DNA from: Candidatus Methylopumilus sp.
GTDB lineage: Bacteria; Pseudomonadota; Gammaproteobacteria; Burkholderiales; Methylophilaceae
Length of the DNA stretch: 64,000 nt
NCBI GenBank assembly: GCA_024640945.1
Contig: JAHEEA010000001.1
Location: forward strand, 124,001 to 188,000
Direction of reading: 5' to 3'
Part shown: piece by piece, positions 1 through 64,000 of the stretch
Numbering within the stretch: position 1 is the first letter of the stretch
How the letters are laid out: each line of letters starts with the position of its first letter
Made by a program: the position numbers and the translations under genes
The notes under the pieces: generated by a model
Told to the model about the DNA's origin: nothing
Databases searched by the model: none
The model's input: only the letters and a program-made list of their open reading frames with translations

Positions 1-11
1 TTATGATCAAT

Positions 12-39
12 AAAAAAGGGAGCGTCAGCTCCCTTTTTT
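12..39. terminator. Bidirectional intrinsic terminator
   Basis: A perfect 12-bp inverted repeat (AAAAAAGGGAGC and its complement) surrounds a 4-base loop GTCA, so both strands end in a T-run after a GC stem. It lies about 25 bases downstream of the stop codon of the minus-strand DUF2892 gene and would end its transcript. It could also end a plus-strand transcript entering from the left. Confidence 0.85.
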
Positions 40-62
40 AAATCAAACGTTTTATCAGTAAG

Positions 63-275
63 CTAGCTACAGCCACAGCCACCCTTGCAATCTTTACAGC
101 AAGTGCTTCGCTTTAACAAAGCATAAGCTGGGCAGACTTTCATCACACCTGTTACAAGTGGAATCAAACCCAACCAACCCCATGCACCGATATTGTGAGT
201 GATTGCCAATGTCACTAAAACACTACCAATCACAAGTCTAACGTTACGTTCAGAACAACCTATATTACATTTCAT
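63..275 (-). CDS. DUF2892-type inner membrane protein
   Basis: A 70-residue protein with the layout of the DUF2892 (YgaP transmembrane-like) family: a short N-terminus with Cys3 and Cys7 (MKCNIGCSERNVRLVIG), two short hydrophobic segments at about residues 13-30 and 33-50, and a Cys-rich tail (CCKDCKGGCGC). Members are small inner-membrane proteins of unclear role, often near rhodanese or sulfur genes; none is visible here. The tail with six cysteines could bind a metal, which is inference. The start ATG at 275 has an AAGGAG-like site just upstream (reverse complement of ctcctt). Confidence 0.75.
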   Translation of the reverse strand: MKCNIGCSERNVRLVIGSVLVTLAITHNIGAWGWLGLIPLVTGVMKVCPAYALLKRSTCCKDCKGGCGCS

Positions 276-333
276 AATTCAACTCCTTAATTAACCCAAA
301 AGGGTAAAACTCAACTCAAAAGATTAAATTTAT

Positions 334-663
334 TTAAGGTTTGCATTTATAAATAGCAAAAGTACGTTTACCGAACTCAGGCATCTCATCCTTAACGATA
401 GTATCGCCACCAATATCCAAAGCACTATTGCGAGCGAGCTGTACCAAGTTATCCTCTACAGCATCAACGCTACGGCTAATGAAACCAACTTTCGTCAATA
501 CACTAACTGTAGCTTTGCCTTTAGATTCACAACTTGCCACCTGATTTGCATCTGCAACAGATACACGTTCAGACCCTTGTTTAACTTCTATCAATTGACT
601 TGCACATCCAGAAAAAACCATTACAAACGCAGAAAATACCAATACGTTTTTATACAACTTCAT
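334..663 (-). CDS. DUF4156-like lipoprotein
   Basis: A 109-residue predicted lipoprotein. The N-terminus is a type II signal peptide ending in a lipobox VFSGC with the lipidated Cys at residue 20. The mature part resembles DUF4156 proteins (E. coli YjeI type): a VKQGSERV segment, a Cys in VASCESKG, an LARNSALDIGGDTIV segment and a C-terminal YKC. The two mature cysteines could form a disulfide. The family has no established function. It follows the repeat-protein gene on the same strand, about 60 bases away. Confidence 0.7.
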   Translation of the reverse strand: MKLYKNVLVFSAFVMVFSGCASQLIEVKQGSERVSVADANQVASCESKGKATVSVLTKVGFISRSVDAVEDNLVQLARNSALDIGGDTIVKDEMPEFGKRTFAIYKCKP

Positions 664-726
664 TGAGATGTCCCGTCAAATAATTAATAGAAAAATTAAA
701 CAATAAAAATAATTATCAAAATCTAA

Positions 727-1017
727 TTATTTTGCTGCTGGTTTTTTTACAGCTGGCTTCTTAGCTGCAACTGGTTTTTTAGCTGCTGGTTTTTTTACAG
801 CTGGCTTCTTAGCTGCAACTGGTTTTTTAGCTGCTGGTTTTTTAGCTGCTGGTTTTTTAGCTGCTGGTTTTTTTACAGCTGGCTTCTTAGCTGCAACTGG
901 TTTTTTAGCTGCAACTGGTTTAGCTACAACGGCTGCATTAGCAACAGGTTTTGCAGCTGGTTTCGCTGCAGGCTTACTTGAGAAAATACCAAAAATAAAA
1001 GAAAAAAGTTTTTTCAT
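727..1017 (-). CDS. Lys/Pro/Ala-repeat protein (histone H1-like tail)
   Basis: A 96-residue protein: a short hydrophobic N-terminus (MKKLFSFIFGIF) followed by about 80 residues made only of K, P, A, V and a few S/N, mostly as KKPAA, KKPAV and KKPVA units. The DNA is correspondingly repetitive, with a long unit recurring three times. I chose ATG at 1017 because GGAG lies six bases upstream; an upstream TTG at 1029 would place that site inside the gene. Such tails occur in bacterial H1-like DNA-binding proteins and in envelope proteins. Because the N-terminus is hydrophobic, a membrane-anchored basic tail is as likely as a nucleoid protein. Confidence 0.6.
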   Translation of the reverse strand: MKKLFSFIFGIFSSKPAAKPAAKPVANAAVVAKPVAAKKPVAAKKPAVKKPAAKKPAAKKPAAKKPVAAKKPAVKKPAAKKPVAAKKPAVKKPAAK

Positions 1018-1241
1018 GTGAATCTCCAAATGATTTTTTTAATTAATTAGAAAGTGTCTTAAATTGTTTTTAGCCACCACCAATTCCGCAACAATAAACT
1101 TTTTTAAAAAATAAAGCTACGTATTAATGTATTAAAGATATAAAAAATATTTAATTTAATGATTTAAATTAAGACTATTTTTTTATTTTAATGATGTGAA
1201 TTTATACCATCCAAATATGAAATCTAATAATTAAATTAGAA

Positions 1242-1682
1242 CTAAGTTTTTTGACGATTTGATGTAATAATTTCTTGCGAGGCTAAAATAATTTCCCTCA
1301 GAAAACAAAGCAGTCCAAGCGTAAGAGAAAGCATAGCCGTAATAAAAGCGATTAGAACAAAGTGAGGCAAGTTCACATGAAACTCAGCACTAATAAAAAC
1401 TGAAGCAATAGATAATGCGACACATAAACCAGCAAAAATAAATAGTCCTACAGACCAGCGCATCCACCTTGTTCTTCTAACGATAATATCCAGCTCAGCT
1501 GAACACTGATAAAACTGCTCATCACCCATCACATTAATTGCCCTTGCTCGATCAATTGAGCGGCCAAGACGATTCACTAATACACCAAGAATTGAACCTA
1601 TGCCTGTAAGCAAAAATACCGGTGCAACAGCGTCACGAATCGCAAGCGAAACATTTTGAACATCGACTGGAGAATGCAACAT
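1242..1682 (-). CDS. DUF2721 membrane protein
   Basis: A 146-residue protein matching the DUF2721 pattern: an N-terminal amphipathic region followed by a membrane segment with the characteristic VNRLGRSIDRAR motif, then a basic RRTRWMRW stretch and two strongly hydrophobic helices in the C-terminal half. I take ATG at 1682; the longer frame opens with TTG at 1694 inside the preceding gene. The ATG lies two bases after the stop codon of the Anbu gene, so the two are probably co-transcribed and coupled. Function unknown. Confidence 0.7.
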   Translation of the reverse strand: MLHSPVDVQNVSLAIRDAVAPVFLLTGIGSILGVLVNRLGRSIDRARAINVMGDEQFYQCSAELDIIVRRTRWMRWSVGLFIFAGLCVALSIASVFISAEFHVNLPHFVLIAFITAMLSLTLGLLCFLREIILASQEIITSNRQKT

Positions 1683-1684
1683 CG

Positions 1685-2413
1685 TTAGCACCAATCAGGA
1701 TTAGGTAATTGATGAAATACTTCTTTAAGCCCCTCTGACCAGCCCTTACGAACAACAGCATAATACGCATCATTTTCAGTAATACGCTGAAGACAATTTC
1801 CATGAAAAGTATCTTTACGATAAAGCATTAAATCTATCGGCGCAGCGACTGAAATATTACTGCGTATGGTTGAATCAAAAGAAATTAGCACACACTTCAC
1901 AGCATCCATCATCTCGGTATCATGCTTAATCACACGATCGATAATAGGCTTGCCGTATTTAGTTTCGCCTATCTGAAAATAGGGTGTTTCTTGGCTAGGC
2001 TCAATAAAATTACCTGCGTTATACACATTAAATAATCTTGGCTTTTCGCCTTTAATTTGCCCTGCCACAATAATGCTCGCAGAAAAATCCGCGTTATGAT
2101 TTTTAAGATGTTCAGCATCACGTTCAAAGGCAAAACGCACTTCATCACCCACTAAACTTGCCACATGAAATAAGCTACTGACATTATTAATGTGATCACC
2201 TTCATTACGATCAACTGCTTCACGCAAACGATTCACCACCAATTGCGTAATCGCCAAATTACCTGCTGTCAGTAAAGTAATCATACGCTCACCAGGCACT
2301 TCAAAATGATGCATTTTAGGAAAAATTGCCACCTGATCAACACCCGCATTTGTACGAGTGTCTGATGCCAACACCAGCCCCTCGTCAAGCAATAAAGCAA
2401 TGCAATAAGTCAT
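1685..2413 (-). CDS. Anbu (bacterial proteasome-homologue) peptidase
   Basis: A 242-residue proteasome-fold (Ntn hydrolase) protein of the Anbu type. After removal of Met the N-terminal residue is Thr (MTYCIALLLDEGLVLASDTR). Thr1, Asp17 and Lys32 then sit where the catalytic Thr/Asp/Lys of this fold belong. Anbu is known to assemble into rings and to occur in an operon with a transglutaminase, an alpha-E protein and a circularly permuted ATP-grasp protein, which is exactly the arrangement here. HslV is shorter and pairs with HslU, which is absent. A GGAGA site precedes the ATG. The native substrate of Anbu is not established. Confidence 0.85.
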   Translation of the reverse strand: MTYCIALLLDEGLVLASDTRTNAGVDQVAIFPKMHHFEVPGERMITLLTAGNLAITQLVVNRLREAVDRNEGDHINNVSSLFHVASLVGDEVRFAFERDAEHLKNHNADFSASIIVAGQIKGEKPRLFNVYNAGNFIEPSQETPYFQIGETKYGKPIIDRVIKHDTEMMDAVKCVLISFDSTIRSNISVAAPIDLMLYRKDTFHGNCLQRITENDAYYAVVRKGWSEGLKEVFHQLPNPDWC

Positions 2414-2459
2414 TTCTTTTCTCCGTCCTATCTATATTATTTTTTTATACTTTTAGTAT

Positions 2460-3293
2460 TTATTGTTGTACTTGTTCAATTTGCTTTCTCAATTCGCGAT
2501 TGCTGCCGCCGCCTCCGAGTTGCCAGACATTGACGCCAGCTTGCATCGTTTCCATACCACCACCAACCCGCACACCACTAACAGGACACGCATCGTGATA
2601 ATCCAAACCAGTGGCCAATCGAACATGCGCACTATCGGCCAAACATCTATTTGAAACATCTACACTCACCCAGCCGATTCCATCCAACCAAGCATCTGCC
2701 CATGCATGACTTTCTAGTAAATGACCATCGTCAGTAAATAAATACCCGCTGACATAACGCGCTGGTGTTACTAAACCTCGGCAACAAGCAATAAAGATAT
2801 GTGCATGGTCCTGACACACACCTGTGCTTGCCTCAAAGGCTTGTGGCGCAGTGGTATAGACCCCAGTCGCTCCTTTCACATAAGGCACACAATCAATAAT
2901 CGCCGCACTTAATCTCTCTAGATCAGCAATCGTTTTTAAAGGACCAAATGGTGCAGCAAAAGCTTTTATGTGGGCATCCACAGCAGTTAGAACAGTGCTC
3001 CTCAAAAATATTTGCAAGGGCAGCCTTTCCTCAGATTTGGTCATAGACAAACCTGTCTCAACCTCGCCTTTGGCCACCAACTTAATTTCGCTGTGATTGC
3101 CATCAAGCACCATGGTGTGAACAATATTTCCATAAGTGTCTTGATGCTGACTGAGTTGTCCATTCACGGAAATAGACCAATTTTTTACGCGCTGACCAAA
3201 ACCATCTTGTGGTGTGAGACGCAATTGTTGAATGCTGTAATTAAGCGGATCGCTATAACTGTATTGCGTTGTATGTTGTATGCTTAATTGCAT
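2460..3293 (-). CDS. Transglutaminase-like protease of the Anbu operon
   Basis: A 277-residue protein with an N-terminal bacterial transglutaminase-like beta region (residues 1-85, starting MQLSIQHTTQYSYSDP) and a catalytic transglutaminase-core domain. The triad is visible: Cys160 in STGVCQDHAH, His196 in ESHAWADAW and Asp212 in WVSVDVSN. These proteins act as cysteine peptidases or amide-modifying enzymes. Third gene of the Anbu operon, 46 bases upstream of the Anbu gene and about 40 bases downstream of the alpha-E gene. C-terminus ends in a short charged helix. Confidence 0.85.
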   Translation of the reverse strand: MQLSIQHTTQYSYSDPLNYSIQQLRLTPQDGFGQRVKNWSISVNGQLSQHQDTYGNIVHTMVLDGNHSEIKLVAKGEVETGLSMTKSEERLPLQIFLRSTVLTAVDAHIKAFAAPFGPLKTIADLERLSAAIIDCVPYVKGATGVYTTAPQAFEASTGVCQDHAHIFIACCRGLVTPARYVSGYLFTDDGHLLESHAWADAWLDGIGWVSVDVSNRCLADSAHVRLATGLDYHDACPVSGVRVGGGMETMQAGVNVWQLGGGGSNRELRKQIEQVQQ

Positions 3294-3332
3294 GAGGATT
3301 AATCAATCTTTATAAAAGCAGGTGAATGCAGA

Positions 3333-4280
3333 TTACGCTGCATGAACGTTCAAAAAGCTACGTTGTATTTCTGCACCCAATTGATGATTACGTTCGATAA
3401 ATTCAGTTAAAAATTCATGCAAACCATTTTGGAAAATCTTATCCATACGTCCATACAACAAACTCGCATTAATCTCCCCTGCGATTCGTTGACATTCAAC
3501 ATGCCGACCTGTTGTTAGGTTCTCTAAAATCGCTGCAATCTCGGTGAAGCAAGCATGTAATGAACGAGGCATATCTTTACGTAACACCAACAACTCGGCC
3601 ACGCGCCAAGGCTGAATCGTATCGTTAAATACTTTTTGATAAGCTTGAAAAGCTGATACAGAGCGTAATACCGCACTCCATTCGTAATAATCAACGCCAC
3701 CCCCAACCTCTTCTTCTTTTGGTAATAACAAGTGATATTTAACATCTAGCAATCGCGCTGTATTATCTGCTCGCTCAATAAATGTACCCAAACGTAAGAA
3801 CTGAAAAGCATCATCACGCAACATCGTGCCAAAGCTCACCCCGCGAAATAAATGCGAACGTGCTTTCACCCAATCACAAAATTCACGTAGTCCTTCTTTC
3901 GCTAAATCTTTACCTTCAAATTGACTAAACTCTAACCATAAAGAATTAATGTTTTCCCAAGTTTCGGAAGTCATTGCCACGCGGACTGCGCGTGCGTTTT
4001 CACGAGCACTGTACAAAGCAGAATAGATACTAGAAGGGTTTTCAGGATCCATCGATAAATAGTGAATCACATTACTGGCAGTGTATTCAGTAAAGCGGTC
4101 TTGAAAAGCTTCAGCATTACCTGAAATCTCAAGTGCCGGTTGCCATAAAGCCGCCTCACTCAATGCAGCGTTCGGCACTAGCGCCATATTTGCCGTCACA
4201 TCTAATATACGTGCCATATTCTCTGCACGTTCGATATACCGAGCCATCCAAAATAAATGATTTGCGGTTCTACTTAACAT
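3333..4280 (-). CDS. Alpha-E domain protein of the Anbu operon
   Basis: A 315-residue, mostly helical alpha-E domain protein. The opening MLSRTANHLFWMARYIERAENMARILD is diagnostic of the family, and FLRLGTFIERADNTARLLDVKY in the middle is the second family signature. Its enzymatic role is unknown; it nearly always accompanies a circularly permuted ATP-grasp protein and a transglutaminase, as here. Its start codon overlaps the last seven bases of the ATP-grasp gene, so translation is probably coupled. Confidence 0.85.
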   Translation of the reverse strand: MLSRTANHLFWMARYIERAENMARILDVTANMALVPNAALSEAALWQPALEISGNAEAFQDRFTEYTASNVIHYLSMDPENPSSIYSALYSARENARAVRVAMTSETWENINSLWLEFSQFEGKDLAKEGLREFCDWVKARSHLFRGVSFGTMLRDDAFQFLRLGTFIERADNTARLLDVKYHLLLPKEEEVGGGVDYYEWSAVLRSVSAFQAYQKVFNDTIQPWRVAELLVLRKDMPRSLHACFTEIAAILENLTTGRHVECQRIAGEINASLLYGRMDKIFQNGLHEFLTEFIERNHQLGAEIQRSFLNVHAA

Positions 4281-5755
4281 ACAGCCACCTCATCTTTTAA
4301 TGCTTGTTCAACTGCGTCTAAATCTTGAGACGAGGTTTCTTGCAACACCCAGGTATCTTTAGTGCCGCCACCTTGTGATGAATTGACCACCAAAGAACCT
4401 TCACGCATCGCCACACGACATAAAGCCCCTGGTACTAAAGTCACGGCCTCACCAGACAACACAAAAGGTCTTAAATCGACATGGCGAGGAGCAATCCCTT
4501 GCTCAACTAAAGTTGGGCAAGTTGAAAGCGCTAATGTTGGTTGTGCAATGTAGTTACTAGGATCCGCCAAAATACGATCACGGAAATCAGCAATTTCTTT
4601 TTTACTTGCAGTAGGTCCAACCAACATGCCATAACCACCTGAGCCCTGCACTTCTTTAACAACTAGCTCAGGTAAATGCTCTAGCGTATAAGCCAAATCA
4701 TCTGATTTACTTAATTCGTAAGTAGGCACGTTAGAAAGGATTGGCTCCTCCGCCAAATAGAACTTAATCATCTCAGGCACGCGAATGTAGGTCGATTTAT
4801 CATCAGCGACGCCAGTACCCACAGCGTTAGCCAGTGTTACCCCACCGTTACGATAAACTGAAAACAAACCAGGAACACCCAACATACTGTCAGCGTTAAA
4901 AGCCAGTGGATCGATGTACTCATCATCTAATCGACGATAAATCACATCCACACGCTTTGGCCCCTCGGTTGTACGCATATAAACTGCGTTATTACGCACA
5001 AACAAATCTTGACCTTCCACTAACTCCACACCCATTTGTTGTGCTAAGAAAGCATGCTCAAAATAAGCACTGTTATAAGCACCAGGCGTAAGCAAAACGA
5101 CAGTTGGATCTTTAATCCCAGTTTGCGCTACTGCACGTAAATTATTTTTTAATACTTGCGGATAATGCTCAACAGGCGCGATTGAATAGCGACGAAACAA
5201 TTCCGGAAAAAGTCGCATCATCATCTTGCGATCTTCTAGCATGTAAGAAACACCTGAAGGTGTTCTTAAATTATCCTCTAACACATAGAACTGATTCTCA
5301 CCCGTCCGGACAATATCAATTCCTGCAATATGCGCATAAATGCCACCTGGCACATCCACATCAAACATCTCAGGACGATATTGGCTATGCGTTAAGATAC
5401 TTTCGGAAACAATGCCTGCTTTGATAATTTCACGGTCATGATAAATATCGTGTAAAAACATATTCAAGGCACGTACACGCTGCATCGCACCTTTGGACAA
5501 AACATCCCATTCTTTAGCCGCTAATAGTCGCGGAATCACATCAAAAGGAATTAAACGCTCCGTACCCGCATTTTCACCATAAACATTGAATGTGATACCT
5601 ACACGCCTAAACAGAAGCTCTGCTTCTTGGCGTTTGCTTTCCAACTGCTCCGCAGGCACTCCGCTCAACCAATTGGCATAGTTTTTATATAAATCACGAA
5701 CACCTTTAGACCCAGAGTTCATTTCATCAAAATAGGTTTTTATTGGGCTATTCAT
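4274..5755 (-). CDS. Circularly permuted type 2 ATP-grasp protein
   Basis: About 493 residues. Conserved blocks of the CP_ATPgrasp_2 family are easy to follow: KTYFDEMNSG near the start, VDVPGGIYAHIAGIDIVR, YVLEDNLRTPSGVSYMLEDR, the ATP-grasp VVKEVQGSGGYGMLVGP, and the C-terminal SSQGGGTKDTWVL. It probably joins a carboxylate to an amine using ATP; the substrate is unknown. First gene of the Anbu operon. I prefer ATG at 5755, next to the conserved block; an upstream ATG at 5809 would add 18 basic residues and has a weak ribosome site. Confidence 0.85.
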   Translation of the reverse strand: MNSPIKTYFDEMNSGSKGVRDLYKNYANWLSGVPAEQLESKRQEAELLFRRVGITFNVYGENAGTERLIPFDVIPRLLAAKEWDVLSKGAMQRVRALNMFLHDIYHDREIIKAGIVSESILTHSQYRPEMFDVDVPGGIYAHIAGIDIVRTGENQFYVLEDNLRTPSGVSYMLEDRKMMMRLFPELFRRYSIAPVEHYPQVLKNNLRAVAQTGIKDPTVVLLTPGAYNSAYFEHAFLAQQMGVELVEGQDLFVRNNAVYMRTTEGPKRVDVIYRRLDDEYIDPLAFNADSMLGVPGLFSVYRNGGVTLANAVGTGVADDKSTYIRVPEMIKFYLAEEPILSNVPTYELSKSDDLAYTLEHLPELVVKEVQGSGGYGMLVGPTASKKEIADFRDRILADPSNYIAQPTLALSTCPTLVEQGIAPRHVDLRPFVLSGEAVTLVPGALCRVAMREGSLVVNSSQGGGTKDTWVLQETSSQDLDAVEQALKDEVAVC

Positions 5756-5990
5756 AAGAGACCGCCGCTTTACTTTTATCGTCTTACTTTTTACAAAAGC
5801 AATCGCCATGCCACTTATTAAAGTCCGGTCTACAAAGGCTTCTAAATAGACATTCTCTTAAATCCGCACCAATCAAGTGCTGCTCAAAAATGGATGCACT
5901 AAATTCGGGAATATCTAAAATTCACGCTAACAGCACTTATGTTTATAATTAAAACAAACTAAATTAACTAAATGCTTTAAAGGAACGCCC

Positions 5991-6410
5991 ATGAAATATC
6001 TCTGGCTCATTGTTTATCTCACCATCAGTACAACTGCAAATGCACAAACAAAATTTACGGGGACTGATTACAGCGGTATTTATGATTGCACTGGGCAAGA
6101 CAAACTCGAAGGTGCCTATACAGGCAAAGTGACAATTAAATTAGTCGCCACTCAAAGTGAAGGTGAATATGGCTCATATCAATTCAAACTAGAAGTGCCA
6201 GGCTACGGCACATATCCTGGTCATGCCGCCGCTCATAAAAAAGATATGGCGATATATTTTGCAAATACAGATCAAACGGGTAAGGATTTTGGTACGGGCA
6301 TTGCCTCTTTTTCAAAAAACAAAGCCGGCAAATGGGCCTTCAAAAAGTTCTACTACCAACCCGAGTTTAAAGGTGGAAACTTTGGCAAAGAATCTTGTGT
6401 TCAACGCTAA
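5991..6410 (+). CDS. Secreted hypothetical protein
   Basis: A 139-residue protein with a clear signal peptide (MKYLWLIVYLTISTTANAQ, cleavage likely after NA or AQ). The mature part is rich in Gly, Tyr and Lys, with a Cys near each end (YDCTGQD and KESCVQR) that could form a disulfide. I do not recognise a family with certainty. AAAGGAA lies seven bases before the ATG. It is divergent from the Anbu operon, separated by about 235 bases. Confidence 0.65.
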   Translation: MKYLWLIVYLTISTTANAQTKFTGTDYSGIYDCTGQDKLEGAYTGKVTIKLVATQSEGEYGSYQFKLEVPGYGTYPGHAAAHKKDMAIYFANTDQTGKDFGTGIASFSKNKAGKWAFKKFYYQPEFKGGNFGKESCVQR

Positions 6411-6537
6411 CGATTAATCAAACAGGCATCTTTGCTAAAAGTTTAGTATCAAATTTTTGTTTGTTCATCACAAAGCCTCATAAGATATTTAATTTAAAAA
6501 AGTGGCCACGTTTTCACATAGCCATTTTCTTTTTTAT

Positions 6538-6613
6538 TGGTGGGAGATGCGAGGGTCGAACTCGCGACAAACGGATTAAGAGTCCGCTGCTCTACCAACT
6601 GAGCTAATCTCCC
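6538..6613 (-). tRNA. tRNA-Lys (CTT)
   Basis: A full cloverleaf on the minus strand: acceptor GGGAGAT pairs with ATCTCCC, D arm GCTC/GAGC, anticodon stem GCGGA/TCCGT with loop CTCTTAA (anticodon CTT, Lys codon AAG), T arm GCGAG TTCGACC CTCGC, discriminator A and an encoded CCA. Confidence 0.95.
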
Positions 6614-6680
6614 ATGAGGGGCGCAATTATCAAGTTAAAGCAGATGAGTGTCAACTTGTTACACAGCATCAGCGGTTTAA

Positions 6681-8327
<1,647 letters not shown>

Positions 8328-8362
8328 TCACCACACGGAATAATCTGAATTACTTTTACCCT

Positions 8363-8389
8363 GGCCGTGCTATTCTGACGGCCTTTTTT
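8363..8389 (+). terminator. Intrinsic terminator after pgm
   Basis: Stem GGCCGT/ACGGCC with a 9-base loop, followed by six T. It lies 35 bases after the pgm stop and about 25 bases before the YcaO gene, so it should separate the two transcription units. Confidence 0.75.
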
Positions 8390-8414
8390 ATTTATTTTGC
8401 TTGGAAGCCACGCG

Positions 8415-10169
8415 ATGCAAACCAACCCAAATGCAAGTACTGAAACCTTCATCCCAAGCAAAGACGCTTCGCTTGAACACTCAATCAGCACCTTACAAGC
8501 AAAATTATTAGATATTGGCTTTCATGTAGAAGAACGTTCGTGGCTCAACGAGATTGAAGGCATTTGGTCTGTACACGTGACTGACCGTGATTGCACACGT
8601 TTATTTAGCAATGGTAAAGGTGCATCACAACTCGCAGCTCGCGCCAGTGCACTCGGTGAATACTTTGAACGCTTAAGTACCAATTATTTCTGGACGCACT
8701 TTTACTTGGGCGAGACCATTAGCAATGAAGACTACGTGCATTACCCAAACGAAAAATGGTTTCCATTAAATGGCGATACATGGCCTGCTGGCTTACTCAA
8801 CAAAGAACTGCAAAAATTCTACAATCCTGAAGGCACTGTTTCAGCGAGCAAACTGATTGACTTAAATTCAGGCAATGCCAAACGCGGCATTTGTGCGATT
8901 CCATACAAACGCTTGCGCGATGATGAAGTGGCTTATTTTCCAGTGAACCTCATTGGTAATCTTTATGTGAGCAACGGCATGTCTGCTGGCAACACGCTAA
9001 AAGAAGCTCGTACTCAAGCACTTGCAGAGATTTTTGAACGCGACATTAAATACAAAATCATCCGTGAAGGTATTTGCTTACCAGATGTTCCTGAGGCAGT
9101 CATCAATCGATATCCACGCATCGCCGCGGGCATTAAAGGCCTACGTGATGCAGGCTACGGCATCTTGGTTAAAGATGCTTCATTAGGTGGTCAATATCCT
9201 GTGATGAACGTCACCTTATTACATCCAGAAGACCAAGGTTGTTTTGCTAGCTTTGGTGCACATCCACGCTTTGAAGTGGCACTGGAACGTGCGCTCACGG
9301 AGCTGCTACAAGGCCGTGCGATTGATGGCCTTAAGAATTTTGTGAAGCCTGGTTTTGATATGGAAGAAATCGCAGATTCACAAAACTTAGAAATCCATTT
9401 TGTAGATTCTAGTGGTGTTATTAGTTGGAACTTCTTAAACGACAGTCCTGATTATGACTTCGTCGATTGGAACTTTGGTACCACGACAGAAGAAGATTAT
9501 CAGTGGTGTTGCGATGCTATACATGAAAGTGGACATGATATTTATATTGCTGATTTCACGCATTTGGATGTCTATGCTTGCCGTATTTTTGTGCCTGGCA
9601 TGTCAGAAATTTATCCTGTGGAAGAGCTTGAGTGGGAAAACAATACCGTTGGCAATTTAGTCCGCCCAGGTCTACTCCGCGTGCAGGATTTAACCGGAAA
9701 TGAAAGTGCCGAATTACTCGAAACGCTACTTGATTTAGAACTGGCAGATGAATTACCAGTGACAACACTGATAGGTCTTTGTGCAGATGCCGGCACAGTT
9801 TGGGCTGACCTGCGCGTGGGCGAACTCAAAGCTTTATTAGGATTAGCTGTGGGTGATGCTGATGTGATTTTAGAGGGTTGTGATTGGATACATCAATTTG
9901 GCGAATTGCCAGAAAAACGCGCTCGCGTTTATCGTTGCGTTTCAGACTTAGTGCAATTACAAGAAATGACAGAACAAAACCACACCAAGGCTTTTAACGC
10001 TAATCTTGCTTTAATGTATAGCCAAGAAACCCTAGTCCAAGCACAAAAACTACTTAGCCAAGAATCTCGTTATTTTGGCCTAAATAACCTAGGTGCGAAT
10101 ATGGAAGGTAGCGAAATGCACAAGCAGCTACTTGCTGCTTATGCCAAGGTGAATGCAAAGAAAAAGTAA
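8415..10169 (+). CDS. ycaO: YcaO-domain protein
   Basis: About 584 residues, the length of E. coli YcaO. The YcaO core runs from about residue 40 to 370 and shows the expected nucleotide-binding segments NGKGASQLAARASALGEYFERLS, EARTQALAEIFERDIKYKI and ALERALTELLQGR. A C-terminal TPR-like extension follows, as in E. coli YcaO. YcaO enzymes activate amide backbones with ATP; the E. coli protein is linked to beta-methylthiolation of ribosomal protein S12 by RimO. No precursor peptide or azoline genes are nearby, so a housekeeping role is likely. ATG at 8415 has GGAAG seven bases upstream. Confidence 0.88.
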   Translation: MQTNPNASTETFIPSKDASLEHSISTLQAKLLDIGFHVEERSWLNEIEGIWSVHVTDRDCTRLFSNGKGASQLAARASALGEYFERLSTNYFWTHFYLGETISNEDYVHYPNEKWFPLNGDTWPAGLLNKELQKFYNPEGTVSASKLIDLNSGNAKRGICAIPYKRLRDDEVAYFPVNLIGNLYVSNGMSAGNTLKEARTQALAEIFERDIKYKIIREGICLPDVPEAVINRYPRIAAGIKGLRDAGYGILVKDASLGGQYPVMNVTLLHPEDQGCFASFGAHPRFEVALERALTELLQGRAIDGLKNFVKPGFDMEEIADSQNLEIHFVDSSGVISWNFLNDSPDYDFVDWNFGTTTEEDYQWCCDAIHESGHDIYIADFTHLDVYACRIFVPGMSEIYPVEELEWENNTVGNLVRPGLLRVQDLTGNESAELLETLLDLELADELPVTTLIGLCADAGTVWADLRVGELKALLGLAVGDADVILEGCDWIHQFGELPEKRARVYRCVSDLVQLQEMTEQNHTKAFNANLALMYSQETLVQAQKLLSQESRYFGLNNLGANMEGSEMHKQLLAAYAKVNAKKK

Positions 10170-10181
10170 GCTAACAATAAG

Positions 10182-11591
10182 CTAGAAAGGTAATTTGACT
10201 TGCGGCGCAGCCGCTAAAATGATTTCACGAAAAGTATTTTGAATACGTTTTAGCGCTGCTTCATTATCCGCTTCAAACCTAAGCACAATCACAGGCGTGG
10301 TATTAGATGGGCGCATTAAACCAAAACCATCTGCGTATTCCACTCGCAAGCCATCAATCGTAATCACATCCGTTGCACCTTCAAACTTGGCTGATTTCTG
10401 CAAAGCAGCAATCAGCGCATGCGGCTCCCCTTCTTGCATTTGAATATGTTGCTCTGGCGTACTGACGCTTTCAGGAAGCGCATTTAAGGTGGCAGAAGGA
10501 TTGGCTACGGCACTCAGAATTTCTAGTAATCGTGCACCTGAATATAAACCATCATCAAAACCATACCAACGGCGACCTTGCGCAGGATTTTTGCCATCGA
10601 TTAAATCATTAAAGAAGATATGCCCACTCATTTCACCAGCTAAATCTGCACTGGTTTCTTTGATTTTAGCTTTAACCAAGGAGTGCCCTGTTTTCCACAT
10701 CAGCGGCTTGCCATGTCTTGCTTTAATCCAAGGTGCAAGATTACGTGTAGATTTCACATCGTAGATAATGGTGGCACCTTGATTACGCTTAAGTACTTCT
10801 TCAGCAAATAGCATTAACTGGCGATCGGGGTAAATAATGTTACCGTCTTTAGTAACGACACCTAAACGGTCACCGTCACCATCAAAAGCCAAACCTATTT
10901 CTGCATCACCCCTTGCCAAAGCTTCAATGAGGTCTGCTAAGTTTTCTGGAACAGAAGGATCAGGATGGTGATTCGGGAAATGGCCATCCACTTCACAAAA
11001 CAATTCTTGCACTTGGCAACCAAGCGCTTCGTATAACTTTTTAGCATAAGCACCAGGGACGCCGTTGCCACAATCGACAGCAATCTTCATTGAACGACTG
11101 AGCTTAACGTCGCTAGCAATTTTGGCAATATACGCTGCAGCAACATCATGATGACTTTCACTGCCATCTGACTGAGTAATCAAGTCACCAGACTCGATTC
11201 GGATACGTAAGCTTTGTATGGCCTCACCTGAAAGCGTTTCACCAGCCAACACCATTTTTAAGCCATTGTAATCTGGTGGATTATGACTGCCTGTCACCAT
11301 CACGCCGCAATGTGTGCCTAATTCATAAGCCGCAAAATACACCATAGGAGTCGCTACCAGCCCAAGCTGAATTACATTCATACCTGTTTTACGTATCCCC
11401 CGAGATAAAGCTGCGGCCAATTCTGGCCCAGACAAACGACCGTCGTACCCGACACAAATCGCCGTCTGCTTTCTCAACAAAGCCTCACTCCCAAGCGCCT
11501 GACCAATTGCTTCAACAATTTCAGGCGTTAAGGTTTTGCCAACAATACCGCGAATGTCGTAGGCTTTAAATATCTCTTTAGGGATTTGCAT
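10182..11591 (-). CDS. Phosphomannomutase/phosphoglucomutase
   Basis: About 469 residues, AlgC/ManB-type alpha-D-phosphohexomutase. The opening IPKEIFKAYDIRGIVG is typical. The phosphoserine loop is VTGSHNPPDYNG, the metal loop FDGDGDRLGV, the sugar loop GEMSGHIFF, and the C-terminal phosphate loop MRPSNTTPVIVLRFE. It would supply mannose-1-P or glucose-1-P for envelope polysaccharides. ATG at 11591 lies two bases after the iscX stop codon, so the two genes are coupled; the longer frame starts inside iscX. Confidence 0.9.
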   Translation of the reverse strand: MQIPKEIFKAYDIRGIVGKTLTPEIVEAIGQALGSEALLRKQTAICVGYDGRLSGPELAAALSRGIRKTGMNVIQLGLVATPMVYFAAYELGTHCGVMVTGSHNPPDYNGLKMVLAGETLSGEAIQSLRIRIESGDLITQSDGSESHHDVAAAYIAKIASDVKLSRSMKIAVDCGNGVPGAYAKKLYEALGCQVQELFCEVDGHFPNHHPDPSVPENLADLIEALARGDAEIGLAFDGDGDRLGVVTKDGNIIYPDRQLMLFAEEVLKRNQGATIIYDVKSTRNLAPWIKARHGKPLMWKTGHSLVKAKIKETSADLAGEMSGHIFFNDLIDGKNPAQGRRWYGFDDGLYSGARLLEILSAVANPSATLNALPESVSTPEQHIQMQEGEPHALIAALQKSAKFEGATDVITIDGLRVEYADGFGLMRPSNTTPVIVLRFEADNEAALKRIQNTFREIILAAAPQVKLPF

Positions 11592-11593
11592 TT

Positions 11594-11785
11594 CTATAGC
11601 TCTTCGATCCAAAGTTGTTGAATCGCTTCTAATATCTTCTCATTGCTATTGTTCGGTTCATCACTAAAGCCATCTAAAGCCATTACCCATGCATGCAAAT
11701 CCGTAAAACGAATAACTTTGGCGTCAACATTGGGATGCGCATCATATAAAGCCTCTGCAATTGCTTGCACGTCTGTCCATTTCAT
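11594..11785 (-). CDS. iscX: IscX iron-sulfur assembly accessory protein
   Basis: A 63-residue acidic protein matching IscX (YfhJ), a partner of IscS that can bind iron: MKWTDVQAIAEALYDAHP, then VIRFTDLHAWVMALDGF and a C-terminal EAIQQLWIEEL. ATG at 11785 has a strong AAGGAG site. In most proteobacteria iscX closes the isc operon; here it is alone with a phosphohexomutase gene and no other isc gene is in view. Confidence 0.88.
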   Translation of the reverse strand: MKWTDVQAIAEALYDAHPNVDAKVIRFTDLHAWVMALDGFSDEPNNSNEKILEAIQQLWIEEL

Positions 11786-11919
11786 TTTGCACTCCTTAAA
11801 ATTATTTCGGTGTTGGCTTGAATTATACCGTGCTGAGTCGGTCAACAGGGAGGGTGAAATCACGCCCATTATGATAAAATAGCAAAATTATTTAATTTAA
11901 GCCTTCGAGAAAGTTACTT

Positions 11920-13167
11920 ATGTTTAGCAGAGCAAAAACCTTGAGCGTTGTGGATCCTGAATTAGCAAAATATGTAGAACAAGAGCGCGTGCGCCAAGAT
12001 GAACATATTGAATTAATTGCTTCTGAAAACTACACAAGCCCTGCCGTGATGGAAGTGCAAGGCTCACAACTCACGAACAAATACGCTGAAGGCTATCCAG
12101 GTAAGCGCTTTTACGGTGGTTGCGAATACGTAGACCAAGTAGAACAACTTGCGATTGATCGCATTAAGAAATTATATGGTGCTGAATACGCTAACGTACA
12201 ACCACACTCAGGTTCACAAGCAAATCAGGCTGTTTACTTCTCGATTTTAAAACCAGGTGACACCATCATGGGCATGAACCTCGGTCACGGCGGTCATTTA
12301 ACTCACGGTTCACCAGCAAACTTGTCAGGCAAATTATTTAATATCGTGCCTTATGGCTTAAACGATAAAGAAGAAATCGATTACGATGAAATGGAACGCA
12401 TTGCGGTTGAATGCAAACCAAAACTATTGATTGGCGGCGCATCTGCTTATGCACTTCGTTTCGACTGGGAACGCATGGCAGCGATTGCTAAAAAAGTTGG
12501 TGCGTATTTCATGGTCGACATGGCGCATTACTCTGGTTTGATTGCTGCTGGCGTTTATCCTAATCCAGTGCCTCATGCTGACTTTGTGACTTCAACAACG
12601 CACAAAACATTACGTGGCCCTCGCGGCGGCATCATTTTGGCAAAAGCAGAATTTGAAAAGTCATTAAATTCTTACGTATTCCCTGGCCTGCAAGGTGGTC
12701 CATTGATGCACGTCATTGCTGGTAAAGCGGTTGCATTCCTAGAGGCATTACAACCAGAATTTAAAACTTACCAAGCACAAGTGGTCAAAAATGCGAGCGT
12801 GATGGCTGAAGAATTAGCTAAACGTGGATTACGTATTATTTCTGGTCGCACAGAGTCACACGTATTCTTGGTGGATTTACGCCCTAAAGGCTTAACGGGT
12901 AAAGCGGCAGATGCAGCTTTAGGTTTAGCGCACATCACTGTGAACAAAAACTCTATCCCTAACGATCCAGAGAGTCCATTTGTGACTTCTGGCATTCGTA
13001 TTGGCTCACCAGCAATTACTACACGTGGCTTTAAAGAAGATGAAGCAAGACAAGTAGCTAACTTAATTGCTGACGTATTAGATAATCCAACTGATGAAGC
13101 GGTGATTGCTGCAACAAAAGCGAAAGTTCATGCTTTAACTTCACGCTTCCCAGTGTACGGCGCCTAA
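11920..13167 (+). CDS. glyA: Serine hydroxymethyltransferase
   Basis: A 415-residue PLP enzyme interconverting serine and glycine with tetrahydrofolate one-carbon units. Full length with the expected motifs: [15 protein letters not shown] near the start, [14 protein letters not shown], and the PLP-lysine segment [12 protein letters not shown]. The next gene, nrdR, begins 15 bases downstream, and ribD and a TatD-family gene follow closely, suggesting one operon. Confidence 0.96.
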
Positions 13168-13182
13168 TAAGCGCTTATTTAA

Positions 13183-13656
13183 ATGAAATGTCCATTTTGC
13201 AGTGCCGACGATACCCAAGTCATTGACTCTCGCGTCAATGACGAAGGCGATTCAATTCGTCGTCGTCGTCGATGTCCTGAATGCGACAAGCGCTTTACCA
13301 CTTATGAAAATGCCGCACTCAATTTACCGCAAGTGGTTAAACAAAATGGCACCCGTGAAGAATTTAGTCGCTCAAAATTAAGAAGTTCATTCAGCCGGGC
13401 GCTGCATAAACGTCCAGTGCCAACAGAGTATGTTGATCGTGCAATTGAGCATATTGTGCAGAAAATATTGGCGCAAGGTGAACGTGAAGTGAACGCGCGT
13501 GAATTGGGTGAAAGCGTGATGCAAGAACTCAAAGCCATGGATAAAGTGGCTTATATTCGTTTCGCTTCGGTTTACCGTAGCTTCCAAGACGTGGATGACT
13601 TTAATAACGTTATCCGTGATCTTGATAAACCCAAACCCAGTAAGAAGTCGGTTTAA
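13183..13656 (+). CDS. nrdR: Transcriptional repressor NrdR
   Basis: A 157-residue regulator of ribonucleotide reductase genes. The N-terminal zinc ribbon has Cys3, Cys6, Cys31 and Cys34 around [17 protein letters not shown]. An ATP-cone spans about residues 46-136. It binds NrdR boxes in nrd promoters when loaded with (d)ATP. The glyA-nrdR-ribD order is common in proteobacteria. Confidence 0.96.
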
Positions 13657-13680
13657 TCAATATCCACTGAGGCCTATCTA

Positions 13681-14796
13681 ATGTTCAGCGCCACAGATCA
13701 TGAATGGATGAGCCTAGCCTTACAACAGGCTGAAGTCGGCTTATATAGCACCAGCCCCAATCCCCGTGTCGGTTGTGTGATTGTTAAAGATAATCAAATG
13801 ATTGGCCAAGGCGCCCACCTTAAAGCTGGCGAAGCGCATGCAGAAGTCATGGCCTTGCGAGACGCCCAAAATAAACATCCAGAAAAAATTCCAGGTGCGA
13901 CAGCTTATGTCACGCTAGAACCATGCAGTCACTTCGGCCGAACACCACCTTGTGCTGATGCGCTCATTAATGCCGGTATTCAACGTGTTGTAGCGGCCAT
14001 GCAAGATCCCAACCCCGAAGTGGCTGGCAACGGCTTGGCGAGACTTACAGCTGCAGGCATCACTGTTGAGAACGGCCTAATGGAAGCGCAAGCGCAAGCA
14101 CTTAATGCAGGGTTCATTTCTAGAATGCTGCACAACAAGCCTTTTGTGCGTCTAAAAATTGCCGCAAGCTTAGATGGCAGGACTGCACTTGCTAATGGCG
14201 AAAGCAAATGGATTACCAATGAATATGCTAGAGCAGATGTCCATCATTGGCGTGCACGCTCATGCGCGATTCTTACTGGCATAGGTACCGTAGTCGCTGA
14301 CAATCCACAGATGAACGTTCGCAACGTAAACACCAATAGACAACCTCTGCGAGTGGTTGTCGATAGCCAACTGCAGACGCCAATAGATGCCAATATCTTA
14401 AAAGATGGTAATACGGTCATTGCCTATGCAAACGCTACAGCAGAAAGAAAAGCGGCTTTAGAACAATCAGGGGCAATCCTACTGCATCTACCGAACAAAT
14501 CTGGTCAGGTATGCCTACCAAGCCTGATGACAGCACTTGCAACCCGCGGCATTAATGAATTGATGGTAGAAGCTGGGCAAAGCCTGAATGGCGCATTAAT
14601 CGCTGCAAACTGCGTGGACGAGCTACTACTCTACTACGCACCTATTTTGATGGGTTCAGATGCACAAGGGATGCTTGCCATACCTACGCTAGGCTCTATG
14701 CAAGATCGTATTCAACTGAATATTTTTGATGTGCGACAGTTTGGCTCGGATATTCGCATTCGTGCCAATATCAAATCTCCGCCAACTCAAAAGTAA
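13681..14796 (+). CDS. ribD: Bifunctional riboflavin deaminase/reductase RibD
   Basis: A 371-residue cytosol enzyme for two early riboflavin steps. The N-terminal deaminase domain has the zinc motif HAEVMAL and the PCSHFGRTPPC motif. The C-terminal reductase domain starts near residue 150 with RLKIAASLDGRTALANGESKWI and contains VEAGQSLNGALI near the end. It lies in a close run after nrdR. No FMN riboswitch-like structure is seen upstream. Confidence 0.94.
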   Translation: MFSATDHEWMSLALQQAEVGLYSTSPNPRVGCVIVKDNQMIGQGAHLKAGEAHAEVMALRDAQNKHPEKIPGATAYVTLEPCSHFGRTPPCADALINAGIQRVVAAMQDPNPEVAGNGLARLTAAGITVENGLMEAQAQALNAGFISRMLHNKPFVRLKIAASLDGRTALANGESKWITNEYARADVHHWRARSCAILTGIGTVVADNPQMNVRNVNTNRQPLRVVVDSQLQTPIDANILKDGNTVIAYANATAERKAALEQSGAILLHLPNKSGQVCLPSLMTALATRGINELMVEAGQSLNGALIAANCVDELLLYYAPILMGSDAQGMLAIPTLGSMQDRIQLNIFDVRQFGSDIRIRANIKSPPTQK

Positions 14797-14805
14797 AACG
14801 CCATC

Positions 14806-15621
14806 ATGGTCTTTATCGACACTCATTGCCATCTAGACGCCTCTGTATTTGATGCGAACAGAGCATCAGTGATCGCCGAGGCTACTGCCAACAATGTCCA
14901 AATAATGGTGATACCTGCTGTGCATTCATCTAACTTTGAGTTGGTCAGCCAAATCGCACAACAAAACCCATGCTGCGTTCATGCCCTTGGCATACACCCG
15001 ATGTACGTTAATCAATCCAGCACTGAGGATTTACAAGTGCTCACCAAGCTTATTGAATCGCAAATACAAACAGAACGTCCACCTGTTGCGATTGGTGAAA
15101 TCGGCCTAGATTTTTTTGTGGAAGGCTTTAATAAAGCCAAACAAGAGTTTTTCTTCGTTGAACAATTGAAGCTAGCCAAACAATTTGAGTTACCGGTGAT
15201 ATTGCATGTCAGAAAATCGATAGATGATATTTTGAAGCATTTAAGACAGCATCGCTTGAGTGGTGGCATTGCTCACGCATTTAATGGAAGCTTGCAGCAA
15301 GCCGAACAATTCATTGAACTTGGTTTTAAATTAGGATTTGGCGGTGCACTCACCTATTCACGTGCGCTCAAAATTCGCGAGCTGGTTCGCACCCTTCCCT
15401 TAGAAGCCATCGTTCTTGAAACAGATGCCCCTGATATTCCTCCAGCATGGCTAGAAAAATCAGAAAAAAACAGTCCAAAACAAGTGGTAAAAATTGCAGA
15501 AGAAATCGCCCTTCTACGCCGCATTCCATGCTCGCAAGTAGCTGAAATTACTACGAAGAATTCTATGCAAATTTTACCCAAAATGGCTAAGTTATTCACA
15601 CGACCTCAAGCGCTACATTAA
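14806..15621 (+). CDS. TatD-family metal-dependent DNase/hydrolase
   Basis: A 271-residue TatD-family TIM-barrel hydrolase. Metal ligands are visible in FIDTHCHLD, in IGEIGLDFF (Glu), in ILHVRKS (His), in GIAHAFNGS (His) and in LETDAPDIPP (Asp). Family members are 3'-5' exonucleases or related hydrolases; the exact member (TatD, YcfH or YjjV type) cannot be fixed by eye. It starts nine bases after ribD. Confidence 0.88.
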   Translation: MVFIDTHCHLDASVFDANRASVIAEATANNVQIMVIPAVHSSNFELVSQIAQQNPCCVHALGIHPMYVNQSSTEDLQVLTKLIESQIQTERPPVAIGEIGLDFFVEGFNKAKQEFFFVEQLKLAKQFELPVILHVRKSIDDILKHLRQHRLSGGIAHAFNGSLQQAEQFIELGFKLGFGGALTYSRALKIRELVRTLPLEAIVLETDAPDIPPAWLEKSEKNSPKQVVKIAEEIALLRRIPCSQVAEITTKNSMQILPKMAKLFTRPQALH

Positions 15622-15754
15622 GAGTTGTTAAATTTTGTTGATATTCCAATGACATACTATAAGCAATTGATTTTATTATAAAAAATAACAGATTAAAATT
15701 TAAGCGTTTTAAAAAAAGCTATACAGAACCATAAGTTACATTTTTAAGTCACAG

Positions 15755-15789
15755 CTATCCACAGTTTTATCCACAGTTTTTGTGGATAG
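15755..15789. promoter_or_regulatory. Cluster of three DnaA-box-like sites
   Basis: Within 35 bases there are CTATCCACA (15755-15763), the exact E. coli consensus DnaA box TTATCCACA (15767-15775), and TGTGGATAG (15781-15789, a CTATCCACA on the other strand). The outer two can also pair as a 9-bp stem. The sites lie in an AT-rich gap of 244 bases between the TatD-family gene and mtnA. They may titrate DnaA, regulate mtnA, or act as a hairpin; which is not known. Confidence 0.55.
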
Positions 15790-15865
15790 GATTTAGGTGT
15801 TTTTAAGGCCTGAAAAATTGCAAGAAATAAATGTAAAAAATACAAAATAAATTGAGAAAAAACCC

Positions 15866-16969
15866 TTGAAAATTGACGAAAAATATTATCGAACGATCAA
15901 AGCCTTTCCCGGTGCGGGTTCATCCAAAAATGCCTCATTTTGGGGCGTTGAAATTATCGATCAAACAAAATTACCGCATCGCTTCGAACTGTTTCAGCTA
16001 AACAAATTAGTCGAAATGATTACTGCGATTAAGACCATGCAAGTAAGAGGTGCGCCTTTAATTGGTGCTGCCGCCGCTTATGGTATGGCATTAGCGGTGC
16101 AAGAAAATGCTGATGATGGTCACCTAGCGAAAGCAGCTCAATTGCTATTAGATAGCCGACCAACCGCGGTTAATCTGCGCTGGGCAGTCAATCGCATGTT
16201 GAATAAGCTCAGTTCATTACCAATCGAATCCCGCTGCAAAGCGGCTTGGCAAGAAGCTGCTTTAATTTGCGATGAGGATGTCACGCTCAATCATCAAATC
16301 GGCCAACATGGTTTGGGCTTAATTCAAACAGCTGCAAGTCAAAAGCAAACCCCAACTTTTAATATCCTCACGCACTGCAATGCAGGCTGGCTAGCCACTG
16401 TTGATTGGGGAACTGCCCTTGCGCCTATTTATGCTGCGCATGATGCGGGGATGAATATTCATGTGTGGGTGGATGAAACACGCCCTCGTAACCAAGGTGC
16501 CAGTCTCACCGCCTGGGAGCTAGACAAGCATGGCGTGCCACATACAGTGATTAGCGATAATGCAGGTGGTCATTTAATGCAGCACGGCCAAGTCGATATG
16601 GTGATTGTTGGCGCAGACCGTGTGACCAGCACTGGGGATGTTTGCAACAAGATAGGCACCTATTTGAAAGCGCTAGCCGCTTTTGACAATCAAGTGCCAT
16701 TTTATGCAGCGGTGCCATCTCCGACTATTGATTGGAAAATACAAGATGGGCTTAGTGACATTGAAATTGAAATGCGCGATGGTGATGAGGTCTCCTACAT
16801 TTCAGGGCTGACAGCTCAGGGTGAAATAGAAACGATACGTGTCACCCCTGAACATAGCATCGCCATCAATCCAGCATTTGATGTAACCCCATCAAAGTTA
16901 GTCACGGGCATTATCACTGAACGTGGCGTTTGCGCAGCCAATGCGCTGAAATCTTTATTTAAGGACTAA
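15866..16969 (+). CDS. mtnA: Methylthioribose-1-phosphate isomerase
   Basis: A 367-residue isomerase of the methionine salvage pathway. Conserved blocks: IIDQTKLPHRFE, MQVRGAPLIGAAAAYGMA, the active-site Cys in LTHCNAGWLAT, WVDETRPRNQGA, the catalytic Asp in VGADRVTSTGDV and KIGTYLKALAA. The start appears to be TTG at 15866, because the conserved start region leaves no nearby ATG. mtnB follows four bases downstream. Confidence 0.93.
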   Translation: MKIDEKYYRTIKAFPGAGSSKNASFWGVEIIDQTKLPHRFELFQLNKLVEMITAIKTMQVRGAPLIGAAAAYGMALAVQENADDGHLAKAAQLLLDSRPTAVNLRWAVNRMLNKLSSLPIESRCKAAWQEAALICDEDVTLNHQIGQHGLGLIQTAASQKQTPTFNILTHCNAGWLATVDWGTALAPIYAAHDAGMNIHVWVDETRPRNQGASLTAWELDKHGVPHTVISDNAGGHLMQHGQVDMVIVGADRVTSTGDVCNKIGTYLKALAAFDNQVPFYAAVPSPTIDWKIQDGLSDIEIEMRDGDEVSYISGLTAQGEIETIRVTPEHSIAINPAFDVTPSKLVTGIITERGVCAANALKSLFKD

Positions 16970-16973
16970 GTGA

Positions 16974-17603
16974 ATGCGAGCAGAACTATTAGCGATTGCC
17001 CAACAACTTGCAGCGCTTGGCCTAAACAAAGGCACTTCTGGTAATGTCAGCGTCAGATATGAAGATGGCTTCTTGATTACACCATCCGGAATGGACGTTG
17101 TAGAGATGCAAACAAGCAGCATGGTCATGATGTCCATGGACGGCACGCCCCAAAGTACTGGCAAACCTTCAAGCGAATGGCGCTTCCATCGTGACATTTA
17201 CCAAGCGAAACCTCATGTTGGTGCTGTAGTTCACACTCATTCAATGTTTGCCACTACCCTTGCCTGCCTTCAGAAAGATATCCCAGCATTTCACTACATG
17301 ATTGCAATGGCTGGCGGCGATAGCATTCCTTGTGCGCCTTATGCGCTATTTGGCACACAAGCACTATCTGATACTGCTATAGCAGCCTTAAAAGGCCGTA
17401 AAGCCTGTCTATTAGCGAATCATGGCATGATCGCCATAGGTAAAGATCTAAAACAAGCACTCGCCATCACACAAGAAGTGGAAACACTATGCGAACAATA
17501 TTGGCGAGCACTGCAAATCGGTCAACCATACATACTTAGTCAACAAGAAATGGCTGAGGTGTTTGAGCAATTCAAAGGTTACGGGAGCTGGAATCAATCA
17601 TGA
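16974..17603 (+). CDS. mtnB: Methylthioribulose-1-phosphate dehydratase
   Basis: A 209-residue class II aldolase-fold zinc enzyme, next step after MtnA. Visible are NKGTSGNVSVR (phosphate site), ITPSGMDV, PSSEWRFH, zinc ligands in VVHTHSMFAT and the C-terminal His in LLANHGMIAIG. Its position directly after mtnA favours MtnB over fuculose or ribulose aldolases. The later genes mtnC and mtnD are not in the window. The stop TGA overlaps the ATG of the following small lipoprotein frame (ATGA). Confidence 0.9.
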   Translation: MRAELLAIAQQLAALGLNKGTSGNVSVRYEDGFLITPSGMDVVEMQTSSMVMMSMDGTPQSTGKPSSEWRFHRDIYQAKPHVGAVVHTHSMFATTLACLQKDIPAFHYMIAMAGGDSIPCAPYALFGTQALSDTAIAALKGRKACLLANHGMIAIGKDLKQALAITQEVETLCEQYWRALQIGQPYILSQQEMAEVFEQFKGYGSWNQS

Positions 17604-17839
17604 GTCGTAAACTCATCTTATGGACCTTCGCCTTATTATTGATTGGCTTAGGTGGTTGCCAAGCTAAAACCGAAGCAACAAACATGGTGGGCAATGATAA
17701 CGACAGTCACGGCCGCATCCCTTCTGCCGGCTATCAATGATGTGGTAAAGAAAATAAGTGTGTGAGAAGCTGGGAATTAGCCCAAGAAAAAAGCTTAGTC
17801 AATACGGCAGAAGCTTTCGCAACTTATTGTCAGCAATAA
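17600..17839 (+). pseudogene. Small lipoprotein frame interrupted by one TGA
   Basis: ATG at 17600 overlaps the mtnB stop. The frame encodes a lipoprotein signal peptide (lipobox GLGGC, Cys20) and runs 46 codons to a TGA at 17738-17740. In the same frame it continues for 32 more codons to TAA at 17837, giving CGKENKCVRSWELAQEK and ending TYCQQ. The joined product has the look of small envelope proteins with an AGYxWCxxxxxCxRxWE pattern, in which the TGA stands exactly where Trp (TGG) is expected. This is either a recent nonsense mutation, a sequencing error, or read-through. The upstream 46-residue piece alone would be a short lipoprotein. Confidence 0.55.
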
Positions 17840-17876
17840 AACAAAAAGCCAGCTAAAAGCTTGCCTTTTAATATCT

Positions 17877-17953
17877 TGGTCGGGACGGCAAGATTTGAAC
17901 TTGCGACCCCTTGCACCCCATGCAAGTACGCTACCAGGCTGCGCTACGCCCCG
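17877..17953 (-). tRNA. tRNA-Pro (GGG)
   Basis: A minus-strand cloverleaf: acceptor CGGGGCG with CGTCCCG, D arm GCGC..GCGT, anticodon stem CTTGC/GCAAG with loop ATGGGGT (anticodon GGG, Pro), T arm GCAAG TTCAAAT CTTGC, discriminator A and an encoded CCA. Confidence 0.95.
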
Positions 17954-18024
17954 ACAATGCCGCTTACACAGCAGGCTGAATTATATCGGAAATAAGTGGG
18001 GCTCAACAGCAAGGCTGTGAGAAC

Positions 18025-18450
18025 TTAGCTGGTTTTGAGTAGTGACAACACTTCTTCCAAGCCTTGACGCAAGAATTGCACATTCGGCAAAGCTGCATGG
18101 CTTGAACTAGTTTCAATGACTTGTGTTGGAATCAATTCTGATTGAGGCTCTGCTGTTGGCGCAGAAGCAGAGCGAATCTCTTCATGCCCATCCAAGCGAT
18201 TACGTGCACCACTAATTGTGAAACCTTGCTCATACAACAACTCGCGGATACGGCGAATAAGTAAAACTTCGTGATGTTGATAGTAACGGCGATTACCGCG
18301 ACGCTTAACTGGTTTTAGCTGAGTAAACTCTTGTTCCCAGTAACGAAGGACGTGCGGCTTTACCCCGCACAACTCGCTGACTTCACCAATAGTGAAATAG
18401 CGTTTTGCGGGGATAGGAGGAAGCTCTAACTTAAGCGCTTGCTCCGCCAT
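18025..18450 (-). CDS. MerR-family transcriptional regulator
   Basis: A 141-residue protein with an N-terminal MerR winged-helix domain: [27 protein letters not shown], the wing RRGNRRYY, and [22 protein letters not shown]. No cysteine metal-binding C-terminus is seen; the tail is short and low in complexity. Its start overlaps the ihfA gene by 20 bases. The same MerR gene follows ihfA in many beta- and gammaproteobacteria; its target is not known. Confidence 0.9.
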
Positions 18451-18733
18451 AAGTTTCTTCTACTTTGCTTTTTAATTTTTGGCTTGCATGGAATGTCACA
18501 ACACGACGTGCTGTAATGGGAATTTCTTCGCCAGTTTTAGGGTTACGACCTGGACGCTCAGATTTTTTACGTAATTCAAAATTACCGAACCCAGACAACT
18601 TCACTGGCTCGCCTGATTCCAATGCAACGCGAATTTCTTCAAAGAACGCTTCGACCATATCTTTAGCTTCGCGTTTATTCAATCCAACTTGCTCGAACAA
18701 TAGCTCTGCCAAGTCTGCTTTTGTTAATGTCAT
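18431..18733 (-). CDS. ihfA: Integration host factor subunit alpha
   Basis: A 100-residue DNA-bending protein of the HU/IHF family. The dimer body starts [28 protein letters not shown], and the DNA-binding arm carries [26 protein letters not shown]. The arm and location after pheT identify it as the alpha subunit. It forms a heterodimer with IhfB, encoded elsewhere. Confidence 0.95.
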
Positions 18734-18842
18734 GCCAACCTCTCAACTACTTATCTGAATTTAAAACAAATTTACTATTGATAATTACGTAGACAGTCTC
18801 ACATTTAACAATACTTAAGCTTTTTTCACAAGTAAAAAGCAC

Positions 18843-21194
18843 TTACCTAAGTTCTGCACCATGTTGATTTTTAATCAATTCTAGCAACGAAGCCATGACG
18901 CTATCTACTTCTGCATCCGTTAAAGATTTTTGTGTATCTTGCATCAATACATAAAACGCTAAGCTCTTCTTCTCTTCTGCAATACCTTTGCCACGATAAA
19001 CATCGAATAAAGCAATATCAGTCACAAACTGTACTTTCGCTTTTTTCATGGTCTTAATTAAAGCATCAACACTCACTGCTTCGTCTACCACCACTGCAAT
19101 ATCTCGACGCACAGGTGGGAATTTAGCCACTTCTGAATATTTAGGAATGCTGCGTTGTTGCAATGGTGATAAATCCATCTCAAACAATACGGCACCTTTT
19201 GGCAATTGGTAATGTTGCTGCCATTTAGGATGCAATTTACCTATCCACCCAATAGAGCGGCCACGCACAATAATCTGCGCTGTTTGACCTGGATGCAATG
19301 CTGGATGCTGCGCGGCAACATATTCAGCACGACCACCTGTTAAAGCATCCACATCCGCTTTAACATCATAAAAATCTATACTACGTGCAGCTTCACCCCA
19401 TTGCTCAGGAATGACATCACCGTAAGCGAGGCCTGAGATGCGCATGGTTTCTTGGAAGCCTTCTTTAGCTTCCGCATAACTAGCACCCATTTCAAAAATA
19501 CGTACACGATCTTGTTGGCGATTCAAGTTATACACCAAGGTATCTAGCAACCCGCCCCACAAACCTGAACGCATGACGCTCATATTACTCGCAATCGGGT
19601 TCTTAAGTTTGATAGGCTTAGCGTTACCTAATAATTCTGTTTCCCATGACTCATCAACAAAGCTGTAATTAACGACTTCTTGATAGCCATTCGCGACTAA
19701 TACATCTTGCAATACAGCACGTGTCACCAGGCCTTCAGCGTCTGGCAACATGCGTAAATCGGCAATCGGTGCAATGGCAGGAATATTGTCATAGCCATGC
19801 AAACGTGCGATTTCTTCGATCAAATCTTCTTCACGGCTGATATCAAAACGATAGCTAGGCGGTGACACTTCAAACACGCCAGCTTTTTGCGTATAAGTAA
19901 ATCCAAGTTGATCGAATAACTTAGCCACTAAACTTTCATCAAGCGTAATGCCTAAGATTGAGTTTAACTTTGCCATACGTAATTGCGTTGGCACACGTTT
20001 AGGCAACACGCCATTCACTTCAGTGACAGCGCCCGCTTGTCCACCACAAATCTCAAGCACCAAGGCAGTTGCACGCTCTAAGGCTTGCAATGTATTACCG
20101 TAATCAACACCACGTTCAAAACGGTAAGAGGAATCTGTACTAATACCAAAACGACGACCTTTGCCGGCGATGGTATCTGGCGTAAAGAAAGCGCTTTCTA
20201 AGAAGATATCAGTGCTTGTATCAGAAACCGCTGTTGACTGACCGCCCATCACGCCAGCAAAAGCAATGGCACCGCTGTTATCAGCAATCACCAACATATC
20301 TTTATCTAATTTCACTTCTTGCTCATTCAGCAAGGTAATCGTTTCGCCTTGGCTTGCCCAACGCACATTGATATCACCTTGCAACTTAGCCGCATCAAAG
20401 GCGTGCATGGGTTGGCCAAGTTCAAGTAACACGTAATTAGTGATGTCTACAACCGCGCTAATACTGCGTAGACCGCTACGGTCTAAACGACGCACCATCC
20501 ATTCAGGCGCTTGCGCTGTTGCATTCACACCTTTTACTAAACGACCACAGTAACGGGCACAAGCCTCACCATCTGCTACGCTTACTTTTTTAACATCTTG
20601 ATGTTGTGCGGATAACGCATCGAACTTAGGCAAGTCTAAAGTGGCACCAGTCAATGCCGCGACTTCACGTGCAATACCGACAATACTTAAACAATCACTA
20701 CGATTGGGAGTGAGTTTCAAAGTAAACAATTTGTCATTCAAACCAAGATATTCACGAATATCCTGACCAACAGTAGCATTTGCCGGCAACTCTAATAAAC
20801 CAGCACTTTCAGCAGCCAAACCAATCTCTGTTTCAGAGCACATCATGCCGAACGATTCAACGCCACGGACTTTCGCTTGTTTAATTTCAAAGCCAGGTAA
20901 TACCGCACCAACTAAGGCACAAGGGGCTTTTAAACCAACACGTGCATTGCTTGCACCGCAAACAACTTGCAACGGTTCAGCAGCACCCACATTCACTTTT
21001 AATACTTGCAAACGATCCGCATCAGGATGTTTGTCGGCACTGATAATCTCAGCAATCACTACTTTGTTAAAGTCTGCGCCAACGCCCGCTAATTCTTCAA
21101 CTTCCAAACCAGCCATGGTTAACAAATGGCTGAGTGCATCGGTATCAATCGATGGATTGGTATATTGGCGTAACCACTGTTCAGAAAATTGCAT
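18843..21194 (-). CDS. pheT: Phenylalanine-tRNA ligase beta subunit
   Basis: A 783-residue subunit of the (alpha-beta)2 PheRS. The N-terminal EMAP-type tRNA-binding domain (about residues 39-150) includes HPDADRLQVLKVN. B3/B4 editing regions and B5 follow, and the C-terminal ferredoxin-like anticodon-binding domain begins near KYSEVAKFPPVRRDIAVVVDE. Normal length. It starts two bases after the pheS stop. Confidence 0.97.
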   Translation of the reverse strand: MQFSEQWLRQYTNPSIDTDALSHLLTMAGLEVEELAGVGADFNKVVIAEIISADKHPDADRLQVLKVNVGAAEPLQVVCGASNARVGLKAPCALVGAVLPGFEIKQAKVRGVESFGMMCSETEIGLAAESAGLLELPANATVGQDIREYLGLNDKLFTLKLTPNRSDCLSIVGIAREVAALTGATLDLPKFDALSAQHQDVKKVSVADGEACARYCGRLVKGVNATAQAPEWMVRRLDRSGLRSISAVVDITNYVLLELGQPMHAFDAAKLQGDINVRWASQGETITLLNEQEVKLDKDMLVIADNSGAIAFAGVMGGQSTAVSDTSTDIFLESAFFTPDTIAGKGRRFGISTDSSYRFERGVDYGNTLQALERATALVLEICGGQAGAVTEVNGVLPKRVPTQLRMAKLNSILGITLDESLVAKLFDQLGFTYTQKAGVFEVSPPSYRFDISREEDLIEEIARLHGYDNIPAIAPIADLRMLPDAEGLVTRAVLQDVLVANGYQEVVNYSFVDESWETELLGNAKPIKLKNPIASNMSVMRSGLWGGLLDTLVYNLNRQQDRVRIFEMGASYAEAKEGFQETMRISGLAYGDVIPEQWGEAARSIDFYDVKADVDALTGGRAEYVAAQHPALHPGQTAQIIVRGRSIGWIGKLHPKWQQHYQLPKGAVLFEMDLSPLQQRSIPKYSEVAKFPPVRRDIAVVVDEAVSVDALIKTMKKAKVQFVTDIALFDVYRGKGIAEEKKSLAFYVLMQDTQKSLTDAEVDSVMASLLELIKNQHGAELR

Positions 21195-21196
21195 GT

Positions 21197-22255
<1,059 letters not shown>

Positions 22256-22286
22256 TCAAACTACAACGTAGGGTGAAGGTAGATAA

Positions 22287-22312
22287 AAAAAGGAGGCAAA
22301 AGCCTCCTTTTT
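22287..22312 (-). terminator. Intrinsic terminator/attenuator between rplT and pheS
   Basis: A perfect 11-bp stem (AAAAAGGAGGC with its complement) and AAAA loop, flanked by T-runs on either strand. It lies 14 bases after the rplT stop on the minus strand. It should end most infC-rpmI-rplT transcripts. A comparable position in E. coli carries the pheST attenuator. Confidence 0.8.
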
Positions 22313-22325
22313 CTTCAAGCACTAC

Positions 22326-22688
22326 TTAAGCAGCTGAGAGGCCAGCTTTTGCTAATTCAACGAATTTTGCGAATGCTGGTTTGTCAAATACTGCTAAGTC
22401 AGCTAATACTTTACGATCCACTTCGATCGCGGCTTTCTTCAAACCGTTCATGAAACGGCTGTAAGTTAAACCACACTCACGTGAACCTGCATTGATACGT
22501 GCAATCCACAATGCGCGGAATTGACGTTTTCTTTGACGACGGTCACGGTAAGCATATTGACCAGCTTTCATTACCGCTTGTTTTGCAACACGGTAAACGT
22601 TTTTACGACGACCGCGGTAACCCTTGGCAGCGTTTAAAACTTTTTTGTGACGAGCGCGAGCTATTACACCACGTTTGACTCTAGGCAT
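22326..22688 (-). CDS. rplT: 50S ribosomal protein L20
   Basis: A 120-residue, highly basic 23S rRNA-binding protein: [28 protein letters not shown] at the start and [17 protein letters not shown] in the middle are typical. In E. coli L20 also represses translation of the rpmI-rplT mRNA. It starts 11 bases after rpmI. Confidence 0.98.
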
Positions 22689-22699
22689 AATCTATCTCC

Positions 22700-22897
22700 T
22701 TATTGAGTTGGCATCATTGCGCGGACGCGCTTGACATCAGTTGGGGAAACGATCGCCGTGCCGCGTAATTTACGCTTTTGCTTGGTGGTCTTCTTAGTCA
22801 GGATATGACGAAGGTGCGAATGTGTACGCTTAACCTTGCCATTACCTAAGAACTTAAAGCGCTTTTTAGCGCCGCTCTTGGTCTTCATTTTTGGCAT
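22700..22897 (-). CDS. rpmI: 50S ribosomal protein L35
   Basis: A 65-residue basic ribosomal protein: [26 protein letters not shown] at the start and [14 protein letters not shown] in the middle. AGGAGAA lies just before the ATG. Standard position between infC and rplT. Confidence 0.98.
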
Positions 22898-23013
22898 TTT
22901 CTTCTCCTAAAGGAACATTAAAAAGAGCGTTCGGGCAATGCCTAATTGGCCACGACGCTTCACTTGGTACTACTTCTTTAAACTCACGCTATCGTCAGTT
23001 GTATTCTTTTGGG

Positions 23014-23538
23014 CTATTTAGCCTTCTTAATTGGTGACAACACCATCACCATTTGGCGACCTTCCATCTTAGGGAATTGCTCAACAACCGCATATTCCAT
23101 AAGATCCGCCTCTACGCGCTTCAACAAGGCCATGCCAAGTTCTTGATGCGTAATTTCACGGCCTCTAAAACGCAAAGTAATCTTCGCTTTATCGCCTTCT
23201 TGAATAAACTTAATAATATTCCGTACTTTGATGTTGTAATCACCATCATCAGTACCTGGACGGAACTTAATTTCTTTAACTTGAACTTGCTTTTGCTTCA
23301 GTTTTTGTTCGTGCTGACGTTTGCTTTCGGCATATTTGAATTTACCGTAATCCATCAAACGACATACCGGCGGAACAGCTTGCGGTGCAATCTCTACCAA
23401 ATCGATATCAATCTCTTCAGCCTTCGCTAACGCCTCGCTCAAACTTACAATACCGAGCGGTTCACCTTCCACGCCTACCAAACGAATCTCTTGTGCTGTA
23501 ATGTCACCGTTGATTCTTACTTCTTTGTCCTGAGCTAT
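23014..23538 (-). CDS. infC: Translation initiation factor IF-3
   Basis: IF-3 binds the 30S subunit and checks start-codon choice. The N-domain begins [21 protein letters not shown] and the C-domain carries [21 protein letters not shown]; total about 174 residues. I place the start at an ATA codon (23536-23538), with GGAG eight bases upstream. infC commonly uses AUU or another rare start so that IF-3 can repress its own synthesis. The only longer alternative is GTG at 23577, which adds 13 residues absent from typical IF-3 and lacks a clear ribosome site. Confidence 0.88.
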
Positions 23539-23588
23539 CGCAAATTCTCCAATAATTTCTGGGCTCTTCTGAGCCACTTATAAAAAAG

Positions 23589-25505
23589 TTAAGCCGCGCT
23601 ACCTTTAGCGTTAACCTCGCCTTGCATGAGTTCAATAAACGCTTGAACTGGCATAGAACCTAGGTCTTCACCTTTCCTGGTACGCACGGCCACTTGTCCG
23701 CTTTGCATTTCTTTGTCACCTACAACAAGCAAATAAGGCAACTTCTGCAAGCTATGTTCGCGTATTTTATAGGTTATTTTCTCATTTCTCAAGTCCGATG
23801 CAACTCTGAACCCATTTTTCTTAAGTTCAGCTACCACTTGCGTGACGTATTCTGCTTGCGCATCGGCAATATTAAGCACCATCGCTTGCACTGGCGCTAA
23901 CCAAACTGGCATCGCACCAGCGTAGTTTTCAATCAAGATACCAATGAAGCGCTCCATCGAACCTACAATCGCACGATGCAACATCACCGGATGCTTACGT
24001 GAGTTATCTTCGGCCACATATTCAGCACCTAAACGCACTGGCAAATTGAAGTCGAGTTGAATAGTACCGACTTGCCACAAGCGACCTAGACTATCTTTTA
24101 GTGTGAATTCAATCTTAGGGCCGTAGAAAGCACCCTCGCCTGGCTGCAAATCAAATGCCAAGTTGTTTTGAGTTAAGGCAGCAGCTAAAGCTTGCTCCGC
24201 CTGATCCCAGGTCTCATCAGAACCCACACGCTTTTCAGGGCGTGTTGAAAGCTTAACCAACACATCGCTAAAGCCAAAATCACCATACACTTTATATAGC
24301 ATTTCAATAAAGGTCGCGACCTCTTCTTCAATCTGGCTTTCCATACAGAAAATATGCGCATCATCTTGCGTAAATCCACGCACACGCATCAAACCATGTA
24401 ATGAACCTGAAGGCTCATTACGATGACAAGAACCGAACTCAGCTAAACGTAAAGGCAAATCACGGTAACTATGCAGACCGCTATTAAAGATCTGCACATG
24501 ACCTGGGCAATTCATTGGCTTCACCGCGTAATCGCGATTTTCTGAATTGGTGGTGAACATATTGTCACGGTAGTTTTCCCAATGGCCTGATTTTTCCCAA
24601 AGTGTCCTATCCATGATTGTAGGGGTACGCACTTCTTGATAGCCGTACTCCACAAACTTGGCGCGCATGTATTGCTCAATCTCTTGCCATAACGACCAGC
24701 CACGTGGATGCCAAAACACCATGCCTGGACCATCATCTTGCATATGGAATAAATCGAGGTGCTTACCTAATTTACGGTGATCGCGCTTTTCAGCTTCTTC
24801 CAATTGGAATAAATGTGCTTCTAAGTCTTCTTTCTTAGCCCAAGCCGTACCGTAAACACGCTGCAACATTTCATTGTTTGAGTCACCGCGCCAATAAGCG
24901 CCAGCCAACTTCATCAGCTTAAATACTTTTAATTTACCGGTTGATGGCACATGAGGTCCACGACACAAGTCAGTGAAACTGCCTTCGGTATAAAGTGAAA
25001 CATCTTGATCAGCAGGAATTGATTCAATAATCTCTGCTTTGTAATATTCATTAATCGATTTGAAGTATGCCACAGCTTCATCACGCGGCAATACTTTACG
25101 GGTCACTGGCTCGTCTTTTTTAGCAAGCTCAACCATTTTCTTTTCGATGGTGATTAAATCTTCAGGGGTAAATGGGCGTTTATATGAAAAGTCATAATAG
25201 AAGCCATTATCAATCACAGGACCAATCGTCACTTGCGCATCAGGAAATAATTCTTTAACTGCATAAGCCAATAAATGCGCTGTGGAATGTCGAATTACAT
25301 CAACACCCTCGGCGTCACGCTCAGTGATAATAGATAAGTCTGCATTATCTTGAATCAAATACGAAGTATCGACCAACTGACCATTCACTTTACCCGCCAA
25401 AGCAGCACGCGCTAAACCTGCACCAATACTAGCAGCAACATCAGCGACTGTTACATGGTTTTCAAAACTACGCTCTGAGCCATCAGGAAGTCGAATAATA
25501 GGCAT
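23589..25505 (-). CDS. thrS: Threonine-tRNA ligase
   Basis: A 638-residue ThrRS with all domains: TGS (1-60), the HxxxH editing domain with [16 protein letters not shown] and [16 protein letters not shown], the class II core with motif 2 around [22 protein letters not shown] and zinc ligands in MNCPGHV, and the C-terminal anticodon-binding domain. I use ATG at 25505 ([10 protein letters not shown]); the longer frame begins with TTG. It heads the thrS-infC-rpmI-rplT block. Confidence 0.97.
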
Positions 25506-25526
25506 ATTTTTGACCAATTAAGAATG

Positions 25527-25548
25527 AAAAAAGCCGTAAAACGGCTTT
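25527..25548 (-). terminator. Terminator-like hairpin in the thrS leader
   Basis: On the minus strand AAAGCCGT and ACGGCTTT form an 8-bp stem with a 3-base loop, followed by a T-run. The hairpin ends about 22 bases before the thrS ATG. No minus-strand gene lies upstream that it could terminate, so it is a candidate transcription attenuator for thrS and its operon. Confidence 0.6.
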
Positions 25549-25945
25549 ATTAGATTAGAGGTGTATTTTGTCACAGATGAGTTTATGCAGCAAGGTTTTC
25601 ATTACAAAGTTATTCGCAAAAGATGTATTTTATCGTCATATTATCTAATATAAAAAAGTATCGATGAAAGCCAACACCAGTCTCCAATCCTGTAGGATTA
25701 TACTCAATTTATGGCAGGTCAAATTTCTACGCAGTGACAATTCAACATCATGACAAATTGCACCACTCCTCGATGCAATTACTGCAGGATTTCTCGAGCT
25801 TAAAAATGGCTTAACTTAACTATAATTACCTTGGAATGTACATGAATCAACGAAATTTAAGATCTTTATAAAAATTAGGATAAAATGCTGATAATTAAAT
25901 AATTTATAAAAACCCCAATAATCCTCGAGATTGGGAAACGTAAAA
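25549..25945. other. Divergent intergenic region between thrS and the biosynthetic cluster
   Basis: About 400 bases without a convincing gene. On the minus strand a TATAAT (25697-25702) stands behind TTGACC (25717-25722), but the gap is only 14 bases, so this is a weak thrS promoter candidate. A possible 15-codon leader peptide (ATG at 25600-25602, stop at 25555-25557) precedes the hairpin; it has no clear ribosome site. On the plus strand TATAAT occurs at 25821-25826. A 6-bp inverted repeat CCCAAT/ATTGGG (25914-25935) ends just before the first ligase gene. Confidence 0.4.
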
Positions 25946-27964
25946 ATGGATTTAAAACCAAAAGAGAACTTAATCGAACGTAATGGACGGCCACACTTCT
26001 ATAACGGCTATGTTCTCGGTTACCATACACCCTGTCTACGTTATCAAGTTAAATTTAAAACTGATAAGTGCCAATATCTCTCTAGTATTGATGAATTTTT
26101 AAAGTCCCAAGTTGAACCGTCAAAAGATGCTTATCCTTCATCCGAAAAATCGGATGAAGGCAGGATGCTCTGGAAATGGATTGGCCCAATTCTTAAAAAA
26201 GCAGGACACCCAGTATTTGAATCGGCGCACTATTTGAGTCTCCCAAGTTCATCTAATAAAGAAGCCCTGATAATTCAACCATGCTTTGACCCAGCAGCTA
26301 CTTTACTAGCAGTTGACTTTGTGATCGATCTTATTAATAAACATAACAAAAATCTACCTACTATGGGAATCACCCCGTCGCATTGGGATGAAAAATTTAA
26401 AAAATTGATTCAAAAGCTTAGTAAAACCGGATTGCAAGGCTTTAATTCAATCCATTTCCTCTCAGCTGCTCATGACCTCGGCATACCCTGGATGCAACTC
26501 GGTGGCAATCTTATACAACTAGGGATAGGCAATAAGGCTCGCTGGATTAACAGCTCCCTTACAGATAGAACACCAGTAATTTCCACGAAAATTGCCCGCA
26601 ACAAGTCAGCAGCAGCAGAGTTGCTAAAAAAAGCAGGTCTGCCAGTGCCCCCTCATTTTTTTGCCGCTGACCCTGAAGCTGCAGTCAATCATGCAAAATC
26701 TCTTGGCTATCCGGTTGTAGTCAAGCCAGCTAACCTCGATGGAGGGGTGGGAGTTAAAGCGAATCTCAACGAAGAAGATGCCGTACGAAAAGCCTTTAGG
26801 GAAGCCAGGAAAGCATCCAGCCAAATTCTTATCGAAAAACATGTGCCTGGTCGTGATTATCGACTACAAATCGTCAACGGTAAGGTTCAGGGTATTCTTG
26901 AAAGGATTCCAGGTGGCGTTATCGGCAACGGATCAGCCACTATTATTGATCTATTGATTCAGCAGAACAATTTGCGCAAAAGCGCTCAAGACGATCGCCG
27001 ATACCTCCATCCAATTTTAAAAGACGACGAATCCTCAGCACAACTTTCCATGCAAGGCTTGAACTGGGAAAGCATTCCGCAAGCTGGTTATTTTGTTCGA
27101 TTACGTGGCGCAGCTAACGTAGCAAGTGGTGGCATTCCAGTAGAAGTGTCTATTGACCTAGCTCATCCTGACAACCTAGCGCTCGCCATTCGAGCTGTGC
27201 GAATTCTAAAACTTGATATCGCAGGAGTTGACCTACTTATCCCTGACATACAAAACAGCTGGTTAGAAAGCGGCGCCCACATCTGTGAAGTCAATGCACA
27301 ACCCCAGATGTTTACAACAATGCATAAACCTATGCTGGAGGCCCTCTTTGCTAACGATGCCAGTCGAATTCCTATCATCATACATCTATCAGCATCGCCA
27401 ACCGATAATGATCTTAGCATGCGAATTCATCGGCAGTTAAATCAACAAGGCTTAATAACAGGCTTAGTTCATGGCGAAACGCTGTGGCTTGGACAGGATT
27501 GCATAAGCCATGGCGTAAAGAGCGCTTTTTCTGGTGCACGCATGCTCACCTATGACCAAGCAGTTGAGGCCATTGTAATTTGCTGCAAAGACACCTCACT
27601 TCTTGAACAAGGCTGGCCCCTCGATTACTGCGATCTACTCATCATCGAAAGCCTCCAATCAGCTTCAGAAAAAGTAAAATTTACACCCTCTACTGTAGAT
27701 TGGATCAATGCAGCTGCGGGACTTGACATTAAGGTTTTAATGGCACCAGAACACAATCGGACTGAAGTTATAAACGCTTTAAAACCCTGGAAAAAACAAC
27801 CACAAACGATACTAAGTGACTTCTCCGACCATAAAAAAGTTGAACATACCATCAACAAACTTCTATCTGCGATTAATAAAACTTCGAATTCAAGTTCAAA
27901 AAATAAAACCTATTCCAGAACAAAACCTTCTCAAGCTGTTGACCATAGCTCTAGCAAAATTTAA
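25946..27964 (+). CDS. Cyanophycin-synthetase-like ATP-grasp ligase 1
   Basis: About 672 residues, laid out like cyanophycin synthetase CphA: an N-terminal domain (to about 165), an ATP-grasp domain (about 185-470) and a Mur-ligase-like C-terminal half. ATP-grasp residues are kept: Lys260 in VVVKPANLDGG, EKHVPGRDYR, IGNGSATIIDLL, LDIAGVDLLIPDI, and Glu448/Asn450 in CEVNAQP. Where CphA has the Mur P-loop GTNGKTTT, this protein reads HLSASPTDNDLS, so the second ATP site is lost although TLWLGQDCISHG and the following Mur-like segments remain. I infer one carboxylate-amine ligation per protein. A Ser/Lys-rich tail of about 30 residues ends it. ATG at 25946 is preferred over TTG at 25931. Confidence 0.8.
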   Translation: MDLKPKENLIERNGRPHFYNGYVLGYHTPCLRYQVKFKTDKCQYLSSIDEFLKSQVEPSKDAYPSSEKSDEGRMLWKWIGPILKKAGHPVFESAHYLSLPSSSNKEALIIQPCFDPAATLLAVDFVIDLINKHNKNLPTMGITPSHWDEKFKKLIQKLSKTGLQGFNSIHFLSAAHDLGIPWMQLGGNLIQLGIGNKARWINSSLTDRTPVISTKIARNKSAAAELLKKAGLPVPPHFFAADPEAAVNHAKSLGYPVVVKPANLDGGVGVKANLNEEDAVRKAFREARKASSQILIEKHVPGRDYRLQIVNGKVQGILERIPGGVIGNGSATIIDLLIQQNNLRKSAQDDRRYLHPILKDDESSAQLSMQGLNWESIPQAGYFVRLRGAANVASGGIPVEVSIDLAHPDNLALAIRAVRILKLDIAGVDLLIPDIQNSWLESGAHICEVNAQPQMFTTMHKPMLEALFANDASRIPIIIHLSASPTDNDLSMRIHRQLNQQGLITGLVHGETLWLGQDCISHGVKSAFSGARMLTYDQAVEAIVICCKDTSLLEQGWPLDYCDLLIIESLQSASEKVKFTPSTVDWINAAAGLDIKVLMAPEHNRTEVINALKPWKKQPQTILSDFSDHKKVEHTINKLLSAINKTSNSSSKNKTYSRTKPSQAVDHSSSKI

Positions 27965-27979
27965 AGTCGATTTATTGTA

Positions 27980-29056
27980 ATGGAATGCTCAGGCCAAAAT
28001 ATTTCAACAGATTATATTCAAACGTTACCCAAAGTTGAGCTACATCTTCATCTCGAAGGTACTCTGAGCCCAAACTTGATTCTTAATCTGGCAGATAGAA
28101 ATCGTTTGCGACTTCCATTTCAAGATGTGGATGGCTTTGAAAAACTTTATCGATACAACTCATTTAAAGACTTCTCCAATGCTTTACTTTTGGGTGTTTC
28201 CTGCCTCCGGAAGCCTGAGGATTTCTCCGACGCCGTCAAGAATCTGGGGGAAGCTTTAATCAAGGAAAATGTGAGATATGCAGAGGTAACATGGACGCCA
28301 CAGTTCTACCTAAATAGAGGATTCCCACTCCACATATTATTAGAAGCGATGAATACTGCTCGCAAAGAATTGGAGCAGCGAAATGGCCTCCAGTTACGCT
28401 GGATTCCTGATATTGTCAGGAGCCGCCCGCAACACGCTACTGAAATAGCAAACTGGGCAAGCTCTCAAGCAAGCCGTGATGCTGGAATCGTTGCGCTAGG
28501 GCTAGGCGGTCCAGAGAAAGGGAACCCTGCAGCTCAGTTCATGAAACCTTTTGCTCGGGCACGCAATGCAGGACTGCCAGCAAACCCACATGCAGGTGAA
28601 GGTGCAGGAGCTGAAAGTGTATGGGATACCATTAACTCTCTAAAACCATTACGCTTGGGTCACGGCGTCAGATCCTTAGAAGACAGCCAATTAGTTAACT
28701 ACCTAATACAGCATAAAATTCCTCTAGAAGTCTGTATCACGAGTAATATCCGACTTGGAATTTTTTCTAATTACGAAACACATCCAGTGAACGACTTAAT
28801 TCGTGCTGGATGTTCAGTAATACTTAACACCGACGATCCGGTACTTTTTAACACCTCGCTCAGCCAAGAATATATTCTTGGCATCACACGATGCGGCCTT
28901 AGTATAAATGATATCGAAAAAAGCATCCTAACTGGAATAAAATCAAGCTACTTAGATGAAAATAACAAGAGCCAATTAACAAAGGAATTTTGCGATGAAT
29001 TTACGCGATTAAAGTTAAATGTTTCTGCAGATAGTCGCACCTTGCAACAGCATTGA
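27980..29056 (+). CDS. Adenosine-deaminase-family amidohydrolase
   Basis: A 358-residue metallo-deaminase. Zinc and catalytic residues are complete: His22 and His24 in KVELHLHLEG, His204 and Glu207 in NPHAGEGAG, His228 in LGHGV and the Asp pair 285-286 in LNTDDP. The family includes adenosine, adenine and aminofutalosine deaminases, so the exact substrate cannot be read by eye. It sits 15 bases after ligase 1 and just before a methyltransferase, so a role in tailoring a nucleoside-like or purine intermediate of the cluster is possible; ordinary purine salvage is the alternative. Confidence 0.85.
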   Translation: MECSGQNISTDYIQTLPKVELHLHLEGTLSPNLILNLADRNRLRLPFQDVDGFEKLYRYNSFKDFSNALLLGVSCLRKPEDFSDAVKNLGEALIKENVRYAEVTWTPQFYLNRGFPLHILLEAMNTARKELEQRNGLQLRWIPDIVRSRPQHATEIANWASSQASRDAGIVALGLGGPEKGNPAAQFMKPFARARNAGLPANPHAGEGAGAESVWDTINSLKPLRLGHGVRSLEDSQLVNYLIQHKIPLEVCITSNIRLGIFSNYETHPVNDLIRAGCSVILNTDDPVLFNTSLSQEYILGITRCGLSINDIEKSILTGIKSSYLDENNKSQLTKEFCDEFTRLKLNVSADSRTLQQH

Positions 29057-29075
29057 GAAAAGAGAGGCAGTCTGA

Positions 29076-29861
29076 TTGAATGATTTAAAAAAAACAACCC
29101 GCTTGTGGAGTAAAAACGCCAAAAACTGGTCCGCAGGCATTCGCGATGGGCTTGATGTAATTAATAACCAGTTTGGACTTCCTTTTTTTGTCAGCCAGCT
29201 TCCCGATCTAAAAGGAAAAACAGTTCTGGACGCAGGCTGCGGTGAAGGTAGAAGTAGCCGTGCAATCATACAACCTGGTGCACGCATAATCGGTGTCGAT
29301 ATATCATCCTCTATGTTAGATTTTGCAAGAGAGGAAGAAGCACAGCATCCTAAAGGAATTCAATATATTGAAGCCTCTTGCGACTTACTCGATACTATTG
29401 AATCAAAATCCATCGATATAGTTACCTGCTATATGTCGCTGATGGACATGCCAAACATTGATCAAGTGATGCATCAATTCTCCAGGGTGTTAAAGCCTAA
29501 TGGGGAAATTTTTATTATGGTCAGACACCCTTGTTTCTTTACGCCAGGCTTTTCGGTTTATCGATCAAAAACTGATGAACGTGCCGGGGTAACAGTTTCA
29601 AGTTATTTTAAAAACGATGCATATATTGATCGATTCAGTTTTCCTGAACTTCCAAAAGCGCAATTTGAAGTAATTAGGTTTCCTTATACGTTGAGTCAAT
29701 ATATGGCATCCATGAATAACGCGGGGTTTATACTCCAAGGCCTTAAAGAGCCTACACCGCCCATTAGCCTCTGCGCCACCCACCCTCGCCTTAACTTTTG
29801 GAGAACTCATGCTGGTATCTTCCTCTTTCTGCAAGGTATATTGAATAATAATGACATCTGA
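29076..29861 (+). CDS. SAM-dependent class I methyltransferase 1
   Basis: A 261-residue Rossmann methyltransferase of the Methyltransf_11 type. SAM motif I is VLDAGCGEGRSSRAI (about residues 50-65), motif II acidic residue in IIGVDISSSML, and the post-I region CDLLDTIESKSIDIVTCYMSLMDM. The start is TTG at 29076 with AGAGAGG upstream; no ATG precedes the conserved part in this frame. It overlaps the next gene by 11 bases. The substrate is unknown. Confidence 0.8.
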   Translation: MNDLKKTTRLWSKNAKNWSAGIRDGLDVINNQFGLPFFVSQLPDLKGKTVLDAGCGEGRSSRAIIQPGARIIGVDISSSMLDFAREEEAQHPKGIQYIEASCDLLDTIESKSIDIVTCYMSLMDMPNIDQVMHQFSRVLKPNGEIFIMVRHPCFFTPGFSVYRSKTDERAGVTVSSYFKNDAYIDRFSFPELPKAQFEVIRFPYTLSQYMASMNNAGFILQGLKEPTPPISLCATHPRLNFWRTHAGIFLFLQGILNNNDI

Positions 29862-30648
29862 CAAAAACAAAATCATCCACCCCACTTGCGATCTAGGTGC
29901 ACTAAGGAATATGGGAAGCAGCACGCTAGGCTTTCTAGAACGTGCCAACTTTATTAACTCGCTACCCAAAGATCGTACGCACAAAAAACGAGTAATTATT
30001 TTCTCAACACTAAGATCAGGCTCAACATTTCTATCAGATCAAATCGCATCTTCCGGCTTGGTCGGAGCGCCTGATGAATGGCTTAATCCAATTTGGTTGA
30101 GTGCTCTTAATAATGCAAAATATGCCAGCAATGTTCTAGAAGCTTTGGACTGGGCGGCTTGCAGAACCTCAACTACTAACGAGATTTTTTCAATCAATGT
30201 ACAAGTAAATCATTACATTTACTGGAGGAAAAAGGGATTTGATCTTTTGAAGTGGGGCTTTGACGATGCTGTTTATCTTGAACGAAAAGACAAGCTCTCA
30301 CAAGCTTACTCTCTCGCAAAAGCAAGAATCATTAACAAATGGGATCAAACAAACTTAACAGAAAATGAAATTTCTGGTAAACAGAATGTTCCCTTGTATG
30401 CAATTTTAAAAGCTCTGAGCGATATCTATTTTTGGTCTGACTACTTCGACAAAGTGCTTAAACCTCACACAAGCAATACCATCTCATATGAAGATTATCT
30501 TAGTGATTCTAAGGTCATCCTTGATCTGATCGCGCAATTCTCTGGCGTACATTTAGATGCCTTGGCGATGAAAAGTAAACTTCAGAAGCAGCAAACCGCC
30601 GAAGATATAGCAGCTATTGCATCACTCAAAACCAAAATACTTCTCTAA
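29851..30648 (+). CDS. Stf0-like sulfotransferase 1
   Basis: A 265-residue protein resembling Stf0, the trehalose 2-sulfotransferase fold. The PAPS 5'-phosphosulfate loop is RVIIFSTLRSGSTFLSDQI (residues about 47-65), followed by SGLVGAPDEWLNP, which matches the Stf0 pattern after the P-loop. The later SQAYSLAKARIINKW matches the conserved Ser/Arg helix of that family. It probably transfers a sulfuryl group from PAPS to a hydroxyl. Last gene of the first plus-strand run, overlapping the methyltransferase. Confidence 0.75.
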   Translation: MTSDKNKIIHPTCDLGALRNMGSSTLGFLERANFINSLPKDRTHKKRVIIFSTLRSGSTFLSDQIASSGLVGAPDEWLNPIWLSALNNAKYASNVLEALDWAACRTSTTNEIFSINVQVNHYIYWRKKGFDLLKWGFDDAVYLERKDKLSQAYSLAKARIINKWDQTNLTENEISGKQNVPLYAILKALSDIYFWSDYFDKVLKPHTSNTISYEDYLSDSKVILDLIAQFSGVHLDALAMKSKLQKQQTAEDIAAIASLKTKILL

Positions 30649-30773
30649 TATGCAAAAAATTAAATGTTGATAAATATCGAATAATTCAAAATTATTTTGA
30701 TTATCAACATAGAAAGTATTATGCATAGCATGTGCCAAATGATTATTAGAATTAAAATCCAATAAAATTAGTT

Positions 30774-31247
30774 CTAATCAAACCACTCGGGAACATTAGG
30801 CATCGCCCAACCTGCTTTAGATACAGTTAAGAAAAGCGCTTGTAATAAACGATGAAAGTCTAATCTACTCAAATTAAGAACAATATTCTTAGAATCAACC
30901 GTAATTACAAGCTTCCAATTAAGATCGTTTGCGGAAGCCTTAATACAACTGATTAACAATGATTTTTGCTCAAAATCTTTTGATGTTAACCCCGAGCGTT
31001 TATTCATAACGATTGGTTCACTGCCATCGTCCATTGGAGCTAAAGCTTCCTGATGATCAATCTTAATTCGCTCTTTCGACGGGAGCGCCCTTGGGATATC
31101 GCCTCCTGGAGCCGTTTTCTCTAATAAGGAAGCACTAGGGCCAATGAACTTCTCTAAAAGTTTTCGCGTAAGCCAATAACAAGGACTTTTATCGAGCTTA
31201 AACCAAACTCGATCTTCTGAAGCACTATATCCGAATGTATAGTTCAT
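30774..31247 (-). CDS. Hypothetical protein inside the cluster
   Basis: A 157-residue protein of unknown family. It begins MNYTFGYSASEDRVWFKLD and contains a YWLTRKLLEKFIG helix, a charged low-complexity middle (about 55-85) and a hydrophobic C-terminal segment (LNLSRLDFHRLLQALFLTV). No signal peptide or catalytic motif is evident. It is the only minus-strand gene between the first sulfotransferases, with about 125-150 bases of AT-rich flank on each side, so it is transcribed on its own. Confidence 0.55.
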   Translation of the reverse strand: MNYTFGYSASEDRVWFKLDKSPCYWLTRKLLEKFIGPSASLLEKTAPGGDIPRALPSKERIKIDHQEALAPMDDGSEPIVMNKRSGLTSKDFEQKSLLISCIKASANDLNWKLVITVDSKNIVLNLSRLDFHRLLQALFLTVSKAGWAMPNVPEWFD

Positions 31248-31401
31248 TATTTAAAATAAAAAAATTAATGATCATGTATGATTTACACTAAAAACTAAGC
31301 ATCAATAATATCAGTCAATGACTAGAAATACTTCATAACAAGTGAGTTTTACCTAAAATTACTAGAAAAATTGCCATCCGATTCTTTAAAACGAGGTAGA
31401 A

Positions 31402-32163
31402 ATGCAAGCAACAAATAAGTACGATCGGTATTTATCACCAGATCGAGATTTTCGATCTGGTCCATACAAGACTAAAACAAGATATATATTGTGCTCATCC
31501 CCGAGAGTTGGATCTACATTACTTGGACAAATGTTACGAGATACAAATCAAGCCGGAGATCCATTAGAGTATCTCAATCAAAACTATTTTAATGCTCTAT
31601 TAAGAAGATATAACGATATTTCTAGCTTTCATGATGCCTATAATTTGCTAGAACGATATCGCACAAGTAGTAATGGTGTATTTGGATTACAACTTCATTG
31701 GTCACATTTCAATCAATTTTTTCAAGAAAAAAATGTACTCATGGATGAGTTTTTCCGAAAATTCGATAAAATCGTATTTTTGCGAAGAAGAAACCGTGTT
31801 GAACAAGCAATATCTCTTTATAGAGCATCCCTTACAAAATTGTGGAGTTCTATAGATGAAGATAATCGCAATGCTCACTACTATGAAAATGAAAATTTCG
31901 ATCCAATTGCTATCACAAAATTTATGCATTCAGCAATCGCCCAAGATCAAGGATGGATCAATTATTTGGAATTAAAGGGTAAAGAATACTTAACAATTTA
32001 TTACGAAGACATAATAGACAATTGGGAATCAGAAGGGAAAATGCTGCTCAAGTATTTAATCAACGATGAAACACCCATTCCAAAGATGGCGTTACGTCAA
32101 CAACGTCCCGATAACGACCTAACTTACAAAAAATTTACAGACTATTTAGGCTGTAAAACTTAG
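31402..32163 (+). CDS. Stf0-like sulfotransferase 2
   Basis: A 253-residue protein of the Stf0 type. The PAPS loop is YILCSSPRVGSTLLGQML (residues about 29-46), followed by AGDPLEYLNQ, which corresponds to the conserved GxPxEYF of the family. RRRNRVEQAISLYRASLTKLW is the conserved 3'-phosphate helix. GAGGT lies six bases before the ATG. It is distinct in sequence from the first copy, so recent duplication is unlikely. Composition is clearly more AT-rich than in the left part of the window. Confidence 0.8.
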   Translation: MQATNKYDRYLSPDRDFRSGPYKTKTRYILCSSPRVGSTLLGQMLRDTNQAGDPLEYLNQNYFNALLRRYNDISSFHDAYNLLERYRTSSNGVFGLQLHWSHFNQFFQEKNVLMDEFFRKFDKIVFLRRRNRVEQAISLYRASLTKLWSSIDEDNRNAHYYENENFDPIAITKFMHSAIAQDQGWINYLELKGKEYLTIYYEDIIDNWESEGKMLLKYLINDETPIPKMALRQQRPDNDLTYKKFTDYLGCKT

Positions 32164-32348
32164 ATCGACCAACATTGCTAGAGAATTAAGAATTCAGGAT
32201 AAGTCCTAATAAAATTAAATGTCAATTGACTTAGGAATATAGCTTTTTTTATGATGAAACAGCTTCAAGTAAATAAAATTGTAAAATACTAGGCAATACG
32301 AGTTGTTAAAATAATTGCAATATTTAGCTAGGTGCATCGAAGGTCCAT

Positions 32349-32831
32349 ATGAAATTAAATATAATAATCGTTGTCAGTTGCGTAATTTTTTCTTCTGCAC
32401 TACATGCTCAAAACAAACTAGGTAAATTTTCTCATCTATCAAAATTCTCAGGTTCTTGGGACGTTGAACTTGTTTACAAGGATAGTGAGGTTAGAAACCT
32501 TATATCTAAAGAATTTTATTTGGATCTTGATAAATTCAGAGCGGATAAGGAAGATGAGCTTTCACAAATAGATGTCATCAAAGGAAATATGATTCTAGAA
32601 AGCTATTCAAATCAAAATTTTTGTGCCAGCAGTACTTTTATGAGTATTTCGCTTACCGATGATGATGAAGTTTATTTAATAATGCTCCGAAATAGTAAAG
32701 TTAGTATTCTGCATACTATATTTGGAGAGCGCACGAGGAATATGAAAAGTTTACGGCCTACTAAAGAAGTGACTAAATACATTAGAAAAATTCTTAGAGA
32801 ATGTAAAAGCAAATCTCTTCAAAATATATAA
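32349..32831 (+). CDS. Secreted hypothetical protein
   Basis: A 160-residue protein with a signal peptide (MKLNIIIVVSCVIFSSALHAQ). The mature part has no motif that I recognise; it holds a SKFSGSWDVELVYKDSE segment similar in feel to lipocalin-like or surface-hypothetical proteins, and a basic C-terminus. AGG precedes the ATG at a short distance. About 185 bases of AT-rich sequence separate it from the sulfotransferase upstream. Confidence 0.5.
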   Translation: MKLNIIIVVSCVIFSSALHAQNKLGKFSHLSKFSGSWDVELVYKDSEVRNLISKEFYLDLDKFRADKEDELSQIDVIKGNMILESYSNQNFCASSTFMSISLTDDDEVYLIMLRNSKVSILHTIFGERTRNMKSLRPTKEVTKYIRKILRECKSKSLQNI

Positions 32832-32939
32832 GTTTACCTTTTTAGATTCGTTACATTTTTTCATGCTCACCTATAAGCCCAAAGAGTATTTTATACCCGA
32901 AGATATTCAATAAGATTTTTTATACAGAAAGAATATGCA

Positions 32940-33740
32940 ATGAAACCAATATTCGTACTTGGAGTTGGAGCCCAGAAAGCTGGAACAACTTGGTTGCACA
33001 GACAACTTAATAAGCAAAATTATGCAAATTTTGGATTTATCAAGGAGTATCACATTTGGGATGCTATTCACTCTCCTTTACGTATAGCATACAGAGCAAA
33101 TATACAAAAAAATGAAACAGCAGCAAATGCTCTTAGAAGATTAATGCAAACCCAAGATGGCGTTTACGAAAATTATTTCCGTAAACTAATGTCAAAAGAT
33201 GTTTTTGTTACTGGCGATATTACACCAAGCTATTCATTATTAGACTCAGCAGTCTTTTCTAAAATTCGCTCTAAACTTGAAACCGTTGGATTCGATGTGA
33301 AAGTAGTATTTCTAATGCGCGATCCTACGGAAAGAATATGGTCATCTCTTAAAATGATCCAAAGAAACCAAAAAACTAATGGGGCCATTATAAGTGATGA
33401 TGATTTATTAGTTAATTTTGAGCAAAATTATAAAAGTACTGGCCAAGAAGCGCTTACACGTTATGACAAAACAGTAATGGCTCTGAGGAATGCTTTCGAT
33501 GAAAGCAACCTACACTTTGAGTTTTATGAAAGGCTTTTTAATAATGACTCTATCGAACGATTAAGCCATTTTCTTGATATAAATTTGAATGAGGTAAATT
33601 TGGCCGAGAAGATAAATTCATCAAAATCTTTAGATTTACCAAACGAAGTTGCATCAAAATGTCGCGAGCATTTCTCAGATGTTTATGATTTTTGCAATAA
33701 AGAATTTCCAGAAACTAAATTGTTATGGGTTCGGAATTAA
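32940..33740 (+). CDS. PAPS-dependent sulfotransferase 3 (classical family)
   Basis: A 266-residue sulfotransferase of the Sulfotransfer_1/3 type. The 5'-phosphosulfate loop is VGAQKAGTTWLHRQL (about residues 9-23), and the 3'-phosphate site is VVFLMRDPTERIWSSLKMI (about residues 122-140). DITPSYSLL in between is the usual GDxTPxY motif. Substrate unknown. It stands in its own unit, downstream of the secreted protein and convergent with cysQ. Confidence 0.85.
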   Translation: MKPIFVLGVGAQKAGTTWLHRQLNKQNYANFGFIKEYHIWDAIHSPLRIAYRANIQKNETAANALRRLMQTQDGVYENYFRKLMSKDVFVTGDITPSYSLLDSAVFSKIRSKLETVGFDVKVVFLMRDPTERIWSSLKMIQRNQKTNGAIISDDDLLVNFEQNYKSTGQEALTRYDKTVMALRNAFDESNLHFEFYERLFNNDSIERLSHFLDINLNEVNLAEKINSSKSLDLPNEVASKCREHFSDVYDFCNKEFPETKLLWVRN

Positions 33741-33878
33741 AACAAAGAATTACTAACGAAGCATTTAGACAAAGAGTGTGTTTAAAAAATCAACAAAATT
33801 TTAGATCATATTTGTAGCAAGCAACCTAAATAATAATTGATTCAGTACTTAATCTAAGTTTCGAATTTATTTCTATAT

Positions 33879-34670
33879 TCACAAAAAGTCCTCTATCATT
33901 CGCATACTTGATGCAGCAACAAATGACGGATTAATGACATTTAGTTTGCCATAAGACAAGCTATTAGCATTCATATCAACAACAATCCCGCCAGCACCAT
34001 CTAAAATAGCATGAGCTGCGGCAGTGTCCCATTCGCAAGTTGGGGCAAGCCGCGGATATATGTCAGCTTCACCTTCCGCTATGCGACAAAACTTAAGAGA
34101 GCTTCCTGAATGAAGCAAATTAACAGATCCTAAGCGATCTATAAATAATTGTGTATTTTCATTAAGATGACTTCTACTTACTACAACCCTAGCAGCATTA
34201 AATTCATTGAAATTAACATGAATAGTCTCTTCAATTCCGTTCTTAATACGATAAGCACCCAATCCTGGGCCACCCCAATATAATAAATCAAGCGCAGGTG
34301 CATAGACGAAACCAAGAATAGCCTTGGAGTGATCAATCAAAGCAATATTAACGGTAAATTCGTCACTTCCATTCAGAAATTCTTTAGTACCATCAAGAGG
34401 ATCTATTAACCAAAACCGATCAATATCATTTCGATACATCTTCGATTCCTCATCTTCTTCGGAAATAACTTTCAGTTCTGGCCATGTCATTTGCAACTGG
34501 GATACAATGTAATTGTGAGATGCAAGGTCGGCTAAAGTAACAAAACTATCATCAGCCTTAGTCTTAGTTCCAAATTCGTTACTGTGACTTACATCCATAA
34601 TTGCTCGGCCCGCGCTGATGCAAATTTTTATGAGATTGGGCACTAAGCTTATCAAACTTTTATTGTCCAT
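33879..34670 (-). CDS. cysQ: 3'(2'),5'-bisphosphate nucleotidase
   Basis: A 263-residue inositol-monophosphatase-fold enzyme that removes the 3'-phosphate of PAP, giving AMP. Metal motifs are complete: SEEDEES, DPLDGTKEFLNG and the C-terminal CEWDTAAAHAIL. By clearing PAP, a strong sulfotransferase product inhibitor, it would keep the neighbouring sulfotransferases running. It is divergent from cysC, about 110-130 bases apart. Confidence 0.9.
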   Translation of the reverse strand: MDNKSLISLVPNLIKICISAGRAIMDVSHSNEFGTKTKADDSFVTLADLASHNYIVSQLQMTWPELKVISEEDEESKMYRNDIDRFWLIDPLDGTKEFLNGSDEFTVNIALIDHSKAILGFVYAPALDLLYWGGPGLGAYRIKNGIEETIHVNFNEFNAARVVVSRSHLNENTQLFIDRLGSVNLLHSGSSLKFCRIAEGEADIYPRLAPTCEWDTAAAHAILDGAGGIVVDMNANSLSYGKLNVINPSFVAASSMRMIEDFL

Positions 34671-34799
34671 ATTTCCTATGCGTCAAATGTAGTTAAAAGT
34701 TAATAATACAGTTAAACCGATTAAATTAATAACAAGTAAAATTTATACGCTTAGATTATCGCTAGATGTTGTAAATAAAATTTGAAAAAGTTAATACAT

Positions 34800-35375
34800 A
34801 TGTCAACAAACAATATCTATTTTCATGAAACGAACATTTCCCGAACCGATCGAGAACTAATCAAAGGTCAAAAGGGAATGATTATTTGGCTTACCGGGCT
34901 CTCTGGTTCAGGAAAATCAACATTAGCAAATAATCTCGAAAAAGAATTGCATAAATTAAAAAAACATACTTATATTCTTGACGGCGATAACTTAAGATTA
35001 GGGCTTAACAAAGATTTAGGATTTGGAAATGACGACCGAGTAGAAAATATTCGTCGCGTTGCCGAAGTGGCAAATCTAATGATGGATGCAGGACTGATTG
35101 TAATTACTGCATTTATTAGTCCTTTCCGTGCAGAACGATTAATGGCAAGAACGCTAATTGGAAATAATAATTTCATTGAAGTATTTGTAGATACCCCTCT
35201 AGAAATTTGTGAATGGCGTGACCCCAAAGGACTTTACAAAAAAGCAAGGAATGGGGAGTTATTGAATATGACTGGAATTAACAGTCCTTATGAAATTCCA
35301 GAAAAACCGGAATTTCATTTTTTGCCTAACAGCAGTGTCGAAGATTTAAAAAAGTTAATAGTGAATCATGCTTAA
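34800..35375 (+). CDS. cysC: Adenylyl-sulfate (APS) kinase
   Basis: About 191 residues, making PAPS from APS and ATP. The P-loop is [11 protein letters not shown] (about residues 32-42), followed by [44 protein letters not shown] and [23 protein letters not shown], all typical of CysC. It lacks an ATP-sulfurylase fusion, so APS must come from CysD/CysN or Sat elsewhere. ATG at 34800 is preferred over TTG at 34782. The end overlaps ligase 2 by eight bases. Confidence 0.93.
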
Positions 35376-37269
35376 GATCATCAAGCATGATTTCTTGAAG
35401 GGTTATCTACCTGGGCATTTTCTACCTTCATGCATTATATTTATTCAATCAGATCAACAAGCAATCAATCCAGAAAAAGTTAGAGATTTTGACGCTGCAA
35501 TATTAAAAATATTGCAGCATATCAATAGAATAAAAAACTTAGACCGATTGCATCATCTTTGCAAGTCTCCTTATAAAGGGCCCCTAGATCTCTTTAAGCG
35601 ATTGTGTATTATCATAGAGCTGTCTATGGAAGCATGTGGATATCCTCCGTGCGAATTACAAGCGAAATTTAATGAGCAAAAACATAATAAAAGCAACATT
35701 TTTCAGCTAATCGGTCAAGAACTCGAGGATGATCATTCAAATATTTTAAGAATTACTAATTCATTAATATCTTGGATCAATTCGTTAGATAAAGATCTCG
35801 ATCAATTTTCAAGGCACGCAAACTCTTATGTAAACTTATTGGGTGAATTAACAAAAAATGCACCTCAAGACGTCAACACTTTAAAATTTCTAAATTCTTC
35901 CAAACTTCTAAACATACCTTGCCGCCGAATTGCAAAAAATATTTTTCAATTCGGCTGGGGTAGAAAGTCGAGATGGCTAAACAGCTCTTTCACTGACCAA
36001 ACATCAGCAATTTCTGCTAATTTGGTAAGAAATAAACTAGCATGCAATAATTTTCTGAAAAAAATAGGAATTCCCGTCCCTAGAAGCCATGAAGTCAAAT
36101 CAAGCACTCAAGCAATTAGACTGGCCGATATATTAGGATACCCAGTTGTAATTAAAGCTGCGAATCTAGAGGGTGGAATTGGTGTTTATTCCGATCTAAA
36201 AACTCATAACGACATTATCAAAGCATACGAAAAAGTCAAAAAACTATCCAATAAAATCATGATTGAAGATCATATTTTTGGCAAAGATTACCGACTACAG
36301 GTTTGTCACGACGAGGTTTATTGGGCGATTGAACGTCAAGGTCCGAGGGTAATTGGAAACGGCAAAAATACCATTATTGAATTGATTGATATTTTTAACA
36401 AAAAACGCATTAATGAGAATAAAACCTCCGACACGCAGTTCTCTACGATTAAATTAGATAAAGATGCGATCGACTATCTTGAAGCTAGCGGCTTCAATAT
36501 CAACTCAGTTCCCCCAAGTGATTACGTAATAAAACTCAGAGCAGCAAATAATATTAGTGGGGGTGGCACCATGACCCCAGTATTAAATATTGTTCATCCG
36601 GACAATATAAATTTAGCAGTTGCAATCGCTAAGTATCTTCGACTCGACATAGCGGGCATTGATCTTCTAATACCAGATATCACATTATCATGGAAAGAAA
36701 CAAAGGCCGCGGTGTGCGAAGTTAACGCCCAGCCACAAATTTCTGGTGATAGGCATAAATATATCCTTGGAAAACTTATAAAGTCTAATGGACGAATACC
36801 AACCTTACTTTTTTTAGGCACATTTAAGGATTCTATCGCCTATCAGGAGATGCTCAAAATTAATAGCTTAAGAGAATTTAATATTGGCGTTGCCTCATCA
36901 AACACAACCTGGATTAACAACGAAAAATTACTTGCCAAATTCTCCAATCTTCATCAGGCCGGTTTGGCACTAATTTCCAATCCAAAGCTTGATGCAATAT
37001 TTCTGGAGATTACACTCAACCACGAACTACCTCTAGTCTTTCCAGTAGATAAAATAGATGCTATTGTGCTCTCTAATAGCATATTACAGAAGCTGGAATC
37101 TGAAAAAAATTTGCAATGGTTCAAGGAGTTAATTCGTTTCACGGATAATGTTATTTCACTAGATCAAGAAGCTAACTTATTAAAGAATTTAATAAAACTG
37201 CCTGCGCCAAAATTCAAAGATTTTAGCCAAAAAGAATGGAATATTTTTCTAGAAAAACTGCTATGTTAA
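35368..37269 (+). CDS. Cyanophycin-synthetase-like ATP-grasp ligase 2
   Basis: A 633-residue paralogue of ligases 1 and 3. The N-terminal domain begins with the shared [11 protein letters not shown] motif. The ATP-grasp region includes [15 protein letters not shown], Lys263 in [11 protein letters not shown] (Ala follows the Lys where the paralogues have Pro), [23 protein letters not shown], and Glu451/Asn453 in CEVNAQP. The Mur P-loop is absent: [18 protein letters not shown] occupies its place. Its ATG lies within the last codons of cysC, so it is translationally coupled to PAPS production. Substrates unknown. Confidence 0.8.
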
Positions 37270-37727
37270 AAATACCGCCTGTTGAATTATCCACAAAAGA
37301 AATTCAAAACCTCTCATCGGACTATATTTCAATTGGACTAAAAAAAGAAAAATGGATTATCAAACAGATGAGCATCAGTTCAGAAGTTGTTATTGTTGAT
37401 CTTATGATGACTGATCTTGCATTTTCCTCAAATGACAAATCGGGCTTTCACCTTTCATTTTTAACAGCAATGGAAATGATTGCCCAAATGATGGTTATCT
37501 ACCTGCACCATCAGGCAGGCTATAAAGTAAAAACACGCGAGATTTGGGTTTCTAGAATTAACAGTAAATTTATAAAACCAATAAGAGACCCAAATAATAT
37601 TTCTATAAAAATGATCCCAAGAAAAATAAAAACTAAAGGTGATAGCTTGGTATGTGATGCTGAGTGTGAAATCACGAGCTCATCAGACGGCCTATTTCAA
37701 TCAGAAGGAAGAGTATGGCTAATTTAA
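37263..37727 (+). CDS. Hotdog-fold protein (thioesterase/dehydratase-like)
   Basis: About 154 residues, reading like a hotdog-fold enzyme: a long central helix FHLSFLTAMEMIAQMMVIYLHHQAGY followed by strands REIWVSRINSKFIKPI, ISIKMIPRKIK and CDAECEITSSS. This could act on an acyl-CoA or acyl-carrier thioester, as in FcoT-type or FabZ/FcoT-like proteins, but the residue set is not enough to say which. The ATG at 37263 overlaps the ligase 2 stop; an ATG at 37236 is also possible. Its end overlaps the P450 gene by 13 bases. Confidence 0.5.
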   Translation: MLKIPPVELSTKEIQNLSSDYISIGLKKEKWIIKQMSISSEVVIVDLMMTDLAFSSNDKSGFHLSFLTAMEMIAQMMVIYLHHQAGYKVKTREIWVSRINSKFIKPIRDPNNISIKMIPRKIKTKGDSLVCDAECEITSSSDGLFQSEGRVWLI

Positions 37728-38944
37728 AATTAGAAAATGAAATCACTTTTAGTTTCAATGAGCTAGCAATTGAGCTGGCGAAAGATCCCTACCCGTTTTA
37801 TGAAAAGCTTTTACATGCCGAAGAACCGGTATTTGCCATAGATGAAATGAATCATAAGATTTTGTTATTGAGTCGTTACGATGATGTATTAAAATTTCTA
37901 AGCCTTACCAATGATATTTCATGCGATCCCAATTATTTGCAAAACAAAACTCAGAGGAATTATTGGGATTTGTTTCTATTAAATACAGATGGTGAAGAGC
38001 ACATCTTAATGAGAAAAATCCTATCAAAATTTTTCTCCCCAGACAGACTTAATTCGATTAGATTTTTTATCAACGATTACTTACCAAACTTAATTAGCGC
38101 TATAGATGATCATAACGAAATTGATTTGATTGGACATGTAGCAGAAGCACTTCCTCTAGCTGTAGTCGGTCATATAATAGGAATTAGCAACACTGTCCAA
38201 CTAAAAGAAATAAGGAAATGGACGTTGGAGTTAAACCCACTCATGGACAGCTTCATTTCCAAGAGTGCTTTTTCATCCTCTGCACTAAATAATAATGCCA
38301 TGACTTTGCTAGCCACTTATAGTGCAAATTTAATCAAAGATAAAAGAAAACATCCTTCAGATGATCTTATAAGCTATATCATTTCAGAATGTACTAGTAC
38401 AAATATATGCGAGGAGAAAATGCTTGCAAATGTAATATTCATGTTGATAGCTAGCCACGACACTACAGTGAATATGATTGGCAATGGGCTTTTTCTATTA
38501 TTGAAACATCCTGAACAGCTCATAAGACTTGCTGAAACACCTCAACTTTCAAATTATGCTACTGATGAAATACTTAGATTCGAAAGCCCAACACAGCGCG
38601 CAAGCTATCGTATAACAAAAAACATTACTCAAATAAAAAATTTTGAGATTCAAAAAAATACTCAGGTCATTCTCTTACTGGGTGCGGCAAATAGAGATCC
38701 AAGAGTTTTTGAAAATCCAAACAGCTTCGATATTACTCGACAAAAAAATCCTCATCTTGCCTTCGGTCATGGGGTGCATAATTGCCTAGGAAAAGCACTA
38801 GCCAGATTAGAAGGTAACTTGCTTTTTCCAGCGTTATCAGAATATTTATCTCGAGTAAAATTAAAAAATAGAGAGGCGCTTTGGAGAAAAAATACATTAT
38901 TTAGAATTCAAGAAAATCTAATTGTAGATAAAAAAACAGGATAA
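37715..38944 (+). CDS. Cytochrome P450
   Basis: A 409-residue soluble bacterial P450. The heme-ligand loop is FGHGVHNCLGKALARLEG (Cys357), the I-helix oxygen motif is ASHDTT (246-251) and the K-helix ExxR is Glu285/Arg288 in DEILRF. Normal length, with no membrane anchor or fused reductase. Redox partners are not in the window. It probably hydroxylates a cluster intermediate, possibly creating a hydroxyl that a sulfotransferase then uses. It overlaps the hotdog gene, so they are coupled. Confidence 0.92.
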   Translation: MANLKLENEITFSFNELAIELAKDPYPFYEKLLHAEEPVFAIDEMNHKILLLSRYDDVLKFLSLTNDISCDPNYLQNKTQRNYWDLFLLNTDGEEHILMRKILSKFFSPDRLNSIRFFINDYLPNLISAIDDHNEIDLIGHVAEALPLAVVGHIIGISNTVQLKEIRKWTLELNPLMDSFISKSAFSSSALNNNAMTLLATYSANLIKDKRKHPSDDLISYIISECTSTNICEEKMLANVIFMLIASHDTTVNMIGNGLFLLLKHPEQLIRLAETPQLSNYATDEILRFESPTQRASYRITKNITQIKNFEIQKNTQVILLLGAANRDPRVFENPNSFDITRQKNPHLAFGHGVHNCLGKALARLEGNLLFPALSEYLSRVKLKNREALWRKNTLFRIQENLIVDKKTG

Positions 38945-38953
38945 ATATATACG

Positions 38954-39673
38954 ATGAAGCAGGATCAATTAAAAGCTTATTGCAATTTAGTTAGACCTTA
39001 TACCCTGGCCAATAAATCTTATTCTAAGGTATTTGGAATAGGCGCTAACAAAACATGCACAACAACCTTAGAGCTAATATTAAAATCCTTGGGTCTAAAA
39101 ATGCCAATACAAACAGAACAAGAAATTTTATTAGTCAAACAATTGCAAAATGGTAACTTTACCCCGCTAATTGATCTAGTTAATAAATTTGATGCATTCC
39201 AGGATCAGCCCTTCTCAAGCGATCTAACTTTTTCTCAAGTTGATGCTTTATTTCCAAATAGCAAATTCATCTTAACAATTCGCGAACCTGAAGAATGGTT
39301 TGCTAGTCGGATTAAATTTGATTTAAAAAGGTTGGGGCTTAGTTCAGTAAAAGAACTAAACGAAAGTTTTTTTAAAAACAAACTCAGCTATCTTTATGAA
39401 AACTATGAATATGAAAACTTGAGAAGACAAGCGTTAACAGTAGAAGAAAATAAGGTTTATGAAAATTGGGACAATATTTGGGATAAAAAGAATGCTATAG
39501 AGAGATATAAGCAACGCAACAAACTAATAATCAAATACTTTGCATTTAGACAGAATCAACTTCTTGTTATAGATTTAAGTAAAGAAAATGATACAAGTAA
39601 AATATTAAAATTTTTAAATATACCAACAATATTTAAAACCAAAATACCGCATCTTAATTCCTCAAGCATTTAG
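38954..39673 (+). CDS. Sulfotransferase-like protein 4
   Basis: A 239-residue protein with a sulfotransferase layout of the family with GxNKTGTTTL loops: VFGIGANKTCTTTLELIL (about residues 27-44), here with Cys replacing Gly after the Lys-Thr pair. FILTIREPEEWFASRI (about 109-124) is the 3'-phosphate site. It starts nine bases after the P450 gene and ends the second run. Activity is likely but less certain than for the other sulfotransferases because of the altered loop. Confidence 0.68.
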   Translation: MKQDQLKAYCNLVRPYTLANKSYSKVFGIGANKTCTTTLELILKSLGLKMPIQTEQEILLVKQLQNGNFTPLIDLVNKFDAFQDQPFSSDLTFSQVDALFPNSKFILTIREPEEWFASRIKFDLKRLGLSSVKELNESFFKNKLSYLYENYEYENLRRQALTVEENKVYENWDNIWDKKNAIERYKQRNKLIIKYFAFRQNQLLVIDLSKENDTSKILKFLNIPTIFKTKIPHLNSSSI

Positions 39674-39691
39674 TTTCGACTAGAGGCATTT

Positions 39692-40558
39692 TTAATTAAT
39701 ATAAGCTGCAATATATTTAAGTAACCTTGATGATATTAATGCTTTAGCAGCTTCACGATCGCCCATTCGCACAAAATATCCAACAATTGCAAAGTATGAC
39801 CTCATATGCATTTCATTTTTTTGTATTTTGGATTTTGATGACCATATACCTCCATCATGTTGCACATAAGCAAGTGGGCCAACATCATCATGAAATTTTG
39901 CCGCTCCAAACGTTGCTAAAAGCATAGGATAGAAATTGTCGCCATTTGGCACCAAGTTATATTCTGGCGGGAACTCTATTGCTACATTTCTATGAACAAT
40001 AGTTCCAAATAACATCCAACCCCATTTTAATATTCTTAATTCTGCTTTCGTGTAATCTCTGCGAGAGGATTTTGATAAGACATTCCTTACGATTAATTTT
40101 CCCATCTTATCAATTGCTACTGCGTCATGGAATGACATTACATATTCAGCATGTTTATCTAAAAACTCAACTTGCTTTCTTAGCTTATCTGGGTCAGTCC
40201 AAAAATCATCACCATCACAATGGGCTATATACTCACCTTTGCATTTTTTTAACAGATGAGGTCGCAACTTAATTTGCTTTGAAAATTGATTCTCTTTTTG
40301 CAAAAAAACCTTAATTATCTTAGGAAATTTTTTAGCATATGCTGATATGATTTTTGATGTTTTGTCTTTAGAAGCATCATCATGAATAATAATTTCCACT
40401 GGGAAATTTACTTTTTGCATCAAAATAGAGCCTAGACATTTCCGGATAAAATTTTCTTGGTTATATGCCATAACAACAACGCTGACTTTAGGTGATGCAT
40501 CTTCCGAAAAATCAGTTTGATGAATTGGCAGTAATGTTGATTTGTTTTCTGACATCAT
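39692..40558 (-). CDS. Family 2 glycosyltransferase
   Basis: About 288 residues. The GT-A fold nucleotide-sugar site is VSVVVMAYNQENFIRKCL, followed by EIIIHDDASKDKT and the metal DxD-like motif in HCDGDDFW. It resembles enzymes adding sugars to surface glycans or small molecules. It is convergent with sulfotransferase 4 and divergent from the aminotransferase gene. ATG at 40558 is chosen over GTG at 40585. It may belong to the cluster or to envelope glycan synthesis. Confidence 0.83.
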   Translation of the reverse strand: MMSENKSTLLPIHQTDFSEDASPKVSVVVMAYNQENFIRKCLGSILMQKVNFPVEIIIHDDASKDKTSKIISAYAKKFPKIIKVFLQKENQFSKQIKLRPHLLKKCKGEYIAHCDGDDFWTDPDKLRKQVEFLDKHAEYVMSFHDAVAIDKMGKLIVRNVLSKSSRRDYTKAELRILKWGWMLFGTIVHRNVAIEFPPEYNLVPNGDNFYPMLLATFGAAKFHDDVGPLAYVQHDGGIWSSKSKIQKNEMHMRSYFAIVGYFVRMGDREAAKALISSRLLKYIAAYIN

Positions 40559-40667
40559 GTGTAACTTATGAAAAATATTTAGCACTAAATAGCCTAAGTA
40601 TGTTACAAAGTTACGATTTAAACAACACGTATCATATTTATCATGAAATAGTGATAAGGTTCATATT

Positions 40668-41822
40668 ATGAATAATCAGGATAAAAAAATTGACGGGGTT
40701 GGCTACTATTCGGATCTTCCCAACATTTATGTAACTAAACCAGACTTGCCGCCACTTGATGAATTTATCCCATATTTAGAAGAGATTTGGGATAGTAAAA
40801 TTCTCACAAATAATGGCCCCTTTCATCAACAGCTAGAAAAAGCTTTATGTGAATATCTTGGGGTGGAATTTATATCATTATTCACAAACTGCACTATCGC
40901 TTTAATGGCTGCACTAAAAGTATTAGAAATCAAAGGCGAGGTAATTACTACACCATATTCATTTGTAGCAACTTCAAACGCTTTAATATGGAATAATCTC
41001 CAACCAGTCTTTTCTGATATAGATGAGAACACTTTTAATATAGATCCAAATGAAATTGAAAAATCTATTACAGCCAACACAACTGCAATATTAGCTGTTC
41101 ACTGCTATGGTTATCCTTGCGCCGTAGATAAAATAAAAAAAATCGCTGACAAATACAAATTAAAAGTCATTTATGATGCAGCTCATGCTTTTGGTGTTTC
41201 CTATCAAGGTGAGAGCATCTTGAAACATGGTGACTTATCTGTAATAAGTTTTCATGCTACCAAGGTATTCAATACTTTCGAAGGTGGAGCAATTATTTCA
41301 CATGATGCTAAAACCAAAAAACGAATAGATGAACTTAAAAATTTTGGTTTTGTTAACGAAACCAGCATTAATTCGGCTGGAATAAATGGAAAAATGAGTG
41401 AGCTAAATTCGGCATTCGGGTTGGTACAACTTAAACATGTCGATAAATACATTGCTCAAAGAAAGTTAATTTACAAGAGCTATTGCGATAAATTAAAAAA
41501 TGTACCGGGCTTAACACTACCCAATCCAATAGAAAACACATCAGAAAACTATTCTTATTTGCCCATTTTGATTAATGAAAAATATCATTTAGATCGAGAT
41601 AGTCTTTATAAAAAAATGCGAGATAAAAACATTTATAGCAGAAGATATTTTTACCCATTAATTAGCGATCTAGAGATTTATGAAAAAATCACTAGTGCTA
41701 GTAAAAAAAATCTTCCCATCGCAAGCATTATTAAAGATCAAATAATTTGCCTTCCTATCTATCCCGCACTCACAAATGATGATGTTTTAAGAGTGGTCGA
41801 ATGTATAACAAGAGAAGATTAA
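40668..41822 (+). CDS. DegT/DnrJ/EryC1-type PLP aminotransferase
   Basis: A 384-residue aminotransferase of the sugar/aminocyclitol class. The PLP lysine is Lys199 in SFHATKVFNTFEGG, Asp170 in VIYDAAHAFG binds the pyridine ring, and the C-terminal PLP half is complete. Members convert keto groups of nucleotide sugars or cyclitols to amines. It heads a six-gene run ending in ligase 3, so a substrate on the pathway is plausible; nucleotide-sugar modification for a surface glycan is the alternative. Confidence 0.87.
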   Translation: MNNQDKKIDGVGYYSDLPNIYVTKPDLPPLDEFIPYLEEIWDSKILTNNGPFHQQLEKALCEYLGVEFISLFTNCTIALMAALKVLEIKGEVITTPYSFVATSNALIWNNLQPVFSDIDENTFNIDPNEIEKSITANTTAILAVHCYGYPCAVDKIKKIADKYKLKVIYDAAHAFGVSYQGESILKHGDLSVISFHATKVFNTFEGGAIISHDAKTKKRIDELKNFGFVNETSINSAGINGKMSELNSAFGLVQLKHVDKYIAQRKLIYKSYCDKLKNVPGLTLPNPIENTSENYSYLPILINEKYHLDRDSLYKKMRDKNIYSRRYFYPLISDLEIYEKITSASKKNLPIASIIKDQIICLPIYPALTNDDVLRVVECITRED

Positions 41823-41866
41823 TCCTAATAATAATTACTATGGAATAATTACAAAGGAAATTATTA

Positions 41867-42535
41867 ATGGTTAATTCAGAAAATCTGATTATTTTCGGGG
41901 CAAGCACATTCTCCAGCCTTGCTTGGTACTGCATCTCACATGATAGTCGTTATAAATGCATAGGATTTACTGCCGACCAAGCTTACTGTATTCCAAGCGA
42001 ACACGAGGGCCTACCTTTAATTCCTTTTGAAACATTACATTTAAAGTTTCCACCGGAATCAGTCTCTCTTATATTGCCAATTGGCTACAAGTCCATGAAT
42101 AATTTAAGGCGTGTCAGATATCTCGATGCAATATCAAAGGGATATAAAATCGCTAATTATGTATCAAGCCGTGCAAGCATTTGGCCCGACTTGGAAATTA
42201 AGGATAATTGCATAATTTATGAACATTCAATTATCCAACCTTTTGCAACAATAGGAGAAAACACTATTATTCGAAGTGGCGCTCATATATCGCATCACTG
42301 TAAAATAGGTAGCCATGTATTTATAGCAGCTGGGGCAACCCTTGGCGGTAACGTTACTATCAATGACCAAGCTTTTATTGGTTTGGGTGCTGTTATTAGG
42401 GACGGGATTACGATTGCAGAGAAATGTTTTATTGGTGCAGGGGCGGTGGTAATAAAAGATACGGAACCAAACAGCGTATATATTGGCAACCCTGCTAAAA
42501 AAATTGAAAAAACAGCTTTAGAAACGACTGCTTAA
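41867..42535 (+). CDS. NeuD-like left-handed beta-helix acyltransferase
   Basis: A 222-residue protein with an N-terminal Rossmann-like PglD/NeuD domain (LIIFGASTFSSLAWY) and a C-terminal hexapeptide-repeat helix (from about residue 110: ISHHCKIGSHVFIAAGATLGGNVTINDQAFIGLGAVI). These transfer acetyl or similar groups to amino sugars. It directly follows a DegT aminotransferase, the usual pairing in 4-amino sugar N-acetylation. GGA lies before the ATG. Confidence 0.82.
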   Translation: MVNSENLIIFGASTFSSLAWYCISHDSRYKCIGFTADQAYCIPSEHEGLPLIPFETLHLKFPPESVSLILPIGYKSMNNLRRVRYLDAISKGYKIANYVSSRASIWPDLEIKDNCIIYEHSIIQPFATIGENTIIRSGAHISHHCKIGSHVFIAAGATLGGNVTINDQAFIGLGAVIRDGITIAEKCFIGAGAVVIKDTEPNSVYIGNPAKKIEKTALETTA

Positions 42536-42544
42536 GGCACACTA

Positions 42545-43408
42545 ATGAAAACAATCATAAACTTCGCTCCTACTGGGATGTTACCAACAAAGTCTATGAC
42601 ACCTCATGTACCAATTACTGTAAATGAAATTGTTGAGGATGTTCACAAGGCAACTGAAATTGGTATCACCATGGTACACCTCCATGCTAGAGATGACAAA
42701 ACCGGTAAACCTACATACAAAAAAGAAGTTTATGCTCAAATTATCGAAGGTATTAGAAGGTATGCACCTACTTTAGTTATCTGTGTATCACTTAGTGGTC
42801 GAGACTTTAGCTCTTTTGAACAAAGGAGTGATGTTTTATTGCTCGATGGAAATGTAAAGCCCGATATGGGAAGCCTTACACTAAGCTCACTTAATTTCAA
42901 CAAGCAAGCGAGCATTAACGAGCCTGAAATGATTCAGAAACTAGCTGAGAAAATGCTTGAACGAGGCATATTGCCAGAACTAGAAGCTTTTGATTCTGGA
43001 ATGATTAACTATGCTAGGTATCTTGAAAATAAAAATATAATAAGCGCTCCCCATTATTTCAATCTAATTGTAGGTAATATTGCTTGCGCCCAGGCTGATC
43101 TGCTTCACGTAGGAATAATGGTGAGAGACTTACCAGAGGATTCGATGTGGAGTTTAGGCTCAATAGGTAATACGCAATTACCAATGAACATACTAGGAAT
43201 AGCAACCGGTGGAGGCGTAAGGGTTGGAATAGAAGACAATATCTGGTTTGATAAAGCTAGAACAAAACTTGCCACAAATCAAGATTTCTTGAACAGAATT
43301 CATGGTGTAATTAACGCATCAGATCAAACACTAATGTCTTCCGAAGAAATGAGAGTGCTTTTGAAACTTTTACCTGGTAATGGTAATTATGGTAGAGCAA
43401 TTAATTGA
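42545..43408 (+). CDS. BKACE-family (beta-keto acid cleavage) enzyme
   Basis: A 287-residue BKACE/Kce-type TIM-barrel zinc enzyme: FAPTGM near the start, zinc ligands His45/His47 in VHLHARD, CVSLSGRDF, the LEAFDSGMI and LVGN segments, and a C-terminal GGGVRVGIEDNIWFD. BKACEs exchange an acyl between a beta-keto acid and acetyl-CoA, first known from lysine fermentation. No lysine-fermentation genes are near, so it probably serves the cluster by making or breaking a beta-keto acid. Confidence 0.85.
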   Translation: MKTIINFAPTGMLPTKSMTPHVPITVNEIVEDVHKATEIGITMVHLHARDDKTGKPTYKKEVYAQIIEGIRRYAPTLVICVSLSGRDFSSFEQRSDVLLLDGNVKPDMGSLTLSSLNFNKQASINEPEMIQKLAEKMLERGILPELEAFDSGMINYARYLENKNIISAPHYFNLIVGNIACAQADLLHVGIMVRDLPEDSMWSLGSIGNTQLPMNILGIATGGGVRVGIEDNIWFDKARTKLATNQDFLNRIHGVINASDQTLMSSEEMRVLLKLLPGNGNYGRAIN

Positions 43409-43409
43409 T

Positions 43410-44231
43410 ATGAATAAAAGTATTTGGAGTCATGAAGCAAGCTTAAAATATCGAGGTGGGCCACCTTTAAGAACACCAGAAAGCGTTGCAAATATCATAT
43501 TTGATCTTGCGAATAATGTTATTTCTAATAAGCCAAATACAAAAATTTTACTATTAGGGGTAACACCTGAAATCGCCTTACTGCCGTGGAATAAAAATAT
43601 AACACTCACAGCCTTCGACAAAAGCAAGGAGGCAATCAGTGTTGTTTGGCAAAATAATCCGAACATTCAATCAACTGTTCAGCAGGGCGACTGGCTAACC
43701 CTTCCACTAGAAGATCAATCGGTTGCTTGTGCGATTGGGGATGGCTGTAATACTCAACTGGATCACATGAATTTATACCCGACTCTTTTTAATGAGCTTA
43801 AAAGAGTCTTAAATAAAGAGGGGGTGGTCATTACACGTATCTTTATACGCCCAGAACTACCAGGTTCTTTTAAGGAAATCGTCAAATCGACTTTTGAAGG
43901 AAAAATACAATATTTTGGCACCTTAAAATGGAAAATTGCCATGACTTTAGCGGAACAATCGAAAAAATCTGAAGTGAAAGTAGCGCAAATTCTAGAAACA
44001 TTCGAAGATTTATTTCCAAATCGCGATGAACTTTTACGCTGTACTGATTGGACAAAAGATATTATCAACACAATTGATGTATACAAAAATTCACATCAGT
44101 CCTATACGTTTCCAACACTTAATGAGTTTAAAAAGACTATTCATGGAATATTTGAGATAACCGAAATTAAATATGACACGCATGAACTTGCAGAATGCTG
44201 TCCAATCATTTCACTAAAAGCAAGTTATTAA
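43410..44231 (+). CDS. SAM-dependent class I methyltransferase 2
   Basis: About 273 residues, a SAM methyltransferase by fold: ILLLGVTPEIALLPW is the SAM motif I region, LTAFDKSKEAI motif II, QGDWLTLPLEDQSVACAIGDGC the post-I region and LKRVLNKEGVVITRIFI the following strands. Motif I is unusual, having a short GVTPE loop. It starts one base after the BKACE stop (ATG at 43410). Substrate unknown; it might also be a methyltransferase-like fold without activity. Confidence 0.65.
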   Translation: MNKSIWSHEASLKYRGGPPLRTPESVANIIFDLANNVISNKPNTKILLLGVTPEIALLPWNKNITLTAFDKSKEAISVVWQNNPNIQSTVQQGDWLTLPLEDQSVACAIGDGCNTQLDHMNLYPTLFNELKRVLNKEGVVITRIFIRPELPGSFKEIVKSTFEGKIQYFGTLKWKIAMTLAEQSKKSEVKVAQILETFEDLFPNRDELLRCTDWTKDIINTIDVYKNSHQSYTFPTLNEFKKTIHGIFEITEIKYDTHELAECCPIISLKASY

Positions 44232-44244
44232 AAGAATTAATTTC

Positions 44245-45360
44245 ATGAATAAAAGAACAGAAACTTCTTCTATTGTCTTAAGAGCGGATAAAGTAGTCAC
44301 ACAAAAAACTATTGGCACACAAAAAGTAAAATATAAAAATCCAAGAATATCCATTGATAGCAAAATATTAGCGCCTTTAAAACCCGATCACCTAAGAATA
44401 GAAATTGTTTATGTAGGTATATGTGGCACCGACGTTCATCTCATCCAATCAGATAGTGATGGATTTATTCTAACTTCAGCTCCATTGGATATCCCGTTAG
44501 ATGGCAGATTGATTGGTCATGAAGGTGTAGGGAAAGTGATTTCTATAGGTGCTGATGTAAATAGATTTAAATTAGATGATTATGTGGCTTTAGAATCAAT
44601 AATAACATGCAAAACTTGTGAGCCCTGCCGAAGAGGCAACTTCAATCAATGTGAGAACGCCAAACTTGTTGGCATGCAAACAAATGGGATTTTCTCGACC
44701 ATAGTCGACATTCCTGAATCTATTGCACACAATGTTAACAGTCTTTCCAATAAAGAAGATGGACTAAAGGCCGCGGCCTGCTTAGAGCCTGCAGGCGTAG
44801 CTTGGTTAGCATGTAATAACTCAACAATTCAAGCTGGCGAAAGCATTCTAATCTTCGGTGGAGGACCTATTGGTTATTTTTGCGCAATGATAGCAAAACT
44901 TATCTTTGGCGCTTCACACATCTCGTTAGTTGAACCAGTATTATTCAGAAGAATCCATGCAAAAAAGTGGTGTGACGATATCCATGAAGCAATAGATGAT
45001 GATGTTCTCAAAAAATCATACGATGTGATTATTGAGGCCTCTGGATTTTTAAAAAACCTTCCTCCAATAATAGATCGTATAAAACCAAATGGAAGGCTTG
45101 CCCTGCTCGCTCGAAGTGGAGAATCTATTACAATTGATGGCGTAGATCACATCATTACTAACAATATCAAAATATTTGGAGTTAGAGGTCATTTAGGCGG
45201 CGCTTTCGGCCGGATCATTAACTTGTGTCAAGCTGGTCGACTTCCAATCCATGAAGCCGTCACAAACGTTCTTAGTTCTATTGAAAATCTTCAAGAAACG
45301 CTAATAAATCCCACCAATATTCTTACAAAGAACTGTAAAGTTCTTGTGAAAATTAACTAG
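44245..45360 (+). CDS. Zinc-dependent alcohol dehydrogenase (MDR)
   Basis: A 371-residue medium-chain dehydrogenase. Catalytic zinc ligands are Cys60 in GICGTDVH and His92-Glu93 in GHEGVG; structural zinc ligands are Cys122, 125, 128 and 136 in CKTCEPCRRGNFNQC. The NAD loop is ILIFGGGPIGYF. It resembles threonine, sorbitol or aminocyclitol dehydrogenases. Its neighbourhood with a DegT aminotransferase recalls the oxidation-then-transamination of aminocyclitol pathways, which is only a suggestion. Confidence 0.87.
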   Translation: MNKRTETSSIVLRADKVVTQKTIGTQKVKYKNPRISIDSKILAPLKPDHLRIEIVYVGICGTDVHLIQSDSDGFILTSAPLDIPLDGRLIGHEGVGKVISIGADVNRFKLDDYVALESIITCKTCEPCRRGNFNQCENAKLVGMQTNGIFSTIVDIPESIAHNVNSLSNKEDGLKAAACLEPAGVAWLACNNSTIQAGESILIFGGGPIGYFCAMIAKLIFGASHISLVEPVLFRRIHAKKWCDDIHEAIDDDVLKKSYDVIIEASGFLKNLPPIIDRIKPNGRLALLARSGESITIDGVDHIITNNIKIFGVRGHLGGAFGRIINLCQAGRLPIHEAVTNVLSSIENLQETLINPTNILTKNCKVLVKIN

Positions 45361-45364
45361 GTAT

Positions 45365-47275
45365 ATGATAAGTATCCAGTCAACCCATCCTATTAGGGGC
45401 TTCGTTTTTGGGCTTCACTATCCTTCTTTGCGGACTATATTAAGTATTACAGATTCTGACTACGAGAAGAATTTAGTAGCTGCAAACCATATATTAAGTT
45501 TGGTAGGATCAAACAAGATTATCGCCATAAAAGAAAATGAATCTGAACCCAATTATCATATTTTCACTCAAATTATTGATGAAATAATTAATTTAACTAA
45601 CTGGCCAATATTTCAAAAAACAATTCTTATTAGCGTGAAGCAGTCTTCTGAATATCTATTCTTAATACCCTGCATAAATGATGGTTTCCATTCTATAAAT
45701 TGCTTGGTTCGAGCAATATCTAATCTATTAAATATTGGTATAAATAAAAAGTTGTTTAAAAAAGACTGCGCTGAACTATTAGCAGTCATCAATAAAATGA
45801 AGAATCTAAATGTTAATGATAGCAATACGAAAAACTTCATTAAAGCGGCTGTAAGACTAAAAATCCCTTTCACTCCATTAGCTAACGGACTATATCAATT
45901 TGGTTATTGCTCTGAATCCAGAAGACTTAATAGCTCATTGACAGATAAAACTCCACAGATTTCAACTGCTATTGCTAAAAACAAATTTGTTTCCAGTAAT
46001 ATATTAAAAAACAGTGGTTTCCCAACACCACGACACTTTATAGTTCATGATATTGCTTCTGCAATTCAAGCAGCCAATTCTTTGCAATACCCAGTTGTTA
46101 TCAAACCACAAGACCTCGATCGTGGAGAGGGGGTTTTTGCAAATATTAAGGATACTGATGAATTAGAAGTCAGTTACAAGAAAGCGAAGAAATTTGGCAA
46201 CTATATTCTCGTTGAGAAACATGTGACTGGAAAAGATTATCGACTCGTGGTTTTTGAAAATGAATTGATTTTTGCAATCGAGCGAGTTCCAGCACATATA
46301 ATTGGAGACGGGGTCGCAACAATTGAGGAACTCATTCTTATTGAGAATAGAAAAAGAAAAAATACGCCATCTCTTGCGTTGCTAACTTTAGATGATGATG
46401 TTTTACTACAGCTAAATAAAAATAATTACACTAAGAACAGCATTCCTTCGACTGGTTCAGTAATTCAGTTAAGATCTATTGCCAATATTAATACTGGTGG
46501 CACCCCAAAACCTGTACTAAATATAGTTCACGAAGACAATAAAGCATTGGTAATTCAAGCTGCTAATTGTATTGGGCTTGATTTGGCTGGAGTTGATCTA
46601 CTGATTCCAGATATTAGTAAGTCTTGGAAAAAACAAGAAAACCAAGGATTCATTTGTGAGATTAATGCTCAACCCACTCTAGGCTCACTCACATCATCCC
46701 ACTTATACCCCTATTTGCTTCAGAAACTACTACCAAATAAAGGAAAAATACCAATTATTGGCGTGGTTGAAAGCCCTTCGTCCGCACAATACGTTAAGAA
46801 ATTTAAAGAGGCTTTTCAAGCTGCTAATATGAAGGTGAGTTGTATTACTTCCGAAGAAAATTCAGAAGAGTTTTTGGGATTTTACCTGGACCCAAAGATC
46901 AACTATAGCATGTATGAGAAAGCGTCAATCGCCTCTCGTAACAACCAAATACAAAGTGTAATTTGCGAATTAACTCCTACAAAACTACTTAAAGATGGCT
47001 TAGCTTTTAGTTATATTAATCTATTACTAATTGATGAATATCAATTTCCAGATGATTCTAAGGTAAATAGCTTCTCTCTAATTAGCCCTATTCTTCCCAT
47101 GGTAGAAAAGAAAATTTATTACCACCACTCAAACAAACCAAACAGGCCACTTTTTTCTAGGCTGGAGGCTTATTGCAAATCAAGGGGTTTGGATCTTGAG
47201 TCAATCCAATCAGATAAGAAAATGGAAGACGTAATCAATACGATTAACGTCTCCACATTTATCAAAAACTCTTAA
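45365..47275 (+). CDS. Cyanophycin-synthetase-like ATP-grasp ligase 3
   Basis: A 636-residue paralogue of ligases 1 and 2. It opens with the shared IRGFVFGLHYPSLR motif. The ATP-grasp region has RRLNSSLTDKTPQIS, Lys247 in VVIKPQDLDRG, EKHVTGKDYR, IERVPAHIIGDGVATIEEL (nearly identical in feel to CphA), LDLAGVDLLIPDI and Glu432/Asn434 in CEINAQP. The Mur P-loop is missing: KIPIIGVVESPSSAQYVKK stands in its place. It starts four bases after the dehydrogenase gene and ends the third plus-strand run. Confidence 0.82.
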   Translation: MISIQSTHPIRGFVFGLHYPSLRTILSITDSDYEKNLVAANHILSLVGSNKIIAIKENESEPNYHIFTQIIDEIINLTNWPIFQKTILISVKQSSEYLFLIPCINDGFHSINCLVRAISNLLNIGINKKLFKKDCAELLAVINKMKNLNVNDSNTKNFIKAAVRLKIPFTPLANGLYQFGYCSESRRLNSSLTDKTPQISTAIAKNKFVSSNILKNSGFPTPRHFIVHDIASAIQAANSLQYPVVIKPQDLDRGEGVFANIKDTDELEVSYKKAKKFGNYILVEKHVTGKDYRLVVFENELIFAIERVPAHIIGDGVATIEELILIENRKRKNTPSLALLTLDDDVLLQLNKNNYTKNSIPSTGSVIQLRSIANINTGGTPKPVLNIVHEDNKALVIQAANCIGLDLAGVDLLIPDISKSWKKQENQGFICEINAQPTLGSLTSSHLYPYLLQKLLPNKGKIPIIGVVESPSSAQYVKKFKEAFQAANMKVSCITSEENSEEFLGFYLDPKINYSMYEKASIASRNNQIQSVICELTPTKLLKDGLAFSYINLLLIDEYQFPDDSKVNSFSLISPILPMVEKKIYYHHSNKPNRPLFSRLEAYCKSRGLDLESIQSDKKMEDVINTINVSTFIKNS

Positions 47276-47294
47276 GTTTTAATTGATTTTAAGT

Positions 47295-47711
47295 CTACTC
47301 AATTAGACTAATTTCGAATACTTTTTGGTTCTCATCAACACAGAGTCCTGAACCACTTGAGAAGTCAACATAGAAATCACAACGCATCCCTAAACCAGCA
47401 TCATTCACCAAAATAGCACGGTAATAAGTAGTGAGAAAAGACGAACCAGATGCAATGCGACTAGTTGAACCAACTCGAGATCTTAACCCAAACAAGTTTG
47501 ACTCCTCAACACGACCGGGTTCTCCACGATAACGTTTATCAGCAATATTCATCTCAATAAACCCACCCGTGTTATAAGTCCTGCCTTTCCAAACTGCAGA
47601 ATAAATCTTGCTAGTATCTTTTTGTAGAATCTGCATACTTATAGGACCACTACTAGCACATCCAAGTAGAATTAGTGGAAGAAGCAAGAACAATTTAATT
47701 GGATTTTTCAT
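47295..47711 (-). CDS. Hypothetical lipoprotein
   Basis: A 138-residue predicted lipoprotein: signal peptide MKNPIKLFLLLPLILLGC with the lipidated Cys at 18. The mature part contains WKGRTYNTGGFIEMNI and two cysteines (GMRCDFY and GLCVDEN) that could pair. I do not recognise a family. It begins one base after the GT41 stop, so both are probably in one operon. Confidence 0.65.
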   Translation of the reverse strand: MKNPIKLFLLLPLILLGCASSGPISMQILQKDTSKIYSAVWKGRTYNTGGFIEMNIADKRYRGEPGRVEESNLFGLRSRVGSTSRIASGSSFLTTYYRAILVNDAGLGMRCDFYVDFSSGSGLCVDENQKVFEISLIE

Positions 47712-47712
47712 T

Positions 47713-49566
47713 TCAAGAACCTTCTTTTGGTTTAGTACGATTGTTTACATCAAAACTTGCTGGTTTCATTTTTTTAGCAGCAAGAGAACAGGCGTTCAGA
47801 TAGGCTGCCTCTATATATAAAGTTCGAGACAAGGAATCAAACACAGGATGCCGTCTTCTGTTATTGTTGAGATGCTTTTTAATATCACTCAATAGCTTTT
47901 GATTATCGATTAACGTTGTTGCTAGCTTCACATAATCATCCCGAGACTTAGCTACCAGTGATTTTAATCCAGCAGCGCTAAGTAAACCACCACTTACTCG
48001 AGATGGAAAATTGGTACCCTCTATGGCAACCACTGGTACGCCAGCAAATAAAGCATCGCTAGTTGTAGTATGCCCACCATATGGCCAAGGATCAAGTGCA
48101 ATAGAACAATGCCTAATTCTAGCGAGATGCTCCTCTTGACTTACTTTTTTAGCCCAATAAAATCGATCAGCATCCACCCCCATTTTATTTGCGGCAACAA
48201 TCAAATTATTTTTGGCCAATTCACCAGGATCTAACATCCAAAGTATAGTTTGGGGAGTTTTTTGCATAATCTGCATCCAAGTCTCCCAAACCTCGCGACC
48301 TACCTTATTCACATTATTAAACATTCCTATAATCAATTTACCCTCAGGCAAACCTAAACTGCTTAATGTTGGTAAGGGGGGTAAGTATTGTGCAATAAAA
48401 TCATTGATTTGGTAGGTACTTGGAATACGAATAACAGATTCACAATAATACTCTTCAGAAGACTTAGGAAGCGTGTAATTATCAGCGATAATATAGTCAA
48501 CAAAGGGACTTCCGGAGCTACCTGGAAATCCCAAATAGGAAATCTGTACAGGTGCTGGCCTGTAAGAAAATATACCAACTCTAGTCCCATCAGTTAATCC
48601 ATTTAGATCAACAAGGATATCGATTTTATCGTTAAAAATAATTGACGCAGCTTTCTCATCACTGACTTTTGATAAATCACGCACTAGTTTAGATCTTGAA
48701 AATACCTGCCTCCGCATCACAGAACCATCATCGTAACTCGTATCGTAAAGATAGATCTCAAATCTCGACTTGTTATGGTGCCTTAACATACCCATTGCCA
48801 AATAAGAGGTTGGATGATCACGAAAATCGTTTGAAATGTAACCGATCCTCACTTTTCTTTTATTAAAATCCCCCTCAGGCACCACTCGCAAAGGTGGTTT
48901 TTTGGATACTTTAAACTTTGCAGAAAAGTTTTCGATCACTTGCTGATTAATGATTTCATCGGAGCACCAAAGTAGGTGGGTTCTAGGCGTTTCGTTAATT
49001 TGGTTAGTTTTCTTAGCACGATGTGCCTCTAACAGCTTTGCCGTGATTTTATCTGCAGTCTCCCAATCAGCATTTTGGAGTGATACGCGCAGTGGATATG
49101 TGGCTAATGTAATATCTTCACCAGATCCAAAATAAGCATCCTTGGCAGCCTTTAATGCTGATTCTTGTTGGCCGTATTTAGATAAGATACGAGCTGCCTC
49201 AACCAACTCCTGATTTGTTGGTGCACGATCCATGAGCTCTTTTAGAGCTTGTATAGCTTTATCAGGCTGCCTTAATTCTTCGTACAATTTCGATTTGATC
49301 ATTAAAGGTAGCGTCAATTTTTTATCGATTTCGATAATTGAATCTAATGCTTCAAAGGCAAGTGTCGGATCTATTTTTCTAAAAAGATCATTTATTGCAT
49401 AGAAAATTGATATCTTGTCCTTTTTTGTCGCAGTTTCTACATGACCAAGCAGAAGCTGATAAGCCTCGTCTTTCTTTTTATCTTTTAATAAATTAATGGC
49501 CTCTTGTATATAAGCTTTTACTTTTGGACTTGGAGTATTCAGTAGTGGGCTTTTCATTATTTTCAT
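47713..49566 (-). CDS. TPR/SPINDLY-type O-GlcNAc transferase (GT41)
   Basis: A 617-residue protein: TPR-like helices (about 10-190) and a GT41 glycosyltransferase domain (about 230-590). The GT core shows RVGIFSYRPAPVQISYLGFPGSSG, GMFNNVNKVG and the donor-site signature DPWPYGGHTTTSDALFAGVPVV. Such enzymes move GlcNAc or another sugar to Ser/Thr or Asn of proteins, and bacterial ones often glycosylate adhesins or flagellins. It is the first gene downstream of a giant adhesin, separated by two hairpins. The adhesin is its most likely target; this is inference. Start is ATG at 49566. Confidence 0.86.
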   Translation of the reverse strand: MKIMKSPLLNTPSPKVKAYIQEAINLLKDKKKDEAYQLLLGHVETATKKDKISIFYAINDLFRKIDPTLAFEALDSIIEIDKKLTLPLMIKSKLYEELRQPDKAIQALKELMDRAPTNQELVEAARILSKYGQQESALKAAKDAYFGSGEDITLATYPLRVSLQNADWETADKITAKLLEAHRAKKTNQINETPRTHLLWCSDEIINQQVIENFSAKFKVSKKPPLRVVPEGDFNKRKVRIGYISNDFRDHPTSYLAMGMLRHHNKSRFEIYLYDTSYDDGSVMRRQVFSRSKLVRDLSKVSDEKAASIIFNDKIDILVDLNGLTDGTRVGIFSYRPAPVQISYLGFPGSSGSPFVDYIIADNYTLPKSSEEYYCESVIRIPSTYQINDFIAQYLPPLPTLSSLGLPEGKLIIGMFNNVNKVGREVWETWMQIMQKTPQTILWMLDPGELAKNNLIVAANKMGVDADRFYWAKKVSQEEHLARIRHCSIALDPWPYGGHTTTSDALFAGVPVVAIEGTNFPSRVSGGLLSAAGLKSLVAKSRDDYVKLATTLIDNQKLLSDIKKHLNNNRRRHPVFDSLSRTLYIEAAYLNACSLAAKKMKPASFDVNNRTKPKEGS

Positions 49567-49585
49567 AATATTTCACATATTTAGT

Positions 49586-49617
49586 AAAAAAAAAAGCGTA
49601 CATAAGCACGCTTTTTT
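49586..49617 (-). terminator. Intrinsic terminator between adhesin and glycosyltransferase
   Basis: On the minus strand AAAAAAGCGT and ACGCTTTTTT form a 10-bp stem with an 8-base loop, followed by ten T. It is the second hairpin after the adhesin stop and lies about 20 bases before the glycosyltransferase start. Confidence 0.85.
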
Positions 49618-49623
49618 AAAATT

Positions 49624-49656
49624 CTTTACGGGGGGGGTAAATCCCCCCCCGTAAAG
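49624..49656 (-). terminator. G8/C8 hairpin after the adhesin gene
   Basis: A perfect 14-bp stem: CTTTACGGGGGGGG and its complement, with a 5-base loop. It starts 17 bases after the adhesin stop. With no T-run directly behind, it may protect the mRNA 3' end or help the following terminator. Confidence 0.7.
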
Positions 49657-49672
49657 GTTAGAACAACATCAT

Positions 49673-52600
49673 TTAAATAAAGTCTGGTGAATGTTGTGCA
49701 TTAAGGTTGTAGTACAAACCATATGTTGACAGTCCATCATCGTATGCTGATGCGATGTAATTTGCATTAAATTCATCGTATCCAACATCCTCAAAATCAC
49801 CATCACTATCAAGGAAGTTATTTACGTTATCATCCGTAGCGGTAACATCTGCTAGTTCGATTAACTTAGTCACGCCCTCACCGTCAGTGTCCATAGCTAG
49901 AACACCACGATAAGTTTGTTCATCATCATTCAGAACCATCCCGAAGAAGTAACCACCACCTTCAGCCCATTGAATCGAGCCATTATCAAAGTTTTGGTTA
50001 TCGTACAATGTTCCAGGATGCCCAGCATCGGCTGTTGAGCTGTCACCAGTGTAAATCCAACCACCATCATCATAACGATCATAGCGGTCTGTTGCGCTGT
50101 CGAAGTGAACAGCTGTTATCATACCCTCACCGATGCGAATGCCTAGGAGACCATTACCATCATTGAATAATTGAAGATTAGTGTCATTATCGGCCCAAGT
50201 ATTTGTCTCGGTATAGAATTCATTAGTCTCATCTTCATTCCAGTTACCATCAGAATTCAAGCCCGCTACGACATCATCTACGTCATCACCTAGATTGCCG
50301 CCATAATTATTATCACCAAGGGCTTTATCTAAATGGATAGTATGTTCCTGACCGTAAGCATCAATATAAGTAACATCTAGAGCCACATTAGTATAGCCTC
50401 CACTATAATTAGCCGCTTTAAATTGGTTTAGATCAACAAAAGTATACTCAGAGGCAATACCATACTGTGCCGCATCAAAGAACTCACTGAATGATCCATA
50501 GAATCCATCACTAATATTTTGTGATTCTAGTGTACCCACAGCTGTCTCCCAACCATTCAGACCGTCACTGTAATGACTAATCGCATGATGAAGATCAGGC
50601 TGATTACCAACCGCACTTGGCTCAAAAGTGTAGTTGTCATCATCAAGACTACCGAATTGAATATAGTTATTCAATTCATTGAAGTAGGTACCTATTGAAT
50701 CCTCACCAGTTACTGCATTCGTCATGCCAATGACAGTAGTCATATTGTCCTGAAGCATCGTTTGAGAATCGTCATCTTCGCCAAATACATCAACGTCTGC
50801 CATATCAATACTTAGCCAGAAGCTATCAGCATACCTATCATGACCATTATTGCCCAAGGTAATAGTATCGGCTTGGTAATTACCTGAACGATATGATAAC
50901 AAGGTGTCGGCTTCGAAATTCCCTCCAGCACTGTTATTGACATAAACATCTCCACCATGTGCTTCTTGACTGATGTACACAGCAGTTGTTGCAGTGTAAT
51001 AAGCATTATCTGAAGTACCTATTGTTGAGATTGTCAGATCTTCAACAAAGTTATTTTGACCATTAATGTCTAAACTAACTCTTGTCAAGCCATCTGTCGT
51101 TGTCTCGATATCGAATTGATTGATTGATCCATCAACGCTAAGGTACATATACGTTTCAGCGTCTTCAGTAGTTGTAACATTTACAGATGCAATATCACCA
51201 ACAATTGTATCAATAGAGATATCTGAATAACCGTTATTAGCACTTACAACATCGATCGTTAATGCATCATTTGTAGCAACCGTTCCATTCAAGTATACGT
51301 ATGCTTCAGAACTGTGGTCAGCATTGACATTGATGGTCTCGAAAACTGCATCAACATCGGCACTGATAGAAGAAAGTGATCCTGAAACGTTATTAGGATT
51401 AAAGTCTTCTGAATGACTAGCTGAAGTATAAAGACCAGCCAACACATTCAACTCATGCACGCTGCCAGTTAACAAGCCATCAGAATCATTCGCATCCAAA
51501 TAAGCTTGAGCAAAACCACGTGATTCAATATTGATTACAACATCATCCAACGCGGTTTCTGATTCAAGGTTTAGATAAGCGTCAGAATCCTCACCAACCC
51601 ATAATTGATCATCCCTATTTTGAGCGAATATATCAATTACAGATCCTACTGTTAAATCACCACTGAATGTTGCTTCAACGGTCGCATCCTGAGAACCGTT
51701 CACTGATAATGTTATTGAATTTACATCACCACTTGATGTACCAGATTGCGAATAGCGTGCTTGAGAACCAACACCATCAACTGCTAGGCTGATATCTATA
51801 TTGTTATAGACTAGACCTTCATTAACTGAAGTGATTTGAAGGTCTGAAGACGTGTATGCTCCAGTCGCAACAAGAGTAATACTCGAATCAATCGCTCCAT
51901 CAAAACTTAGGTGCGCTGAAGAACTTGCGTGATCAGCTGATGTATTAAGTTCAATACTATGGATAGTACCTACTGCTGAATCGACTGATACATAAGACTC
52001 AGCGTAATCACCCATTGCCTCAACAAGAACAACTGAGTCTTGCAAATCTACAGTTGTGTGACCGCGATCAGTACTCTGCACATCCAAACTTGCGTTATCG
52101 CCGTAGGTTAATGCACTTACTGTCACATCACCCAATGTACCAGCGATTGTAATATCAGCTGATGCCGTGGCATATTCAGAATTCATGCCGCCATCTTCAG
52201 CACCTTCCGCATCTGCCTCAACCACAATACTTGTAATTGAACCGTTAGCGTTAGTGTTATAAGCATCCAAACTTGCATATGCATAATTACCATGTGCAAT
52301 TACTGAGATCTCTACGTCATCGTAAGTAATTGCAGAGCTTGCCAAATAATCATTACCGTCAAACTCATTTTGGAGTTCTAAATCAGCAGAGTTATAGTTT
52401 CCGTAACCGCCAGCTTCTACAGTAATAGGACCATTAATGGTTACATCACCCCTAATGATAGCCTCAGCAGATGAATTGTCACCCAATGCACTCACTGTAA
52501 TGGCTGCGATATCACCTTGGACTGAATCTTCACCCAAGAAATAATTATCCTCACCAACATCTAACATAGCCCATGTTTCATAGCCATTTGATGTCACGTT

Positions 52601-55243
52601 AATTGTTGTGCCATCAAAATTAATTGCGCCATGATTAGTATCTAATGATGCACCTGCAAATGCAAAGTCACTGCTACGGTATGATTCATTGGCAATGAAA
52701 TCCACAGATCCAAGATCACTCGAACCAACTGTTACATTGATTTCGCCAGAATATGTGATTGATCCGCTGAGGTCAGCTGATGCAGAACTACGGTCACCCA
52801 CAGCGGTTACATGCAAACCATCAATAGTTCCCGTCGCGCCAGCGCCATTCCACATACCAAAACCAGCATCAGCCGAATATCCGTCAGCCGTTACATCAAT
52901 ATCAGTGCCCTGGAATTCAACAAAATCACCATTTGAAAAGCCATCTTCTCCTACAATATCAACGCTTTGTTGAATACCACCGATTGTGTCAGTAACACTT
53001 ACATCGTGCGAACTCACGTCATCAAAACGAATTCTTGCATTATCACCCCAATATTCAAGTGAATTTTGGGCTAGCGTTGAATAATCAGGATCATCTTTCC
53101 ATTGACTAACAATATCTGCGATGTTTTCGTAAATATTGTCGTAATTCAAACTATTTAATGCCACTGCTGCAGTAAGCATCTTGCCATCTACTTCAAGCCT
53201 TAAATTCAAAGTAGGATTTGAATTTTCACTGTAATGGTCGATGACTCGTGAAAGCTCATTGTGCAAGTCGATTTCTGTTACATCTGAACGACTTGATGTA
53301 TCAGGGATTAAAGTTAATTGAGCTGTTGTATCAGTACTGTGGGTAAAATTATCCCAATTATTTCCTGATGCCAACACATCGATATCGCCTGCAATTGCAA
53401 AATTACCATTCATTCCTCGAATAAACGCATCCGCACTCGCATGATCTTCCAATGCTTGAATTGTGATGTTACCTAACGCAACGCTTTCACCTTGAGCATC
53501 ATAGGTCAGCGTATTATTAGCCATCTCAACACCGGTTGCATTCTCGCCCTCCAAGTATAGAGAAGCATATGAATCTTCACCGTATGCAATCACATTAATG
53601 TTAGATCCCATCAATTGCACACCGTCTTCACCGCCATCATATGTATGGCCATCACCACCATTCATATCCAAGCTCACCTGGTCATAATCGCGAGCAGCAA
53701 GAACGGTAATATCACCAGCAACAAGAACCTCATCACCATAAAGCTGCTCACCATCCTGCACCATATTGACAAGGTTGCCATCTTCATCTGTTTTATAAAT
53801 GTCGGCCGCACCACCACCAGATGTAGCATGATTTACAGCAATATCCACAAGCAGTTGACGATCATACTCATTAACTAGTGTGTCACCAATATTGATAATA
53901 TCAACAGCTTCACTAACGATATCAGCGATCAACAATGGAGACGAAATGGTTTCAAGATTGCCATCAGTACGGGCTTCCTGAACTACCAGAATCGCATTTA
54001 ATGCAGCTTGAAAGGCTGCAAGATAATTTGTCACGCCAGTTTCCGTATTCAAATTGTAATCGGAATCACCAAGCGCATTAATTGTTTCAAAAATACTGTT
54101 AATAACAGCATAAATTTCTTGATTTAGGTTATTAGGACTATCAATGCCTGCAACATCATAACCGCCCAACAAGAAGCTCATATATTCTTGATCACTTGAG
54201 TGCGCATCTAACTCATAGCCAAACAATGCAGCCACTTGGGCTGTAGCCGCTTTAACGTCGGCTTCATTTGTAGGATCAAAGTCACCCTCAAAGCGATTAA
54301 GATAGGCATCAACCAAAGCAGTTACACCCGTAACCAAAGTCACGTTAGAACCACCCACCGTTAAGTCAATACCAGAAGAGATTACTAATGAATTGAAAAT
54401 TTGATCTTCGCCAACAATGTGAGCGAAATTACCATCATTAAATTCAACCCCATTATTAAAGTTTGCCAATGAAGTAAATAGTATATCGCCCTGCCCCGCT
54501 ACTTGCTTATCACCCACATCAGCATCAAACGCCGCATTCAAATCGGCCTGAGTATCAGTATCATCACCAGACCACTCATAATCAATAACCTTAATAGGCA
54601 ATGCATTAATACCTGCACTAATAATTCTTCCAGAACCACCCAAATGAGAGAAATCACCATGCTCATCCGTAATTACTACAGATTGATTTGGATCGATCAC
54701 ATAACCACCACTCTCACCAGCAATCACATGCAAATAACCATCACCGTAGTAATCTCTAAATACAATCGCGTTAGCTACTGGATCATCAATAACCAAACCA
54801 TCTAAATTAAGTGGTGCAGGAGAACTTCCGCCGCCGCCGCCGCCGCCGGCTGCTGCTGCAACACCAATTAAACCTAACAAGCCCAAACCACCCCACAAGT
54901 AGCCACCCTTGTCATCAGAATCATCTTTTTTATCTGCAACAACAGCTTTTTTATTGTCTTCTGACGTACTTGCGTCAGCAACAACTAAAGAAGAACCAAC
55001 AGCACCAGATGCATCGGCAACAACCATAACAGCTTGACCGTCATCACGCTTCGCAATTTCATCCTTTTCTTGGGAATCACGTTTTTCCCAACGCTCAGCA
55101 GTTTCTTCAAGCCATTGCTTGTCTGATGTTGAAGCTGCAGCGACTTTAGCAGCAGCCTGATATGAAATTTCAGCATCAACGCCATCAACAATCCTTGCTT
55201 CAGCTGTTTCGTTTTTAGCTACCTGAGGTTTTTTAGTTGCCAT
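49673..55243 (-). CDS. Giant acidic repetitive surface adhesin, type I secretion substrate
   Basis: A 1856-residue protein. A charged N-terminus (1-110) leads to a hydrophobic patch YLWGGLGLLGLIGVAAAA followed by seven Gly, resembling the N-terminal retention region of LapA/Bap-like biofilm proteins. From about 560 to 1450 imperfect repeats recur, built on alternating NITVSALG, YASASLD and GDITV-like strands with Asp/Asn-rich turns. I saw no cysteine, which is usual for type I secretion substrates. The C-terminal 250 residues are very acidic and contain DDDN-type calcium-like loops, with an aromatic end. The upstream genes encode its exporter. AAGGA lies eight bases before the ATG. A specific family name is uncertain. 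Confidence 0.8.
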   Translation of the reverse strand: MATKKPQVAKNETAEARIVDGVDAEISYQAAAKVAAASTSDKQWLEETAERWEKRDSQEKDEIAKRDDGQAVMVVADASGAVGSSLVVADASTSEDNKKAVVADKKDDSDDKGGYLWGGLGLLGLIGVAAAAGGGGGGGSSPAPLNLDGLVIDDPVANAIVFRDYYGDGYLHVIAGESGGYVIDPNQSVVITDEHGDFSHLGGSGRIISAGINALPIKVIDYEWSGDDTDTQADLNAAFDADVGDKQVAGQGDILFTSLANFNNGVEFNDGNFAHIVGEDQIFNSLVISSGIDLTVGGSNVTLVTGVTALVDAYLNRFEGDFDPTNEADVKAATAQVAALFGYELDAHSSDQEYMSFLLGGYDVAGIDSPNNLNQEIYAVINSIFETINALGDSDYNLNTETGVTNYLAAFQAALNAILVVQEARTDGNLETISSPLLIADIVSEAVDIINIGDTLVNEYDRQLLVDIAVNHATSGGGAADIYKTDEDGNLVNMVQDGEQLYGDEVLVAGDITVLAARDYDQVSLDMNGGDGHTYDGGEDGVQLMGSNINVIAYGEDSYASLYLEGENATGVEMANNTLTYDAQGESVALGNITIQALEDHASADAFIRGMNGNFAIAGDIDVLASGNNWDNFTHSTDTTAQLTLIPDTSSRSDVTEIDLHNELSRVIDHYSENSNPTLNLRLEVDGKMLTAAVALNSLNYDNIYENIADIVSQWKDDPDYSTLAQNSLEYWGDNARIRFDDVSSHDVSVTDTIGGIQQSVDIVGEDGFSNGDFVEFQGTDIDVTADGYSADAGFGMWNGAGATGTIDGLHVTAVGDRSSASADLSGSITYSGEINVTVGSSDLGSVDFIANESYRSSDFAFAGASLDTNHGAINFDGTTINVTSNGYETWAMLDVGEDNYFLGEDSVQGDIAAITVSALGDNSSAEAIIRGDVTINGPITVEAGGYGNYNSADLELQNEFDGNDYLASSAITYDDVEISVIAHGNYAYASLDAYNTNANGSITSIVVEADAEGAEDGGMNSEYATASADITIAGTLGDVTVSALTYGDNASLDVQSTDRGHTTVDLQDSVVLVEAMGDYAESYVSVDSAVGTIHSIELNTSADHASSSAHLSFDGAIDSSITLVATGAYTSSDLQITSVNEGLVYNNIDISLAVDGVGSQARYSQSGTSSGDVNSITLSVNGSQDATVEATFSGDLTVGSVIDIFAQNRDDQLWVGEDSDAYLNLESETALDDVVINIESRGFAQAYLDANDSDGLLTGSVHELNVLAGLYTSASHSEDFNPNNVSGSLSSISADVDAVFETINVNADHSSEAYVYLNGTVATNDALTIDVVSANNGYSDISIDTIVGDIASVNVTTTEDAETYMYLSVDGSINQFDIETTTDGLTRVSLDINGQNNFVEDLTISTIGTSDNAYYTATTAVYISQEAHGGDVYVNNSAGGNFEADTLLSYRSGNYQADTITLGNNGHDRYADSFWLSIDMADVDVFGEDDDSQTMLQDNMTTVIGMTNAVTGEDSIGTYFNELNNYIQFGSLDDDNYTFEPSAVGNQPDLHHAISHYSDGLNGWETAVGTLESQNISDGFYGSFSEFFDAAQYGIASEYTFVDLNQFKAANYSGGYTNVALDVTYIDAYGQEHTIHLDKALGDNNYGGNLGDDVDDVVAGLNSDGNWNEDETNEFYTETNTWADNDTNLQLFNDGNGLLGIRIGEGMITAVHFDSATDRYDRYDDGGWIYTGDSSTADAGHPGTLYDNQNFDNGSIQWAEGGGYFFGMVLNDDEQTYRGVLAMDTDGEGVTKLIELADVTATDDNVNNFLDSDGDFEDVGYDEFNANYIASAYDDGLSTYGLYYNLNAQHSPDFI
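54828..54848. repeat. Trinucleotide repeat (CCG)7 in the adhesin
   Basis: Seven CCG units on the plus strand encode the poly-Gly linker after the hydrophobic patch of the adhesin. It keeps the reading frame on gain or loss of a unit, so linker length could vary between strains. Confidence 0.8.
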
Positions 55244-55324
55244 TTTTTTTCCTTGTTTAATTTAACTCTTTGTTTTTACGAATTTTTAAATCTTGTTCGA
55301 TAAAAACCATTATTACCTTGTGCG

Positions 55325-55353
55325 ATTTAATCGCATTATTTATCAAAAGTCAA
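55325..55353 (-). promoter_or_regulatory. Adhesin promoter with a palindrome over the -10
   Basis: On the minus strand TTGACT (55348-55353) and TTAAAT (55325-55330) are separated by 17 bases. The -10 sits at the centre of the palindrome TGCGATTTAATCGCA (plus strand, 55321-55335). The layout suggests a sigma-70 promoter with an operator. It lies in the 113-base gap between the HlyD-type gene and the adhesin. Confidence 0.5.
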
Positions 55354-55356
55354 ACA

Positions 55357-56550
55357 TTATCTTTCACCAAGAGATTCCGATAAGGTTTTAATGACTGGCT
55401 TAATGATGTATTTAAGCACTGTATTCTTCCCCGTTTTAATCTCAACCGTCGCCGTCATCCCCGGTTGAATTTCCAAATGCTCGTTTGGTCTTGCACTAAA
55501 CCGTTTACCCAAGGCTTTAACCTGGACGCGATAATAAGCCTGCTCCCCCTGCTTCAGATCTTCAGTCAACGTATCAGCACTGATGTATACCAACTTACCT
55601 TTTAGAGACCCATAGATACTATAGTCATACGCATCAATTTTAACGTTTGCATCTAATCCCGGCCTAATAAAAGCAATATCCGTTGGCTTAACTTTAGCCT
55701 CAATTAACAAATCATCGTCCTCAGGAACAATCTCCATTACTTCTTCACTAGGTTTAACCACACCGCCCAATGTCGTAATTTTGACATTCTTCACCACCCC
55801 TTTAACCGGTGACTTTAATTCAACATGCAACAGCTGATCTTTTCTTTGTGTTAAGACTTGCTCTGCACCAGCCAAATCTTCCTCGACTTTAGCCAATTCA
55901 GTTTGAGTATCTTGAATATATTTATTATTAACATTAGTAAATTGCGCCTGAAGGTCAGCTACAGTTCTTTGTAACTTTAGAATATCAGACAAACTAACAT
56001 CGCCCGTTTTAAGTAAAGGCTCAGTCATTGCTAATTCTTTTTTTGCAAGAACAATCATGTCTTTAATAGCAGCACTTTGCTCCCTTATTGATGTTCTTTT
56101 TTTGGCTAATAAAAGTAACTGACTTTCCTTAAACTGCGGATAATCTTTGGCATCTGAGCTAAACTTTGGCTCTCCGCCAAATATCTCAGCTCTTAGCCTG
56201 GCTTGGGAAGCTCGAAGCGCTGCAGCTTTTGCCCGTGCTTCAAAGTACGAACTCTGTATTTTGGTTTTATCAAGCCGGGCAAGCACTTGACCGCGCTCAA
56301 CCTGGTCCCCCTCCTTAACCAACATATCCTCAACAACTCCACCATCGCCTGATTGAATGATTTGAGTCCTTGCGCTTGCAATGACCTGCCCCTGAGCCCT
56401 AGTAACCTGATCTATCTCAGCCTGGCTTGCCCAAAATATCGCCACAACAATTGCAAACAAAGTACCCCAGAGGACCCTGTTAGGTCTAAAACCATCTTCC
56501 TTATACCCTGGCTTACCTGGCCGTCTACTCATCCAACTCATATCAATCAT
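55357..56550 (-). CDS. HlyD-family type I secretion adaptor
   Basis: A 397-residue membrane fusion protein linking the ABC exporter with TolC. One membrane helix at about residues 28-43 (VLWGTLFAIVVAIFWASQAEI), a lipoyl-like half (VIASARTQIIQSGDGGVVEDMLVKEGDQV), a coiled-coil hairpin (about 110-250) and the second lipoyl half with KSPVKGVVKNVKITTLGGVV. It resembles LapC of the LapA system. Its start overlaps the ABC gene by eight bases. Confidence 0.9.
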   Translation of the reverse strand: MIDMSWMSRRPGKPGYKEDGFRPNRVLWGTLFAIVVAIFWASQAEIDQVTRAQGQVIASARTQIIQSGDGGVVEDMLVKEGDQVERGQVLARLDKTKIQSSYFEARAKAAALRASQARLRAEIFGGEPKFSSDAKDYPQFKESQLLLLAKKRTSIREQSAAIKDMIVLAKKELAMTEPLLKTGDVSLSDILKLQRTVADLQAQFTNVNNKYIQDTQTELAKVEEDLAGAEQVLTQRKDQLLHVELKSPVKGVVKNVKITTLGGVVKPSEEVMEIVPEDDDLLIEAKVKPTDIAFIRPGLDANVKIDAYDYSIYGSLKGKLVYISADTLTEDLKQGEQAYYRVQVKALGKRFSARPNEHLEIQPGMTATVEIKTGKNTVLKYIIKPVIKTLSESLGER

Positions 56551-58771
56551 CCAATTCTTTTGACTTATCTAAAGGCTCTTGACTAGACCTTACAGGTTTC
56601 TTAGTAAACATTTTCTGTAAAACCTGATCACGAGGACCGTCCGCAACAATCTTGCCTTGCGACATTACAATCACTCGATCAACCAAATTTAATAAACTAA
56701 TCTTATGCGTAGCCAAAACAATTGTTGAATCTCGATTCATATTTGCAAAAATCGCTCGCATGACATGCGCTTCCAGATCGTTATCCATCGAAGCCGTAGG
56801 CTCATCAAGCAAGAGAATGTTGGGTTTTGCTATCAACAATCTAGTTAAACCAACAAGTTGCCGCTGACCACCAGATAAACCACGACCGCCTTCCATAATG
56901 GGTAGAGCCAAACCTTTAGGATGCCCCTTGATGAGTGGACCCAGTCCTGTTGCAGCAGCAGCAGCAAGCACCTGAGAATCAGTCGGCGCAGGCAGGCCCA
57001 TCACCAAATTATCCCTGAGTGTACCTTGGAATAAGCGGACATCCTGCGTTAAATAACCCAAATGCTCCCTAACAAATTCTGGGGCCAAGTGCACCATATC
57101 GACGCCGTCAAGAAAACATCTGCCTTCTGACGGTTTATACAGGCCCGACAATAACTTAATTAACGTACTTTTCCCAGAACCGACCACTCCAATGACAGCA
57201 ACACGCTCGCCAGGTCTGATCATAAGGCTCAATGGATTTAGAGCTACGGTGTCTTCAGCATAACTGAATGATGCTGCATCAAGCGATAATGACCCATGGC
57301 ACTTATCAGGAATAATAAGATCAACATCAGGGTTTCGATCACATTCAAGCGTCATAATTTGATCTAAGCCTTTTAATGCCTCTTTGGCATTCTGCCATTG
57401 CACGATCATTCCAGAAATCTGACCTATAGGTCCAAGGGCTCTATTACTAATGATGGAACAAGCAATCAAGGCCCCTTGCGTTATCAGGCCATTGGTTACC
57501 GCATATGCACCAGCTGCAATCATCAATACATAACAGGTCTGCTGCAATGACTGAGTAACATTAGCTGCCATTGTAGTCGCCGACCGAATCACCAACTCTT
57601 TTTCAGAAAGTTCAGCAGTAACATTATTCCATTTACTCAGCATCTTCCATTCACCACCAACAGCCTTAATCGCTTCAATCCCATCAATGGTCTCGATCAG
57701 CAACCCACTTTTTTTATTGGAATTTTCAAGCTGCTCACCTGCATGGCGACTAATTTTCCATTTAGCATAAAAACCTACGCCGATTGATATGGGTAAAAAA
57801 GCCAAAGGAATAAGTGCCAACCATCCAGCAACGGCAACAATAACGAAAATAAAAAAGAAAATGAATGGCGCATCAGCCAAAACAAATAATGTTGACGATG
57901 TCATAAAGTTTCTGACCATCTCAAAATTTCTAATTTGACCTGCAAATGTGCCTATAGACCTAGGTCTTGCATCCATTCTAATATCTAAGACACGTCCAAA
58001 AAACACCCCTGACAGTTCCTGATCAATTGCTTTGCAACCTCGATCAACAATATAAGCACGCAATTGCTTCATCAGAAGTTCCAACATCATGCCGACAAAA
58101 ACACCAACCGTTAAAACTAATAGGGTTGAATAAGCCTGCGAAGGAATAACTCGATCATAAACTTGCATCGTATAGAAAGAACCCGCTAGCGCTAAGACAC
58201 TCATTGAAGCAGTCGCAAAAATGGATTCGATAAAGACTGCTTTTCTTTTTTTAATTGCATGAAAAAACCAATCGCGTGCTGTTTTCAATTCTTGCCCATG
58301 ATGATCTTCAGACCCTAACTTGGGTCTCATAATCAAAACAACACCCTCTTCAATTTGCTTAAGAGAAATCTCAGAAACTTCCCCGGCATAATCTTCAGCC
58401 AAAAACCCACCTTGACTCATCGCACCTTTGAGCAATCTCACTTCATGCCCATTTGCAGAAAGCCAGATTGCGGGCAAGAGCTCTCGATCCAATTCACCAT
58501 CTAAGCGATAAGCCTCACCTGATGGGAAGGCTGTTAACCACAATTCCAAGGCTCTAGATGTGCGGTCCATTTCCATAACCGCAGCGCCCGAAGCATTCGT
58601 AGCCGTCATCGCAAAACGATGCAAAGGAACCGCAAAGTTTTGTAGTGATGCCAATCTAACTAAGAGCGTATTTAAATGTAAATCATCATTTGACTTATCT
58701 TCGGCCTCATCAAGCTGCGCTTGAGACACATTCATTACATCAATTCCTGGGGACTTGATTTTAGAGACCAT
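56543..58771 (-). CDS. LapB-like type I secretion ABC transporter
   Basis: About 742 residues. A C39-like but non-peptidase domain (about 30-150, no catalytic Cys motif visible) is followed by six membrane helices (about 170-450) and the nucleotide-binding domain: Walker A GVVGSGKSTLIKL, signature GGRGLSGGQRQLVGL, Walker B NILLLDEPTASMD. It exports a large unprocessed substrate, presumably the adjacent adhesin. ATG at 58771 is chosen; an ATG at 58786 further inside the TolC gene is also possible. It overlaps the TolC-like gene by 11 bases. Confidence 0.93.
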   Translation of the reverse strand: MVSKIKSPGIDVMNVSQAQLDEAEDKSNDDLHLNTLLVRLASLQNFAVPLHRFAMTATNASGAAVMEMDRTSRALELWLTAFPSGEAYRLDGELDRELLPAIWLSANGHEVRLLKGAMSQGGFLAEDYAGEVSEISLKQIEEGVVLIMRPKLGSEDHHGQELKTARDWFFHAIKKRKAVFIESIFATASMSVLALAGSFYTMQVYDRVIPSQAYSTLLVLTVGVFVGMMLELLMKQLRAYIVDRGCKAIDQELSGVFFGRVLDIRMDARPRSIGTFAGQIRNFEMVRNFMTSSTLFVLADAPFIFFFIFVIVAVAGWLALIPLAFLPISIGVGFYAKWKISRHAGEQLENSNKKSGLLIETIDGIEAIKAVGGEWKMLSKWNNVTAELSEKELVIRSATTMAANVTQSLQQTCYVLMIAAGAYAVTNGLITQGALIACSIISNRALGPIGQISGMIVQWQNAKEALKGLDQIMTLECDRNPDVDLIIPDKCHGSLSLDAASFSYAEDTVALNPLSLMIRPGERVAVIGVVGSGKSTLIKLLSGLYKPSEGRCFLDGVDMVHLAPEFVREHLGYLTQDVRLFQGTLRDNLVMGLPAPTDSQVLAAAAATGLGPLIKGHPKGLALPIMEGGRGLSGGQRQLVGLTRLLIAKPNILLLDEPTASMDNDLEAHVMRAIFANMNRDSTIVLATHKISLLNLVDRVIVMSQGKIVADGPRDQVLQKMFTKKPVRSSQEPLDKSKELDD

Positions 58772-60053
58772 TTGCCGACCCCGCATCTAAAACTGATAGA
58801 TATTCTGCGATTGCGCCAGAATTAATTTTAATTTTCATCATTGCCAAAAAACCACTCCATTCCGCGTCAGCCAACTGATATTTAGCAGCAGTAGCTTCCT
58901 TCCTAAAATTCAATACATCGGTCCAACCTTTACGGCCAGCCGCATAAAGCCTGACCGATGACTCATAGTCTTTCTTAGTGGCTTCGATTAATTTCTTATA
59001 AATTTCAATTTCAGCGCGTACAGACTGCACCTTAAACCAATCAGTACGAATTCCATCAGCCAAATCTTTTCTAACGAGATCCATATTTGATTCTGCCGAT
59101 TCACGCTTAGATTGTGCCTCTTTAATATTTGAAAACGCTGACAATCCATTACCCGGCTGCAAATTAATTGCCAAATATGTCATATTGTTCGGGTAATTAC
59201 CGCCCCAGAACTCCTGATGCCTTAAAGTGAGTTGCGGCATTAGCACAGCCTTCTTTGCATCCACATCAAAATCAGCCCCAATAACTTCATACCTTAAACG
59301 ATTCAATTGTGGGGAATAATCTAAAGCTTGTTGCAATAGAGGTTCTAATGCATCACCTGTATCCAGCTTGATTACAGGAATACGTAATTGATTGAAGGGA
59401 GTACTTATAATTTGCTCTAAGTCGGCCTTTGAATTTGCCAGCTGGGTTTGCAATTGAATCAACTCTGACTTGGCTTGCTGAAGCCGAGCTGTCGCAATAA
59501 CCACTTCAGTTTCAGGACTGATCTGATTACGTGCACGCCTTTCTATAAGCTCTAATAAACGCTCATGCTCTTCTACATTTTCCTTTGAAGCAACAATACG
59601 AGACTGCAATCTCAAGATTTCCGAAAAAGCCGATACCATCTTAATTGAAATATTTTGCTCAGCCTCAAAAATAGCAGCCTCAGATGCAATCGCCTTAGCC
59701 TTAGTGGATTCAATGTTTGCAGTAATTCTGCCACCCGTCCATAAAGGCTGCTCGATAGTTAAAATAGTCACAGGATTTGAGCTTGCCTGACTAGCGCTTG
59801 TAGACGCAGACACAGCAGGAAACCTTTGCCATTTTGCAGAATCTAGCGCATGAATAGATCCCGCATATTCATTTCGCTTCATCACAACACTTGGATGAGT
59901 TTGAATGGCCATTATGAGGGCCTCTCTGATTGTTAACGGTGCCGAATCCACTTTTGTAGACTTCACATCGTCAGCGATTGCATAGCCACAGATTAGGAAA
60001 GATAACGCAGCAAGAGATAATAGTCTCAAGCAAAAAATCAATTTATCCACCAT
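58761..60053 (-). CDS. TolC-family outer membrane channel
   Basis: About 430 residues with a signal peptide (MVDKLIFCLRLLSLAALSFLICGYAIAD). Two outer-membrane efflux repeats follow: the first near TIREALIMAIQTHPSVVMKRNEY and the second near LLQQALDYSPQLNRLRYEV. It is the outer membrane component of this type I system and the first gene of the operon. ATG at 60053 puts the signal peptide at the start; ATG at 60092 would add 13 residues. A tRNA-Val and a dyad lie upstream. Confidence 0.85.
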   Translation of the reverse strand: MVDKLIFCLRLLSLAALSFLICGYAIADDVKSTKVDSAPLTIREALIMAIQTHPSVVMKRNEYAGSIHALDSAKWQRFPAVSASTSASQASSNPVTILTIEQPLWTGGRITANIESTKAKAIASEAAIFEAEQNISIKMVSAFSEILRLQSRIVASKENVEEHERLLELIERRARNQISPETEVVIATARLQQAKSELIQLQTQLANSKADLEQIISTPFNQLRIPVIKLDTGDALEPLLQQALDYSPQLNRLRYEVIGADFDVDAKKAVLMPQLTLRHQEFWGGNYPNNMTYLAINLQPGNGLSAFSNIKEAQSKRESAESNMDLVRKDLADGIRTDWFKVQSVRAEIEIYKKLIEATKKDYESSVRLYAAGRKGWTDVLNFRKEATAAKYQLADAEWSGFLAMMKIKINSGAIAEYLSVLDAGSANGL

Positions 60054-60104
60054 AAATATACCAAGCTCGTTTCTTTTAAATTTATCTGGCATTTGGAATG
60101 CCTA

Positions 60105-60133
60105 CTCAAATTAATAATCATGATTAATTTGAG
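60105..60133. promoter_or_regulatory. Perfect 11-bp dyad upstream of the secretion operon
   Basis: CTCAAATTAAT (60105-60115) and ATTAATTTGAG (60123-60133) form a perfect inverted repeat with a 7-base centre. It lies 12 bases before the far ATG and about 52 bases before the preferred ATG of the TolC-like gene. A regulator-binding site or a leader hairpin; no T-run follows, so it is not a good terminator. Confidence 0.5.
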
Positions 60134-60263
60134 CCAACTCTAACTATTTTCGAAGTTTAGCCCAAGGCATGCTATTAAGCAAAAATAACAACATCTTTAC
60201 TTGAAATTTATGCGTCCCATAAAATTCGAGAGGAGCAATTAAGTGATTTTTTTGAAGTTTTGA

Positions 60264-60340
60264 TGGTAGGCAGTAGCAGATTCGAACTGCTGACCTCTTG
60301 GATGTCGACCAAGCGCTCTAACCAACTGAGCTAACCGCCT
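60264..60340 (-). tRNA. tRNA-Val (GAC)
   Basis: A minus-strand cloverleaf: acceptor AGGCGGT with ACTGCCT, D arm GCTC/GAGC, anticodon stem CTTGG/CCAAG with loop TCGACAT (anticodon GAC, Val), T arm AGCAG TTCGAAT CTGCT, discriminator A and an encoded CCA. Position 33 reads C rather than the usual T. Confidence 0.92.
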
Positions 60341-60443
60341 GTAAGGGGTTTAAAACGAGGTGCGATTCTAGCGCATCAGACTTTTTTAAGCAAACCACTA
60401 TTGAACATATAGAAGTGAAGATTCAGAAGCTATAATCAAGCTT

Positions 60444-61937
60444 ATGCAAAAAAAACACCCACAAGCCATCATCAATGAAATGTTCGATCATGAGGCCTTT
60501 CAACAAACAGGGTATGCGCTGATTGAATTACTAAGCAAATACTTTGCTACCAATATAGAAGGTAATCGCCAAGTCATACTTTGGAAAGATCCCGTCGATG
60601 AAGATCTGAATTGGCAAGCGCCCTTACCGAGGTCAGCAACACTCAATGCTAAAAATCTACTCTTGAAATTAGGAAATGAAATTCTTCCCAACACCTTAGC
60701 CATTCACCACCCACACAATATTGGCCACCAAGTAGCAACCCCACTCCCGATTGCTGCACTATGCGATCTGGTTGCATCGCTGACCAATCAAGCCATGACA
60801 ATTTATGAAGCTGGACCAAGTGCAACCATGCTAGAGCGGCAAGTAATTCGCTGGCTATGTGATCTAATTAATCCCAACAATAAAAAAGCGGGCGGCATTC
60901 TGACATCAGGTGGCGCCCTCGCTAATCTGACTGCCCTATTAGCAGCAAGACAGGTAGCAAGCGTGAAATTCTCTAAACCCTGGAATGCTTGGAAAACCGG
61001 ATTAAACAACAACCCTTTATTGTGTATTCTGGCTTCAGAGCATGCGCACTATTCAATTTCACGTGCAGCCGGAATTATGGGGTTGGGGAGTGATGCTGTC
61101 ATAAAAATTAAAGCTGATAGCAACGGTCGTATGTGCATAGAATCCCTGAAACAAGCACACGAAAATTGTAAAGAACAAAATCTAACGGTCATTGCCGTTG
61201 TGGCGAATGCAGGATGCACAGCCACTGGCAGCATCGACCCTCTTGAAGACGTTGGTGAATACTGTCAATCACATGACTTATGGTTTCATGTCGATGGCGC
61301 GCATGGTGCATCTGCACTTTTATCTGATCAACACGCACCAAAATTAGCCGGCATCCACTTGGCAGACTCCGTTATTTGGGATGGGCATAAATTACTGTAT
61401 ATGCCAGCAACAATGTCGGCAGTTTTATTTAAGAACGCACATCATGCGGATGCAGCATTTTCACAAGAAGCTTCTTATCTTTTTCAAGAAGAAGACAGTG
61501 ATGACATTACCTTGGAAATAAGACCAGAAACATTCAATATCAGTTACCGGACACTAGAATGCACAAAACGAATGATGGGACTAAAATTATGGACGGCTTT
61601 TTCGCTCTACGGCACTGACGGACTAGGTACATTGGTAGATGAAGCTTTCAGCAAAGCACAATTGCTTGCAACCAAGATTAAACAATTCCCAAATATTGAA
61701 CTCCTCATGGAACCTGAAACAAACATTGTTTGCTTCAGGTATAAATCGGATGAACTTAACACTGCGGAGATGAATTTAAAACAAACCACCATTAGAAAGC
61801 AATTGCTTAAATCAGGCGATTTCTATCTCACGCAGGTAGAGCTTCATGGAAAAGTTTGGTTAAGAACTACACTGATGAATCCATTTACAACACCAGAAGA
61901 TCTCAACGCATTATTAATTGCGATTACTGAGAGTTAG
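60444..61937 (+). CDS. PLP-dependent group II decarboxylase
   Basis: A 497-residue enzyme of the aromatic-L-amino-acid/glutamate decarboxylase fold. The PLP lysine is Lys316 in SVIWDGHKLLYMP, Asp284 in WFHVDGAHGAS pairs with the PLP ring and GGILTSGGALANLTALLAAR is the phosphate site. It may decarboxylate diaminobutyrate, tyrosine or another amino acid; the substrate cannot be fixed by eye. It converges with the epimerase gene, overlapping by 14 bases. Confidence 0.88.
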   Translation: MQKKHPQAIINEMFDHEAFQQTGYALIELLSKYFATNIEGNRQVILWKDPVDEDLNWQAPLPRSATLNAKNLLLKLGNEILPNTLAIHHPHNIGHQVATPLPIAALCDLVASLTNQAMTIYEAGPSATMLERQVIRWLCDLINPNNKKAGGILTSGGALANLTALLAARQVASVKFSKPWNAWKTGLNNNPLLCILASEHAHYSISRAAGIMGLGSDAVIKIKADSNGRMCIESLKQAHENCKEQNLTVIAVVANAGCTATGSIDPLEDVGEYCQSHDLWFHVDGAHGASALLSDQHAPKLAGIHLADSVIWDGHKLLYMPATMSAVLFKNAHHADAAFSQEASYLFQEEDSDDITLEIRPETFNISYRTLECTKRMMGLKLWTAFSLYGTDGLGTLVDEAFSKAQLLATKIKQFPNIELLMEPETNIVCFRYKSDELNTAEMNLKQTTIRKQLLKSGDFYLTQVELHGKVWLRTTLMNPFTTPEDLNALLIAITES

Positions 61938-62790
61938 TCATTATGGCTCCGTAGCCAGCAACATAACTGGGATACTTTAAATTAAACCCAGTTGCCAACA
62001 TACGTTGATTGCTCATACGTTTTCCACCACCAACTGATTTCTCAGTCCCCACTGACGTCCCAATTTTATTCGCTATCCAAGACAATACTTCCAGCATCGG
62101 CGCTGGATAACTATCGCTCACAATATAACAATCCTTAATGACTGTTTTTGCTAAAACTGACTGAATTAGAAATGTAACGAAAGCTGCTGCATCATCACGA
62201 TGAATACGATTGGTCCATGTGTTGCTCTCAGGCCATCGGGCAACATTTCTTGCTAAATCCATCATGCGAGTTCGTCCCGGACCATAAATGCCGGTTAATC
62301 TAAGCGCCGTACTTCCCCAGCGACTGGAGGCTTTTGCTGATTGATGCAAAAATGCTTCTGCCTCTAATAAACGTCGCCCTCCGAAATCACAAGGCTCGGG
62401 CTTCACATCTTCATCTAAAAACGTATCGCCTTCTTGACCGTACATCCGCGTACTTGATACAAAAAATACATGCTGCAATTGCGAAGTATTTGCTAGCGCG
62501 GCCAAGGTATTTTTTAACCCTTGCACATAAATCTGCTGATAATTTTCATCCGTTTGCTCATGTGCTGAAACACAATAAATTAAGCAGGCTGGATTGAATT
62601 CGGAAAGTATTTTTAAAGTTTCAGGCCGGGTCACATCTGCAGAGATGATAGGAAAACTTGAGTCTTTTATTGCTTGGCGACGCAAACCAATAACGTTTAA
62701 ATTAGTATGTAAGAGCTGGCTCGCAATTTCCAAACCCAAATCTCCGCAACCGACAATCAACACATCCGTTGCGCGTATTTTGTTCATCAT
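61924..62790 (-). CDS. YeeZ-like NAD(P)-dependent epimerase/SDR
   Basis: A 288-residue extended short-chain dehydrogenase. The nucleotide loop is VLIVGCGDLGLEIA, close to the GxGxxG form of YeeZ. VSSTRMYGQEGD carries a Tyr-like active site, with LRLTGIYGPGRTRM further on. The usual YxxxK motif is not obvious, as in other YeeZ members. It overlaps the NUDIX gene by four bases (ATGA), so both are co-transcribed. Confidence 0.82.
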   Translation of the reverse strand: MMNKIRATDVLIVGCGDLGLEIASQLLHTNLNVIGLRRQAIKDSSFPIISADVTRPETLKILSEFNPACLIYCVSAHEQTDENYQQIYVQGLKNTLAALANTSQLQHVFFVSSTRMYGQEGDTFLDEDVKPEPCDFGGRRLLEAEAFLHQSAKASSRWGSTALRLTGIYGPGRTRMMDLARNVARWPESNTWTNRIHRDDAAAFVTFLIQSVLAKTVIKDCYIVSDSYPAPMLEVLSWIANKIGTSVGTEKSVGGGKRMSNQRMLATGFNLKYPSYVAGYGAIMTNSQ

Positions 62791-63380
62791 GAATTAAATG
62801 CGGGGCCTGGCTGCCAAGTACCGTTAAGAAACTTCTCTGCCCACATTAATGAAACAATGGTTTTGCCATCGGTTAATTCTCCAGATTGAATCATGGATAA
62901 AGCTTCTTCCATAGACATCGCAAATAATTGCAAAGCTTCGTCTTCATCACGACTTGGGGTGCCCGATATCAAACCTCGCGCTAAGAAAATATGGATCACC
63001 TCAGTGGAATACCCAATGCAAGGATGTTGCAAACCAAGGTACACCCAATCAGTTGCCTCAAAGCCAGTCTCTTCAAGCAACTCACGCTGACCTGTTAATA
63101 ACAAGTCTTCGCCCGGATCAATTTTACCTGCGGGCAGTTCAATAAAAATACGGTTAAGCGGGTAACGGAACTGACGTTCAAATAATATTTTTCCATCATC
63201 TAGCACTGGGATAATAATCACGGCGCCAGGATGAACTAAAAATTCACGCTGCCCTAGATTACCACTTGGCAATCGCACTTGATCACGCTTAGCTAATATC
63301 CAATTACCTTGTAAGATGTCTTCTGATGAAATACAGGTTTCAATGAGTTCGTCAGGAATGTCTTTATCAAATTTAATCAT
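62787..63380 (-). CDS. NUDIX hydrolase (ADP-ribose pyrophosphatase-like)
   Basis: A 197-residue NUDIX hydrolase. The NUDIX box is complete in GEDLLLTGQRELLEETGF, preceded by LPAGKIDPG, as in ADP-ribose pyrophosphatases. It would hydrolyse ADP-ribose or a nucleoside diphosphate sugar. It overlaps the partial gene upstream by four bases and continues into the YeeZ-like gene. Confidence 0.88.
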   Translation of the reverse strand: MIKFDKDIPDELIETCISSEDILQGNWILAKRDQVRLPSGNLGQREFLVHPGAVIIIPVLDDGKILFERQFRYPLNRIFIELPAGKIDPGEDLLLTGQRELLEETGFEATDWVYLGLQHPCIGYSTEVIHIFLARGLISGTPSRDEDEALQLFAMSMEEALSMIQSGELTDGKTIVSLMWAEKFLNGTWQPGPAFNS

Positions 63381-64000
63381 TTCGTTTTAAAGCTTTCTTG
63401 AACAATCTGCCAACGGCCTGCAACCCTAAGTAATTTCAATAACTTTCTACCAGTATCCTTGTAATTACCTGCCTGATATTGCTGGATAAAAGTGACTTCC
63501 AATTGGTCATTAGCAATGCTTTCCCAATGAACATCAGTAATAGTCAAATTAACTGACTGATTAGCAGCTAATTTACTCTTACGCTGCTCACGCCAAATAA
63601 CAGCTGTTTTACTATCACCAGAGAACGTATTCACATAATGATTAAAATAACTCTTAAGATTTCTAGAAGTCCAGGCTTCCCGCCAAGAATCTAAAAATGC
63701 ATGGACTTCCGTATCTACTTGAGCATTGTTAGAAGACTGCTGCCCGATTAATTCAGGTGGTAGAACCGTAGGAACATCTTTGACATCTTTAGGGGGCGCA
63801 ATCACAAAATCTAAACCCCTGGGCTTCTCATATTGTTTAAATTTTTCTTCACGCTTAACCTCAACAGATGCTGCTGCAGGCTTTGAAAGAACAGACTTAG
63901 GAGTTAGCTTAGTTTTTCTATCGCGCGCTGTTTTAAGCTGAGCATCAGAAGCCTGCGAATCATTAATAATAAATTGGTAATTATTCAGTGCTTGAGCCAC
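63377..64000 (-). CDS. 3' part of a periplasmic Cds6-like C-terminal-domain protein
   Basis: The frame is open to the window edge, so the 5' end is missing. The visible 207 residues are a charged linker and a C-terminal NTF2/SnoaL-like domain (about 100-205) reading VDTEVHAFLDSWREAWTSRN, YFNHYVNTFSG and LLKLLRVAGRWQIVQESF. This resembles the Cds6 C-terminal domain found on some L,D-transpeptidases and TPR proteins. The enzymatic part, if any, would lie outside the window. Confidence 0.6.
   Translation of the reverse strand: MAQALNNYQFIINDSQASDAQLKTARDRKTKLTPKSVLSKPAAASVEVKREEKFKQYEKPRGLDFVIAPPKDVKDVPTVLPPELIGQQSSNNAQVDTEVHAFLDSWREAWTSRNLKSYFNHYVNTFSGDSKTAVIWREQRKSKLAANQSVNLTITDVHWESIANDQLEVTFIQQYQAGNYKDTGRKLLKLLRVAGRWQIVQESFKTK

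Follow-up and report, generated by a model that had tools for sequence, protein, structure and literature searches.

The window, by which is meant the whole 64,000-nucleotide stretch of DNA analysed here, contains an island with the following genes, in which A, B and C denote the cassettes discussed below.

25931-27964, +: lig1, CphA-derived ATP-grasp ligase, 677 aa, with a degenerate Mur half; A (NCBIfam PRK14016, 1.5e-90, below cut-off)
27980-29056, +: ada, adenosine-deaminase-family amidohydrolase; A (TIGR01430, 267 bits against a cut-off of 217; motifs HLHLEG, HAGE, TDDP)
29076-29861, +: mt1, SAM methyltransferase; A (Methyltransf_11, 1.4e-20)
29851-30648, +: stf1, Stf0-like sulfotransferase; A (PF09037, 1.3e-7, residues 49-85 only; 11-base overlap with mt1)
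30774-31247, -: 157-aa ORF (hyp31), no Pfam match
31402-32163, +: stf2, Stf0 sulfotransferase (PF09037, 1.4e-22)
32349-32831, +: 160-aa ORF, Pfam match below cut-off only
32940-33740, +: st3, sulfotransferase (PF00685, Sulfotransfer_1, 4e-8)
33879-34670, -: cysQ, 3'(2'),5'-bisphosphate nucleotidase, which removes PAP (TIGR01331, 262 bits against 229)
34782-35375, +: cysC, APS kinase, which makes PAPS (TIGR00455, 248 bits against 139; NCBIfam also 276 against 163)
35368-37269, +: lig2, CphA-derived ATP-grasp ligase, 633 aa; B (PRK14016, 4.8e-79, below cut-off)
37236-37727, +: hotdog-fold protein, dehydratase/thioesterase superfamily; B (AlphaFold model, pLDDT 84.3)
37715-38944, +: cytochrome P450 with heme motif; B (PF00067, 2.1e-30)
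38954-39673, +: st4, sulfotransferase (PF17784, Sulfotransfer_4, 4.6e-15)
39692-40585, -: gt2, family-2 glycosyltransferase (PF00535, 3e-23)
40668-41822, +: DegT sugar-type aminotransferase (PF01041, 2.9e-101; top PDB match 2po3, 3e-61)
41867-42535, +: NeuD/PglD-type acyltransferase (TIGR03570, 193 bits against 161)
42545-43408, +: BKACE, beta-keto acid cleavage enzyme; C (PF05853, 1.3e-75)
43380-44231, +: mt2, SAM methyltransferase; C (PF08241, 1.3e-6)
44245-45360, +: zndh, zinc-binding dehydrogenase; C (PF08240, 1.4e-19)
45365-47275, +: lig3, CphA-derived ATP-grasp ligase, 636 aa; C (PRK14016, 1.2e-87, below cut-off)
47295-47711, -: small 138-aa ORF, lipoprotein-like start judged by eye (homologue beside spy in the congener G006)
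47713-49566, -: GT41 (SPINDLY/O-GlcNAc-transferase-type) glycosyltransferase (PF13844, 4.2e-78, 263 bits against 25)
49673-55243, -: acidic 1856-aa protein with no Cys, probable type I secretion cargo (no Pfam match)
55357-56550, -: HlyD-type membrane fusion protein (PF13437, 1.6e-20)
56543-58786, -: type I secretion ABC transporter (PF00005, 2e-28; PF00664, 3.4e-17)
58761-60092, -: TolC-type outer-membrane efflux protein (PF02321, 6.4e-48)

The gene content proposed by the earlier note is borne out by these matches. Cyanophycin synthetase models are the best NCBIfam matches of its three CphA-like ligases, with scores far under the full-length cut-offs; its four sulfotransferase-like genes are all detected, stf1 over a stretch of 37 residues only; cysC, cysQ, the adenosine deaminase and NeuD exceed their cut-offs; and the two methyltransferases, P450, DegT, BKACE and zinc dehydrogenase are found. 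The hotdog protein matches no Pfam or NCBIfam family and no relative is found by profile search against the PDB, but its AlphaFold2 model has the expected fold, with structural matches to FabZ (Z 15.6), SAV606 (Z 14.7) and Rv0098 (Z 14.1). The top PDB sequence match of the P450 is 3ejb, a “biotin biosynthesis cytochrome P450-like enzyme” (4e-59), and that of the DegT gene is 2po3, a sugar aminotransferase. Missing from the note's list were gt2 and two ORFs without assigned function. The overlapping starts which it described are present at stf1, lig2, hotdog, P450 and mt2; hyp31, cysQ and gt2 lie on the opposite strand, so the genes do not form one operon. The upstream flank and the lig1 region stand at about 43% GC, and 30-47 kb at about 32-39%. 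The island extends past the range first described, in that the genes for GT41, for the 1856-aa protein lacking Cys and for type I secretion lie at 47295-60092.

The ligases lig1-3 belong to a family which is derived from cyanophycin synthetase and which appears to have lost the cyanophycin-making role. The model of lig1 aligns with CphA1 (7wae_C) over 613 aa (Z 26.8), and a CphA2-like architecture of N, G and truncated M domains in about 630-640 aa is found, with matches to 7ta5 (Z 24.4) and 8fxh (Z 24.2). The ATP-grasp core is intact: K220, K261, E300, R309, E450 and N452 are present in 76 of 76 short ligases, R323 in 75 and N394 in 73. The Mur P-loop G[TS]NGK[TS], in contrast, occurs in none of 75 short ligases (lig1-3 included) versus 21 of 24 long ones, and the equivalent of Arg458 in none of 76 (eight of which have a gap there) versus 22 of 23 long ones, the sole exception in the long group being a TPR-fused short ligase beside two GT41 genes (L060). 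In CphA1, according to PMC9427784, Arg458 contacts the alpha-carboxylate of the incoming aspartate. The amino-acid conjugation suggested by the earlier note would fit the core, which predicts the coupling of an acid with an amine, but this CphA1-type arginine is lost. The family ranges over at least Pseudomonadota, Chlorobiota and Cyanobacteriota, together with a bin labelled as an anammox planctomycete (bins can be contaminated), and it includes a ligase-APS kinase fusion (L044).

The comparison of neighbourhoods indicates that the island is modular, with three separate and swappable sets, each centred on one ligase. The genes kept together as units are lig1, mt1 and ada; lig2, hotdog and P450; and mt2, zndh and lig3, of which the lig1 and lig3 sets recur in Chlorobiota and the lig2 set in Pseudomonadota and one cyanobacterium. 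In the ligase tree each cassette is paired with its own clade: the lig1 clade has 7 rows (SH-aLRT 100), members of the lig2 clade carry the hotdog and P450 partners, and lig3 clusters on a long branch with L065, L070 and L071 (SH-aLRT 92), in which the order mt2-zndh-lig3 is identical (partial in L070). The hotdog partner is found at 10 of 11 loci inside the matching clade versus 1 of 52 outside, the P450 at 10 of 11 versus 3 of 52, and zndh at 3 of 3 versus 2 of 60. Homologues of mt2 lie within 6 kb of a ligase at 11 loci, and homologues of stf2 immediately precede lig1 in L021 and L022 and adjoin the type I secretion system in G006. Conservation does not extend to the three cassettes as a group. 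The single pathway envisaged by the earlier note is not supported: relatives carry the ligases and the P450 independently of each other, which is part of what the note itself had said would count against it. Its description of an NRPS/PKS-free set built around ATP-grasp ligases with dedicated sulfation holds, and no described counterpart was found in the partial literature coverage searched.

The PAPS made in the island serves sulfation, because no full-length APS kinase other than its cysC was found in the genome and sulfate is assimilated through an APS-type CysH reductase encoded elsewhere. This suggests why an isolated cysC is present in a genome of small size whose sulfate assimilation bypasses PAPS. 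In the congener G002, one cysC lies near genes which by eye resemble capsule-export genes, and two others lie near sulfotransferases. The surface-protein context given by the GT41, giant protein and secretion genes, against which the small metabolite of the earlier note has to be weighed, fell outside the note's range.

The TolC, ABC and HlyD genes adjoin a large Cys-poor protein, as is characteristic of a type I secretion locus, and RTX GGxGxD nonapeptide repeats are absent from the 1856-aa protein. The secretion system, giant protein, GT41 and a ligase cassette also occur together in G006 (where lig2's is the only one of the three cassettes in the island), in a Gallionellaceae bin (L128 and L036), in a Comamonadaceae bin (L130 and L084) and, in another gene order, in a Burkholderiales bin (L133/L044). 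The secretion system, giant protein and ligase occur without an adjacent GT41 in L043/L131, L047/L132, L046/L129 and L055, and a second genus (G037) has a ligase, cysC, a sulfotransferase-like ORF (by eye) and hlyD-abc-tolC inside 19 kb. Among 60 family members, the top match is a short-type ligase in three (G000, G006 and G037), the fragments of G046 not being classifiable. Of the 50 ligase loci searched, among them every locus with a GT41 match in the prior neighbourhood comparison, 7 carry GT41 versus 0.30 expected (maximum 5 in 200,000 simulations); across all 80 ligase loci the figure is 7 versus a scaled expectation of about 0.45. HlyD of the window's type lies within 25 kb of a ligase at 7 of 50 loci versus 0.33 expected, with a cut-off and a distance limit that were set after the data were seen. 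The link between GT41 and the ligases is not obligatory, because at 43 of the 50 loci (11 of the 50 being shorter than 15 kb) GT41 is missing from the surrounding 10 kb or so; the lig1 cassettes of Chlorobiaceae L021 and L022 have neither GT41 nor type I secretion genes in the available stretch. The giant proteins are mostly dissimilar: only two of the 15 pairs share N-terminal similarity (2.6e-7 and 1.4e-8), and one of five compared matches the N-terminal part of the 1856-aa protein, whose residues 41-98 resemble the G114 protein (2.6e-7). The HMW1C-type NGT model NF049992 scores far under its cut-off with the window's GT41 (44 versus 1000 bits), for which Pfam GT41 is the best family match.

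The modular island, lying next to the gene for a giant, probably exported surface protein, most likely specifies amide-linked, methylated and sulfated groups that decorate such a protein or a surface glycan. The particular scheme in which the three cassettes and sulfation decorate a secreted, GT41-glycosylated giant protein or glycan, as a variable cell-surface island, has in our judgement about an even chance of being correct. The type I secretion system would export the giant Cys-free putative surface protein, which GT41 most likely glycosylates in the cytoplasm. Every cassette would produce or alter a small building block of the carboxylic or amino-acid kind, A through the adenosine-deaminase-type enzyme and methyltransferase, B through the hotdog protein and P450, and C through BKACE, methyltransferase and dehydrogenase. 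The cassette's own ligase would use ATP to convert the carboxylate to an acyl-phosphate and join it to an amine, which would most likely belong to the glycan, to its amino sugar (DegT/NeuD) or to an oligoamide under construction. PAPS would come from CysC, the sulfotransferases would add sulfate and CysQ would remove PAP. The giant protein's role as cargo and acceptor, all of the substrates and the order of the steps are inferred. Against this scheme, glycan decoration does not usually involve a P450, a BKACE or an ADA-type enzyme, and GT41 proteins can act elsewhere, a second, more distant GT41 being encoded in the same genome.

The cassettes, acting jointly or separately, might instead make diffusible sulfated natural products, small amides such as a signal, an antibiotic or a siderophore-like compound, that merely lie beside the surface-protein locus. 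This is possible but doubtful: the P450, hotdog, BKACE, ADA-like and methyltransferase genes are of types typical of specialised metabolism, most ligase loci lack a nearby GT41, the island of G006 additionally encodes an ANL enzyme, a DAO oxidase and a PLP enzyme, the hotdog/P450 cassette of L034 is adjoined by a TauD oxygenase that has homologues in L052 and L087, and ABC-2 transporter families match 2 of 110 scanned neighbours, but the window genes scanned include no recognised gene for dedicated export, regulation or self-resistance, type I secretion and GT41 are enriched near ligase loci, GT2, DegT and NeuD indicate sugars, and the cassettes are not conserved as one set. TupA-type ATP-grasps are thought to modify polysaccharide by amidation or acylation, and it is conceivable, though improbable, that the ligases act likewise on O-antigen, capsule or exopolysaccharide unrelated to the 1856-aa protein. 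GT2, DegT and NeuD, an RmlB elsewhere in the genome, matches to TupA-like ATP-grasp among the neighbours (3 of 110 scanned) and the G002 cysC near capsule-export-like genes would fit such a role, but a Pfam scan of 38 window proteins found no Wzx, Wzy or initiating transferase, and to our knowledge the known GT41 cases act on proteins. The GT41 targets in PMC3983070 are likewise proteins. Synthesis of cyanophycin or a similar storage polymer by CphA2-type enzymes, which the whole-length fold match would favour, is extremely unlikely given the lost Mur P-loop and Asp-recognition Arg and a 96.6%-complete genome with no cyanophycinase match at E<=0.001 and no further CphA-like gene (the next match after lig1-3 has E 3.8e-6).

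Returning to surface decoration, it may tentatively be generalized to a new class of NRPS-independent modular assembly, in which a large, horizontally shared family of CphA-derived ligases, each with its own building-block cassette, is mixed in islands so that giant surface proteins, glycosylated by GT41 and exported by type I secretion, come to bear amide-linked groups with sulfate and methyl modifications. If this is true, amide-bond chemistry without NRPS or ribosome diversifies bacterial surface proteins, and the cassettes are a ready list of testable ligase/acid pairs. In any case, the genes that resemble CphA outside storage metabolism include a separate ligase family with cassette-specific partners.

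Among known systems, CphA1 (PDB 7wac, 7lgn) is similar in that its N, G (ATP-grasp) and M-domain core align with lig1 residues 15-647 and the G-core residues are kept, but the short ligases lack its Mur P-loop and Arg458 and sit in tailoring cassettes. CphA2 (629 and 642 aa in 7ta5 and 8fxh) is comparable in size and overall architecture and is described with a single active site in PMC10206079, but descriptions of it place it in cyanobacteria, where it repolymerises beta-Asp-Arg, and identity is about 19-24%. The CmiS1/SAV606 thioesterases and CmiS2 (PMC11284099) recall the hotdog protein, structurally near SAV606 and Rv0098, and the glycine-oxidase-family DAO of the G006 island, but FabZ scores equally well for the hotdog protein and CmiS2 (6j38) ranks only 8th for the DAO. 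RaxST/RaxABC (PMC4216712, PMC6637879) also ties a sulfotransferase to type I secretion, but its product is a small tyrosine-sulfated peptide and ligase cassettes do not feature there. In HMW1C/HMW1 (PMC3983070), a GT41 gene likewise lies beside a large exported adhesin gene and glycosylation occurs in the cytoplasm before export, but secretion there is two-partner rather than type I, and the ligase, sulfation and methylation cassettes are additional here.

The earlier note had read positions 25946-47275 of the window as one NRPS/PKS-free cluster for a small amino-acid-conjugated sulfated metabolite. Its gene list and coordinates are borne out by open reading frames and profile matches, and its hotdog protein, which has no family match, shows a hotdog fold in an AlphaFold model (pLDDT 84, alignment of 10 sequences; FabZ Z 15.6, SAV606 Z 14.7). 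Missing from the list are a GT2 gene and two small ORFs, and above all the region's continuation at 47295-60092, which encodes a GT41 glycosyltransferase, a 1856-aa Cys-less protein (the giant protein; 49673..55243, minus strand) and the HlyD, ABC and TolC components of a type I secretion system (T1SS). An RTX cargo as the identity of the giant protein was rejected by a sequence pattern check. The plus-strand genes form three tight groups, which include the CphA-derived ATP-grasp ligases lig1 (677 aa), lig2 (633 aa) and lig3 (636 aa).

Tight plus-strand gene groups of the window
Group 1, + strand: lig1-ada-mt1-stf1; GC 0.39-0.43
Group 2, + strand: cysC-lig2-hotdog-P450-st4; GC 0.30-0.39
Group 3, + strand: degT-neuD-BKACE-mt2-zndh-lig3; GC 0.30-0.39

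The difference in GC between group 1 and groups 2 and 3 suggests that the groups were acquired separately. Elsewhere in the window, a proteasome-like subunit, a transglutaminase, an alpha-E protein and a circularly permuted ATP-grasp protein are encoded in a row at 1685-5809 (minus strand), a second ATP-grasp cluster.

The best matches of all three ligases are cyanophycin synthetase models, with scores far under the full-length cut-offs, and a structural model of lig1 (48-sequence alignment, pLDDT 88.6) matches CphA1 over residues 15 to 647 (Z 26.8, 613 aligned) and CphA2 with Z 24. A search through 84,980 species genomes yielded 240 pattern-matching stretches, 167 of them encoding a relative, and the best 80 were kept as loci (L numbers). 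The family comprises two length groups, of about 570-743 and 854-936 aa, with 5 of 100 ligase-like frames outside both (425, 480, 790, 826 and 1421 aa). The Mur P-loop is absent from all 75 short ligases and present in 21 of 24 long ones. Of the three long ligases without it, two are short-type enzymes with an extra domain (APS kinase in L044, TPR in L060). In L060 (3816-6293) the TPR domain is fused to the ligase N-terminus, and two GT41 genes lie directly upstream.

Residues were numbered as in TeCphA1 via the alignment, with the P-loop Lys at 499, in agreement with PMC9427784. The ATP-grasp core residues K220, K261, E300, R309, E450 and N452 are present in all 76 short ligases, R323 in 75/76 and N394 in 73/76. 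Arg458, which according to PMC9427784 makes contact with the incoming aspartate's alpha-carboxylate in CphA1, is found in 0/76 short ligases (8 of which have a gap in that column) as against 22/23 long ones, the exception being L060. The retention of the core together with the loss of Arg458 indicates that the short enzymes should be ATP-dependent acid-amine ligases with an amine substrate other than that of CphA1. Two other features were uninformative: the regular expression for the N-domain zinc motif matched 0/24 long CphAs, and His was found at column 267 (P-loop His267) in only 1/23 of them. Cyanophycin synthesis was rejected, since the short ligases have lost the Mur P-loop and Arg458 and no cyanophycinase was found in the window's genome at E<=0.001. 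Plasmid records gave generic CphA matches below 30% identity only, among the matches listed (20 of 131).

In a maximum likelihood tree of 68 of 87 rows (left out were most long CphAs and ten rows that were fragmentary or on long branches), the window's ligases occupy three separate clades: lig1 with L021-L026 (SH-aLRT 100), lig2 with 11 others (SH-aLRT 91), and lig3, a long branch, with three Chlorobiaceae sequences (SH-aLRT 92), although a first tree had placed lig3 beside L088 with support 80. Partner genes track these clades, so the set of conserved partners differs from ligase to ligase; in the counts below, the loci of one clade, being related, are non-independent, and some matches elsewhere are weak or partial (L042, L054, L069).

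Partner genes at loci of each ligase clade and elsewhere
mt1: 3/6 loci of the lig1 clade; 0/57 elsewhere
ada: 4/6 loci of the lig1 clade; 3/57 elsewhere
hotdog: 10/11 loci of the lig2 clade; 1/52 elsewhere
P450: 10/11 loci of the lig2 clade; 3/52 elsewhere
mt2: 3/3 loci of the lig3 clade; 9/60 elsewhere
zndh: 3/3 loci of the lig3 clade; 2/60 elsewhere

The cassette of lig1 (A) is the weakest supported of the three (mt1 3/6, ada 4/6); the stretch of one clade member, L025, stops at the ligase, and in L021 and L022 a Stf0 sulfotransferase lies directly upstream of the lig1 homologue. The gene order mt2-zndh-lig3 of cassette C is identical in L065, L071 and the window. The lig1 set occurs in Pseudomonadota and Chlorobiota, the lig2 set (cassette B) in Pseudomonadota and one cyanobacterium (L087), and the lig3 set in Chlorobiota. 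ORFs of relatives were called mechanically, with false ORFs present in GC-rich loci, and among the relatives' loci compared none combined two or more of these sets. Because the cassettes separate by clade, partners and loci, the reading of the region as a single pathway was rejected.

Several other arrangements were seen among the relatives. In several genomes two or three ligases lie close together on one contig, like those of the window but with other partners (L045/L072, L051/L066, L050/L079; L041, L084, L098). A GNAT acetyltransferase-BKACE fusion, confirmed with Pfam, adjoins the ligase in a Chlorobiaceae locus (L039:11951-13309) and has relatives in L031, L033, L040, L042 and L054, several with a homocitrate-synthase-like gene close by. 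Near the ligases of L043, L046 and L047, ANL enzymes and tripartite-tricarboxylate-type binding proteins recur, as judged by eye; a TupA-like ATP-grasp gene is immediately downstream of the ligase in L047, and L043 has a homologue of it.

The linkage of ligases to the secretion genes extends beyond the window. In the single contig of the congener G006, the same thrS gene is followed by lig2-hotdog-P450 and other tailoring genes (methyltransferase, PLP enzyme, DAO, ANL, sulfotransferase), and further on by the same small ORF, GT41, giant protein, HlyD, ABC and TolC, and then stf2, cysQ and cysC. No homologues of lig1, lig3, DegT or NeuD were called in this 55-kb stretch, and only a single strong CphA-type match exists in the genome. 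The PLP enzyme, DAO-type oxidase and ANL enzyme of this island lie at L102:11162-14953, where cassettes A and C are absent. Close GT41 (65%) and T1SS ABC (72%) genes were found only in G006 and the window's genome, G000, among 10 genus genomes, some of them incomplete. A short-type ligase was the top match in G000, G006 and G037 among 60 family genomes (G000-G059), with types assigned from the range of the match and the length of the open frame; the frames of G046 were too fragmentary to type. In G037, which belongs to another genus, a 19-kb stretch with transposase-like ORFs holds a ligase gene, cysC, hlyD-abc-tolC and an ORF that by eye resembles a sulfotransferase. Genes for a T1SS, a giant protein and a ligase also adjoin one another in bins of Gallionellaceae (L128, L036), Burkholderiales (L133) and Comamonadaceae or related groups (L129-L132) and in Peristeroidobacter (L055); GT41 joins them in L036/L128, L133/L044 and L084/L130 and is non-adjacent in the other T1SS-ligase loci. 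Among six giant proteins compared, short N-terminal similarity links the window's to that of L128 (2.6e-7) and the latter to that of L133 (1.4e-8); the other three had no such match.

GT41 genes were found at 7 of 50 ligase loci against 0.30 expected, with a maximum of 5 in 200,000 simulations that placed uniformly the roughly 51 GT41 genes of these genomes, as counted manually in the list of matches. The other 30 loci all lacked a GT41-like match in an earlier survey, so the choice of 50 favoured this result; scaled at the same density over all 80 loci, the comparison is 7 against about 0.45. The count includes L044, whose GT41 gene starts at a distance of about 9.3 kb, as L133 shows, and excludes the weak matches of L063 and L046 (58 and 70 bits). 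The genomes of L036, L060, L068 (assigned by matching position, not contig name), L074 and L097 have no GT41 genes (E<=1e-10) other than those at the ligase. Window-type HlyD genes lie within 25 kb of the ligase at 7/50 loci against 0.33 expected, with the distance limit and the match cut-off (about 1e-80) chosen after the data were seen; G104/L025 and G107/L028 are among the closest HlyD matches, yet there HlyD is on a different contig by number. The 110 neighbour proteins scanned are an unclean sample, since many of the 246 nearest neighbours listed were omitted and 12 of the 110 were hand-picked additions (for the most part glycosyltransferases, with one cysC and one sulfotransferase); their glycosyltransferase numbers are thus biased upwards and were not used as evidence of enrichment.

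Apart from the window's cysC, no full-length APS kinase gene was found in its genome, and the only one of G006 lies in that genome's island; five of 10 genus genomes (some incomplete) have no full-length match, only hits of 21-23 bits over about 50/152 positions inside longer frames, formally above the Pfam cut-off. The genome's CysH, encoded outside the island with cysD- and cysN-like genes, has the CC...CxxC form, which we take to be that of APS reductases, and on this motif assignment PAPS should not be needed for assimilation. In the congener G002, two cysC copies lie directly by sulfotransferases, and L044:9539-12148 encodes an 870-aa ligase with a C-terminal APS kinase (APS_kinase 1.8e-68), a fusion that adjoins T1SS, giant protein and GT41 (L044/L133).

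Some hints of the substrates come from similarity to known proteins. The nearest to the P450 is 3ejb, presumably P450BioI, which acts on acyl-ACP; the hotdog protein belongs by structure match to the acyl-thioester superfamily; and the nearest to DegT is 2po3, which we take to be a sugar 4-aminotransferase, with RmlB encoded elsewhere in the genome. An isonitrile or beta-amino-acid lead for cassette B, raised by SAV606/Rv0098 fold matches, the DAO of G006 and TauD neighbours, received no support from sequence comparisons. A TauD-family oxygenase adjoins the hotdog-P450 cassette at L034:13543-14421 and in L052 and L087, and the combination of TauD and hotdog fold is reminiscent of isonitrile pathways.

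The likeliest role of the island is to decorate a surface protein that is exported and glycosylated by GT41, or the glycan on that protein. Interchangeable cassettes would supply the building blocks, the ligases would join these as amides, and sulfotransferases and methyltransferases would complete the decorations. What is demonstrated is gene content, residue conservation and linkage only; the cargo, the acceptor and the substrates are our inferences. No description of these cassettes was found in the titles and opening abstract lines of the matches listed from the open-access literature searched, and none of the papers in it mentions cyanophycin synthetase and sulfotransferase together with a gene cluster or a glycosyltransferase. 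The island is genuine and unusual, and within the literature searched it is undescribed. The kinds of system involved, ATP-grasp ligases and surface-protein modification loci, are known ones, and their combination here may represent a new assembly principle.
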